Positions 1 to 64,000 of a stretch of DNA of 64,000 nt are shown one piece after another; within the stretch, counting starts at the first letter, position 1; each line of letters opens with the position of its first letter. The notes beneath the pieces were generated by a model. It worked only from the letters and a program-made list of their open reading frames with translations. It was not told where the DNA came from and ran no database searches. Where the stretch lies: positions 6,314,501-6,378,500 of the forward strand of contig NC_088787.1 in the NCBI RefSeq assembly GCF_949628265.1, given 5' to 3'. The stretch comes from Cloeon dipterum (lineage: Eukaryota; Arthropoda; Insecta; Ephemeroptera; Baetidae). The translations under genes were made by a program, and so were the position numbers.

Positions 1-1374
1 ATCATCAATTGAGCACCAATCATGCAATTTTAAGCCAATTTAATTGCTCTAAATATTCTAAAACTATCCTAAAAGCATCTACAAACAGTGTCAAATACCG
101 TCTAAATTTGCTAAAAGCCAAGGAAAAGGTGCATAACGTTTCCTTTTCTTGCTTTGTAATTTTTGAGAGTTCTTATCACATTTTCAAAGCATTGACACAC
201 ACCTTTGAAACAAGGAAAAATCACATCTTGTTCGTTTTGGTGGAGATGCAATAAAAACCAAACTAAAATGATTATAAATAAAGGGTTCAGGTCATCCGAA
301 AGAGAGAAATAGCTCACTCATCGTCACTTTATTTGTTGCTATTATATGTTGTAGTGGAGCCAGAAAAATATAAAAAACAACTCAAAAAATAGGAATAAAA
401 TATCTTCTGGTATCATATTCTTGAATTTACAAATACTTTCCCAACTTTTTAGACAAAACAAAGTATTTATTTTCAAAACAAAAAGTTAAATTTTAACTGT
501 AAACACATGTGTTAGTAGGGCTGAAATGATGCCCCGAAAACCTTCTAAAAACGACTAATTTGTGCTGAGAAACAGTTTAAATATAAAATGAATAACCATC
601 GAAAATTCCCAGCCCTCCTTTTTAAGTGCTTTTGATTTCTAAAAAATTCAATAAAATATTTAGCAGCATATCTGTTAAAAACCAGGTCAAAAACAACAAT
701 TTTCCGCCAAAACCACTATCAGGAAAATATTTTGCAGCTTGTGTGTATGTCTCGCGAATTACGCCATGAGTGACCCAGTTGTGTTGTCCAGTCGAGCAGA
801 CTCTCCGCGCGCAATATCTAATCGGTAATTGCATGCGCGACGGCAGGGACAACGACACAAATAAATTATGAAAGGGAAAATAGTGTCATCGTCCGACGAC
901 ATTCAAGAATACAAAAAAAAAACACACACACACACAAGAAGCAGCCCAGTCGATTCGTCGGCAAACAAACACGCATCGAATCAAATATGCAACAGCACCG
1001 CTTTGATGCCTATAGTCGCAAATTATGCATAGATGCGGCGTTTCTAAAAACCAAAATTATTCCCAGAGTTACAAATTTGATACAAATTAGAGCATTATAT
1101 TTAGGTATTTTTCAATGAAACAATATTTTCAACATTATAAGATTAATTTGTTCGGCTTAATGTTGACCACTAATGAACCAATAGAGTTATAGATATAATT
1201 TATGTATTCTCTAAAAAATAAATAAATTCAAACAAAGTTCAATTTCGAATTAAATTTTGATTTATAAAAATATTTAATTTCCATAGCTGTAATTTAAATA
1301 AAATAAACATAAAAGTTTTTCGTTAATATAAATAAAGGAAAATGTTAATAACCGTCTTGGGTTTGACTATGGTC
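1..1374. other. AT-rich intergenic sequence, no gene seen
   Basis: No open frame with recognisable protein content, no splice-linked exons and no RNA gene could be seen. A short CA run lies near 922. The short frames here have the biased, leucine/phenylalanine/lysine-rich look of AT-rich non-coding DNA. Confidence 0.6.
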
Positions 1375-1655
1375 CAGCGGGAGCCTGATGTGCGATAAAA
1401 TTAATTGCACTGCGCATATCCAAGATGGCGTGTGAATGTGGGAAACCAAAAGCTCATCTCTTTGGATTGTCGTACAAGTGTCAAGAGTTTGTTTTTACGA
1501 TTCAAAAGACACTCTAATTTAGTACAAGTAATTCAAATAATGTCACAGTATTGACCAAAACTTGGTTCTTTTCGCGCATTTTCCCGTGACCGTTTTTTCG
1601 CGTCAAACTCCACCGGACGCCATAACTGCGCGTCGCACGAATCTGGTCCCCGCTG
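1375..1655. mobile_element. hAT-like MITE, copy 1
   Basis: A 281-base non-coding element starts with CAGCGGGAGC and ends with the inverse ..GGTCCCCGCTG. It is flanked by imperfect 8-base direct repeats, CTATGGTC (1367-1374) and CTATAATC (1656-1663). Two more copies lie at 5180 and 16528, about equally long and with the same ends. Terminal inverted repeats starting CAG plus 8-base target duplications are typical of the hAT superfamily. It has no transposase, so it would be non-autonomous. The internal sequence includes AAGATGGCG and a CACGTGAC-like stretch shared by all copies. Confidence 0.8.
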
Positions 1656-2329
1656 CTATAATCCAGCTTTTTAGGGGAAATTATGAGGGAAAAAACGGTG
1701 TGCAGTTTTTTGTAAATCGAATCAGTGGTTAGAAAAGCTAAGATTTGGTGAAAAACATGTTTTATTTCGGAGACAGAGCTAATCAAAAACTAAATCTCAG
1801 GTTCCAAGTGATGCGTTTACAAAAACCGCACACCCCTCGACTCTTATTTATGTATTACTTACTATAGGCTTTAAAATTGGACAATAAGGTCCCTGGTTGG
1901 AAATTAACTGTAAATTTGGGAAGAAAAAACAATTTTGTTTAGGATCCTTGATTCCAACGGAGGGTAGAAAATATTTGAAGTTGTTTATCCATGAAATTAC
2001 AAAATGGAAAATACCTGGAGTGTGATAACTTGAATAGGGCTGGTCGGAAGAAGGTTTAAACTGTTCAGTTTTGTCCAAAAAGTCTGGTTTTTGCTGCAAT
2101 TCTTCTAAAAAGATGCAACTCTTGAGGACCTGATGTGAAACCTCTGCTCTGGAATCGGGACTGAACGTCTCTGATACTTGGTTGGGAACAGAAAAAATAT
2201 ATTAATTGTGAGGGACCCACTCGCGTTATACAGTACTTTGTTGATTCTAAAAATAAAAAAAAAAACAAATAAAACTATGTTTGCTCTCGGCGCAAAGGTC
2301 AAATTTAGACATGGAAAATATGCAGTTGG

Positions 2330-2515
2330 ATTGATCAAAATTCTCTCTACTTTGCAGATTTTATCTTTCAAATTGCCATTCAATTTCTCCAAAAATTTAT
2401 TTCTGACAATTTTTCAAGTCGAGGTCATGAGCTAATAATAAGAAAATCATTGAAAACAGAGAGGTGCAAACATTGCCTGCAAGAAACTGGTTAAAATTGA
2501 AGAATATAACCGCTT
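2330..2515. repeat. Dispersed repeat R, copy 1
   Basis: This stretch resembles 6655-6862. Shared blocks include CTCCAAAAATTT, GTCGAGG, AGCTAATAAT and AAGAAACTGGTTAAAATT in the same order. It has no visible coding potential and I cannot assign a family; the ends are not defined. Confidence 0.5.
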
Positions 2516-3300
2516 TTTACCACTGCATTCTTTTAATATAAATTTAAAAATACAATATTTTTGCAATTCTAAATAATTCATAATTTTCATATTCAAGTTC
2601 CATTTTGAAAATTTGATTTACTGCCCTTGACCTTGGACCCAAATATTTAAAATCAACAGGAGAGTTTTCCTCTTGACGTGACGATTTTTTGTTCTAGAAG
2701 CAATTTGAAACTAAAATTAAAAAAATTCGTAATTTAATTGCCCCTGCGGGAACCTAGCAAATTCAATTCAAATTCAGTTTTCTCAATGACAAGGTAAAAT
2801 ATATATGGCCTATAGTTTCAGAAAAATGAGATGAAATCACGAAGATCTTCAGGTCTTTGCCAGAGCTGTAACTTTTAAGGCTCTGTTTTTAAATTAAAAA
2901 TAAAATGCTAATTTTCCCGGACTTGCGAGAAAATTTTAAAGTTAATTTAATTATTAATATTTTTTTAAATAGTAACTTTTGCGGAAAAATCATATTTGAG
3001 ATTAAATCACAACATCTCTAACCTTCGACCGTTTGATCAAAAGTAAAAAATATTTTCGCTCGAAATAAATTGGTTTTTTAATTAAAAGTTTTAATTTTTT
3101 CTGTAAAATAGCTGCGAATGATCAACCGACAACTCATCCTGAATTGGCTTGGCTTCTTGCAATGTTTTTCCCAATAAATACAATTCTCAAAAAACAGAAT
3201 AACTCATTAATTTTTAAATAATTTAGCCAAATATTATTTATTGACCAAGTTTGTTCAATTTAAAGTTAAAAACACCACCCAAAATAGCATTTTGTGTTGA
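2516..3300. other. AT-rich sequence, nothing recognised
   Basis: Low-complexity AT-rich DNA between a dispersed repeat and the GC-rich segment at 3.3 kb. No gene, RNA or mobile element could be supported. Confidence 0.5.
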
Positions 3301-3319
3301 AACGTACTTTCAACATGTC

Positions 3320-3516
3320 AAGGGGTGTAAGGGGGCGGGGGTGGCTCAGCGCAGGCGTGCCTGGGGTGGCGGTCGCGTGACTGGCGGTGCGCACGGGGCC
3401 GTTTACCGTTCGCCTTGGAGACGCTGGGTGCCGATAATTCGACTTACTTTGCGAGTCGTCCGTCGTGAGGGTCGACGCGGCCGAGCAGTGTGTGTTCGCG
3501 CGCGCCGAGAAATGTC
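3320..3516 (+). promoter_or_regulatory. GC-rich, CpG-rich putative promoter upstream of kinesin
   Basis: A short island of high GC and CpG content stands out sharply against very AT-rich flanks. It ends in a candidate coding first exon at 3517. This fits a promoter or 5' UTR of the downstream kinesin gene, but no TATA box or initiator was identified with certainty. Confidence 0.4.
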
Positions 3517-3623
3517 ATGGGCGTAGACTCGATGCTGCAGCAAACGCCGCCCGCGTCCAGGGGCTCCAGGGCTTCGGGCCTCGCCAGGTACGCCGGCGAC
3601 GCCACACCGCCGCGCTCCAGCGG
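3517..3623 (+). CDS. Candidate alternative first coding exon of the kinesin gene (exon 1a)
   Basis: An ATG at 3517 (context TGTCATGG) opens a 35-codon GC-rich frame beginning MGVDSMLQQTPPASRG and ending PPRSS, followed by a possible donor GG|GTCAGT at 3624. It ends in phase 2, exactly what the kinesin exon at 14214 needs, and the join would read [16 protein letters not shown]. An internal donor, CCAG|GTACGC at 3588, also leaves phase 2. A join to the 6.1 kb exon through GGCAG|TGAC (near 6054) would also be in frame, though that acceptor lacks a pyrimidine tract. Neither donor is strong. It could instead be 5' UTR of the same gene. Confidence 0.35.
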
Positions 3624-5179
3624 GTCAGTATAATAAATATATACCATCGCACCCCCATCCAACTCGAGATTTATCCAGAAAGTCGAGAAAATCTGGGGGC
3701 AAGGACCGATGGGTGCATTGGCGCTTCTTAATTTTGAAATTCAGGGATGAAATGGATTCTAAAATATTTTTGCGGAAGTTTTATTAATTTGAAAGTAAAA
3801 TTTAATTATTTAAACTAGATATGTTGGCATTTTTCATTTATTTGAGATTTAAAGATAAATTAGGTCAAGGTTTTTTTTATAAAAATGAATTAAAATGATT
3901 TATATTACAAGTCTTAATTTTAATTGGAAAAAATCTATCATTATGTAATGCAAATAAGAGTTTACTTTCAATCGCGATAGTTATAAATAAATACAGGGTT
4001 TACAGGATTGGCTTACATTCGTGCCAAAATTACATTAAGATACAATCAAAATTCAGTACACTCTTGATTAATTTATTATTAGTTTAAAAAAAGGGCAAAA
4101 CTATAAAAAATTGATAATAAAATGGTTTATTTTGGATTTGTTACTAATTTAAACGATCCTACCCTGCAGGGTGGATTCGTTCATGGATGTTCACGAACAA
4201 TAAGCACAATAGATTATCAATTATGAAATATTATATCCATTTAAAGTGATAGACATACACTACTCTTATTAGGTTGATTACATATTGCAATAATTGAACT
4301 ATCAGTTAAATTTATAATAAATTTGTTAAATCTTATTAATTAAAGCAATTTTACCGCTTTGAATGAAAAATAATATCGATTTATTATTTTTAACTAAATA
4401 AATAAATAAGAAATTATCAGTAAATGATTTTTGGAACAAAACAATAAAAATAATTATTTTTGGTTTCTTTTATTTAGCAATAACAATAATTTTTATATAA
4501 ATTTTAAACTGTACATAATTAATTTTAGTTCAGCACTATTTTGCTGTTTATTATAAATGTATTAAATCATATTTTCTGTGTAAACCGCGGTCTCGTCATT
4601 AGAATACATCTCGCGGTGTAAAATTAAATTGAATGCGGAAAGGCGGAATCAAGAAGCTAAATTACCGACGATCAAGCACGATAATTACACGTTTATATAT
4701 ACCCACCTTGTTGCAAAAGGCGCGACGGCGAAATTATCTCTCAATTGAAAAAGATCGAGCGCTGCGAGGAGAGGAAAGAAAGTTGTCAAACAAGATAGAG
4801 GCGAAGACAATGTGTGTATGCAACGTTACCGCTTCAATAACGCGAAAGCACTCAATTTACCAGAGTTTCTAACGTTTGATGTTCATTCTCACTTTCAATC
4901 GTTGCTATTTTTAACTTTAAACTGGATGAAAATTAAAGAGATAAGAAATTTAAAGCTGAACCGCGAATTTAAAATAAAATCACAGGTTTTTTTAGCAACA
5001 AGATTTTTTCATAATTTTTAATTTGGATTTCTAAAATAAAACAAGGATTTTTTATAGTCATTTTTAAATCTGAGGAAGATCATAAGTCACTAAGAAATGC
5101 GATCAGAAAATGAAATGAATTAACATTAATTGCTGATTTGCGAAAATTCGATTTTGAATCTATTATTGCTAATTAATAT

Positions 5180-5454
5180 CAGCGGGGGCCAGATGTGCGA
5201 TAAAATTGGTTCGCACTGCGCAGATCCAAGATGGCGTCTTAATGTGGGAAACAAAAAACTGTCTTTGGATTGCCGTACGAGTGCCAAGAGTTTTTTTACG
5301 ATTCAAAAGACACAATTAGTTCAAGTAATGCAAATTACGTCCCAATATTGACACGGAAACTTGCTTCTTTTCGCGCATTTTCACGTGACTTTTTTTTCGC
5401 TCCATACTCCACCAGACGTCATATCTGCGCGTCGCACGAATCTTGCCCCCGCTG
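5180..5454. mobile_element. hAT-like MITE, copy 2
   Basis: This is the cleanest copy of the family. It starts CAGCGGGGGCCAGAT, ends TCTTGCCCCCGCTG as an inverted repeat, and is flanked by 8-base direct repeats ATTAATAT (5172-5179) and ATTAAAAT (5455-5462), one mismatch apart. It is non-coding. Confidence 0.85.
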
Positions 5455-6114
5455 ATTAAAATTAAAAAAAACTTCAATGGGATTTAAGTAAATGGCACTC
5501 AAGGTCCTTTGAGTTGAGTAATTTTACTTAAATTTAATGAACATAAAATAAGTTACAACCTTTTTTATTTATTATTTTTTTTAAACATGATTTTAATATA
5601 AAATTGTTTCTAAATTGTATAGTAGGATTTTTCCGAGCTATTTTTTATTAGAAAATATAAAAATGTTGCACATCATTTAAAATTGCCAAAAATTTGATTC
5701 TCAATTATCCGCAATTAATTTGGACATTTTATTTATTGAATTTAGAATTTTGCGAGTGACACATGACACACGCGTTCTCTTCCGATAAGCGGTCATTGGC
5801 ACAGCCACCAGCTGGTTTATACCGCGGGGGAGGAAGGCACGCGTATACATATAGTTCAACAACCCCAGCGTCGGGGGATGAAGTTTATCACGTGCGAGAT
5901 TCCATTGAGTGAAAATTATTGCGTTTTTGGCCGGAGAGCAGTGCGTGCGCGAGAGTGCGTGAATGGACAGCCGCACGAATCGATTCAATTTTTGTGGTTG
6001 ACGACGCGCGTGACGTGGACTGTTTGGGGGTAAACATTGCCGCTCGGCGGTGGCAGTGACAGGGGTGCTGCGGCTCGCCGCTGTCCACCGCTGGTCGGTC
6101 AAGCATGCGGTCGG

Positions 6115-9100
6115 ATGAACAAGACGCAACGCAGGTACCAGCCGGCCGCGCCGGGCAGAAAAAGGCGCTCTGACTCGCCGTCCAAGAGCAAGTCCAGCAG
6201 GACCATTACAGACTCCAACGCATCCCTCGAGCTCGCCAACTTCGATTTCAACCAAAGGTCGATTTTATCGAATATTGATTTTCTGTCTGGATTTTTGTTT
6301 AAATCACTTGTAAAATTAGGAATATATTGATTTTTTAATAATTTTGATCTCTCTGAATGTTGAAAAATGTTGTTATGGGGAAGATTGTTTCACAAATTTC
6401 TTGAATTGATTATTTTGTCAATCTAGACGAACAAAGGGAAAGAATAAAAATTTTTTTTTCTCTGAATTACCAAAATAGAAAACGGATGGAAACATTTTCC
6501 CCTGAGTATGCAATTTATTAAAATATTAAAAATTTATAATTCACTGGGTTGCATTTACAACCTTTTCTTTCACCACTGGTTTTTGCCACTCAATTTTTAC
6601 AAATTTCTTGCGCAAGAAATGAATTATATATTTCATTTTTTTTCTTTTGAAAATCTAAAATTTGCTGTCGGAGTGTCCAAAATTTCCTCTGCTAAGTGCA
6701 GATTTTTTCTTTTAACTTGCCATTTGCTGCCTCAATACCTCCAAAAATTTCTCCCTGACAGTTTTTCTCGTCGAGGCCATTAGCTAATAATTAGAAAATT
6801 ATTGAAAATGAGGTGCAAAGAAAGGCCTGGAAGAAACTGGTTAAAATTAGAAAAATACGCTTAAAAATAAAAAAACGCCAGCGTCGATTTTCAAAATTGA
6901 TGTTTTAATGGAATTTTTGGTTTAAATCAATTGTAAAATTAGGAATAATAGTTTTTTTCATGATTTTAATTTCTCGGAATGGTAGAAACTTTTATTTGGG
7001 GATTATTTTTTTTCAGAAATTTCCCGAATTGATTATGTCTTGACGAAAAAAGGAAATTAAAACGTATTTTCTTAATTAGTAAAATTAAAAACGGATAAAA
7101 AGGTTTTTCTGAATGCATTTTTAAAAATTTTTCTAAAGCATTTTTCTTTTAACAAAATTAATATTGATGAATTTTCTGAGATTGTATGAGTCTCTTTGAA
7201 TATCTGTAAAATTTAAATGGCTATATAATCTTATTATTCATATTTCACGAAAAATCAGAATATTTGAATAAAGAAACCTTGGTTTTGTAACACTTTCATT
7301 GTTGAATTCTATATCAAATTTCTTTTCAGGGTTTTTTCCCGAAGATCATTCAATTATTTGCAAGGAAAACCTTTTTTCGGTTGCATAATCTGTGCTCATC
7401 AAGCACAATTAGGGATCTGATTTCTGCAACTTCACCTATATTAACTTTAACAGGTTTTTAGACGATTCATATCGTTGTTTCTTTCAATTTTAGTGTAATA
7501 TAATAATTTGTTTGTGTTTATAATACAATAGATTGTTTTAACCAGTTTTATACAATGTTTTAAAACAATTAAAAAATTAAATTTAAGCTAGTTAACTTTC
7601 TAAAACTTGTATTCTTTAAAAAAATTTAAATTGTTGTCGTTGTTCAATTTAATACATACATATTTATATTATTCATTTTTTTAAATTTATTTTAAAAGCA
7701 GCTATTTTAATATAAATAATACCTCTTGTATTTTTTTAATATTTTTATTTATTAAAAAATTTAAATACTATATAAAACCCTGATTGCAAATAGTTATCTT
7801 TAGCAAATTATGAAATCGAAATTTACCGAGCATATCATAATACCTATACATAGCAAAATTTCACATTATTAACTAATACTCCAAAAATATGATTTTCTAA
7901 GCATAAATAGCCTCTACTGTAGATCATCTTTATCTAGGGAGATCAAGATGAATTTTATGGAGTAAAGTTTTCACAATAAAAAGTTTCCAAAAATAGAAAA
8001 ATTCGTTTACTAGGTTTAACAGTGGAAATAAAAGTGAACAGCACTCTGATATTACTACCTTATCTTAGACGCGCTTTGTCTCTGTACTTACTGGAAAAAA
8101 TTAGAACAAAAAATGTTATTTCTTAGTAAAAAAGCAAATTAAAATTGTAGAACAGATTTTGATATTTTCTTTGATTATTATTTATCTATCAAGTAACTTT
8201 TCCGTGCAATTTTTGTTAGCAATAAATCAGAATGAAAACGGATTCACAATTAAAGTGGAATGATACAGGGCAACAATTGAAAATTATTTGAATTGTTGGA
8301 TGCCACAAACAATTGATCGATAAACAATTTGTTCAACAATTTGCAATAATAAAAATGACCTTCCTACACTAAAAATTCAAATTTTGCCAATTTTCTCCAA
8401 AATTTAGAGTGCTTGAACATATTTTCTTGGCATATTTCGATTCCTCTGGTCGAGATCTGTCCAATTGTGTATGCCACTTATTGGGGAAACTCTTGGTTTT
8501 GAAATTAAATCGGATTTCAAGTCAGGAGACAGCCATTACCATTTGAAAAGCACGCTAACTTTCCAACCAATTTTCTCAAAAAATTACAGCGCTCCTTAGG
8601 TCAATTTAGGCTTTAACTGAATCCTAAGGGATGAGTTTATGCATTGGCAACAAGCATTTTCCAGGCTTTTGCAGGGTCATTCCTCTTTAAAATAAATTTT
8701 GGTAAAACCGTCTTTTTAATAATTGTTGGGCAATTCACGATTGTTTATTAGTTTTAACTCTGCACTAAAACATTCTAACCACTTCCAAATATGAGCTCCC
8801 TTCCCGTGCAATCAGCAAAGATTGTTAATTATATTTAGAGAATTAAAGACAGTCGAGTGCATGGCATGTGTATACGTCTGTTGTCTTCAATTGGGCTCTT
8901 ATGTCTGAGATAAGACAGGTTGATTATTGGACCACTCTGCTGACTAATATTAAGTTTTTGAACTATCATGAAATTTTTAGAAAGATAATTTTAATTCCTC
9001 CGAGAGTAAATCATGCAATAAAAAGATAAACGCAAAAATCATAAAAACAATTCTGAGAAATTTATCTCAACATCAATTATAGAGAGGATTTATTAATTAT

Positions 9101-12100
9101 TATTGCAGTGAAGAATTTTTGTTTTCTTATCGGTCGAGAATTGCAGTCAGAAAAACGAGCGTCAACAATGTCAAATTTCGCTGAAATTTTGTAAATTTGC
9201 ATCGATCGCATGCAATTGTCGCGGCTCAAAGGTCGATTCTATTGTAACATTGACCCATTTAAGTAAACACGCTTTATTTGTTGACACATCTGTCGAAATT
9301 TCCCCACCTCATGGGCAAACACAGTGTGTGCCAGGGTTGCTTGAATTTTCAAAATGAGGTTCAATTACGATTTGTTTCTATTAAAGTTATCAATTAAAAT
9401 CACAAACGCTTACCACTTTGGGGCTAATATTATTTGACACATTTATAACGAATTTCAAAGCACTCGCAATTTAAAAAATTGAAATATAAAATAAAATAGG
9501 AATATTAATTTAAATGAAAAATTTAATAAAATCATGCAAGGCAGTTAAAAACTTTATAAAAAAATTGAAATACAAGTTGAATTTTATTTGATGATAGTAA
9601 AAAGTTTATTTATTTATTTTAGAATTATCTACTCTGCAAACTGTGCAAACTAAGTATGTGGAAAAGAATAAACATTGTTAAAAATAGTTCTTCGAAATGT
9701 TCATCTGGACGGGAATTTAAATGTCATCTTCCTGTTTGAAATTTAAATTAACTGTCCTCTGTTATTCCGGTTAAAGAATTTCCGGATTTTTTTTTTATAA
9801 ATTTGAGAGCTGATCAATTAGAACGTTTACAATTCGGAGAAAATGGCTCTTAACGTTTGCATGCTAATCAATCAGCGAGCATGATTTTTTTTCACCAGAA
9901 GGTAAATTTAGCTCTTAATTTGCATTCCAATTCTAGATTACAACGGGAGAGATCGAAATTAGACGAATTCCTAAATTTAGTTGTTGCTCGTTCTTGATTT
10001 CACTTAAAGTGGAATGATACTGGGCAACAATTAAAAATGATTTAAATTGTTGGATGCCTTAAACAATTGATCGATAAACAATTTGTTCAACAATTTGCAA
10101 TAATAAAAAAGGATCATCCAACAGTAAAAATTCGAATTTTGCCAATTTTCTCCAAAAATGTACAGTGCTTGAACATATTTTCTTGGCATATTCCGATTCC
10201 TCTCGTCGAGATCTGTCCAACGGTGTATGCCACTTATTGGGAAAACTCTTGGTTTTGAAATTAATCGGATTTCAAGTAAGGAGACAGCCATTACCATTTG
10301 AAAAGCACGCTAACTTTCCAGGCAATTTTCTCCAAAAATTACAGCGCTCCTTAGGTCAATTAAGGCTTTAACTGAATCCTAAGGGGCGAGGTTATGCATT
10401 GGCAACAAGCATTTTCCAGGCTTTTCCAGTATCATTCCTCTTTAATAAGATTAAAAATTGCAAAATTCCACTAAATAAATTTGAAAATAATTTCTATGCC
10501 ATGAATTTCCAAGCATGAGAGAATTGAGAATCCGTCTGATGTTTGGTATTGTGCACAAAGGTGAAACAATTTTACTGCCGCCGCGTGTTTCCTTGACTTT
10601 GGTGCGGACAATTGACCGGCGCGTTGGGCTTTGTGTGTGAGTGTGTTTTATCATTTGAGGGGTAGGCGAGCCGCTGGCTGCCGGCTCGATGCTTAATAAA
10701 TAAGCGTTTGCCAAGGACGTGAGCGCGGCGCGCGCGGCTTCGATTTTGTATACGTATTTTCCGCCGCATTATACCCTATATATGAGCGGTGAAAACGGCC
10801 GGCGCCGACCTTGCACAGAACACACTACTTTGAAAGCGCCGCTGACAAAATGAGTGATTGCATTTCTTCGCCAAATAAACGAGAAAATATGCGTCGCGAA
10901 ATTTCGCTTTTTAAATTGCGATGTGTTATCAAGGTGATTTTTCTTCTGATCTAATTTCAACGTGTTGTATTTATAATTTATTTGAGATTTGATTGAAGGT
11001 CACAGACGGGAAAGGAAAATTCAGATATTGATCGTTGAAAAAGCCATTGTTTATTTGTAACTTAATTTTATTTCCAGGAAATAGGGCTGCTTGTCAGCCT
11101 AAACTAGTAAAGAAATTAACAAAAACGATTTTTTACGAATTTGCCTTTCAATTACAGTACATCATGAAATTTTTAAAATATTTTTACAGGAACCCCAGCT
11201 TAGCAGTTTAGATTCTTTAAGAGATACATTAATTACCTAAGCAAGTGTCGAATTATTTAATAAATGGAGTGTACAATTTTTGCGTATACATGTTTTTTTT
11301 AAAAATAACAAAAGAAAATAGTTATAATTTTTTTTAAGAAAATAAATGCTAAAGAAAAAATTAACTATTAAAACATTATTGTGCTGAACAAATGATCTAT
11401 CTATTTATCGTTTTCCACTTTATTATCTTTTAATTGTTACTCTTTATTTACTGTTTAATTATTTACTTATCTATATTAAATTTTGTAAAAGTTTTAATCA
11501 ATTTTAAAGTCATGAATAGTTGCAGTTTTTTGCAAAATTAAAATTAAATGCTAAAAAACTTTCCCTTCCTATTTCATTAGGTAGTAAAAATAAACTGCTT
11601 TACAATTTTGAAAATAAAATATTTTTAAGTTCTCACAAATGGTAGAATGCATGGTATTACATTTTTGATATTTAAAATGTAGTCAAGGGGTTGAAAGGGG
11701 TGAATTTAAACGCCCCTAAACCACTCAGCTTCTTAGAGGAGGTCGAGATGTGTGTTAAAGTGTTCAGTTTTTGCAATTCTGATGGTTAGAACCCAAGATT
11801 TGGAATTTACAAAATTTGCAAAACAAAACGCTACTTGCTGGATTGCACCTTTCCAGCATGCGTGATTTGGCTTCACGGGACGAATGTCTAGCGCTTCAAA
11901 AAAAGTCCTCGGTGCGGAGGCAAGTGGCCCTTGAGTGGGCTGGGTCCCTGTGCGGCCTCGTCCGCCCATGTTATCCGTTCGCGGTGTTATTGGCACTCGG
12001 AATTCAGCATTCGTGCTAGTGCAGTGCGCGCCCTTCCCGCTCCGAGGACAGGGATAAAAAGAGCAAAAAAAAAATGGAAAAAATCGTGTTTTTCAAGTTT

Positions 12101-15100
12101 TGAAGCGTAATTTCTCGGAAAAGAAAAATAACGACTCTCTGAAATTTTCACACAAGTTAACACATGTCACAGCACAACTTTAATTCCCATTTCCAAAATT
12201 ATCAGGTGTGACCCAGGACCCAGGGCATAAAATTTGTTGTTAGTTCGATCGGGCTCTGAAAGGGAAACCAAATTAAGCGTGCTAATTTTTGTTTTTAAAT
12301 TGCCCCGCACAGGAATAGACCTAGGCCTCAAAGTTTTTCTGAATTTTCCCGTGAAACCCATTGAATTTATTTTTTTGTCAGGCTTCACCTCATGCCAATT
12401 TTTTCCCTTATTCTTCAATGAACTATTCCAAATCCTCCCCTTCATTCATAAAGGAATCAATTTTTTGCAATTATTAATTCCGCAGACTGACATTTCGGGG
12501 TTGAAGAGCTCGCGAATTATTAATGGAAGCAGCGGGCGGACAGGAAGATTGGCATAATTTATTCTAGTGGCTTAGTTGGCGCATCGATCACTCAATTGTT
12601 GGCTCGTTTTTCCGCGTGCATTCTCGGCTGAGCATTCACCTCTCGTTTCGGCGTTGAATCATTCATTCGATTGTGTCCGCGTGTCTTCCTCCTTTTTCTG
12701 CGTTATTGACCAGCAATCGATGCCAAAACTGCTCAAACGCAAACAACCAAATTCCTTGTAGCGCGACAATTGCTTTCTTATTGACCGCGGCGTATTACGT
12801 TACAAATATATAACTAATTGTAAGAATGACTTTGAATGAATAAATTATCAATATTAGAAAATTAACCCTTGCAAACTGACTGAAATTTATTATTTTTTTT
12901 TGCATTAGACGTGTAGAAGTTCGTGAAAATAGGAGGAAAATCACCTGAAATGAAAAGTTTCTATCAATCAGCAAATAGGTGAGCTAAGATGGAGGCAATA
13001 ACCTTTGTGTATGGGAATTTCCAAGTTAATTAAATTATTAAAAATTGTTGTCCAATCGATGTGAAATCTCTTCGACAGGAAAAACCGATCATTGCCATTT
13101 TTTTTTAAATTTTGCTTTTATATCTCAACTGTGTACCTTATATTAATTAACAAAATGTTATAATTTTTAATTCAAAATTACCAACAAACAATAAGTACTT
13201 TGAAAAATATGCTTTTAAGTAAATTTTATGGTTTTCTTTTCGTATGCGGCTAAAATTAAATTTTAAATGTATATATTAATTAAAATATATAATTTTAATA
13301 AATTTCCTCCTTCAATTTAAAATAATCATGATAATTTCTTAAGAGCAAATATTATTTCGTTAATACATGGTGTCATTTCATTAAAAAATTAGTTAAACTA
13401 AACATAAGAACATATAAATTATTTTTCTCGTTAAAAAATGATAATAACGCCAGCTCTTAAATTAATTTATTTGTTGAACGTTAAAAAATTTAGAGATTTT
13501 TGATGATTTCTTCTTATTAAAACAGTTTTAAAATAGAAATTTAATTTTAATCCAGAGAGTAAGAGCAGCCAATTAAGTGTATCATCGATGCAATGCAGAA
13601 TTTATGCTCATTCTCGTTGTGCGTGTTTCTAGAAATTGATACTTATTGTATTATTGTTAGACATCTCTTTGTTTTGACTAGTCAGGCACCGTAGGTTCAC
13701 CGACCCATTAAAATTTTTAATCATAAAAATATCCTTTTGTTTTTAAATATGTAGCGGAAAAGCATAATGAATATATCTCGGGTTTTTCTAGAACATCAAA
13801 ATTTTTATTGTTCAGTATGACACAATGATAAAATGTTTAAATTTAACATCACAATTTTATTTTTGGATAAAAGTTTACTAATATAATTAAATTTTTTGTT
13901 ATTTCGGAGTAATTTTACCAATAATATTCTAGTCTTAACATTTCACAAAAGTTAATTTTTATAGAAAAATTTGACAAACAAAAAACATGATAAACGTTCT
14001 AAACGTAATTAAGGATCCATGTTCGCTGCGGATATTAATTTCGGTCTTTTAAGACCTTATATTTGTGAGATAAAAAATTTCTAAAAATCAATGTGCAAAA
14101 TTCGAAACAACCACCTTGCTTAAATATTTAGGAATAAAATGCTGTCTAAAAAGTGTCCAAATATAAATCAGAACTATATATCACAAACTCCTGCAAGTGT
14201 ATTTTCATTTCAGTTCTGGATCGTCGGAAAATCTCGACCAAAGCACCCTAACTTTTCCAGCCTCAGATGAGGACAACATCAGCGTCGTCATACGGTAAGC
14301 GAGATTAAATTTTATAGGGCACACTATTTCGAGAGCAAATTTCATTTCATGCGCGACGGAAAAACGCAAAATCGTGCGCCAGACACGGAAGAGATTTGCA
14401 TTTAACTGGTTCCGCGTGGTTGCGATAAGAATATGTTGTAATTTTTCTGCTGACACGCGAGTTTTTCCAACAGGGTGCGCCCTTTGAACGAGAAGGAGGT
14501 GAAAGCGAGCGATGACGAAGTGGTCCAATTCCCTGGAAATGGACAACTGCTGGTAAGACAGAGATTTCTTTACACAAAATAGTGTTGAAATATATATTTA
14601 AAAAATTCTTTTCTATTTAAAAAAATCATATTAATTTTTTTTCGGATGAATTCCACTATTTTGTCATTTTTAAAGCATTTTATCTCGTTCAAATTAACTT
14701 AATTTATCATTTTTACTCCTTCAATTTAAGCTCGAGGGCAACTTGGTGGCCCAGAAGCCGCGTCTGTTCTCCTACCACGCGGTTTTCGGCCCTGGCGCCA
14801 CGCAGACTGACGTTTTGCACTTCTCCGGGGTGGAGCGGCTGCTGCAGCTGGCCGTCGAGGGCTTTTCCTGCACCGTCTTCTGCTACGGACAGACCGGCAG
14901 CGGCAAGACCCACACGCTCACCGGACCCCCAGGATTGGTAAATATTCGAATCTAATATTTATTTTAAAAGGATAATTTTAATTCCTTTTTGATGGCAGTT
15001 TGACCGAAAGCCAGATCCGTTGGACCAGAACCATGGACTGGTCTTCAGCTCGTTCGTCTTTCTGTTCCAACTGCTCAGCCAGAGGCAGGACACGCACTTC

Positions 15101-18100
15101 GTCCTTAAAGCCTCCTTCCTCGAGATTTACAATGAGAAGGTAAGAATAAAAACGGACTAATAATGTAGACATTTTCGTAATAATTTTTAAATTATTTTTT
15201 TGGTTAACAAGATAAACAAAAAATTAGCTTATTTAATTTTAAAGCACAATAACAGCTACGTGTTTTCCCAAAAAGTGTCATAAACTATGAGATAGAACAT
15301 TTTAAACCCCTTTAATATTGTTCGAAGCCGTCAACAGATGGCGCCACCGTATACTTTATTAAAAATTTAGTTTTATGGCACTGTCGCTGCGATATCAGAC
15401 TCAATCCTGCTACTGTGCACTCTTCACTTAATTTGCATTCTTTTAACATGCTGAAAACCAAAATCGGTTCAGCCAATCGCCGTAGAGTCGTGAAAAACTA
15501 TTTTTTGAAAAAAGAAATCTTTTCCAACGTTTCTCCGGCGAATGGCTGGACTGATTTTGGTTTACAGCACGTCAAAAGAAAGCATATTAAGTGAAGAATG
15601 CACAGTAGCAGGATTGAGTCTGAAATCGGAGCATAAACGCCTTAAAAATAAAGTTAATACGAAAGAATACGGCGGCGCCATCTGTTGGTGGCTTGGAGGG
15701 GAATTAGCAGAATTTTAAATTTAACTGTATTAAGTTCCTTTCATAATTTTGCATGAATCAACTTTATATAACCAATTATTTTTATTTTTAAATAAATTAA
15801 ATCAATCTCCCGGAAAGCTAGCTCAAAAAACCAAACGTCTGCTTGCCGTCTAAATTTCACAGCGTGAATTGAAAGAAAAAAGCCACCTTTGCTAACAGCA
15901 GTATTAAAAAAGAGGTCGAGTGCGCGTTGAAGCATGTCTAACCGCCACGAGAACGGCAAGCACAATTGCACCTCGCGGTGCTCGCACCTGACGCCCGCCA
16001 GCCGCCGGCCCCTTGCCGCCGCAACAATAGCGTCGGCCCCGCAAAGGCGCAAAATCATCCGTGAATTTCACCGCGCAATTAAAACGTGTTTAATCGTAAT
16101 TACTCTGCGGCTGTGTGTGTGTTTCGTTGCATTCTATTTTCGGATTCCAAAGCCGAGCAGAGGGCAGTTAAATGCGTGTCCTTGACGCCACGGTGAATAT
16201 CGACCCAACATGCAGGCCGAGAATATATGCCAGTAGCAGGAAAAGCGCTTTTATTAAAATTAATTTGCTTGTTGGGCTCACGGCCGCGTCATTTGCCCGA
16301 TTGGATGTTTGGATTAATTTTTAATAAGACCTATAAACGGACCAGAGAACTCAGTTAATTGCACTTTAATTGAAATATGTATGAGTATAAGCATGAGTTA
16401 AATTCTCGGAATTTAAAAACGGCATTCTTCTCAAAGCATTTTTTGTGAATTAATTTGTTTTATCAAAGAATATTCTAGACCTCTTTTTTTCCCGCTCGTA
16501 AATTTTTAAAAATCCTCTCTTTAACATCAGCGTGAGCCAGATGTGCGATAAAATTGGTTCGCACTGCGCAGATCCAAGATGGCGTCTGAATGTGGAAAAC
16601 AAAAAGCTCTCTTTGAATTCCCGTACGATTGTCGAGAGTTTGTTTTTGCGATCCAAAAGACACAATTAGTGCAAATTATGCGTCACAATATTGACGAAAA
16701 CTTGGTTCTTTTCGCGCATTTTCACGTGACCGTTATATCGCGCCGTACTCCACCGTACGCCATATCTGCGCGTCGCGTGAATCTGGCCCCCGATGTTTAA
16801 CATCAGAAAACTCAAATTTGAATTTCAATCTGACAGTCTTATTTAGTATCACGAACGAAATCACACCAAAATAAAAATTCCATCAAACATGCAAACGAGG
16901 CCATCGTATGTCATTAATTAAAAACCCTGCTCGCAAGAATGTGTGTCGCGCCGCTGCTGCTCATGTTTTCCTGGTGCGTGAGTCAACAATTAGTGTTGTC
17001 GCCCTCGCGACGGGGTGCGTCGAATTCGGGTCACGATCGATTCAAAATGCGAGGGCAGACGCGACTGCACGTGTGTGTGTCTGCATGTAATTAAATTTTG
17101 TTTATTTTTATTGTCAAGGTGATCGATCTGCTGAACCCTGGCTCGGCAAGGAAGCCGCTGGCGGTGCGCTGGTCCAAGAAGAGCAGGGGCTTTTTCGTCG
17201 AAAACCTTTTCACCGTCGACTGCGAGCAACTCGATGACCTCTTGGCCGTCCTTGAAGAAGGTAGTTCAGTCGTTTGATTTAATTTTATTTAAGTTTAAAG
17301 ACTGTCTTTGACGATGTTTCTGTGCACACCAATCGATTCTTGAAGGTCGAATTAGGTAAAGTGGATATTTTTAACGACCAAAATGTCAAGCGCGACGTGC
17401 GAACTTTTTTCCCGCCAAAACAATATGAATGCAAGAAGTGCGCATGCGTCAGAGCTGGATGGAACTGACAAAGAAGTCATTCGTACAGGCAGCCTCTCAA
17501 TTAATGCAAGTGCTCAAACCAGCTTTGACGCATTCGCACTTCTCGCATTCATATTATTTTGGCGGGAAAAAAATTCGCACGTCGCGCTGGACCTTTTGGT
17601 CGGAAAATATATCAATTTTACCTAATTCGACCCTCAAGAATCGATTGGTGTGCTCAGAAACTTCGTCAAAGACAGTCTTTAAACAAAACACGAAATGAAA
17701 TTAATTAATTCTGAGGCTATTAATTAATTAATAAAATGCGCTTTTCCTATTGTTGGATTATCTCGTCAAATGAAATTGATCAGATTAATTTTCCACTTTT
17801 TCCGGCCTATATTAAAACTCTTTGCATCCTGTGTAACTTCAAACTAACTTAGAAACAATTTATTTAGGGATGCGCAACAGGTCTGTGGGCGCCCACAGCA
17901 TGAACGATCACTCGAGCCGCAGCCACACTATTCTCACCGTGCACATAACTTCAGAGGTTTGTTTCTCAACTTTTCCATAAATAAATAAATAAAGTTTTGA
18001 ACTCTATAAATCGGATCAGATGTCGGCGGAGGATGGAGTGTTCATCACGAAGCAGGGCAAAATCAACTTTGTGGACTTGGCTGGCTCCGAGATGACGAAG

Positions 18101-19909
18101 AAGACGCACAGCGAGGGCAAAACGCTCGAGGAAGCTAATAATATCAACAAGAGCCTTATGGTTTTAGGTAAAATAAAATTATTTAATTTTTTTTACTGTT
18201 ATTACTTTAATTTTAGAACAATTACAAGGAATGTCTTCCCTATAGTTAATGGGATTGAAAATCAAACCATTATTTTTTATCATTTTTAATTTTTTTTTAC
18301 AATCATTCGAACATTGTAATTTCACGATTTATATCAAAATGTAAATATTGTATGAATATTTTTAATACTTCTATATTTGATCTCAATTAGTTATATTTAT
18401 TCTTATGAAAACAAAGGTTAAATTTTTTATAAAATCACGCGTCAAAATATTTCTCTATTAAGTGATTTTTTTATCTAGGCTACTGCATTGCCTCTTTGAG
18501 TGACAGCAAAAAGAAGGGTGGCCACATCCCCTACCGAGACAGCAAGCTGACGAAACTGTTGGCCGACAGCCTGGCCGGCAACGGAGTTACGCTCATGGTG
18601 AGTTTGCGTTTGATAAATGTATCCAAAAAAACTCGATTATTTTTAATTTTCCCCAAAGATTGCGTGCGTCTCGCCTGCAAAGTCCAATTTCACGGAGACG
18701 CTCAACACGCTGAGGTACGCCGCACGCGCCAAGAAAATCAGAACCAAGCCCGTCATCGTTATGGTGAGCTTTTAAAAATTATTATAAAAAATAAATAAAA
18801 TCTTAAAGTACCTGTGAAGGGAAATTTGGCGGCAAAAGAGTTCTTTAAAGAAACCCGAAAGGTTGCAGAGTTAACAAACTAAAATTAAATAAATCCTCCC
18901 AATAGGACCCGAGGGAGGCCTTGATCTTATCCCTGAGGAGGGAGGTGAACGCCCTGCAGGAAGAGAACGACACCCTGAGGAACGCCCTCCAGTTGAACGC
19001 CTCGGCCTCCGAACCTTCAAGATCAAGAAAGACCAGCGCTGAAAAAGGTAAACAAAAACAGCTCAAAAATGACAAAAACAACTCAACTAATCTCAGGTTC
19101 AGGGCGCCGAAGGTCGGTGTCAGGGCCGGTGAGGGGCGAGTGGAGCTCAGGCGTGCCCTGGCCGGACGGCGTATCGCCCGATCTGTCCAAGCTGGCCGAC
19201 CTGAAGCCCGAGGACCTGGCCAAGATGGCCGAGCACTTCCTCAGGGAGAACGAGGCCCTGAGAAAGGAGAACTCGGACTTGTTCAGCACCAGGGAGGCGC
19301 TGCTCAGGGACCAGGAGCTCGTCTGCAGGGAGAATGAACGACTGCTGCGCAAACTCGAAGATGTCAACTCGTGAGAATTCATTTTTTTAAATAGACGCCA
19401 TTTTAATCCAAGATGGCGACGATTTTTAAATTGTTTTTAGCCCCTTCACCGAATTTATTCGCTACTAAACTTAAATTTATTAAATTTTAGATCCCATTAA
19501 TGTGATTTAGAACTTATTTCTGGTTAGTGTACATGTCCTTTAATTAATTTCAGGGTCTGCTGCCGGTCGCCAATAATCCCAGCAAGGCCTACTTACTCCG
19601 CTGACAAAGTGCAAGCGGCGCAAACAGAGGCCGAGGTCTGGACGAATCCGCTGGCCCACAGCGACAGCTCTGTCTACGGACCTAAATTCAAGGTGAATAA
19701 TTGAAATTAGTTAATTAAAGAGTAAATTAATTCAATCCTCTCAGGAGGACATAATCAGTGAAAGGAAGTCGGGCAAGCCGCCGCACAGACTTCCTGACTC
19801 GATCCAGAAGGAATTGGACAAACGCAGAATTGGAGTGGCTTCAAAAAGGTATATTCTGCTCTTATTTAGTGTCAAAATAAGCATCTCAAAATGTATATTT
19901 TTCAGTTGA
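6115..19909 (+). CDS. Klp54D: Kinesin motor protein, KIF12 / Klp54D-like
   Basis: A microtubule motor of the kinesin superfamily, moving by ATP hydrolysis in the cytoplasm. Fifteen coding exons join in phase: 6115-6257, 14214-14294, 14474-14552, 14731-14937, 14999-15139, 17119-17260, 17868-17956, 18020-18167, 18479-18597, 18659-18763, 18906-19047, 19097-19370, 19554-19692, 19745-19848 and 19906-19909 (S plus TGA), giving 638 residues. Motor hallmarks in order are [14 protein letters not shown] (start of motor), the P-loop [10 protein letters not shown], the switch I region [10 protein letters not shown], switch II VDLAGSE, NNINKSL, and [14 protein letters not shown] neck coiled coil follows ([20 protein letters not shown]), which is the KIF12 signature, then a second coil near residues 450-550. 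The length fits KIF12. The start ATG at 6115 is the first after an in-frame stop at 6031, but exon 1a at 3517 is an alternative. Its exon-1 donor (AAAG|GTCGAT) is weak. A polyadenylation signal AATAAA lies at 20263. The symbol is by family resemblance. Confidence 0.9.
6655..6862. repeat. Dispersed repeat R, copy 2
   Basis: Second copy of the repeat at 2330-2515, in the same orientation, within kinesin intron 1. Similarity is imperfect and there are small indels. Confidence 0.5.
8250..8690. mobile_element. TTAA-flanked MITE, copy 1
   Basis: A 441-base non-coding element begins TTAAAGTGGAATGATAC and ends GTCATTCCTCTTTAA, an imperfect terminal inverted repeat of about 20 bases. A second copy sits at 10004. 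TTAA at both ends fits the target preference of piggyBac-type transposons, but the TTAA could also belong to the inverted repeat. Its interior is very similar along the whole length to copy 2. Confidence 0.7.
10004..10445. mobile_element. TTAA-flanked MITE, copy 2
   Basis: Same family, orientation and length as the element at 8250. The ends are TTAAAGTGGAATGATACTGG and the inverse CCAGTATCATTCCTCTTTAA, matching at 19 of 20 positions. The short frames found inside it are not genes. Confidence 0.75.
11828..12074 (+). mobile_element. SINE-like retroposon, copy A
   Basis: A GC-rich body of about 235 bases (core CCTCGGTGCGGAGGCAAGTG, then TGAGTGGGCTGGGTCCCTG) ends in GGGATAAAAAGAGC and an A-run. 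Relatives occur at 27908 (inverted), 37237 and 50770. The A-rich 3' tail and the single-copy insertion seen at 27908 point to retroposition. I cannot see a clear tRNA A/B box promoter, so the head is of unknown origin; it might be the 3' end of a LINE. Confidence 0.6.
15300..15716. mobile_element. Fold-back (long inverted repeat) element
   Basis: Two arms face each other around about 15515. Inverse pairs include CAACAGATGGCGCC near 15332 with GGCGCCATCTGTTG near 15673, and GACTCAATCCTGCTACTGTGC with its inverse. It is non-coding and lies in the kinesin intron between 15139 and 17119. It fits a fold-back MITE; the outer ends and target duplication are unclear. Confidence 0.6.
16528..16795. mobile_element. 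hAT-like MITE, copy 3
   Basis: Third copy of the family at 1375 and 5180, in the same kinesin intron as the fold-back element. It is flanked by a perfect 8-base target duplication TTTAACAT (16520-16527 and 16796-16803). The ends have drifted (CAGCGTGAGCC and GGCCCCCGATG). Confidence 0.85.
17295..17682. mobile_element. Palindromic TTAA-flanked MITE in kinesin intron
   Basis: A 388-base near-palindrome starts TTAAAGACTGTCTTTGACGA and ends with its inverse. The arms contain ACCAATCGATTCTTGA, GGTCGAATTAGGTAAA and GCGCATGCGTCA with their inverses. It belongs to the same family as the elements inside the F genes at 31492, 45025 and 58558. Apparent open frames inside are by-products of the palindrome. 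Confidence 0.75.
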
Positions 19910-20262
19910 GACGGTAAAAATGGTTGTGCATATTTCGGACGAGAAGCAGCGGTGATGCTCCTGTTTGTGGTTTCGCAGCAGAAGAACTTGTTGAGGTTGC
20001 TGAATTTTTATTGCTATATGCCGAACTTACAGCTGGGCATCCAAATAATTGATTGCTGGAATTTCAATATTGTGTAATAGATATACGAATATATATATAT
20101 ACGACTTAACAGTCTTATTGTTGGCTTCTGCAGGATAGAGATTCAATTTTTATCTTTGAAAATTCTTTAGTGTGCACAGTCTTGCTTTTGCTTTTGTAAA
20201 ATTGTATTTTATTTTTTAGAGAGAAAATCTGACAGAATTTTGTGTAACGCACAAGGAATTAT

Positions 20263-20268
20263 AATAAA
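20263..20268 (+). terminator. Polyadenylation signal of the kinesin gene
   Basis: AATAAA lies about 350 bases after the kinesin stop codon. The facing S0 lectin gene ends at 20651 on the other strand, so the two genes converge. Confidence 0.5.
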
Positions 20269-20367
20269 AAAATTTAATTTACAAGGAACAAAGAGAAATT
20301 TATTTTCTACAAAACTTATTTAGTTTTAAAATTTTCTAGGAAATTCAGAGAGTGCTGTGTTTTCGTC

Positions 20368-20690
20368 TGTCAGGGTTCTACCGGACAATATTACGATCAA
20401 TAATATTATGGTACCGATGTAATCGATGTAAAATATTGAGGTTGGCTCTTGCGTTGCCTTTCACGTCGTTAAATATCAGTACACAAAAATTATTAAAGCA
20501 ATCGTAGTCTCGTCAGGTAAACCCTGACATAGGTTTGGAAACAACGTCACCTCTTTTCTTATCCGACGGGCTAATTAAAGCCGTCACTCTATATCTGTAA
20601 TTTTGACTATAAAAAGGAAAAGGCCCGACACTCGTGAGCGACCTATGACGTCACGGCAGGGTGCTGACCACTTGCACCCCCCTGGCGGCC
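20368..20690. mobile_element. Transposon-like insert breaking the S0 lectin-domain exon
   Basis: A 162-base core (20368-20529) has ends TGTCAGGGTT and AACCCTGACA, a perfect 10-base inverted repeat. To its left lies a remnant of lectin-domain exon 2 (coding DENTALSEF on the - strand). To its right further foreign sequence runs to about 20690, containing ACCTATGACGT and GGCGGCCCTTGC. A longer form of the same insert is present in S1-S3. The superfamily is unknown and no clear target duplication was seen. Confidence 0.5.
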
Positions 20691-23600
20691 CTTGCTCGAC
20701 CTCGACTTCGAACCCTGATTTGTTTGCAAGATGGGATGCTCGCCAGGAGCGCTAACGTCCCTGACGGCTCAACTAAGGAATAAAAACATGAAACAAAATT
20801 AATATAATATAAATATCCTACAGTTCGTGCATGCGCACATTCCACTCCCTTAAGTTTTATTACGATCCCGTTGGGCAAACGCAATGATTCTGAAGAACGT
20901 CTGAATAATTCTTCAGACGAATCATCATAGAGTTCATCACCTAAAATTAATTTTTTTCATTATGTTATTTTGTAGTCTTTAATTAATCAGTGACGAGGAA
21001 AAAATCATACTATCGCCTTAATTTGCTCCGAAATATATACATAAATATTTTAACGCTTGATTGTATGTTGTGCAATATGAAATTAGCAGAGACACGTAAA
21101 TTATGAAAATGATTTATTTATTTCTTATTTTGCTAACACTAGACAGCAGTGCTTCAGTGTGTATTTTAGGTGGGCCAGGCTTGCATATTTTGCAGACGTT
21201 TTTATCGGTGCCGAAAATGATCTCGACAACAGAGTGTTAATAAACCAATAAATAAATAAATCATTTTCATATTTGTGGGGTTAATGAGATTTACGATTCT
21301 CTGCTAATTTCGTATTGCACAACATACAATTAATTGTTACCATATAAACACTTACTTTTCGTAGTTTTGGGACAAGGTTGGCACACATAGCTGTAAAAAC
21401 GAAATTATTCATGAATTCAAATTAGTTAAAAATTTTCCATTACATTAGCTGATTAAATTTATAACGAATAGCTGTCAGTTCCTTCTGACATTCACTGATG
21501 GTATGCGATATTCGTGAGATATCGCACTTCAGGTTAACTGCCAAATATTTTTCATGGATCAATTCTGCCCTAACATCTTTCAGGTTTTTCCTTATGACTT
21601 CAACCAATTCGTTGTCCTGGCTCATTTGCACCGTTGCATTTTCCAGTTTTTCCTTCAAGTTGTCAATCAATTCATTTTTCTGGTCTGATTGTTCCGTCAG
21701 GTCCTTTATTTTTTCTTCCATGACTTCCAAATGCTTAATTTTCTGGTGTAATTTCTCCGTCAGGTTCATCAGGTTTTCGTCTTTGATTGTTAAAATTGCT
21801 TTTTCCTGAGTTATTTGCATCGTCGCGTTGTCCAATTTTTCTTTCAAGTTGTCAATCAAATCATTTTTCTGTTCCATCAGGTCCTTCAGTTCTTCCTTCT
21901 TTTCGTCCAGTTTTTCTGTCAAGTCCTTGGTCAAATCATTATTCAGGATCAATTGGGTCGTTGCGTTGTCCAGTTTTGCCGTCAAGTGGTTTATTTCTAC
22001 CGTTGAGTTTTTCAGCTTTTCCTCCATGACTGCGAACAACTCTTTGTCCTCGATCATTTGAACTGTTGCATTTTCTAGTTTTGCCGTCAAGTCTTCAACC
22101 AATTCCTTTTCCTCGTTTAATTGCATCGTCACATTATTCAGTTCTTCCTCCTTTTCTTTTAACAGCACTTTTTCCTGACCCATCGCGTTTTCCAGTTTTC
22201 CTCTCAAGTCCTTGATCAAATCATTATTCATGATCAATTGAGTCGTTGCATTGTCTAGTTTTTCTTTCAAGTTGTCAATCAAATCATTTTTCTGTTCCAT
22301 CAGGTCCTTCACTTCTTCCTTTTTTTCTTCTTGGCCTAATTGTTCCGTTGCGTTTTTCAGTTCTTCCTGCACGGCTATGTAAAGCTCATTTCTCAGGTTC
22401 AATTGCGCCGTCAACTCACTTAGTTTTTCCTCCTTTTCTTCCAACAAAACCTTGTCCAGGCCAATTTTCTCTGTCGCATTATCCAGTTTTTCTTTTAGTA
22501 GACTCAAATGCACCATTGCGATGTCGAGTTTTTCCTTCAAATCATTCAGTTCTTTCTTCAAGTCTGCACATGGACTGTGAATTTTTAGCACAGTTAAAAG
22601 AGTCTGCATTTTTAAGCCGAAAAATACTTACTCATCACAACTTGTAGCTGTATGTTCATCATTAGATAAATACTTCTGAAAATAATAATTTTTTACGTAT
22701 CTTTATTCAGTTAATTTAAAAAAATGCTCAGGAAGTCGAATCTCTTACGCAGAAATGCATGATTAATGGACTCAGTCACACAACATAACATTTTTTATTA
22801 TATAAATTTTTTACTGTCCACTACGCAGCTACGAGCAGGCCGCTTGGATTTTCTGTTAATTTTATAGCGTTTACATTTTCGCGATCTCCCTCATTTATAC
22901 TTGTCGTGAAATTACTCGGCCTGAACTGCCCCAACGCGCGCCTGCAGACCCAAACGACAAGCGAGCACCGTTTAACGTAGAGTAGTTTTGGCGTCTTCCA
23001 CGCCCCACACTGTATTTTTGCAATCACTGACTATGGCTCGTGACACCCCAAGTAGAGTCACATCCACCCCCTGCCACTTTCACCGGCTCATTGTCAGACC
23101 GCAGACGCGGTTTCCTGACCTCTGCCGAGCATCATCTCTCCTGCGCCTCTGCCTACTAGTTGCCCGGCCCTCTTTTGCCTTGCCACTCACAGTAAAAATT
23201 GACGTTTTACTTTCCAAGTCTCGTCCGCGTGAACTAGAACTTCAGTAACGTAATTAATTGCCAATTTCTCGATCTAAAGTCTATTTCTCTCTGTTACTAT
23301 AAACCAAACTATAATTAATTTCAAAGCTCAATCTGCGCTGTTTCACATTTTTTTTTCTTGACCAGCAATATAATTAAAGAACGATAAATAAATCTGAAAA
23401 TGTCATAATTAATTAAAGGCTCACTTAAGGAGCAGCCTTTTTCTGTCTTAAAGCCCATTGAATATTATTTAAAGTGATATTATCACGGCAAATCCTGCTT
23501 ATTCTCGGCTCTCGACGTTAAATATTTAAGATTGGCTCCGGGACTTATCAATTGTTTACGAGGAAATCTTAGTCCGACTTATCTTTTTTGGGCACTCCTG

Positions 23601-24113
23601 ACCGTACAAGGAATTAGAGCAAAGTAGAAATAATTGAATAATATCTGAGAGACGATTGATCGTGAGAGAAAGCCGCCGCGCCGATGAGTTAGAGGGAGGG
23701 CTCGGCGAGGTCAAGAAGTCGCTCCAGCTCTGCGGGATGTAAGCTAAGTGGTCGGAGGGCACTAATCATGTACATATTTTGGTATAGCTGTGTTGCAGAT
23801 AATCGCAACAGTCCACTGTATGGTTTTCAAAAAGCTGTATCACCAAAAGTTTTTAATAGTTCAATCCCAAAGAACACAAACACTCGATCCGCTTGGGTGA
23901 TGTTTTAAAAAAAAGAGCTTTTAGCAAATTTGTGGGTCTGCAGGGCGAAAGGATCCTTGTTCACTTCATCGAAGACAAAAGGTCTAATATTATAAATACC
24001 TCGTCGTAGTTTGAAAATGCAGCCGCATAACTTTCCTCGGGTTGCTGCTGCTTAGCCGTCAATGCGTGGCTGAAAGACAGAAGCACCAGCAAAATAATGC
24101 TTTTCCTGTCCAT
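20651..24113 (-). CDS. S0: secreted coiled-coil lectin relative without a working lectin domain
   Basis: Six exons join in phase on the - strand: 24000-24113, 22632-22675, 21444-22574, 21356-21390, 20839-20940 and 20651-20772, for 515 residues. Exon 1 codes a clear signal peptide (MDRKSIILLVLLSFSHALTA). Exon 2 is a short acidic linker. Exon 3 is a coiled coil of about 375 residues with repeated KEKLDNAT and KNELIDNL modules and many N-x-T sequons. The two-cysteine exon CQPCPKTTK follows. The last two exons are related to the lectin-domain exons of the L genes but are read in a shifted frame and run into inserted sequence, giving the basic tail RGRARAARGVQVVSTLP. It is probably secreted and non-lectin. 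It could alternatively be a decaying gene, though the rod frame is fully open. It converges with the kinesin gene. Confidence 0.65.
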
Positions 24114-24197
24114 GTTACTGTAGCTGGACTACAAACGACCAAGAGCTTTTTCAGACTAGCAAACGAGCGTCTGCATGCTCTGCGACTGTAACAACAT

Positions 24198-24205
24198 CTT
24201 ATCAG
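24198..24205 (-). promoter_or_regulatory. GATA-type site upstream of S0
   Basis: CTGATAAG on the - strand, about 90 bases upstream of the S0 start codon and conserved at the same place before every L and S gene. Compared with the other genes, S0 lacks about 20 bases that carry the TATA-like box and a second GATA core. Confidence 0.4.
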
Positions 24206-24529
24206 TGACCTTTTGACATCCCGAATTATGCGTCTCTTTAAAAAATTGTACGTAAATACTAGCTGCTAAAATTATTTACAACATAAATTAAAACGAAAGC
24301 AAAAGCGAATAACTTGAAAGTCTAAACCGATGCATATGCAACCTGCACTGGAATGCTGATTGGCGGCACAGTTTCCCTCTCTTGACAAGGCGCATAAGAC
24401 AGAAAAATGTATTTTCCTGTAATTATATAGGTTCTATCCGCAGTTAATTATGAATTATTAAGGTAAAACTGAGCTGCTCTTTTTAAACTGATTGTGAGTG
24501 AAGCCTTAAACTTGCTTTGTACAGTCACA

Positions 24530-24775
24530 GATCCTCGGCAATTTTCAGTCAAGAAGGTAAAAATGGCTGTGCATATTTCGGGCTCCTGTTTGTGGTGTCG
24601 CAGCAGAAGAACTTGTTGAGGTTGCAGAATTTTTATTGCTATCAAAAATGCATAAATTGCATCCAAATTGATTTCTGGAATGATTACATTTTGTGTAAAG
24701 CACAAGGAATTTTAATAAAAGTAATTAATTTAAAAGGAACAAAGAGCAAAGAAGGTTTTTATTTTATTTTCTAAC
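24530..24775 (+). pseudogene. K'1: stray copy of the kinesin terminal exon and 3' UTR
   Basis: The stretch matches kinesin 19896-20290, including the acceptor TTTTCAG, GGTAAAAATGG, TGTGCATATTTCGG, GCAGAAGAACTTGTTGAGG and the AATAAA signal (24714). The kinesin stop (TTGAGACGG) has become TCAAGAAGG, so the former 3' UTR now stays open to TAA at 24772. No other kinesin exon is nearby, so it is a scar of duplication rather than a gene. About 155 bases present in the true kinesin 3' UTR are absent here, between two TTGTGTAA repeats. Confidence 0.8.
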
Positions 24776-24945
24776 AAACCTTGGTTTTGAAATTCTATAG
24801 GATTTACTAGTTTTTTTTCAGTGCACGTAATATGTGCCTAATCAAATCCATATGTGTATATATTTATATATTCAACAATTTCAAACACTTTCATAATTAA
24901 ATTTTTGATCCTCTTATGTAACCAAAAATTGTACCGAGTTCAAAA

Positions 24946-24951
24946 TTTATT
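24946..24951 (-). terminator. Polyadenylation signal of L1
   Basis: AATAAA on the - strand, 17 bases after the L1 stop codon. Confidence 0.5.
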
Positions 24952-24967
24952 AATTTCTGAGCAAGTT

Positions 24968-27480
24968 TTACTTATTTAAAATTTCATCACAAATTTTCAT
25001 CTCGCAAATAAACAAGTTTTTCTTTTCACAATGATAGTCATTCCAATAAAGATCATATCGATGTGAACGAAATTCGACTTCAAGACAGTGCTCCTTATCT
25101 CCAGCATTATTTGGCTCTCCGATGTTAAATTTAGTGAATCCCTGAATAGGTTTTCCTGTTCCAGACCAATAAAACCTCCCTTCTGCGCCCAAATCTGTGC
25201 CAGAAATCCAATAGTAGCTTGAGGGAAGGATATTCTTACCTACATTAAAATTAAATTAATAAATCATTTAGATGACGAAATTTCACTCACTGATAAATTC
25301 ATGGAGTGCAGTATTTTCATCCCTTGACTCGATGATAGCCAACTCCATGCCGAATAATTTGCAAAACTGTCCAGCCATGTGCCAGCTCAACTAAGGAATA
25401 AAAAACGTAAAGCAAAAATTATTATAAAAATATCGAAGAGTTCATGCACGCACCTTCTGTTTGCTCAGGTAATATTTTGATCCCGGAAAAAGGGGCAATA
25501 AACTTGAAGAAATTCTTGAATCATCTGAAAATCAATTTGGTAATTTTTAATGAGTGACGATGGAAAATCAAATTATTGCCTTAATTTGCATTTAAAAATA
25601 TATATAAATAGATGATCAATCACTCACTTTTCGTATTACTGGTACAGGTTAATTGTGCGATTTCGTTCTTCAGTTTTACTGACAAATTTTGTTCCCGGAT
25701 CAATTGAACATTTGCGTTCTCCAGTTTTTTCTTCACGAACTGCAATGAATCATCTTTCAATTTCACCTGTATCTGCGTGACATCTAGTAATATTTTTTCC
25801 TGGCTCAATTGGGCCGTCAACTCCTTCAATTTTTTCTCCTTGTCCTTCAACAACGCACTCTTCTGGGCAGTTTGTAGCGTTGAATTCTTTAGTTTTTCCT
25901 CCACGACTTCCAAAAGTTTAACATTCTGATTTAATTGTTCCTTCAAGTCCTTCAGTTCTTCCTCCATGTCTCCCAAAAGCTTAATTTTCTGGTTTAATTT
26001 CTCAGTCAGGTTCGTCAGGTTGTTATTATCTTTGATGATTAACATCTCTTTGACCTGAATCATTTCCACCGTTGCATTTTCCAGTTTTGCCGTCAAGACT
26101 TCAACCAATTCCTTTTCCTGTTTGAATTGCATCGTCACATTATTCAGTTCTTCCTTCTTTTCTTCCAGTTTTGCTGTCAAGTTGTTTATTTCTACCGTTG
26201 AGTTTTTCAGCTTTTCCTCCACGATTTTGAACAACTCTTTGTCCTGGATCATTTGCACCGTTGCATTTTCCAGGTTTTCCCTCAAGCTGTCAATCGATTC
26301 ATTTTTCTGGTCTAATTGTTCCGTCAGGTCCTTCAGTTCTTCATCTTTTTCTTTTAACAACGCTTCGACTTGGCTTAATTGTTCCGTCGCGTTCTTTAGA
26401 TTTTCCTTCAAGCCTTCAACCAATTCCTTTACCTGTTTTAATTGCATCGTCACATTATTCAGTTCTTCCTTCTTTTCTTCCAGTTTTTCTCTCAAATCAT
26501 TTTTCAGGATCAATTGGGTCGTTGCGTTGTCCAGTTTTGCTGTCAAGTTGTTTATTTCTACCGTTGAGTTTTTCAGCTTTTCCTCCACGATTTTGAGCAA
26601 CTCTTTGTCCTGGCTCATTTGCACCGTTGCATTGTTCAGGTTTTCCCTCAAGTTGTCAATCAATTCATTTTTCTGGTCTAATTGTTCCGTCCTGTTCTTT
26701 AATTTTTCCTTCAAGTCTACAACCAATTTCTTTTCCTGGTTTAATTGTATCGTAACATTATTCAGTTTTTCCTTCTTTTCTTCTAACAACAATTTTTCCT
26801 GAGCCACCGCGTTTTCCAGGTTTCCCTCAGTGGCTTTTGCCAATTCTTTTTCTCTACTCAGTTCCTCCAGTGCGTCTTCCAGTTTTGCTGTCAAGTCTTT
26901 TTTATCTACCGTTGAGTTTTTCAGCTTTTCCTCCACGATTTCGAACAACTCTTTGTACTGGATCATTTGCACCGTTGCATTGTCCAGGTTTTCCCTCAAG
27001 TTGTCAATCGTTTCATTTTTCTGGACTAATTGTTCCGTCAGGTCCTTCAATTGTTTCTCTTTTTCTTCTAACAACTCTTTGTTATTGTCTAATTGCTCCG
27101 TCACGTTTTTCAGGTCTTCCTTCACGGCTATATTAAGCTCAATTTTCAGGTTCATTTGCATCGTTGCATTGTCCAGGTTTTCCCTCAAGTTGTCGATCGT
27201 TTTATTTTTCTGGACTAATTGTTCCTTCAGGTCCTTAAGTTCTTCCTCCTTATTTTTTAACAACGTTTTGTCTTGCTCCATCGTGGTATTCAGTTTTTTC
27301 TGTTCTTCCTTCAAATCATCCCGTTCTTTCGTTAAGTCTGCACATGAACTGTAAATTGTTAGCACAGTTAAAAGAGTCCGCATTTTCGAGCCAATTAAGG
27401 TACTTACTCGACAGGACCAACAGTACTAACAGTACCAACAATATCATCTTAATCATAGATTGGAACATCATGTTCACCAT
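24968..27480 (-). CDS. L1: long-stalk secreted C-type lectin with glycosylated coiled coil
   Basis: Probable carbohydrate-binding secreted protein, 741 residues in this model. Exons on the - strand are 27408-27480 (start ATG 27480, hydrophobic MVNMMFQSMIKMILLVLLVL as signal peptide), 25628-27337, 25454-25524, 25291-25390 and 24968-25239. The large exon is a heptad coiled coil with dense N-x-T/S sequons (LENAT, KNST, NNVT). The last three exons form a C-type lectin domain: GSKYYLSKQK, LSWHMAGQFCKLFGMELAII, then YYWISGTDLGAEGRFYW, GEPNNAGDKEHC, YWNDYHCEKKNLFIC. EPN and WND are the calcium/mannose-type ligand motifs, and the two family cysteine pairs are present. Exon 28471-28584 upstream cannot feed this frame. 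A start at MRTLLTVLTIYSSCA (27383) is a possible alternative, but that segment reads like a short intron with a CTAAC branch site. Confidence 0.75.
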
Positions 27481-27907
27481 CAGATAAATACTCCTTTGAA
27501 AAAAAATAATTATTTTTTTCTACATATCTTTTAGTTGATTTAAAGGCTAAATGATCATGAAGTTGAAACTCGTACGCGGAAATTACTCAGTCCTACAGTA
27601 GCATTGAATTTTTTATATAATGTTATTTACTTAAAAAATGTTTACTATCCACTGCGCCACGAGGCCGCTTGGATTTTCCGTTAATTTTATAGCTTTTAAA
27701 TTTTAACGATCCTCATTATAGTTTTCAAAAGCTGTATCACAAAAAGTTGTTAATAATGCAATCCTAAAAGAACACAAAACTCGATCCGATGGATATATAC
27801 TGTTTTAAAAATGACAAGAGCTTATTTCAGCAAATTTGTAGGTCTGCGTCTGCAGGGCGGAAGGATCCTCGATTACTTCACAAAAGCAGGAAACTCATAA
27901 ATAATTC

Positions 27908-28141
27908 TTTTTTCTCTTTTTATCCCTGTTCTCTCGGACCGGGAAGGGCGCGCACTGCACTAGCACGAATGCTGAAACTCGGGTCCCAATAACACCGCGA
28001 ACGGAATGAATGGGCGCACCAGGCCGCACAGGGACCCAGCCCACTCAAGGGCCACTTGCCTCCGCACCGAGGACTGCATTGAAACGCTACACATTCGTCC
28101 CGTGAAGCCAAACCACGCATGCTGCAAAGGTGCAAGCCAGC
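27908..28141 (-). mobile_element. SINE-like retroposon, copy B, inside the L1 5' intron
   Basis: The same element as at 11828, inverted. It is bounded by a 5-base direct repeat AATTC (27903-27907 and 28142-28146) and has its A-rich tail at the low-coordinate end. The matching sites in L2 (near 41660) and L3 are empty and hold a single AATTC, so this is a clean filled versus empty site comparison. Confidence 0.8.
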
Positions 28142-28470
28142 AATTCGGCTGTGAAAGTATTGGCCAGCAAATTTTCATGAAATAATAAAGGAATTTTAAT
28201 TTTAAATAAATATTCTAAGTTTAGAAACAGATCAAGCAAGCCAGATAATATACAAAAATGTTACAAATTTTTTAAAATCAAAATCTAATTTTTTTTAGTA
28301 ATTATATTAATTGCGCTTCTAAATATTGTAATTTGTGTATCGATCCTGGATGGTTTTCACCGCAAATAAGAAACCCTGACACTTATATAGTATAGCTAAC
28401 ATTATATATTGTGCGAACGTTTCATTCTTTTCGAATCCAAGACAAAAAGTCTAATAATGCGTATATATAC

Positions 28471-28584
28471 CTCGTCGTAGTTTGGAAATGCAGCCGCATC
28501 ACTTTCCTCGGGTTGCTGCTGCTTAGCCGTCAATGCGTGGCTGAAAGACAGAAGCACCAGCAAAATAATGCTTTTCCTGTCCAT
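28471..28584 (-). CDS. Upstream signal-peptide exon of L1
   Basis: A 38-codon exon, MDRKSIILLVLLSFSHALTA..NYDE, ends at a GAG|GTATAT donor in phase 0. It matches exon 1 of the S genes. In L1, joining it to the next exon (27408-27493) reads EYLSDGEHDVPIYD and then a TAA, so it would give only a 52-residue secreted peptide. It may therefore be a leftover exon, a 5' leader, or code a small separate peptide. Confidence 0.55.
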
Positions 28585-28640
28585 CCTGTAGCTGGACTAC
28601 AAACGAACAAGAGCTTTTTTCAGACTAGCAAACGAGCGTC

Positions 28641-28691
28641 TTTATCGTTTCGCTTTATATATGCTGTGCGTCTGTAACAACATCTTATCAG
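28641..28691 (-). promoter_or_regulatory. L1 promoter: TATA box and two GATA motifs
   Basis: On the - strand, a TATA box TATATAAAG (28653-28661) lies about 70 bases before the exon-1 ATG. It is flanked by CGATAAA (28641-28647) and CTGATAAG (28684-28691). GATA factors of this motif class drive gut and fat-body genes in insects; their use here is inferred. Confidence 0.45.
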
Positions 28692-28699
28692 TGACCTTT

Positions 28700-29149
28700 T
28701 GACGTCCCGAATAATGCCACTCTTAAAAAGTAACAGCTGAAATTATTTATAATATGAATTGATATGGGAAACATTTCTTGGTCAAATAATTTACAAAAAT
28801 TTAATTAAATCAATGAAGAAGACAGTGAAGAGACCTCAAATAGCCGTCCCATTGAAGAACTTTCTGCTATTTTTTTTAATAAAATTCCGATGACGCTGTG
28901 CTCTCGGGACGAATAAATTTTTTATCAACTCGGGTTGCGACACCAAAAAGTCTAACAGCCGAGAGGAGGAAAGTTTGCGAAAATTCTGTAAGTGTAAAGT
29001 TCAAAACAGCTAAAAAATATTCACTTTCTTTGAGAAAAAATAGTTAAAGGGTTAGTATAAAAAATAAGCCAAATGGTGCGTTAGGAAACTCTGTTAAAAT
29101 TAGATAAATTCCTCTCTATTAATAATTTTATAGGACCGAAATTGTACAT
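28700..29149. other. Spacer between L1 and Z1
   Basis: AT-rich spacer. Part of it (28765-29110) resembles 37480-37590 upstream of the S1 gene, showing that L and S genes share 5' flanks by descent. No gene seen. Confidence 0.5.
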
Positions 29150-29449
29150 TCAAAATATTTCTGCACTATAGCTGTGACAATTGCGATTAAGCTTGGCATT
29201 ATTTATCATCATCCTCTTGGCGGCTTTGTTGTGAGAAGAAAAAGGTCTTCTTATTTCTGCTCTTCTCCATGCCGGCCATCGCGAAGGTGATGACGGAGCA
29301 GGTTTATTGTCCTCAAATAAATTCCACAAATCCGACATTTTAAACTGTCTTGTGTTCTGCTTTTTGTGTTTCGTCTTGAGGTGTTGAATGAGCCGGCTTT
29401 CCTCGCGGAACGTCTTCACACAGTCGGGACATTGAAACATCATCATCAT
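29150..29449 (-). CDS. Z1: small C2H2 zinc-finger ORF
   Basis: A 99-residue frame from four consecutive ATGs holds one canonical C2H2 finger, FQCPDCVKTFREESRLIQ then HLKTKH (C-x2-C-x12-H-x4-H), followed by a basic stretch. One finger is a weak DNA binder, so it may be the last exon of a larger gene (TTGCAAG just upstream could be an acceptor), but I found no partner exons. In Z2 and Z3 the frame differs at the C-terminal end and stops earlier, so the tail is not conserved. Confidence 0.45.
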   Translation of the reverse strand: MMMMFQCPDCVKTFREESRLIQHLKTKHKKQNTRQFKMSDLWNLFEDNKPAPSSPSRWPAWRRAEIRRPFSSHNKAAKRMMINNAKLNRNCHSYSAEIF

Positions 29450-29509
29450 CTTGACTTGCAATAACCAGCTAAAATTACTATTTTTTTCAAGTTTTTCAGG
29501 TTGTTGCAC

Positions 29510-30323
29510 CCCCTAATTTCGGATTCTAAATGCATGATCAGCAATTGCAAATTAATAGCACCCGTATACCCACCGTTGTAATCTCTTTGACCTTCTCCTA
29601 GCAGCTGAAGTTTAGGGATTCTTAATTTCCACCCCTAAGTGGGGAATACCGGCGTTCGCTTTTATCATCAAAATTGGAGCATAATGGGGATGAAAGTGGA
29701 TGATGGCCCTTTAGCTGGTCAGGGGAGATTGAGACGAGTCCAATGATGGGTGGATTTTGCAATTCTGATGATAAGGACCAAAAATTTCCAATTTTGAAAA
29801 ATAAATTTTTTAATTTTGATGCACGGAATTTCTTGATAGCAAAAAAACCGCCTATGAAATTTTCTGCAAAGTTCAAACATGGGACAGTATTTAAAAACAT
29901 TTTCTATTTTTCAAAAATACATTTAGATTTTATACTTTTAAATACATTCTGAACCCTTCAAAATGTGCTTTTTACTAAAACAAATTTAAAGCAATCATAT
30001 TTGATCCTTTTTATACACAATGAGAAAAAAATATATATATTCGAATTGTAGCTGCACGCGTATTTTTGCCGCCACCAACCCTTAAAAAAATCTTCCCTGA
30101 GCAATGCGACCATTCTCTCCCTCCACCTGACGGCGAAGGGAGAGAACTGGGTTTTTGTTGTTGTTTTCCACTCTCGCATCGTGGCCACGTGAACAACAAA
30201 CAAAATTCAATAGTCTCGTCAATTTCGGCCCGAATTTCGCGCACAAATTAGTTGTTGGACGGACAAGTGGCTGAATCAAACGCCCAATTAACAGATTCGT
30301 GAGTTCAGATCACCTTTGCAGAC
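29510..30323. other. Spacer and 5' region of F1
   Basis: No gene was supported here. The last 250 bases upstream of the F1 ATG hold CpG-containing sequence (GGCCACGTG near 30182, an E-box) that is conserved in all three units and could be the F promoter. Confidence 0.4.
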
Positions 30324-32791
30324 ATGTACGATAAAATAACGAAAATAATACGGCACCGAAAATTCGCCTCGGATCGCATTCGAGCCGCAGCCGCGGATTG
30401 GGAAGTGAAACTCGAGCCCAACTTCGAGCTTAATCATTTTCCTCAGTTGCGTAAGTATTAAAATTATATTCTTACCTGGGACCATCACATTTTAGTGGGT
30501 TTTGGGGGTTTTTTTCGAATTTTTTTCATCACAGGTCGTAGATTTCTTTTGGTATTTTGATAAATTTATTTTCTTGGCAAAGAAATTTTAAAAATTATGA
30601 ATATTACACTAAATTCTAATTCTCTAATTTTTATTTTGTAGCAACAGACGTGATTGCGAAAATTGTGCTCAAACTGATGGCGAAAAAATGCACCAAGCTT
30701 GTGAGGGAGAAAGAGGAAATGGAAGTTCTGATGCTCCCAGTCCTTAGCCTCTTCCTCGCCATGAGGCCCGCAAAAATTGATCTAACCGCCTTTCTTACGT
30801 TTTGTCCGATGCGTCTGAAATGTCGGTATTTCAAAGAGGTAACTAAAGAAATAAAATTAATAAATTCATTTTTAAATTTAAAAAATAATGTTTTAGGCTG
30901 TGATTCGAATCGCTACGAAGAACCCGGAGGTGGAAGAGTTGTCTCTGGCCACCCTTGCAAATCGATTCTTCCTCACAATTCATAAAGTAGCCGATGCTGA
31001 GCTGTTGGAAGCTCTGGGAAAATTAACCCGCCTAAAATCTCTGAGAATTGAGGAAATATTTGAATTTCGATTGGTCGACGTGATTGATCTATGCAAAAAC
31101 CTCCCGCATCTTGAAAACATCAAAATAGTGCTGGAAAAACAAACGACGCGCCTCATTCTTAAAAAACCGAAGATCGCCCAGAAAATGAAAACTGCTATGT
31201 CAAAGCTAAAGGTTTTCATGTTTGACACGCGTGGGATCAACATCAATACCAGCCTGATCAATCTTTGCGCTGAACATCTGCCCAATTTGCGAGTCATTGG
31301 CGACTTTTCGGACGGATTCAGCAGTTTTGACGACTGCAACATGATGGCTGACATCGCCGCCGATCCTGGAACCTCTAATCTACGCCATTTGCTGTTAGAT
31401 TTTTATGCCATTGAATGCTGCGATGAAATACAGATTGCTAAGTTTCCTTTGGCTCGTCATCTCAAGGTAAAGTATTTTTTTTAAATTATTATTAAAGACC
31501 CATCTTTGACGAAAATTTTGAGCACATCTATCTACTATTTTTGAGGGTCGAATTAGGTTAATGTAGATAATTTTTCCGACCAAAACGTCGAGCGCGACAT
31601 GCGTCTCACATAAGTATACAACATTTTTCCTGCTAAAACAATACGAATGCGTGAATTGCGCATGCGTCAAAGCTAGTTTGAGCACTTGCAGAGAGAACAA
31701 CCTGTACATGAACGACGAATGAATTCTTTTGTCAGATTAAGCCATATTTGACGCATGCCCAGATCTCACATAATCTCACATACGCATGTTCTGGAGGTAA
31801 AAGGTCCATTTTACCGAATTTGACCTTCAAAAATCGATTGGTGTGCTCAGAAATTTCGTCAAACTTTTAGTCTTTAATAATTTTTTCCTAATCAATAGTT
31901 AAATTTAATTTTCTTCGTATATTAATTAAAACCCTTATTTTCTAATTTAATCAGATCAGCACTTGGCCGGACGATGGCGTTGAGGAGCACTACTTGGAAT
32001 CTTGGCTTTCGCAGTTGACAAACTTGGAAAGTTTGCAGATTGAATTTTGTGTCCCGCCAGACGTAATTCGCCGGTTTCTGGAAAAATTTGGACCGAGTTT
32101 GAAAGCCCTGAATATTATATACTGCATCGACGATCCCAACGAAACGAATTTATCGTTCAGCGATATTTTCGCTCTCTGCCCGAAGTTGGAGCGCCTCCAC
32201 TTGGGCGGGAACATCCTTGAGGACGCGGCACCTCTCACGACTTTCAGCCACCTCAGAGAACTCGGATTGGAATTTTTTCGGTAACGAAAATTAATTTACT
32301 CCCTTCATTGACACTATTTATATAATTTGAATTCGCGTAGGAAGTTTAACAACCGAATTAAACTGAGTGAAATTCTGCGAGCGCCCCTCTTGGAAAAAAT
32401 CACCTTTGAAGGATCCTGTTTGGACTTTGAAGATCTGCAGAAAACCACCGCTTTAATAGCCGACAAGACAATATTGAGAGGATTAAAAACTCTCCATGTT
32501 AGTGATAATTGGCGTTCATTCAGTGGCTTGAAAGCTGAATATTTCCAAGAAATTTCCAAGTTCATCAAATGTGCCGTGACATCGATTCCCGGTTTAAAAG
32601 ATGTAAAATTTGACGTTAATAATCTGTGCAGTGGCTACTCAGTGCTGGCAAGGAGCATCAGGGATGGAAAAACTCAAAATAATGATGTTCCTGGCGTCAC
32701 CCAATTTTTCGCGGGTCAAACCATCGATGACGAACTATTGAATTTGTACGTGGATGAAGAGTTGATTCAAATGCTTGATAAATTTTTTTAA
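30324..32791 (+). CDS. F1: LRR / F-box-like protein
   Basis: Five exons join in phase: 30324-30450, 30642-30838, 30897-31466, 31955-32280 and 32341-32791, giving 556 residues. The start is the ATG of MYDKITKIIRHRKF. Near residues 40-60, FPQLPTDVIAKIVLKLM resembles a degenerate F-box (LPxDVIxKIhxxL). Irregular leucine-rich repeats follow: LTRLKSLRIEEI, LPHLENIKIVL, LTNLESLQIEF, CPKLERLHLGG, LRGLKTLHVSD. F-box/LRR proteins usually bring substrates to SCF ubiquitin ligases, but the F-box call is weak, so only an LRR scaffold is safe. There is no signal peptide, so the product is intracellular, unlike its lectin neighbours. A MITE sits in intron 3. AATAAA follows at about 32835. The gene lies between L1 and D1 on the opposite strand. 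Confidence 0.7.
31492..31877. mobile_element. TTAA-flanked MITE in F1 intron 3
   Basis: Same family as the palindromic element at 17295: TTAAAGAC start, GGTCGAATTAGG, GCGCATGCGTCAAAG, AATCGATTGGTGTGCTCAGAAA and TTAA end. It is more diverged than the kinesin copy and has an insert in the centre. Identical copies lie in F2 and F3. Confidence 0.7.
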
Positions 32792-33145
32792 TGGTTGCCA
32801 TGCGCTTTCATATGTTAGTTTTTTATGGTTTTTAATAAAATTTTCGAAAGAAATACGAACCATTCATAGTTTAATTGATAATAAAATATACCTCTAAATT
32901 GCGATGGTTTTGAGTAGAGGTCTCATAGCTAGACAGTTGATTTCAATGTGATTTATAAATGTTTTATTTAATACTAAAAGAAATGTGTAAAAAAAGATGA
33001 ATAATGAAAGCACAGCTGATTTTTGAGGTCTTTGGAAATAGGAAATAAACATGTTTTAGTTCACACAAAATTATCCAACTTTATAAGCCAAAAAATAACA
33101 ATGCGAAATTTCAAACAAACTCGGATAAAGTTAGACTTTTAATAT

Positions 33146-33876
33146 TTAAAAGTTAATCTGCTTGCATAGCGTTAGGAATGAATGATCGAATTTGCAGAAA
33201 AAAATGGGCACTTTAGCTTTATCAAAATAATCATTGTGGGAGACACGAACAGGACTCGGTTCTTCGCTGCCGAACTGTTGGAAATATTGGGAGCTCATCT
33301 CTTCGGATTGGTTTATTGGCTTCATATAGGCAGGAACCTCTTCTGAAGTGCTGCACCAGCGCACTGCTCCTTTCGAGTCTTGGAAAGTTTCATCCAAGAG
33401 AACAAAATTTTCATCTGTTGCGAATAAACCGCGTGTTTAATCTGGTCTCAAATCAATTTTGTTCTAATGCGTACTCCAAGGAACTAGGACGCCATCTTTG
33501 TTTTCCATGAATAAAGATTTCTTTTTGACAAATTGATGGAGCATTTTCATTCTGTCGAGCGTGGATTGCGTCACTGTCACCAAGGTTCCGTTTGCTGCCG
33601 CACACTTGGAGGCAGCGCCCGCAGGAGGGAAGCCCTGTGACAATAAAGCTCTGAAAAATTCTAGTTTAAAAAAAATGGGGGGACTAATTGCCTTTTTATC
33701 ATCAGTGATTTTATTCGTAAACACGTCGTTCAAGGGGGTTGGTTTAAAATTTTCCACTGCGAGGAATCAAATAAAATGATAAAGAATTTTTTCTAATTTA
33801 AATATTACTCAGTTCCATGCAAGCTTCCTTCCAAGTCAAATTTTTCGGTTGCAAATATTTAAAGATACAACGAGAG
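33146..33876 (-). CDS. D1: divergent C-type-lectin-like gene (3' part)
   Basis: Three exons read in phase on the - strand: 33809-33876, 33475-33756 and 33146-33414, about 206 residues. Lectin-like pieces are YLQPKNLTWKEACMEL (the TWxEAxxxC helix), KCAAANGTLVTVTQSTLDRM (NGTLV..) and KGAVRWCSTSEEVPAY, then DKAKVPIFFCK near the end. EPN/WND calcium ligands are absent, so sugar binding by the usual route is unlikely. No upstream exon with a signal peptide was found, so the gene is either partial or its first exon is not recognised. It converges with F1, leaving about 350 bases between the stops. Confidence 0.5.
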
Positions 33877-34109
33877 CTGTTGAATTACCAAAATACTTAG
33901 AAAGGGAATAATAAAAGAACATAATTATTTTTTTTTACAAAATTGGTTATTTCAATTCAACTGTTTTAATTTTAAATTTCATTGCATTGATTTATTCAAT
34001 AATTTTGAACCATTACATTATTAAATTTTATATAACCAAAAATTTAATGTTTACGATAATAAAAGCATTAAATTTTTTAATTTCTGAGCGAATTGAATGC
34101 AATTTTAAT

Positions 34110-34329
34110 AGTTTAAAAGTTCAATCTCACAAATAATCAAGTTTTCAAGTTAGTGAATTCCTGAATAGGTTTTCATGTTCCAGACCAGTAAAACCTCCCT
34201 TCTGCGCCTAAGAAATCCAATAGTAGCTTGCGGGAAGATTCTGCCCTACATTAAAATTAAATTAATAAATCATTTAGATAACGAAATTTCACTCACGGAT
34301 AAATTCAAAGAGTGCGCAGAGTTTTCGTC
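34110..34329 (-). pseudogene. Degenerate lectin-domain exons downstream of S1
   Basis: On the - strand this stretch matches the last lectin exon of the L genes (AGAAGGGAGGTTTTACTGG, TATTCAGGAATTCACTAA) but lacks the middle that codes EPN and WND. It also holds the 3' end of lectin exon 2 with its GTGAGTG donor. It is a relic of the lectin domain that the S genes lost. Copies recur one and two periods later. Confidence 0.7.
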
Positions 34330-35020
34330 TGTCAGGGTTTTACGATCAATAATATTGGTACCGATATATTATGTTACATTATGTAATGTAAAATATTTTA
34401 GTGCCCAAAGGGCAGAGAGGAGGGAGAGTCTCAGATATTAAAAAAACCTCTAACGGAGAGGACTCGCGCTCGCTCTGGACAGGACTCTCCAGCCGATGGG
34501 CCATAAAAAAGGGTGCGGGGTGGACAAAAGCGTCCTGGTTACTACACCACACCAGTTTATTGATGATAGCGGCGAACAGTTCGTGCTTGGCTACCCTGAG
34601 GGAAGAGCGGCGGAGCGAGACAATCGAGAGAATTGCCCTATTGCTCACGCGTCGTCAGGAGAGCGAATGTGTGTGTGTGTGTGTGTGAGCAGGTTGTGCG
34701 CTCGCGGGAGGGAGGCTCTGGCGTTGCCTTGATTGATACTTGAGTTTCTCTCTCTGCTCTACCCTGTGGGTGCCTGAAAATTCACGTCGTTACATATCGG
34801 TACACAAAAATTATAAAAAGCAATCGTAATCTCGTCAGGAAAAATCATGACATAGGTATGGAAACGAAGTCAACTCTTTTCTTATCCGACGGGCTAATTA
34901 AATTCGTCAATCCCCCTATCTATAAATTGGGCTAAGGGAAAAGGACCGACACTCGTGACGAGAGACCTATGACGTGCTGACCACTTGCACACCGCTGGCG
35001 GCCCTTGCTCGACCTCGCTG
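34330..35020. mobile_element. Composite insert splitting the S1 lectin-domain exon
   Basis: The outer part (34330-34852) begins TGTCAGGGTT as in S0 and ends in a decayed inverse, ATCATGACA. Within it lies an extra GC-richer block of about 320 bases (about 34395-34720) with a GT run, absent or deleted in S0. The segment to about 35020 also has no match in the L genes. The family is unknown; an old virus-like or transposon fragment is possible but not shown. Confidence 0.45.
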
Positions 35021-36853
35021 ACATCGTGCCTTGATTCGTGAATAGCAATCTTCAGGCCTCTCTGGGATGATCAGGAACGGCTCAACTATAAGGAATAAAA
35101 ACGTGAAACAAAATATAATATAAATATCCTACAATTCGTGCACGCACGTCCCGGTCCCTTCTTAGGTGATTTTGTGGTCCCGGGCGGTAATCCCGAATAA
35201 ATAATTCTTTCGGTGACAGGCCCATCATCTAAAATTAATGTAATTTTGTAGTCTTAAATTAGTCAATGACGAGGTAAAAATCAAATTGTTGCCTTAATTT
35301 GCTTCTAAATTATGCATAAATGTCAACACTCACTTTTCGTAGTTTTGGGACAAGGTTGGCACTCATCGCTGTAAAAAAGACGTAATTATTCATTTATTAA
35401 AATTAGGTAAAATTTTGCCTTTACCTCAGCTGAGCATAACTTTTACGAATGGCTCTGAGTTCATTTTCACATCCATCTTTGGTACGGTTTATTTGTGCAA
35501 TTTCGTTCTTCAGATTTAGTACCAAATTTCTTTCCCGAATCAGTTGGGCCCTAACATTCTTCAGTTTTTTCCTTATGACTTCAACCAATTCGTTGTCCTG
35601 GTTAATTTGCACCGTTGCATTTTCCAGTTTTTCCTTCAAGTTGTCCATCAATTCATTTTTCTGTTCTAATTGTTGCGTCAGGTCCTTCAGTTCTTCCTTT
35701 TTATCTTCTTGGCCTAATTGTTCCGTTGCGTTTTTCACATCTTTCTTCACGGCTATGTAAGGCTCATTTCTCAGGTTCAATTGCGCCGTCAGCTCACTTA
35801 GTTTTTCCTCCTTTTCTTCCAACAAAACCTTGTCTAGGCCAATTTTCTCTGTCGCATTATCCAGTTTTTCTTTTATTAGACTCAATTGCACCATTGCCAT
35901 GTCGAGTTTTTCCTTCAAATCATTCAGTTCTTTCTTTACGTCTGCACATGGACTGCGAATTTTTAGCACAGTTAAAAGAGTCTGCATTTTTAAGCCGAAA
36001 GGCACTTACTCAGCAGAATCATCATAATCATAGTTTGGAGCTGTGTGTTCATCATCATCAGATAAATACTTCTGAAAATAGTAATTAAATTTATTATACG
36101 CACTTATAGTACATTTAAAGGCAACGATGTGCATGAAGTCGACACTCGTACGCAGATGTGAATGCTTTGACTCACAATCAGTCACACGATAGTAGCATTT
36201 TTTTATATAATTTTACTTACTAAAAATATTGTACTATCCAGTATCCACTTCGCATTTACGAGAAGGCCGCTTGGATTTTTTGTTAATTTTTGGGGGGTTT
36301 AGAAAATTTGTGGGTCTGCAAGTCGAAAGGATCCTTGTTTACTTCATAAAATCAGGAAACTGATTAAAATTTCGACTGTCTAAATATTCAGGCAATCAAA
36401 TTTTCATGGAATAAGAATGGAATTTTAATTTTAAATACGATTCTTAACTAAGAAATAAATCAAGCAAGCCAGATTTACAAAAATGTTATTAAAAAAATAA
36501 TCTAAAAATTATGGTCACTTAAAATCCCATCTCTATTTATTTATTTATTTATTTATTTATCTTTTGTTTTAAATTACAACCGTCTCTTAATATTTTAATT
36601 TTTTTATCGATATCAATCCTACAATCCTGGATGATTTTCACAACAAATAAATAGTATTTCCATAGTACAGCTATTATATGAAGCAATGTGAACAGTTTCA
36701 TTTGTTTCAAATCGAAGACATAAAGTCTACTAATATAAATACCTCGTCGGAGTTTGGAAATGCAGCCGCACTACCCTCAGGCTGCTGCTTAGCCGTCAAT
36801 GCGTCATGGCTGAAGGACAGAAGCACTAGCAAAATAATGCTTTTCCTGTCCAT
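34967..36853 (-). CDS. S1: short secreted coiled-coil lectin relative without lectin domain
   Basis: Six exons join in phase on the - strand: 36743-36853 (signal peptide MDRKSIILLVLLSFSHDALT), 36010-36071 (acidic KYLSDDDEHTAPNYDYDD), 35425-35952 (coiled coil, about 175 residues), 35334-35368 (DECQPCPKTTK), 35148-35228 and 34967-35085. The total is 311 residues. The tail RGRARAASGVQVVSTS is coded by insert sequence and is nearly the same in S0, which suggests the new ending predates the S0/S1 split. The rod is about 200 residues shorter than in S0. It is likely exported, perhaps forming coiled-coil pairs with the L rods; that is inference. Decay after loss of the lectin domain is the main alternative. 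Confidence 0.6.
36536..36560. repeat. TTTA microsatellite
   Basis: About six TTTA units in the S1 first intron. The repeat has the same unit count at 50069 and 63602, useful for judging how recent the duplication is. Confidence 0.8.
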
Positions 36854-36950
36854 GCTTTAGTAGGACTACAAACGAGCAAGAGCTTTTTCAGACTAGCAAA
36901 CGAGCGCCTTTATCGTTTTCGCTTTACATGCTCTGCGTCTGTTACAACAT

Positions 36951-36958
36951 CTTATCAG
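36951..36958 (-). promoter_or_regulatory. GATA-type site upstream of S1
   Basis: CTGATAAG on the - strand, about 100 bases before the S1 ATG. A TATA-like box is degraded here to CATGTAAAG, unlike the TATATAAAG of the L genes. Confidence 0.4.
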
Positions 36959-37039
36959 TGACCCTTTGACATCCCGAATGATGCGTCATTCTTAAAAATT
37001 AAAAGTAAATACTAGCTGCTTAAACTATTTTATAACATG

Positions 37040-37780
37040 AAATATATACCAGCCTGTTCAGCCTGTTGGCTCGCATTGTTAAGGCATTGTCAGGAGTGTC
37101 AAAGCAATTGGGGAGGTATTTGAGCAGTTGGGAGATCTACTGGCTACCCAACGTTAGAGATGGCAAAAAGTGGTTAGTTTAGTGACTCGAAATGCTCAAA
37201 TTGCTCAACGGGCTGGGAGGCGCACCGGCGCCGACTCGCCACTTGCTGGTTTTCGCATCTTTCCAGCGGCTTTATGGACAAATGTCTGGCGTTTTCAATG
37301 TCAGTCCTCGGTGCGGAGGCAAGTAGCCCTTGAGTGGGCTGGGTCCCTGAAATGTGCGGCCTGGTGCGCCCATGTTATCCGTTCGCGGTGTTATTGGCAC
37401 TCGTGCTAGTGCAGTGCGCGCCCTCCCCGGTCCGAGAGGACAGGGATGAAAAGAGCAAAAAAAAAAAAAATAAACAAAAATGTGGGAAACATTTTCTTGG
37501 TCAAATAATTTACAAAACTACGAAGAAGACGGTTAAAAGATTTCAAATAGCGTTGGGAAATTTTGTTAAAATTAAATAAAATCCTCCATGTGAAATTAAA
37601 AAATAAAATACGTCTCTCTTCCTGTAAGGTTGGCTAATTTTTGTAAATTCATGTATGATAATTTTTTGTTTGACAGAAAGTAAATTTAAATTTTGAATAA
37701 CCTCCGAAATTCACAAAAATTGGCGAGGAAATACTTATAAAAATAGAGGTGCGCAGAATGATATTTTCAACAGCCAGCAA
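37040..37780. other. Spacer between S1 and K'2 with inserted sequence
   Basis: This interval is absent from the matching spacer behind S0 (near 24295). It contains a SINE-like element and a piece resembling the L gene 5' flank (37480-37590). No gene seen. Confidence 0.5.
37237..37470 (+). mobile_element. SINE-like retroposon, copy C
   Basis: Same body as the 11828 element, ending in GGGATGAAAAGAGC and a 14-A tail. It lies in the S1-K'2 spacer and was copied with the unit to 50770. Confidence 0.6.
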
Positions 37781-38007
37781 AAACGAATAACTTGAAAGTC
37801 TAAACCGATGCATATGCAACCTGCACTGGAATGCTGCTTGGCGGCACAGTTTCCCTCTCTTGACAAGGCGCATAAGACAGAAAAATGTATTTTCCTGTAA
37901 TTATATAGGTTCTATCCGCAGTTAATTATGAATTATTAAGGTAAAACTGAGCTGCTCTTTTTAAACTGATTGTGAGTGAAGCCTTAAACTTGCTTTGTAC
38001 AGTCACA

Positions 38008-38253
38008 GATCCTCGGCAATTTTCAGTCAAGAAGGTAAAAATGGCTGTGCATATTTCGGGCTCCTGTTTGTGGTGTCGCAGCAGAAGAACTTGTTGAGGT
38101 TGCAGAATTTTTATTGCTATCAAAAATGCATAAATTGCATCCAAATTGATTTCTGGAATGATTACATTTTGTGTAAAGCACAAGGAATTTTAATAAAAGT
38201 AATTAATTTAAAAGGAACAAAGAGCAAAGAAGGTTTTTATTTTATTTTCTAAT
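38008..38253 (+). pseudogene. K'2: stray kinesin terminal exon and 3' UTR
   Basis: Same as K'1 at 24530: acceptor, lost kinesin stop, open former UTR and AATAAA are all kept. It lies directly downstream of L2 on the opposite strand. Confidence 0.8.
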
Positions 38254-38419
38254 TAACCTTGGTTTTGAAATTCTGTGACTAATCAAATCCATTATGTATA
38301 TTTATATATTCAACAATTTTAAACACATAATTAAATTTTTGATCCTCTTATGTAACCAAAAATTGTACTGACTTCAAAAGCGTTAAATTTATTAATTTCT
38401 GAGCGAATTGAATGCAGTT

Positions 38420-41234
38420 TTACTTATTTAAAAGTTCACCACAAACTTTCATCTCGCAAATAAACAAGTTTTTCTTTTCACAATGATAGTCATTCCAATA
38501 AAGATCATATCGATGTGAACGAAATTCGACTTCAAGACAGTGCTCCTTATCTCCAGCATTATTTGGCTCTCCGATGTTAAATTTAGTGAATCCCTGAATA
38601 GGTTTTCCTGTTCCAGACCAATAAAACCTCCCTTCTGCGCCCAAATCTGTGCCAGAAATCCAATAGTAGCTTGAGGGAAGGATATTCTTACCTACATTAA
38701 AATTAAATTAATAAATCATTTAGATGACGAAATTTCACTCACTGATAAATTCATGGAGTGCAGTATTTTCATCCCTTGACTCGATGATAGCCAACTCCAT
38801 GCCGAATAATTTGCAAAACTGTCCTGCCATGTGCCAGCTCAACTAAGGAATAAAAACGTAAAGCAAAAATTATTATAAAAATATCGAAGAGTTCATGCAC
38901 GCACCTTCTGTTTGCTCAGGTAATATTTTGATCCCGGGAAAAGGGGCAATAAGCTTGAAGAAATTCTTGAATCATCTGAAAATCAATTTGGTAATTTTTA
39001 ATGAGTGACGAGGGAAAATCAAATTATTGCCTCAATTTGCATTTAAATAGATGATCAATCACTCACTTTTCGTATTACTGGTACAGGTTAATTGTGCGAT
39101 TTCGTTCTTCAGTTTTACTGACAAATTTTGTTCCCGGATCAATTGAACATTTGCGTTCTCCAGTTTTTTCTTCACGAACTGCAATGAATCATCTTTCAAT
39201 TTCACCTGCGCTGTTGTGTTTTCGAGTTGTATCTGCGTGACTTCTAGTAACCTTTTTTCCTGGCTCAATTGGGCCGTCAGCTCCTTCAATTTTTTCTCCT
39301 TGTCTTCTAACAACGCACTCTTCTGGGCAATTTGTAGCGTTGAATTCTTTAGTTTTTCCTCCACGACTTCCAAAAGTTTAACATTCTGATTTAATTGTTC
39401 CTTCAAGTGCTTCAGTTCTTCCTCCATGTCTCCCAAAAGCTTAATTTTCTGGTTTAATTTCTCAGTCAGGTTCGTCAGGTTGTTATTGTCTTTGATGATT
39501 ATCATCTCTTTGACCTGAATCATTTCCACCGTTGCATTTTCCAGTTTTGCCGTCAAGTCTTCAACTAATTCCTTTTCCTGTTTGAATTGCATCGTCACAT
39601 TATTCAGTTCTTCCTTCTTTTCTTCCAGTTTTGCTGTCAAGTTGTTTACTTCTACCGTTGAGTTTTTCAGCTTTTCATCCACGATTTTGAACAACTCTTT
39701 GTCCTGGATCATTTGCACCGTTGCATTTTCCAGGTTTTCCCTCAAGTTGTCAATCGATTCATTTTTCTGGTCTAATTGTTCCGTCAGGTCCTTCAGTTCT
39801 TCATCTTTTTCTTTTAACAACGCTTCGACTTGGCTTAATTGTTCCGTCGCGTTCTTTAGATTTTCCTTCAAGCCTTCAACCAATTCCTTTACCTGTTTTA
39901 ATTGCATCGTCATATTATTCAGTTCTTCCAGTATTGCTGTCAAGTTGTTTACTTCTACCGTTGAGTTTTTCAGCTTTTCCTCCACGATTTTGAGCAACTC
40001 TTTGTCCTGGCTCATTTGCACCGTTGCATTGTCCAGGTTGTCCTTCCAGTTGTCAATCAATTTATTTTTCTGGTCTAACTGTTCCGTCAGGTCCTTCAAT
40101 TGTTTATCTTTGTCTTTTAACAACGGTTCGACTTGGCCTAATTGTTCCGTCGCGTTCTTTATTTTTTCCTCCGTGTCTCCCAAAAGCTTAATTTTCTGGT
40201 TTAAATCTTCCGTCAGGTTCATCAGCTTTTCGTCTTTGATTGTTAATGACGCGTTTTGCTGAGTTATTTGCATCGTTGCGTTGTCCAGTTTTGCTGTCAA
40301 GTCGTTTTTTTCTTTCGTTGAGTTTTTCAGCTTTTCCTCCACGATTTTGAGCAACTCTTTGTCCTGGCTCATTTGCACCGTTGCATTGTTCAGGTTTTCC
40401 CTCAAGTTGTCAATCAATTCATTTTTCTGGTCTAATTGTTCCGTCCTGTTCTTTAATTTTTCCTTCAAGTCTACAACCAATTTCTTTTCCTGGTTTAATT
40501 GTATCGTAACATTATTCAGTTTTTCCTTCTTTTCTTCTAACAACAATTTTTCCTGAGCCACCGCGTTTTCCAGGTTTCCCTCAGTGGCTTTTGCCAATTC
40601 TTTTTCTCTACTCAGTTCCTCCAGTGCGTCTTCCAGTTTTGCTGTCAAGTCTTTTTTATCTACCGTTGAGTTTTTCAGCTTTTCCTCCACGATTTCGAAC
40701 AACTCTTTGTACTGGATCATTTGCACCGTTGCATTGTTCAGGTTTTCCCTCAAGTTGTCAATCGTTTCATTTTTCTGGACTAATTGTTCCGTCAGGTCCT
40801 TCAATTGTTTCTCTTTTTCTTCTAACAACTCTTTGTTATTGTCTAATTGCTCCGTCACGTTTTTCAGGTCTTCCTTTACGGCTATATTAAGCTCAATTTT
40901 CAGGTTCATTTGCATCGTTGCATTGTCCAGGTTTTCCCTCAAGTTGTCGATCGTTTTATTTTTCTGGACTAATTGTTCCTTCAGGTCCTTAAGTTCTTCC
41001 TCCTTATTTTTTAACAACGTTTTGTCTTGCTCCATCGTGGTATTCAGTTTTTTCTGTTCTTCCTTCAAATCATCCCGTTCTTTCGTTAAGTCTGCACATG
41101 AACTGTAAATTGTTAGCACAGTTAAAAGAGTCCGCATTTTCGAGCCAATTAAGGTACTTACTCGACAGGACCAACAGTACTAACAGTACCAACAATATCA
41201 TCTTAATCATAGATTGGAACATCATGTTCACCAT
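38420..41234 (-). CDS. L2: long-stalk secreted C-type lectin
   Basis: Same layout as L1 with a longer rod, 846 residues. Exons are 41162-41234 (start ATG 41234), 39067-41091, 38905-38975, 38743-38842 and 38420-38691. Compared with L1 the rod gains 119 residues, loses 21 and gains 7, all multiples of seven. The lectin domain is almost unchanged (GEPNNAGDKEHC, YWNDYHCEKK), but the C-terminus reads KVCGELLNK in place of KICDEILNK. By eye it has about 25 N-x-T/S sequons in the rod. The upstream exon at 42004-42117 is again out of frame with the rod. Confidence 0.75.
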
Positions 41235-42003
41235 CAGATAAATACTCCTTTGAAAAAAAATAATTATTTTTTTCTACATATCTTTTAGTTGATTTAAAGG
41301 CTAAATGATCATGAAGTTGAAACTCGTACGCGGAAATTACTCAGTCCTACAGTAGCATTGAATTTTTTATATAATGTTATTTACTTAAAAAATGTTTACT
41401 ATCCACTGCGCCACGAGGCCGCTTGGATTTTCCGTTAATTTTATAGCTTTTAAATTTTAACGATCCTCATTATAGTTTTCAAAAGCTGTATCACAAAAAG
41501 TTGTTAATAATGCAATCCTAAAAGTACACAAAACTCGATCCGATGGGTACTGTTTTAAAAATGACAAGAGCTTATTTCAGCAAATTTGTAGGTCTGCGTC
41601 TGCAGGGCGAAAGGATCCTCGATTACTTCACAAAAGCAGGAAACTCATAAATAATTCGGCTGTAAAAATATTTTGGCTAGAAAATTTTCATGAAATAATA
41701 AAGGAATTTTAATTTTAAATAAATATTCTAAGTTTAGAAACACATCAAGCAAGCCAGATATACAAAAATGTTAACCAGAAAACTAATATACAAATTTTTT
41801 AAAATCAAAATCTATTTTTTTAATAATTATAATTGCGCTCCTAAATATTGTAATTTGTGTATCGATCCTGGATGGTTTTCACCGCAAATAAGAAACCCTG
41901 ACACTTATTTAGTATTTCCATAGTATAGCTAACATTGTATATTGTGCGAACGTTTCATTCTTTTCGAATCCAAGACAAAAAGTCTAATAATGCGTATATA
42001 TAC

Positions 42004-42117
42004 CTCGTCGTAGTTTGGAAATGCAGCCGCATCACTTTCCTCGGGTTGCTGCTGCTTAGCCGTCAATGCGTGGCTGAAAGACAGAAGCACCAGCAAAATA
42101 ATGCTTTTCCTGTCCAT
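42004..42117 (-). CDS. Upstream signal-peptide exon of L2
   Basis: Matches the L1 exon at 28471-28584 in its 38 codons. The next exon again reads into a TAA in this frame, so it would code a short secreted peptide or act as a leader. Confidence 0.5.
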
Positions 42118-42173
42118 CCTGTAGCTGGACTACAAACGAACAAGAGCTTTTTTCAGACTAGCAAACGAGCGTC

Positions 42174-42224
42174 TTTATCGTTTCGCTTTATATATGCTGT
42201 GCGTCTGTAACAACATCTTATCAG
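42174..42224 (-). promoter_or_regulatory. L2 promoter: TATA box and GATA motifs
   Basis: Same arrangement as in L1: TATATAAAG near 42186-42194 and CTGATAAG at 42217-42224 on the - strand. Confidence 0.45.
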
Positions 42225-42783
42225 TGACCTTTTGACGTCCCGAATAATGCCACTCTTAAAAAGTAACAGCTGAAATTATTTATAATATGAATTGATATGG
42301 GAAACATTTCTTGGTCAAATAATTTAAAAATTTAATTAAATCAATGAAGAAGATAGTGAAGAGACTTCAAATAGCCGTCCCATTGAAGAACTTTCTGCTA
42401 TTTTATTAATAAAATTCCGATGACGCTGTGCTCTCGTGACGAATAAATTTTTTATCAACTCGGGTTGCGACACCAAAAAGTCTAACAGCCGAGAGGAGGA
42501 AAGTTTGCGAAAATTCTGTAAGTGTAAAGTTCAAAACAGCTAAAAAATAATCACTTTCTTTGAGAAAAAATAGTTAAAGGGTTAGTATAAAAAATAAGCA
42601 CACATGGTGCGTTAGGAAACTCTGTTAAAATTAGATAAATTCCTCTCTATTAATAATTTTATAGAACCGAAATTGTACATTCAAAATATTTTTGCATTAT
42701 AGCTGTGACAATTGCGATTAAGCTTGGCATTTTTTATCATCAATCCTCTTGGCGGCTTTGTTGTGTGAAAGAAAAAGGTCTTC

Positions 42784-42984
42784 TTATTTCTGCTCTTCTC
42801 TCCATGCCGGCCATCGCGAAGGTGATAACGGAGCAGGTTTATTGTCCTCAAATAAATGCCACAAATCCGACATTTTAAACTGTCTTGTGTTCTGCTTTTT
42901 GTGTTTCGTCTTGAGGTGTTGAATGAGCCGGCTTTCCTCGCGGAACGTCTTCACACAGTCGAGACATTGAAACATCATCATCAT
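42784..42984 (-). CDS. Z2: small C2H2 zinc-finger ORF
   Basis: The finger is kept, with Pro replaced by Leu between the cysteines (FQCLDC). The frame is 66 residues and ends RWPAWREEQK, because a small length difference from Z1 (CTCTCC versus CTCC) moves the frame. Confidence 0.4.
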   Translation of the reverse strand: MMMMFQCLDCVKTFREESRLIQHLKTKHKKQNTRQFKMSDLWHLFEDNKPAPLSPSRWPAWREEQK

Positions 42985-43862
42985 CTTGACTTGCAATAAC
43001 CAGCTAAAATTACTATTTTTTTCAAGTTTTTCAGGTTTTTGCACCTCCTAATTTCGGATTCTAAATGCATTCTCAGCAATAGCAAATTAATAGCACCCGT
43101 ATACCCACCGTTGTAATCTCTTTGACCTTCTCTTAGCAGCTGAAGTTTAGGGATTCTTAATTTCCACCCCTAAGTGGGGAATAACGGCGTTCGCTTTTAT
43201 CATCAAAATTGGAGCATAATGGGGATGAAAGTGGATGATGGCCCTTTAGCTGGTCAGGGGAGATTTGAGACGAGTCCAACGATGGGTGGATTTTGCAATT
43301 CTGATGATAAGGACCAAAAATTTCCAATTTTGAAAAATAAATTTTTTAATTTTGATGCACGGAATTTCTTGATAGCAAAAAAACCGCCTATGAAATTTTC
43401 TGCAAAGTTCAAACATGGGACAGTATTTAAAAACATTTTCTATTTTTCAAAAATACATTCAGATTTTATACTTTTAAATACATTCTGAACCCTTCAAAAT
43501 GTGTTTTTTATTAAAATAAATTTAAAGCAATCATATTTGATCCTTTTTATACACAATGAGAAAAAAATATATATTCGAATTGTAGCTGCACGCGTATTTT
43601 TGCCGCCACCAACCCTTAAAAAAATCTTCCCTGAGCAATGCGACCATTCTCTCCCTCCACCTGACGGCGAAGGGAGAGAACTGGGTTTTTGTTGTTGTTT
43701 TCCTTTCCACTCTCGCATCGTGGCCACGTGAACAACAAACAAAATTCAATAGTCTCGTCAATTTCGGCCCGAATTTCGCGCACAAAGTAGTTGTTGGACG
43801 GACAAGTGGCTGAATCAAACGCCCAAGTAACAGATTCGTGAGTTCAGATCACCTTTGCAGAC

Positions 43863-46324
43863 ATGTACGATAAAATAACGAAAATAATACGGCACCGAAA
43901 ATTCGCCTCGGATCGCATTCGAGCCGCAGCCGCGGATTGGGAAGTGAAACTCGAGCCCAACTTCGAGCTTAATCATTTTCCTCAGTTGCGTAAGTATTAA
44001 AATTATATTCTTACCTGGGATCATCACATTTTAGTGGGTTTTGGGGGGTTTTTCGAATTTTTTTTCATCACAGGTCGTAGATTTCTTTTGGTATTTTGAT
44101 AAATTTATTTTCTTGGCAAAGAAATTTTAAAAATTATGAATATTACACTAAATTCTAATTCTCTAATTTTTATTTTGTAGCAACAGACCTGATTGCGAAG
44201 ATTGTGCTCAAACTGATGGCAAAAAAATGCACCAAGCTTGTGAGGGAGAAAGAGGAAATGGAAGTTCTGATGCTCCCAGCCCTTAGCCTCTTCCTCGCCA
44301 TGAGGCCTGCTAAAATTGATCTAACCGCTTTTCTTACATTTTGTCCGATGCGTCTGAAATGTCGGTATTTCAAAGAGGTAACTGTAACAAAATAATAAAT
44401 TCATCTTTAAATTTAAAATAATGTTTTAGGCGGTGATTCAAATCTCTACGAAGAACCCGGAGGTGGAAGAGTTGTCTCTGGCCACCCTTGCAAATCGATT
44501 CTTCCTCACAATTCATAAAGTAGCCGATGCTGAGCTGTTGGAAGCTCTGGGAAAATTAACCCGGCTTAAATCTCTGAGAATTGAGGAAATTTTTGAATTT
44601 CGATTGGTCGACGTGATTGATCTATGCAAAAACCTCCCGCATCTTGAAAACATCAAAATAGTGCTGGAAAAACAAACGACGCGCCTCATTCTTAAAAAAC
44701 CGAAGATCGCCCAGAAAATGAAAACTGCTATGTCAAAGCTAAAGGTTTTCATGTTTGACACGCGTGGGATCAACATCAATACCAGCCTGATCAATCTTTG
44801 CGCTGAACATCTGCCCAATTTGCGAGTCATTGGCGACTTTTCGGACGGATTCAGCAGTTTTGACGACTGCAACATGATGGCTGACATCGCCGCCGATCCT
44901 GGAACCTCTAATCTACGCCATTTGCTGTTAGATTTTTATGCCATTGAATGCTGCGATGAAATACAGATTGCTAAGTTTCCTTTGGCTCGTCATCTCAAGG
45001 TAAAGTATTTTTTTTAAATTATTATTAAAGACCCATCTTTGACGAAAATTTTGAGCACATCTATCTACTATTTTTGAGGGTCGAATTAGGTTAATGTAGA
45101 TAATTTTTCCGACCAAAACGTCGAGCGCGACATGCGTCTCACATAAGTATACAACATTTTTCCTGCTAAAACAATACGAATGCGTGAATTGCGCATGCGT
45201 CAAAGCTAGTTTGAGCACTTGCAGAGAGAACAACCTGTACATGAACGACGAATGAATTCTTTTGTCAGATTAAGCCATATTTGACGCATGCCCAGATCTC
45301 ACATAATCTCACATACGCATGTTCTGGAGGTAAAAGGTCCATTTTACCGAATTTGACCTTCAAAAATCGATTGGTGTGCTCAGAAATTTCGTCAAACTTT
45401 TAGTCTTTAATAATTTTTTCCTAATCAATAGTTAAATTTAATTTTCTTCGTATATTAATTAAAACCCTTATTTTCTAATTTAATCAGATCAGCACTTGGC
45501 CGGACGATGGCGTTGAGGAGCACTACTTGGAATCTTGGCTTTCGCAGTTGACAAACTTGGAAAGTTTGCAGATTGAATTTTGTGTCCCGCCAGACGTAAT
45601 TCGCCGGTTTCTGGAAAAATTTGGACCGAGTTTGAAAGCCCTGAATATTATATACTGCATCGACGATCCCAACGAAACGAATTTATCGTTCAGCGATATT
45701 TTCGCTCTCTGCCCGAAGTTGGAGCGCCTCCACTTGGGCGGGAACATCCTTGAGGACGCGGCACCTCTCACGACTTTCAGCCACCTCAGAGAACTCGGAT
45801 TGGAATTTTTTCGGTAACGAAAATTAATTTACTCCCTTCATTGACACTATTTATATAATTTGAATTCGCGTAGGAAGTTTAACAACCGAATTAAACTGAG
45901 TGAAATTCTGCGAGCGCCCCTCTTGGAAAAAATCACCTTTGAAGGATCCTGTTTGGACTTTGAAGATCTGCAGAAAACCACCGCTTTAATAGCCGACAAG
46001 ACAATATTGAGAGGATTAAAAACTCTCCATGTTAGTGATAATTGGCGTTCATTCAGTGGCTTGAAAGCTGAATATTTCCAAGAAATTTCCAAGTTCATCA
46101 AATGTGCCGTGACATCGATTCCCGGTTTAAAAGATGTAAAATTTGACGTTAATAATCTGTGCAGTGGCTACTCAGTGCTGGCAAGGAGCATCAGGGATGG
46201 AAAAACTCAAAATAATGATGTTCCTGGCGTCACCCAATTTTTCGCGGGTCAAACCATCGATGACGAACTATTGAATTTGTACGTGGATGAAGAGTTGATT
46301 CAAATGCTTGATAAATTTTTTTAA
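43863..46324 (+). CDS. F2: LRR / F-box-like protein
   Basis: Exons are 43863-43989, 44181-44377, 44430-44999, 45488-45813 and 45874-46324, 556 residues. It differs from F1 only in the first three exons (PTDLIAKIV for PTDVIAKIV, PALSLF for PVLSLF, VIQIST for VIRIAT); from about 44601 onward I see no difference. This places a crossover point within exon 3. Confidence 0.7.
45025..45410. mobile_element. TTAA-flanked MITE in F2 intron 3
   Basis: Copy of the element at 31492, carried along by the segmental duplication rather than newly inserted. Confidence 0.7.
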
Positions 46325-46678
46325 TGGTTGCCATGCGCTTTCATATGTTAGTTTTTTATGGTTTTTAATAAAATTTTCGAAAGAAATACGAACCATTCAT
46401 AGTTTAATTGATAATAAAATATACCTCTAAATTGCGATGGTTTTGAGTAGAGGTCTCATAGCTAGACAGTTGATTTCAATGTGATTTATAAATGTTTTAT
46501 TTAATACTAAAAGAAATGTGTAAAAAAAGATGAATAATGAAAGCACAGCTGATTTTTGAGGTCTTTGGAAATAGGAAATAAACATGTTTTAGTTCACACA
46601 AAATTATCCAACTTTATAAGCCAAAAAATAACAATGCGAAATTTCAAACAAACTCGGATAAAGTTAGACTTTTAATAT

Positions 46679-47409
46679 TTAAAAGTTAATCTGCTTGCAT
46701 AGCGTTAGGAATGAATGATCGAATTTGCAGAAAAAAATGGGCACTTTAGCTTTATCAAAATAATCATTGTGGGAGACACGAACAGGACTCGGTTCTTCGC
46801 TGCCGAACTGTTGGAAATATTGGGAGCTCATCTCTTCGGATTGGTTTATTGGCTTCATATAGGCAGGAACCTCTTCTGAAGTGCTGCACCAGCGCACTGC
46901 TCCTTTCGAGTCTTGGAAAGTTTCATCCAAGAGAACAAAATTTTCATCTGTTGCGAATAAACCGCGTGTTTAATCTGGTCTCAAATCAATTTTGTTCTAA
47001 TGCGTACTCCAAGGAACTAGGACGCCATCTTTGTTTTCCATGAATAAAGATTTCTTTTTGACAAATTGATGGAGCATTTTCATTCTGTCGAGCGTGGATT
47101 GCGTCACTGTCACCAAGGTTCCGTTTGCTGCCGCACACTTGGAGGCAGCGCCCGCAGGAGGGAAGCCCTGTGACAATAAAGCTCTGAAAAATTCTAGTTT
47201 AAAAAAAATGGGGGGACTAATTGCCTTTTTATCATCAGTGATTTTATTCGTAAACACGTCGTTCAAGGGGGTTGGTTTAAAATTTTCCACTGCGAGGAAT
47301 CAAATAAAATGATAAAGAATTTTTTCTAATTTAAATATTACTCAGTTCCATGCAAGCTTCCTTCCAAGTCAAATTTTTCGGTTGCAAATATTTAAAGATA
47401 CAACGAGAG
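46679..47409 (-). CDS. D2: divergent C-type-lectin-like gene (3' part)
   Basis: Same three exons as D1: 47342-47409, 47008-47289 and 46679-46947. I see no difference from D1. Confidence 0.5.
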
Positions 47410-47642
47410 CTGTTGAATTACCAAAATACTTAGAAAGGGAATAATAAAAGAACATAATTATTTTTTTTTACAAAATTGGTTATTTCAATTCAACTGTTTT
47501 AATTTTAAATTTCATTGCATTGATTTATTCAATAATTTTGAACCATTACATTATTAAATTTTATATAACCAAAAATTTAATGTTTACGATAATAAAAGCA
47601 TTAAATTTTTTAATTTCTGAGCGAATTGAATGCAATTTTAAT

Positions 47643-47862
47643 AGTTTAAAAGTTCAATCTCACAAATAATCAAGTTTTCAAGTTAGTGAATTCCTGAATA
47701 GGTTTTCATGTTCCAGACCAGTAAAACCTCCCTTCTGCGCCTAAGAAATCCAATAGTAGCTTGCGGGAAGATTCTGCCCTACATTAAAATTAAATTAATA
47801 AATCATTTAGATAACGAAATTTCACTCACGGATAAATTCAAAGAGTGCGCAGAGTTTTCGTC
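47643..47862 (-). pseudogene. Degenerate lectin-domain exons downstream of S2
   Basis: Period copy of the relic at 34110: the last lectin exon without its EPN/WND middle, plus the end of lectin exon 2. Confidence 0.7.
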
Positions 47863-48553
47863 TGTCAGGGTTTTACGATCAATAATATTGGTACCGATAT
47901 ATTATGTTACATTATGTAATGTAAAATATTTTAGTGCCCAAAGGGCAGAGAGGAGGGAGAGTCTCAGATATTAAAAAAACCTCTAACGGAGAGGACTCGC
48001 GCTCGCTCTGGACAGGACTCTCCAGCCGATGGGCCATAAAAAAGGGTGCGGGGTGGACAAAAGCGTCCTGGTTACTACACCACACCAGTTTATTGATGAT
48101 AGCGGCGAACAGTTCGTGCTTGGCTACCCTGAGGGAAGAGCGGCGGAGCGAGACAATCGAGAGAATTGCCCTATTGCTCACGCGTCGTCAGGAGAGCGAA
48201 TGTGTGTGTGTGTGTGTGTGAGCAGGTTGTGCGCTCGCGGGAGGGAGGCTCTGGCGTTGCCTTGATTGATACTTGAGTTTCTCTCTCTGCTCTACCCTGT
48301 GGGTGCCTGAAAATTCACGTCGTTACATATCGGTACACAAAAATTATAAAAAGCAATCGTAATCTCGTCAGGAAAAATCATGACATAGGTATGGAAACGA
48401 AGTCAACTCTTTTCTTATCCGACGGGCTAATTAAATTCGTCAATCCCCCTATCTATAAATTGGGCTAAGGGAAAAGGACCGACACTCGTGACGAGAGACC
48501 TATGACGTGCTGACCACTTGCACACCGCTGGCGGCCCTTGCTCGACCTCGCTG
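47863..48553. mobile_element. Composite insert splitting the S2 lectin-domain exon
   Basis: Period copy of the insert at 34330, with the same GT run length. Confidence 0.45.
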
Positions 48554-50386
48554 ACATCGTGCCTTGATTCGTGAATAGCAATCTTCAGGCCTCTCTGGGA
48601 TGATCAGGAACGGCTCAACTATAAGGAATAAAAACGTGAAACAAAATATAATATAAATATCCTACAATTCGTGCACGCACGTCCCGGTCCCTTCTTAGGT
48701 GATTTTGTGGTCCCGGGCGGTAATCCCGAATAAATAATTCTTTCGGTGACAGGCCCATCATCTAAAATTAATGTAATTTTGTAGTCTTAAATTAGTCAAT
48801 GACGAGGTAAAAATCAAATTGTTGCCTTAATTTGCTTCTAAATTATGCATAAATGTCAACACTCACTTTTCGTAGTTTTGGGACAAGGTTGGCACTCATC
48901 GCTGTAAAAAAGACGTAATTATTCATTTATTAAAATTAGGTAAAATTTTGCCTTTACCTCAGCTGAGCATAACTTTTACGAATGGCTCTGAGTTCATTTT
49001 CACATCCATCTTTGGTACGGTTTATTTGTGCAATTTCGTTCTTCAGATTTAGTACCAAATTTCTTTCCCGAATCAGTTGGGCCCTAACATTCTTCAGTTT
49101 TTTCCTTATGACTTCAACCAATTCGTTGTCCTGGTTAATTTGCACCGTTGCATTTTCCAGTTTTTCCTTCAAGTTGTCCATCAATTCATTTTTCTGTTCT
49201 AATTGTTGCGTCAGGTCCTTCAGTTCTTCCTTTTTATCTTCTTGGCCTAATTGTTCCGTTGCGTTTTTCACATCTTTCTTCACGGCTATGTAAGGCTCAT
49301 TTCTCAGGTTCAATTGCGCCGTCAGCTCACTTAGTTTTTCCTCCTTTTCTTCCAACAAAACCTTGTCTAGGCCAATTTTCTCTGTCGCATTATCCAGTTT
49401 TTCTTTTATTAGACTCAATTGCACCATTGCCATGTCGAGTTTTTCCTTCAAATCATTCAGTTCTTTCTTTACGTCTGCACATGGACTGCGAATTTTTAGC
49501 ACAGTTAAAAGAGTCTGCATTTTTAAGCCGAAAGGCACTTACTCAGCAGAATCATCATAATCATAGTTTGGAGCTGTGTGTTCATCATCATCAGATAAAT
49601 ACTTCTGAAAATAGTAATTAAATTTATTATACGCACTTATAGTACATTTAAAGGCAACGATGTGCATGAAGTCGACACTCGTACGCAGATGTGAATGCTT
49701 TGACTCACAATCAGTCACACGATAGTAGCATTTTTTTATATAATTTTACTTACTAAAAATATTGTACTATCCAGTATCCACTTCGCATTTACGAGAAGGC
49801 CGCTTGGATTTTTTGTTAATTTTTGGGGGGTTTAGAAAATTTGTGGGTCTGCAAGTCGAAAGGATCCTTGTTTACTTCATAAAATCAGGAAACTGATTAA
49901 AATTTCGACTGTCTAAATATTCAGGCAATCAAATTTTCATGGAATAAGAATGGAATTTTAATTTTAAATACGATTCTTAACTAAGAAATAAATCAAGCAA
50001 GCCAGATTTACAAAAATGTTATTAAAAAAATAATCTAAAAATTATGGTCACTTAAAATCCCATCTCTATTTATTTATTTATTTATTTATTTATCTTTTGT
50101 TTTAAATTACAACCGTCTCTTAATATTTTAATTTTTTTATCGATATCAATCCTACAATCCTGGATGATTTTCACAACAAATAAATAGTATTTCCATAGTA
50201 CAGCTATTATATGAAGCAATGTGAACAGTTTCATTTGTTTCAAATCGAAGACATAAAGTCTACTAATATAAATACCTCGTCGGAGTTTGGAAATGCAGCC
50301 GCACTACCCTCAGGCTGCTGCTTAGCCGTCAATGCGTCATGGCTGAAGGACAGAAGCACTAGCAAAATAATGCTTTTCCTGTCCAT
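48500..50386 (-). CDS. S2: short secreted coiled-coil lectin relative
   Basis: Exons are 50276-50386, 49543-49604, 48958-49485, 48867-48901, 48681-48761 and 48500-48618. The predicted 311 residues appear identical to S1. Confidence 0.6.
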
Positions 50387-50769
50387 GCTTTAGTAGGACT
50401 ACAAACGAGCAAGAGCTTTTTCAGACTAGCAAACGAGCGCCTTTATCGTTTTCGCTTTACATGCTCTGCGTCTGTTACAACATCTTATCAGTGACCCTTT
50501 GACATCCCGAATGATGCGTCATTCTTAAAAATTAAAAGTAAATACTAGCTGCTTAAACTATTTTATAACATGAAATATATACCAGCCTGTTCAGCCTGTT
50601 GGCTCGCATTGTTAAGGCATTGTCAGGAGTGTCAAAGCAATTGGGGAGGTATTTGAGCAGTTGGGAGATCTACTGGCTACCCAACGTTAGAGATGGCAAA
50701 AAGTGGTTAGTTTAGTGACTCGAAATGCTCAAATTGCTCAACGGGCTGGGAGGCGCACCGGCGCCGACT

Positions 50770-51003
50770 CGCCACTTGCTGGTTTTCGCATCTTTCCAGC
50801 GGCTTTATGGACAAATGTCTGGCGTTTTCAATGTCAGTCCTCGGTGCGGAGGCAAGTAGCCCTTGAGTGGGCTGGGTCCCTGAAATGTGCGGCCTGGTGC
50901 GCCCATGTTATCCGTTCGCGGTGTTATTGGCACTCGTGCTAGTGCAGTGCGCGCCCTCCCCGGTCCGAGAGGACAGGGATGAAAAGAGCAAAAAAAAAAA
51001 AAA
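50770..51003 (+). mobile_element. SINE-like retroposon, copy C in the next unit
   Basis: Duplicate of the element at 37237, with the same 14-A tail length. Confidence 0.6.
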
Positions 51004-51540
51004 TAAACAAAAATGTGGGAAACATTTTCTTGGTCAAATAATTTACAAAACTACGAAGAAGACGGTTAAAAGATTTCAAATAGCGTTGGGAAATTTTGTT
51101 AAAATTAAATAAAATCCTCCATGTGAAATTAAAAAATAAAATACGTCTCTCTTCCTGTAAGGTTGGCTAATTTTTGTAAATTCATGTATGATAATTTTTT
51201 GTTTGACAGAAAGTAAATTTAAATTTTGAATAACCTCCGAAATTCACAAAAATTGGCGAGGAAATACTTATAAAAATAGAGGTGCGCAGAATGATATTTT
51301 CAACAGCCAGCAAAAACGAATAACTTGAAAGTCTAAACCGATGCATATGCAACCTGCACTGGAATGCTGCTTGGCGGCACAGTTTCCCTCTCTTGACAAG
51401 GCGCATAAGACAGAAAAATGTATTTTCCTGTAATTATATAGGTTCTATCCGCAGTTAATTATGAATTATTAAGGTAAAACTGAGCTGCTCTTTTTAAACT
51501 GATTGTGAGTGAAGCCTTAAACTTGCTTTGTACAGTCACA

Positions 51541-51786
51541 GATCCTCGGCAATTTTCAGTCAAGAAGGTAAAAATGGCTGTGCATATTTCGGGCTCCTGT
51601 TTGTGGTGTCGCAGCAGAAGAACTTGTTGAGGTTGCAGAATTTTTATTGCTATCAAAAATGCATAAATTGCATCCAAATTGATTTCTGGAATGATTACAT
51701 TTTGTGTAAAGCACAAGGAATTTTAATAAAAGTAATTAATTTAAAAGGAACAAAGAGCAAAGAAGGTTTTTATTTTATTTTCTAAT
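51541..51786 (+). pseudogene. K'3: stray kinesin terminal exon and 3' UTR
   Basis: Same as K'2, one period later, downstream of L3 on the opposite strand. Confidence 0.8.
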
Positions 51787-51952
51787 TAACCTTGGTTTTG
51801 AAATTCTGTGACTAATCAAATCCATTATGTATATTTATATATTCAACAATTTTAAACACATAATTAAATTTTTGATCCTCTTATGTAACCAAAAATTGTA
51901 CTGACTTCAAAAGCGTTAAATTTATTAATTTCTGAGCGAATTGAATGCAGTT

Positions 51953-54767
51953 TTACTTATTTAAAAGTTCACCACAAACTTTCATCTCGCAAATAAACAA
52001 GTTTTTCTTTTCACAATGATAGTCATTCCAATAAAGATCATATCGATGTGAACGAAATTCGACTTCAAGACAGTGCTCCTTATCTCCAGCATTATTTGGC
52101 TCTCCGATGTTAAATTTAGTGAATCCCTGAATAGGTTTTCCTGTTCCAGACCAATAAAACCTCCCTTCTGCGCCCAAATCTGTGCCAGAAATCCAATAGT
52201 AGCTTGAGGGAAGGATATTCTTACCTACATTAAAATTAAATTAATAAATCATTTAGATGACGAAATTTCACTCACTGATAAATTCATGGAGTGCAGTATT
52301 TTCATCCCTTGACTCGATGATAGCCAACTCCATGCCGAATAATTTGCAAAACTGTCCTGCCATGTGCCAGCTCAACTAAGGAATAAAAACGTAAAGCAAA
52401 AATTATTATAAAAATATCGAAGAGTTCATGCACGCACCTTCTGTTTGCTCAGGTAATATTTTGATCCCGGGAAAAGGGGCAATAAGCTTGAAGAAATTCT
52501 TGAATCATCTGAAAATCAATTTGGTAATTTTTAATGAGTGACGAGGGAAAATCAAATTATTGCCTCAATTTGCATTTAAATAGATGATCAATCACTCACT
52601 TTTCGTATTACTGGTACAGGTTAATTGTGCGATTTCGTTCTTCAGTTTTACTGACAAATTTTGTTCCCGGATCAATTGAACATTTGCGTTCTCCAGTTTT
52701 TTCTTCACGAACTGCAATGAATCATCTTTCAATTTCACCTGCGCTGTTGTGTTTTCGAGTTGTATCTGCGTGACTTCTAGTAACCTTTTTTCCTGGCTCA
52801 ATTGGGCCGTCAGCTCCTTCAATTTTTTCTCCTTGTCTTCTAACAACGCACTCTTCTGGGCAATTTGTAGCGTTGAATTCTTTAGTTTTTCCTCCACGAC
52901 TTCCAAAAGTTTAACATTCTGATTTAATTGTTCCTTCAAGTGCTTCAGTTCTTCCTCCATGTCTCCCAAAAGCTTAATTTTCTGGTTTAATTTCTCAGTC
53001 AGGTTCGTCAGGTTGTTATTGTCTTTGATGATTATCATCTCTTTGACCTGAATCATTTCCACCGTTGCATTTTCCAGTTTTGCCGTCAAGTCTTCAACTA
53101 ATTCCTTTTCCTGTTTGAATTGCATCGTCACATTATTCAGTTCTTCCTTCTTTTCTTCCAGTTTTGCTGTCAAGTTGTTTACTTCTACCGTTGAGTTTTT
53201 CAGCTTTTCATCCACGATTTTGAACAACTCTTTGTCCTGGATCATTTGCACCGTTGCATTTTCCAGGTTTTCCCTCAAGTTGTCAATCGATTCATTTTTC
53301 TGGTCTAATTGTTCCGTCAGGTCCTTCAGTTCTTCATCTTTTTCTTTTAACAACGCTTCGACTTGGCTTAATTGTTCCGTCGCGTTCTTTAGATTTTCCT
53401 TCAAGCCTTCAACCAATTCCTTTACCTGTTTTAATTGCATCGTCATATTATTCAGTTCTTCCAGTATTGCTGTCAAGTTGTTTACTTCTACCGTTGAGTT
53501 TTTCAGCTTTTCCTCCACGATTTTGAGCAACTCTTTGTCCTGGCTCATTTGCACCGTTGCATTGTCCAGGTTGTCCTTCCAGTTGTCAATCAATTTATTT
53601 TTCTGGTCTAACTGTTCCGTCAGGTCCTTCAATTGTTTATCTTTGTCTTTTAACAACGGTTCGACTTGGCCTAATTGTTCCGTCGCGTTCTTTATTTTTT
53701 CCTCCGTGTCTCCCAAAAGCTTAATTTTCTGGTTTAAATCTTCCGTCAGGTTCATCAGCTTTTCGTCTTTGATTGTTAATGACGCGTTTTGCTGAGTTAT
53801 TTGCATCGTTGCGTTGTCCAGTTTTGCTGTCAAGTCGTTTTTTTCTTTCGTTGAGTTTTTCAGCTTTTCCTCCACGATTTCGAACAACTCTTTGTACTGG
53901 ATCATTTGCACCGTTGCATTGTTCAGGTTTTCCCTCAAGTTGTCAATCAATTCATTTTTCTGGTCTAATTGTTCCGTCCTGTTCTTTAATTTTTCCTTCA
54001 AGTCTTCAACCAATTTCTTTTCCTGGTTTAATTGTATCGTCACATTATTCAGTTTTTCCTTCTTTTCTTCTAACAACAATTTTTCCTGAGCCAACGCGTT
54101 TTCAAGGTTTCCCTCAGTGGCTTTTGCCAATTCTTTTTCTCTACTCAGTTCCTCCAGTGCGTCTTCCAGTTTTGCTGTCAAGTCTTTTTTATCTACCGTT
54201 GAGTTTTTCAGCTTTTCCTCCACGATTTCGAACAACTCTTTGTACTGGATCATTTGCACCGTTGCATTGTTCAGGTTTTCCCTCAAGTTGTCAATCGTTT
54301 CATTTTTCTGGACTAATTGTTCCGTCAGGTCCTTCAATTGTTTCTCTTTTTCTTCTAACAACTCTTTGTTATTGTCTAATTGCTCCGTCACGTTTTTCAG
54401 GTCTTCCTTTACGGCTATATTAAGCTCAATTTTCAGGTTCATTTGCATCGTTGCATTGTCCAGGTTTTCCCTCAAGTTGTCGATCGTTTTATTTTTCTGG
54501 ACTAATTGTTCCTTCAGGTCCTTAAGTTCTTCCTCCTTATTTTTTAACAACGTTTTGTCTTGCTCCATCGTGGTATTCAGTTTTTTCTGTTCTTCCTTCA
54601 AATCATCCCGTTCTTTCGTTAAGTCTGCACATGAACTGTAAATTGTTAGCACAGTTAAAAGAGTCCGCATTTTCGAGCCAATTAAGGTACTTACTCGACA
54701 GGACCAACAGTACTAACAGTACCAACAATATCATCTTAATCATAGATTGGAACATCATGTTCACCAT
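51953..54767 (-). CDS. L3: long-stalk secreted C-type lectin
   Basis: Exons are 54695-54767, 52600-54624, 52438-52508, 52276-52375 and 51953-52224, 846 residues. It equals L2 except for a cluster of about eight substitutions between roughly 53879 and 54110. These change MSQDKELLKIVEE to MIQYKELFEIVEE, LVVDL to LVEDL and ENAVAQ to ENALAQ. The new version matches the neighbouring rod repeat, as expected from conversion between repeats. Confidence 0.75.
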
Positions 54768-55536
54768 CAGATAAATACTCCTTTGAAAAAAAATAATTAT
54801 TTTTTTCTACATATCTTTTAGTTGATTTAAAGGCTAAATGATCATGAAGTTGAAACTCGTACGCGGAAATTACTCAGTCCTACAGTAGCATTGAATTTTT
54901 TATATAATGTTATTTACTTAAAAAATGTTTACTATCCACTGCGCCACGAGGCCGCTTGGATTTTCCGTTAATTTTATAGCTTTTAAATTTTAACGATCCT
55001 CATTATAGTTTTCAAAAGCTGTATCACAAAAAGTTGTTAATAATGCAATCCTAAAAGTACACAAAACTCGATCCGATGGGTACTGTTTTAAAAATGACAA
55101 GAGCTTATTTCAGCAAATTTGTAGGTCTGCGTCTGCAGGGCGAAAGGATCCTCGATTACTTCACAAAAGCAGGAAACTCATAAATAATTCGGCTGTAAAA
55201 ATATTTTGGCTAGAAAATTTTCATGAAATAATAAAGGAATTTTAATTTTAAATAAATATTCTAAGTTTAGAAACACATCAAGCAAGCCAGATATACAAAA
55301 ATGTTAACCAGAAAACTAATATACAAATTTTTTAAAATCAAAATCTATTTTTTTAATAATTATAATTGCGCTCCTAAATATTGTAATTTGTGTATCGATC
55401 CTGGATGGTTTTCACCGCAAATAAGAAACCCTGACACTTATTTAGTATTTCCATAGTATAGCTAACATTGTATATTGTGCGAACGTTTCATTCTTTTCGA
55501 ATCCAAGACAAAAAGTCTAATAATGCGTATATATAC

Positions 55537-55650
55537 CTCGTCGTAGTTTGGAAATGCAGCCGCATCACTTTCCTCGGGTTGCTGCTGCTTAGCCGTCAAT
55601 GCGTGGCTGAAAGACAGAAGCACCAGCAAAATAATGCTTTTCCTGTCCAT
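55537..55650 (-). CDS. Upstream signal-peptide exon of L3
   Basis: Identical to the L2 exon at 42004-42117, with the same out-of-frame relation to the rod. Confidence 0.5.
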
Positions 55651-55706
55651 CCTGTAGCTGGACTACAAACGAACAAGAGCTTTTTTCAGACTAGCAAACG
55701 AGCGTC

Positions 55707-55757
55707 TTTATCGTTTCGCTTTATATATGCTGTGCGTCTGTAACAACATCTTATCAG
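55707..55757 (-). promoter_or_regulatory. L3 promoter: TATA box and GATA motifs
   Basis: TATATAAAG near 55719-55727 and CTGATAAG at 55750-55757 on the - strand, as in L2. Confidence 0.45.
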
Positions 55758-56316
55758 TGACCTTTTGACGTCCCGAATAATGCCACTCTTAAAAAGTAAC
55801 AGCTGAAATTATTTATAATATGAATTGATATGGGAAACATTTCTTGGTCAAATAATTTAAAAATTTAATTAAATCAATGAAGAAGATAGTGAAGAGACTT
55901 CAAATAGCCGTCCCATTGAAGAACTTTCTGCTATTTTATTAATAAAATTCCGATGACGCTGTGCTCTCGTGACGAATAAATTTTTTATCAACTCGGGTTG
56001 CGACACCAAAAAGTCTAACAGCCGAGAGGAGGAAAGTTTGCGAAAATTCTGTAAGTGTAAAGTTCAAAACAGCTAAAAAATAATCACTTTCTTTGAGAAA
56101 AAATAGTTAAAGGGTTAGTATAAAAAATAAGCACACATGGTGCGTTAGGAAACTCTGTTAAAATTAGATAAATTCCTCTCTATTAATAATTTTATAGAAC
56201 CGAAATTGTACATTCAAAATATTTTTGCATTATAGCTGTGACAATTGCGATTAAGCTTGGCATTTTTTATCATCAATCCTCTTGGCGGCTTTGTTGTGTG
56301 AAAGAAAAAGGTCTTC

Positions 56317-56517
56317 TTATTTCTGCTCTTCTCTCCATGCCGGCCATCGCGAAGGTGATAACGGAGCAGGTTTATTGTCCTCAAATAAATGCCACAAATC
56401 CGACATTTTAAACTGTCTTGTGTTCTGCTTTTTGTGTTTCGTCTTGAGGTGTTGAATGAGCCGGCTTTCCTCGCGGAACGTCTTCACACAGTCGAGACAT
56501 TGAAACATCATCATCAT
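56317..56517 (-). CDS. Z3: small C2H2 zinc-finger ORF
   Basis: Same 66-residue frame as Z2, with a single C2H2 finger. Confidence 0.4.
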   Translation of the reverse strand: MMMMFQCLDCVKTFREESRLIQHLKTKHKKQNTRQFKMSDLWHLFEDNKPAPLSPSRWPAWREEQK

Positions 56518-57395
56518 CTTGACTTGCAATAACCAGCTAAAATTACTATTTTTTTCAAGTTTTTCAGGTTTTTGCACCTCCTAATTTCGGATTCTAAATG
56601 CATTCTCAGCAATAGCAAATTAATAGCACCCGTATACCCACCGTTGTAATCTCTTTGACCTTCTCTTAGCAGCTGAAGTTTAGGGATTCTTAATTTCCAC
56701 CCCTAAGTGGGGAATAACGGCGTTCGCTTTTATCATCAAAATTGGAGCATAATGGGGATGAAAGTGGATGATGGCCCTTTAGCTGGTCAGGGGAGATTTG
56801 AGACGAGTCCAACGATGGGTGGATTTTGCAATTCTGATGATAAGGACCAAAAATTTCCAATTTTGAAAAATAAATTTTTTAATTTTGATGCACGGAATTT
56901 CTTGATAGCAAAAAAACCGCCTATGAAATTTTCTGCAAAGTTCAAACATGGGACAGTATTTAAAAACATTTTCTATTTTTCAAAAATACATTCAGATTTT
57001 ATACTTTTAAATACATTCTGAACCCTTCAAAATGTGTTTTTTATTAAAATAAATTTAAAGCAATCATATTTGATCCTTTTTATACACAATGAGAAAAAAA
57101 TATATATTCGAATTGTAGCTGCACGCGTATTTTTGCCGCCACCAACCCTTAAAAAAATCTTCCCTGAGCAATGCGACCATTCTCTCCCTCCACCTGACGG
57201 CGAAGGGAGAGAACTGGGTTTTTGTTGTTGTTTTCCTTTCCACTCTCGCATCGTGGCCACGTGAACAACAAACAAAATTCAATAGTCTCGTCAATTTCGG
57301 CCCGAATTTCGCGCACAAAGTAGTTGTTGGACGGACAAGTGGCTGAATCAAACGCCCAAGTAACAGATTCGTGAGTTCAGATCACCTTTGCAGAC

Positions 57396-59857
57396 ATGTA
57401 CGATAAAATAACGAAAATAATACGGCACCGAAAATTCGCCTCGGATCGCATTCGAGCCGCAGCCGCGGATTGGGAAGTGAAACTCGAGCCCAACTTCGAG
57501 CTTAATCATTTTCCTCAGTTGCGTAAGTATTAAAATTATATTCTTACCTGGGATCATCACATTTTAGTGGGTTTTGGGGGGTTTTTCGAATTTTTTTTCA
57601 TCACAGGTCGTAGATTTCTTTTGGTATTTTGATAAATTTATTTTCTTGGCAAAGAAATTTTAAAAATTATGAATATTACACTAAATTCTAATTCTCTAAT
57701 TTTTATTTTGTAGCAACAGACCTGATTGCGAAGATTGTGCTCAAACTGATGGCAAAAAAATGCACCAAGCTTGTGAGGGAGAAAGAGGAAATGGAAGTTC
57801 TGATGCTCCCAGCCCTTAGCCTCTTCCTCGCCATGAGGCCTGCTAAAATTGATCTAACCGCTTTTCTTACATTTTGTCCGATGCGTCTGAAATGTCGGTA
57901 TTTCAAAGAGGTAACTGTAACAAAATAATAAATTCATCTTTAAATTTAAAATAATGTTTTAGGCGGTGATTCAAATCTCTACGAAGAACCCGGAGGTGGA
58001 AGAGTTGTCTCTGGCCACCCTTGCAAATCGATTCTTCCTCACAATTCATAAAGTAGCCGATGCTGAGCTGTTGGAAGCTCTGGGAAAATTAACCCGGCTT
58101 AAATCTCTGAGAATTGAGGAAATTTTTGAATTTCGATTGGTCGACGTGATTGATCTATGCAAAAACCTCCCGCATCTTGAAAACATCAAAATAGTGCTGG
58201 AAAAACAAACGACGCGCCTCATTCTTAAAAAACCGAAGATCGCCCAGAAAATGAAAACTGCTATGTCAAAGCTAAAGGTTTTCATGTTTGACACGCGTGG
58301 GATCAACATCAATACCAGCCTGATCAATCTTTGCGCTGAACATCTGCCCAATTTGCGAGTCATTGGCGACTTTTCGGACGGATTCAGCAGTTTTGACGAC
58401 TGCAACATGATGGCTGACATCGCCGCCGATCCTGGAACCTCTAATCTACGCCATTTGCTGTTAGATTTTTATGCCATTGAATGCTGCGATGAAATACAGA
58501 TTGCTAAGTTTCCTTTGGCTCGTCATCTCAAGGTAAAGTATTTTTTTTAAATTATTATTAAAGACCCATCTTTGACGAAAATTTTGAGCACATCTATCTA
58601 CTATTTTTGAGGGTCGAATTAGGTTAATGTAGATAATTTTTCCGACCAAAACGTCGAGCGCGACATGCGTCTCACATAAGTATACAACATTTTTCCTGCT
58701 AAAACAATACGAATGCGTGAATTGCGCATGCGTCAAAGCTAGTTTGAGCACTTGCAGAGAGAACAACCTGTACATGAACGACGAATGAATTCTTTTGTCA
58801 GATTAAGCCATATTTGACGCATGCCCAGATCTCACATAATCTCACATACGCATGTTCTGGAGGTAAAAGGTCCATTTTACCGAATTTGACCTTCAAAAAT
58901 CGATTGGTGTGCTCAGAAATTTCGTCAAACTTTTAGTCTTTAATAATTTTTTCCTAATCAATAGTTAAATTTAATTTTCTTCGTATATTAATTAAAACCC
59001 TTATTTTCTAATTTAATCAGATCAGCACTTGGCCGGACGATGGCGTTGAGGAGCACTACTTGGAATCTTGGCTTTCGCAGTTGACAAACTTGGAAAGTTT
59101 GCAGATTGAATTTTGTGTCCCGCCAGACGTAATTCGCCGGTTTCTGGAAAAATTTGGACCGAGTTTGAAAGCCCTGAATATTATATACTGCATCGACGAT
59201 CCCAACGAAACGAATTTATCGTTCAGCGATATTTTCGCTCTCTGCCCGAAGTTGGAGCGCCTCCACTTGGGCGGGAACATCCTTGAGGACGCGGCACCTC
59301 TCACGACTTTCAGCCACCTCAGAGAACTCGGATTGGAATTTTTTCGGTAACGAAAATTAATTTACTCCCTTCATTGACACTATTTATATAATTTGAATTC
59401 GCGTAGGAAGTTTAACAACCGAATTAAACTGAGTGAAATTCTGCGAGCGCCCCTCTTGGAAAAAATCACCTTTGAAGGATCCTGTTTGGACTTTGAAGAT
59501 CTGCAGAAAACCACCGCTTTAATAGCCGACAAGACAATATTGAGAGGATTAAAAACTCTCCATGTTAGTGATAATTGGCGTTCATTCAGTGGCTTGAAAG
59601 CTGAATATTTCCAAGAAATTTCCAAGTTCATCAAATGTGCCGTGACATCGATTCCCGGTTTAAAAGATGTAAAATTTGACGTTAATAATCTGTGCAGTGG
59701 CTACTCAGTGCTGGCAAGGAGCATCAGGGATGGAAAAACTCAAAATAATGATGTTCCTGGCGTCACCCAATTTTTCGCGGGTCAAACCATCGATGACGAA
59801 CTATTGAATTTGTACGTGGATGAAGAGTTGATTCAAATGCTTGATAAATTTTTTTAA
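57396..59857 (+). CDS. F3: LRR / F-box-like protein
   Basis: Exons are 57396-57522, 57714-57910, 57963-58532, 59021-59346 and 59407-59857. The 556 residues appear identical to F2. Confidence 0.7.
58558..58943. mobile_element. TTAA-flanked MITE in F3 intron 3
   Basis: Period copy of the elements at 31492 and 45025. Confidence 0.7.
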
Positions 59858-60211
59858 TGGTTGCCATGCGCTTTCATATGTTAGTTTTTTATGGTTTTTA
59901 ATAAAATTTTCGAAAGAAATACGAACCATTCATAGTTTAATTGATAATAAAATATACCTCTAAATTGCGATGGTTTTGAGTAGAGGTCTCATAGCTAGAC
60001 AGTTGATTTCAATGTGATTTATAAATGTTTTATTTAATACTAAAAGAAATGTGTAAAAAAAGATGAATAATGAAAGCACAGCTGATTTTTGAGGTCTTTG
60101 GAAATAGGAAATAAACATGTTTTAGTTCACACAAAATTATCCAACTTTATAAGCCAAAAAATAACAATGCGAAATTTCAAACAAACTCGGATAAAGTTAG
60201 ACTTTTAATAT

Positions 60212-60942
60212 TTAAAAGTTAATCTGCTTGCATAGCGTTAGGAATGAATGATCGAATTTGCAGAAAAAAATGGGCACTTTAGCTTTATCAAAATAATCAT
60301 TGTGGGAGACACGAACAGGACTCGGTTCTTCGCTGCCGAACTGTTGGAAATATTGGGAGCTCATCTCTTCGGATTGGTTTATTGGCTTCATATAGGCAGG
60401 AACCTCTTCTGAAGTGCTGCACCAGCGCACTGCTCCTTTCGAGTCTTGGAAAGTTTCATCCAAGAGAACAAAATTTTCATCTGTTGCGAATAAACCGCGT
60501 GTTTAATCTGGTCTCAAATCAATTTTGTTCTAATGCGTACTCCAAGGAACTAGGACGCCATCTTTGTTTTCCATGAATAAAGATTTCTTTTTGACAAATT
60601 GATGGAGCATTTTCATTCTGTCGAGCGTGGATTGCGTCACTGTCACCAAGGTTCCGTTTGCTGCCGCACACTTGGAGGCAGCGCCCGCAGGAGGGAAGCC
60701 CTGTGACAATAAAGCTCTGAAAAATTCTAGTTTAAAAAAAATGGGGGGACTAATTGCCTTTTTATCATCAGTGATTTTATTCGTAAACACGTCGTTCAAG
60801 GGGGTTGGTTTAAAATTTTCCACTGCGAGGAATCAAATAAAATGATAAAGAATTTTTTCTAATTTAAATATTACTCAGTTCCATGCAAGCTTCCTTCCAA
60901 GTCAAATTTTTCGGTTGCAAATATTTAAAGATACAACGAGAG
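60212..60942 (-). CDS. D3: divergent C-type-lectin-like gene (3' part)
   Basis: Exons are 60875-60942, 60541-60822 and 60212-60480, with no difference seen from D1 and D2. Confidence 0.5.
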
Positions 60943-61175
60943 CTGTTGAATTACCAAAATACTTAGAAAGGGAATAATAAAAGAACATAATTATTTTTTT
61001 TTACAAAATTGGTTATTTCAATTCAACTGTTTTAATTTTAAATTTCATTGCATTGATTTATTCAATAATTTTGAACCATTACATTATTAAATTTTATATA
61101 ACCAAAAATTTAATGTTTACGATAATAAAAGCATTAAATTTTTTAATTTCTGAGCGAATTGAATGCAATTTTAAT

Positions 61176-61395
61176 AGTTTAAAAGTTCAATCTCACAAAT
61201 AATCAAGTTTTCAAGTTAGTGAATTCCTGAATAGGTTTTCATGTTCCAGACCAGTAAAACCTCCCTTCTGCGCCTAAGAAATCCAATAGTAGCTTGCGGG
61301 AAGATTCTGCCCTACATTAAAATTAAATTAATAAATCATTTAGATAACGAAATTTCACTCACGGATAAATTCAAAGAGTGCGCAGAGTTTTCGTC
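61176..61395 (-). pseudogene. Degenerate lectin-domain exons downstream of S3
   Basis: Period copy of the relic at 34110. Confidence 0.7.
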
Positions 61396-62086
61396 TGTCA
61401 GGGTTTTACGATCAATAATATTGGTACCGATATATTATGTTACATTATGTAATGTAAAATATTTTAGTGCCCAAAGGGCAGAGAGGAGGGAGAGTCTCAG
61501 ATATTAAAAAAACCTCTAACGGAGAGGACTCGCGCTCGCTCTGGACAGGACTCTCCAGCCGATGGGCCATAAAAAAGGGTGCGGGGTGGACAAAAGCGTC
61601 CTGGTTACTACACCACACCAGTTTATTGATGATAGCGGCGAACAGTTCGTGCTTGGCTACCCTGAGGGAAGAGCGGCGGAGCGAGACAATCGAGAGAATT
61701 GCCCTATTGCTCACGCGTCGTCAGGAGAGCGAATGTGTGTGTGTGTGTGTGTGAGCAGGTTGTGCGCTCGCGGGAGGGAGGCTCTGGCGTTGCCTTGATT
61801 GATACTTGAGTTTCTCTCTCTGCTCTACCCTGTGGGTGCCTGAAAATTCACGTCGTTACATATCGGTACACAAAAATTATAAAAAGCAATCGTAATCTCG
61901 TCAGGAAAAATCATGACATAGGTATGGAAACGAAGTCAACTCTTTTCTTATCCGACGGGCTAATTAAATTCGTCAATCCCCCTATCTATAAATTGGGCTA
62001 AGGGAAAAGGACCGACACTCGTGACGAGAGACCTATGACGTGCTGACCACTTGCACACCGCTGGCGGCCCTTGCTCGACCTCGCTG
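61396..62086. mobile_element. Composite insert splitting the S3 lectin-domain exon
   Basis: Period copy of the insert at 34330. Confidence 0.45.
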
Positions 62087-63919
62087 ACATCGTGCCTTGA
62101 TTCGTGAATAGCAATCTTCAGGCCTCTCTGGGATGATCAGGAACGGCTCAACTATAAGGAATAAAAACGTGAAACAAAATATAATATAAATATCCTACAA
62201 TTCGTGCACGCACGTCCCGGTCCCTTCTTAGGTGATTTTGTGGTCCCGGGCGGTAATCCCGAATAAATAATTCTTTCGGTGACAGGCCCATCATCTAAAA
62301 TTAATGTAATTTTGTAGTCTTAAATTAGTCAATGACGAGGTAAAAATCAAATTGTTGCCTTAATTTGCTTCTAAATTATGCATAAATGTCAACACTCACT
62401 TTTCGTAGTTTTGGGACAAGGTTGGCACTCATCGCTGTAAAAAAGACGTAATTATTCATTTATTAAAATTAGGTAAAATTTTGCCTTTACCTCAGCTGAG
62501 CATAACTTTTACGAATGGCTCTGAGTTCATTTTCACATCCATCTTTGGTACGGTTTATTTGTGCAATTTCGTTCTTCAGATTTAGTACCAAATTTCTTTC
62601 CCGAATCAGTTGGGCCCTAACATTCTTCAGTTTTTTCCTTATGACTTCAACCAATTCGTTGTCCTGGTTAATTTGCACCGTTGCATTTTCCAGTTTTTCC
62701 TTCAAGTTGTCCATCAATTCATTTTTCTGTTCTAATTGTTGCGTCAGGTCCTTCAGTTCTTCCTTTTTATCTTCTTGGCCTAATTGTTCCGTTGCGTTTT
62801 TCACATCTTTCTTCACGGCTATGTAAGGCTCATTTCTCAGGTTCAATTGCGCCGTCAGCTCACTTAGTTTTTCCTCCTTTTCTTCCAACAAAACCTTGTC
62901 TAGGCCAATTTTCTCTGTCGCATTATCCAGTTTTTCTTTTATTAGACTCAATTGCACCATTGCCATGTCGAGTTTTTCCTTCAAATCATTCAGTTCTTTC
63001 TTTACGTCTGCACATGGACTGCGAATTTTTAGCACAGTTAAAAGAGTCTGCATTTTTAAGCCGAAAGGCACTTACTCAGCAGAATCATCATAATCATAGT
63101 TTGGAGCTGTGTGTTCATCATCATCAGATAAATACTTCTGAAAATAGTAATTAAATTTATTATACGCACTTATAGTACATTTAAAGGCAACGATGTGCAT
63201 GAAGTCGACACTCGTACGCAGATGTGAATGCTTTGACTCACAATCAGTCACACGATAGTAGCATTTTTTTATATAATTTTACTTACTAAAAATATTGTAC
63301 TATCCAGTATCCACTTCGCATTTACGAGAAGGCCGCTTGGATTTTTTGTTAATTTTTGGGGGGTTTAGAAAATTTGTGGGTCTGCAAGTCGAAAGGATCC
63401 TTGTTTACTTCATAAAATCAGGAAACTGATTAAAATTTCGACTGTCTAAATATTCAGGCAATCAAATTTTCATGGAATAAGAATGGAATTTTAATTTTAA
63501 ATACGATTCTTAACTAAGAAATAAATCAAGCAAGCCAGATTTACAAAAATGTTATTAAAAAAATAATCTAAAAATTATGGTCACTTAAAATCCCATCTCT
63601 ATTTATTTATTTATTTATTTATTTATCTTTTGTTTTAAATTACAACCGTCTCTTAATATTTTAATTTTTTTATCGATATCAATCCTACAATCCTGGATGA
63701 TTTTCACAACAAATAAATAGTATTTCCATAGTACAGCTATTATATGAAGCAATGTGAACAGTTTCATTTGTTTCAAATCGAAGACATAAAGTCTACTAAT
63801 ATAAATACCTCGTCGGAGTTTGGAAATGCAGCCGCACTACCCTCAGGCTGCTGCTTAGCCGTCAATGCGTCATGGCTGAAGGACAGAAGCACTAGCAAAA
63901 TAATGCTTTTCCTGTCCAT
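62033..63919 (-). CDS. S3: short secreted coiled-coil lectin relative
   Basis: Exons are 63809-63919, 63076-63137, 62491-63018, 62400-62434, 62214-62294 and 62033-62151. The predicted protein appears identical to S1 and S2. The window ends in its promoter region. Confidence 0.6.
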
Positions 63920-64000
63920 GCTTTAGTAGGACTACAAACGAGCAAGAGCTTTTTCAGACTAGCAAACGAGCGCCTTTATCGTTTTCGCTTTACATGCTCT

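Follow-up and report, generated by a model that had tools for sequence, protein, structure and literature searches.

The window analysed here, C2:6314501-6378500, is a 64-kb stretch of an assembly of 190.1 Mb in 10 contigs. Searches of this assembly yielded no run of six TTAGG repeats and no match to mitochondrial COX1 above the cut-off. It was compared with itself, and flanks of 60 kb on the right and 10 kb on the left were added to the analysis (positions are given in window coordinates, which continue past 64,000 in the right flank). The locus consists of repeated gene blocks, each with a leucine-rich-repeat-like (LRR-like) gene (F), a gene for a coiled-coil C-type lectin (S) and a shorter coiled-coil paralogue of S (s). 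The assembly contains three units of this array, the last of them set apart by its right end, and a trailing F gene (Fb) closes it. An older, diverged cassette with the same gene order (cassette 0) lies upstream.

The leading F gene (Fa) was located on the forward strand at 30324..32791, with exons at 30324-30450, 30642-30838, 30897-31466, 31955-32280 and 32341-32791. Two further forward-strand copies sit at the junctions between units, one at 43863..46324 (exons 43863-43989, 44181-44377, 44430-44999, 45488-45813 and 45874-46324) and one at 57396..59857; their exon limits were placed by hand from GT/AG sites and the reading frame. The five-exon structure and the 556-aa frame were open in all four copies, Fa, the two junction copies and Fb. 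The two junction copies and Fb encode one and the same protein, from which Fa departs at four residues. The best Pfam match of the F protein, to LRR_4, reached 24.4 bits, below the family cut-off of 27, and no F-box family was found in the Pfam search; the designation of F as an F-box gene was therefore dropped and F is termed LRR-like only. F-like matches in the genome numbered 94 at exon level, and the family looks large. One relative, 80-95% identical, was found about 290 kb upstream (C2:6051742-6054464); its cassette-like match concerned F only, and the 20 kb read contained no match to S or s.

The S genes lie on the reverse strand. The model of S1 (38420..42117) comprises exons 42004-42117, 41162-41247, 39067-41102, 38905-38975, 38743-38842 and 38420-38691. 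S2 (51953..55650) follows the same model and its product differs from that of S1 by 6 amino acids, while S3, outside the window, has an open six-exon model of 892 codons. An earlier S model, which began in a different reading frame and used an acceptor 11 bases further downstream, was replaced, as the six-exon model fits s, S0 (the copy in cassette 0) and S3; use of the out-of-frame start is possible. The domain order of the S protein was a signal peptide, recognised by eye, followed by a heptad coil and a C-type lectin domain. The lectin domain matched Pfam Lectin_C with an E value of 2e-17 and a score of 64.3 bits, the cut-off being 22.6; the NCBIfam search gave nothing useful. The translation contains GEPNN and YWNDYHC, which hold the EPN and WND motifs that bind sugar and calcium in C-type lectins. 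In the coil, a hydrophobic period of 3.5 was detected over the 666 residues examined, with a windowed power of 0.611 compared with at most 0.35 in 500 shuffles. The 892-aa S3 protein carries 33 N-glycosylation sequons, most of them in the coil. In the coil exon (39067-41102) the sequons often follow one another at intervals of 21 residues or of another multiple of 7, and this spacing suggests that the sugars of the coil may lie on one face. Taken together, the S product is predicted to be a secreted coiled-coil C-type lectin. At exon level at least 156 C-type lectin matches were counted in the genome when 150 of 396 candidates were scored, and this family too looks large. One S intron contains 22 bases (41399-41420, also at 27645-27666 and 54932-54953) that resemble by eye the 5' half of a tRNA and perhaps come from a tRNA-derived element; ARAGORN predicted no tRNA gene in the window.

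The paralogue s1 was drawn from reading frames on the reverse strand at 33149..36856, an extent that is provisional, and includes degenerate lectin exons at 34,140-34,320 and lectin-like pieces at 33,149-33,766; s2 (46682..50389, reverse strand) was assigned as its copy by unit identity. The stretch 34,140-34,320 shared 86% identity with the S exon region. Homology to Fb extends as far as the copy of 33,987, and homology to cassette 0 begins at the copy of 34,781. The decayed lectin exons, lying between F and s, mark the older cassette boundary. The stretch 37059-37473 is an interspersed repeat about 420 bases long, with at least 34 other places on six contigs at 85-87% identity when 40 of 3,297 candidates were scored.

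When the window was compared with itself by 31-mers, the dominant offset was 13,533, with 19,674 shared pairs, and the double offset of 27,066 gave 6,295 pairs. The match at +13,533 begins at 31,059, position 31,058 being the final mismatch upstream, and runs without indel inside the window; a match of this length rules out chance. The array is thus a direct head-to-tail repeat at constant period, the arrangement that tandem duplication by unequal crossover leaves. Unit 1 extends over 31059..44591 (the 3' half of F, s1, S1 and the 5' half of the next F), unit 2 over 44592..58124, and unit 3 begins with the in-window part 58125..64000 and continues to about 71,66x, where the trailing F gene follows. 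The original prediction had placed the start of the repeat at 31068, close to the computed one, and its junctions near 44.60 and 58.13 kb coincided with ours. It had ended the array at 64,000, the window edge, which was too early, for homology continues to about 74,576. It had further described the 13,533-base repeat as exact; the period and the absence of indels were confirmed, and the exactness was not, since 8 substitutions (no gaps) separate units 1 and 2 over 13,533 sites. These fall at 40,348, 40,351, 40,363, 40,368, 40,473, 40,508, 40,561 and 40,571, and outside the coiled-coil exon of S the two units showed no substitution in about 11,497 bases. Between units 2 and 3, the first 9,932 bases contained 4 substitutions, so that unit 3 is near-exact up to 68,056, and these 4 differences, like all 8 between units 1 and 2, lie inside the coiled-coil exon. 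The final 3,594 aligned bases of units 2 and 3 differed by 34 substitutions and 7 internal gaps, with an eighth gap at the end of the alignment.

This distribution of differences bears on whether the array was produced by the assembler, a reading in which the true units are fewer and a graph loop closed by a near-identical stretch of F repeated one block. False duplications are described as common in assemblies in a published account (PMC9516828), and the loop is feasible here: Fa and Fb are identical across 809 bases and, from there to 33,448, differ by a single substitution and a single gap, a loop through the identical stretch would also yield a hybrid F gene, and units 1 and 2 are separated at only 8 of 13,533 sites. 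A loop predicts identical units and the observed units differ, which makes the array informative against it. The sequences of S1, S2 and S3 are all distinct (private or shared sites number 6, 2 and many), and unit 3 ends on the right in a sequence of its own, with indels, so the block must exist in two real versions or more. A loop over a single block is thereby ruled out as the full account of the array, and the originally offered alternative, an assembly that repeated one block, is weakened. A wrong unit number is possible, as is alteration of coil sites by polishing; the coil sites are suspect because mis-mapped reads are expected in a repetitive exon, and this exon contains every one of the 8 sites that separate units 1 and 2. 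Overall, we regard an assembly with too many units as unlikely, though it deserves to be kept in mind. The difference of about 1% between units 2 and 3 over the final 3.6 kb could alternatively be allelic, with two haplotypes of a shorter locus set in tandem by the assembler. Three S sequences exceed what two haplotypes of a one-unit locus can supply, the units are near-identical over 9.9 kb, and the kinesin flank (17.9-19.5 kb), found once in the assembly, is not duplicated; we consider this heterotype duplication very improbable.

Since the trailing F gene, followed by downstream sequence peculiar to it, is available outside the window, the parentage of the F genes at the junctions could be examined. 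Both are hybrids, with a 5' part nearer to Fb and a 3' part identical to Fa. Right of 31,868, no substitution was found between the junction genes and Fa in 2,929 bases, whereas Fb differed from Fa there by 12 substitutions in 2,919 bases and 4 gaps. Left of 31,058, the junction genes differed from Fb by 33-34 substitutions over 3.6 kb and from Fa by 66 over 2.9 kb (99.05% and 97.7% identity over the compared stretches). The latter comparison covers 28,142-31,058, a part of the flank that shares homology with the ends of the units (2,898 aligned bases, with 66 substitutions and 16 gaps), contrary to the expectation that the flanks differ before the start of the repeat. Counted by alignment columns on the left side, Fa alone differed in 137 and Fb alone in 21, and in 17 Fa and Fb agreed against the hybrids. 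The switch lies in an interval at 31059..31867, repeated at +13,533 and +27,066, with the last allele of the trailing F gene at 31,058 to its left and the first allele of the leading F gene at 31,868 to its right. These 809 bases, the same across which Fa and Fb are identical, take in 408 bases of exon 3, up to its end at 31,466, and the adjoining 401 of intron 3. The duplicated block is thus flanked by homologous sequence and its junction is a hybrid of both flanks.

The same hybrid structure at both junctions supports their origin in an unequal crossover of Fb with Fa. The predicted crossover between two F genes was in this respect supported; its placement within exon 3 is only possible, the interval also spanning part of intron 3. 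A replication-based or end-joining duplication, with the F hybrids formed by later gene conversion, would draw on conversion tracts that are evident within the same cluster. At both junctions, however, the switch of the hybrids falls in the same interval and at the boundary of the units, and a crossover needs no extra step to put it there; the other routes appear improbable. For the crossover between Fb and Fa itself, a single simple exchange from the present Fb is insufficient, because the left part of the hybrids differs from Fb (34 substitutions and 7 internal gaps over 3.6 kb) and Fa agrees with Fb against the hybrids in the 17 columns above. Different alleles, or later divergence and exchange or conversion, are needed in addition.

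Cassette 0 occupies 20460..31058 and contains s0, S0 and the 5' half of Fa, in pieces 76-99% identical to the units. S0 (24968..28584, reverse strand) has 787 codons in its model and, compared with S3, shows three in-frame deletions, of 53, 45 and 7 codons. A tract of about 1.2 kb between S0 and S1 (26562..27770) was much closer in sequence than the remainder of the cassette, being made up, at an offset of 13,754, of matching runs 422, 138 and 647 bases long with 2 mismatches. Moreover, at all 8 sites separating units 1 and 2, the stretch 40348..40571 on the reverse strand, S1 carries the S0 allele. This tract and the common alleles are direct evidence, within these sequences, of exchange between cassettes, which may have run in either direction. 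Of the unit-2 alleles, the four at 40,348-40,368, present also in unit 3, have an exact in-register donor inside the coil at 40,688; among the coil copies searched, no exact internal donor was found for those at 40,473, 40,508, 40,561 and 40,571, the last two being private to S2.

Three of the four S copies carry a TAA stop at codon 53, in the reverse-strand exon at 41162-41247 in S1, 27408-27493 in S0 and 54695-54780 in S2, whereas the corresponding exon of S3 (68230-68315) reads TAT. The stop falls where S0, S1 and S2 agree and S3 departs. It looks derived, as the paralogue s1, inspected by eye, has Tyr at the matching position. The dN/dS between S0 and S3 was 0.37 in the second part of the coil (310 codons) and 0.23 in the lectin part (147 codons), and 1.08 across the first 329 codons, the region with the exchange tract; all three values come from small counts.

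These results suggested that two older cassettes, an unequal crossover between Fb and Fa and subsequent exchange tracts explain the array, a reading to which we assign a probability of roughly 0.7. At this arthropod locus, the starting point would have been a tandem pair of older cassettes, each comprising s, S and F. Fb, closing the second, would have paired with Fa, closing the first, and the unequal crossover would have duplicated the s-S-F block, with a further event giving the third copy. Each junction would have been left with an F gene whose left part resembles Fb and whose right part is that of Fa, and short exchange tracts (gene conversion) would later have altered the repetitive coiled-coil exon of S. 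The three units in the animal's DNA, the order of events, their recency and the functions of the proteins are what we infer from this structure. A recent duplication, one of the two readings originally offered, is supported by the absence of substitutions between units 1 and 2 over about 11.5 kb outside the coiled-coil exon. The equal microsatellite lengths, originally noted, were confirmed, as no indel separates the units in the window, and they add little to this. Insect-like mutation rates are about 2.9e-9 per site per generation. With this rate, the rule of three applied to about 11,497 bases places the last homogenisation no more than about 45,000 generations ago, an order of magnitude only.

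The process, unequal crossover with gene conversion, is of a known kind and an ordinary route of gene-family growth, and the instance is new. In a search of the literature on coiled-coil lectins and unequal exchange, no listed title concerned this locus, which by itself does not prove that it is unpublished. If real, the array would be a clean and young example that has kept all partners, namely the two parental F genes, their hybrids at the junctions and the older cassette. It could show how, in a lectin family of immune type, unequal exchange spreads new copies together with a stop codon that disables them. The array is useful, too, for distinguishing a real array from an assembler loop by sequence alone. 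It is conceivable, though doubtful, that this is a young immune lectin locus of variable copy number, in which recurrent exchange, both among cassettes and among the internal repeats of the coil, rewrites the coil arm of the secreted lectin and has spread the nonsense codon to three of four copies, with one open gene at the array end.

Among known lectins, the mosquito proteins mosGCTL-1, -3 and -20 were the closest solved relatives of the S lectin domain, the best being mosGCTL-1 (E 2.5e-20); this similarity concerns the lectin domain only, the long coil lying outside the query. The shrimp protein MjCC-CL (PMC5645147) has a signal peptide, a coiled coil and one C-type lectin domain, and its coil signals through Domeless. 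Judged only from its sequence, S shares this architecture, with a coil much longer than that of MjCC-CL (666 residues examined, bearing most of the 33 sequons). The closest counterpart in mode of origin that we considered is Sdic of Drosophila melanogaster, described in PMC7475035 as a recent tandem array of near-identical units with widespread gene conversion, whose copy number must be checked by read depth and qPCR. Sdic and the lectin array are alike in their recent, near-identical tandem units and in gene conversion, while the genes involved differ. The copy number of Sdic varies between strains and this variation has been measured, whereas the lectin array is known from one assembly.
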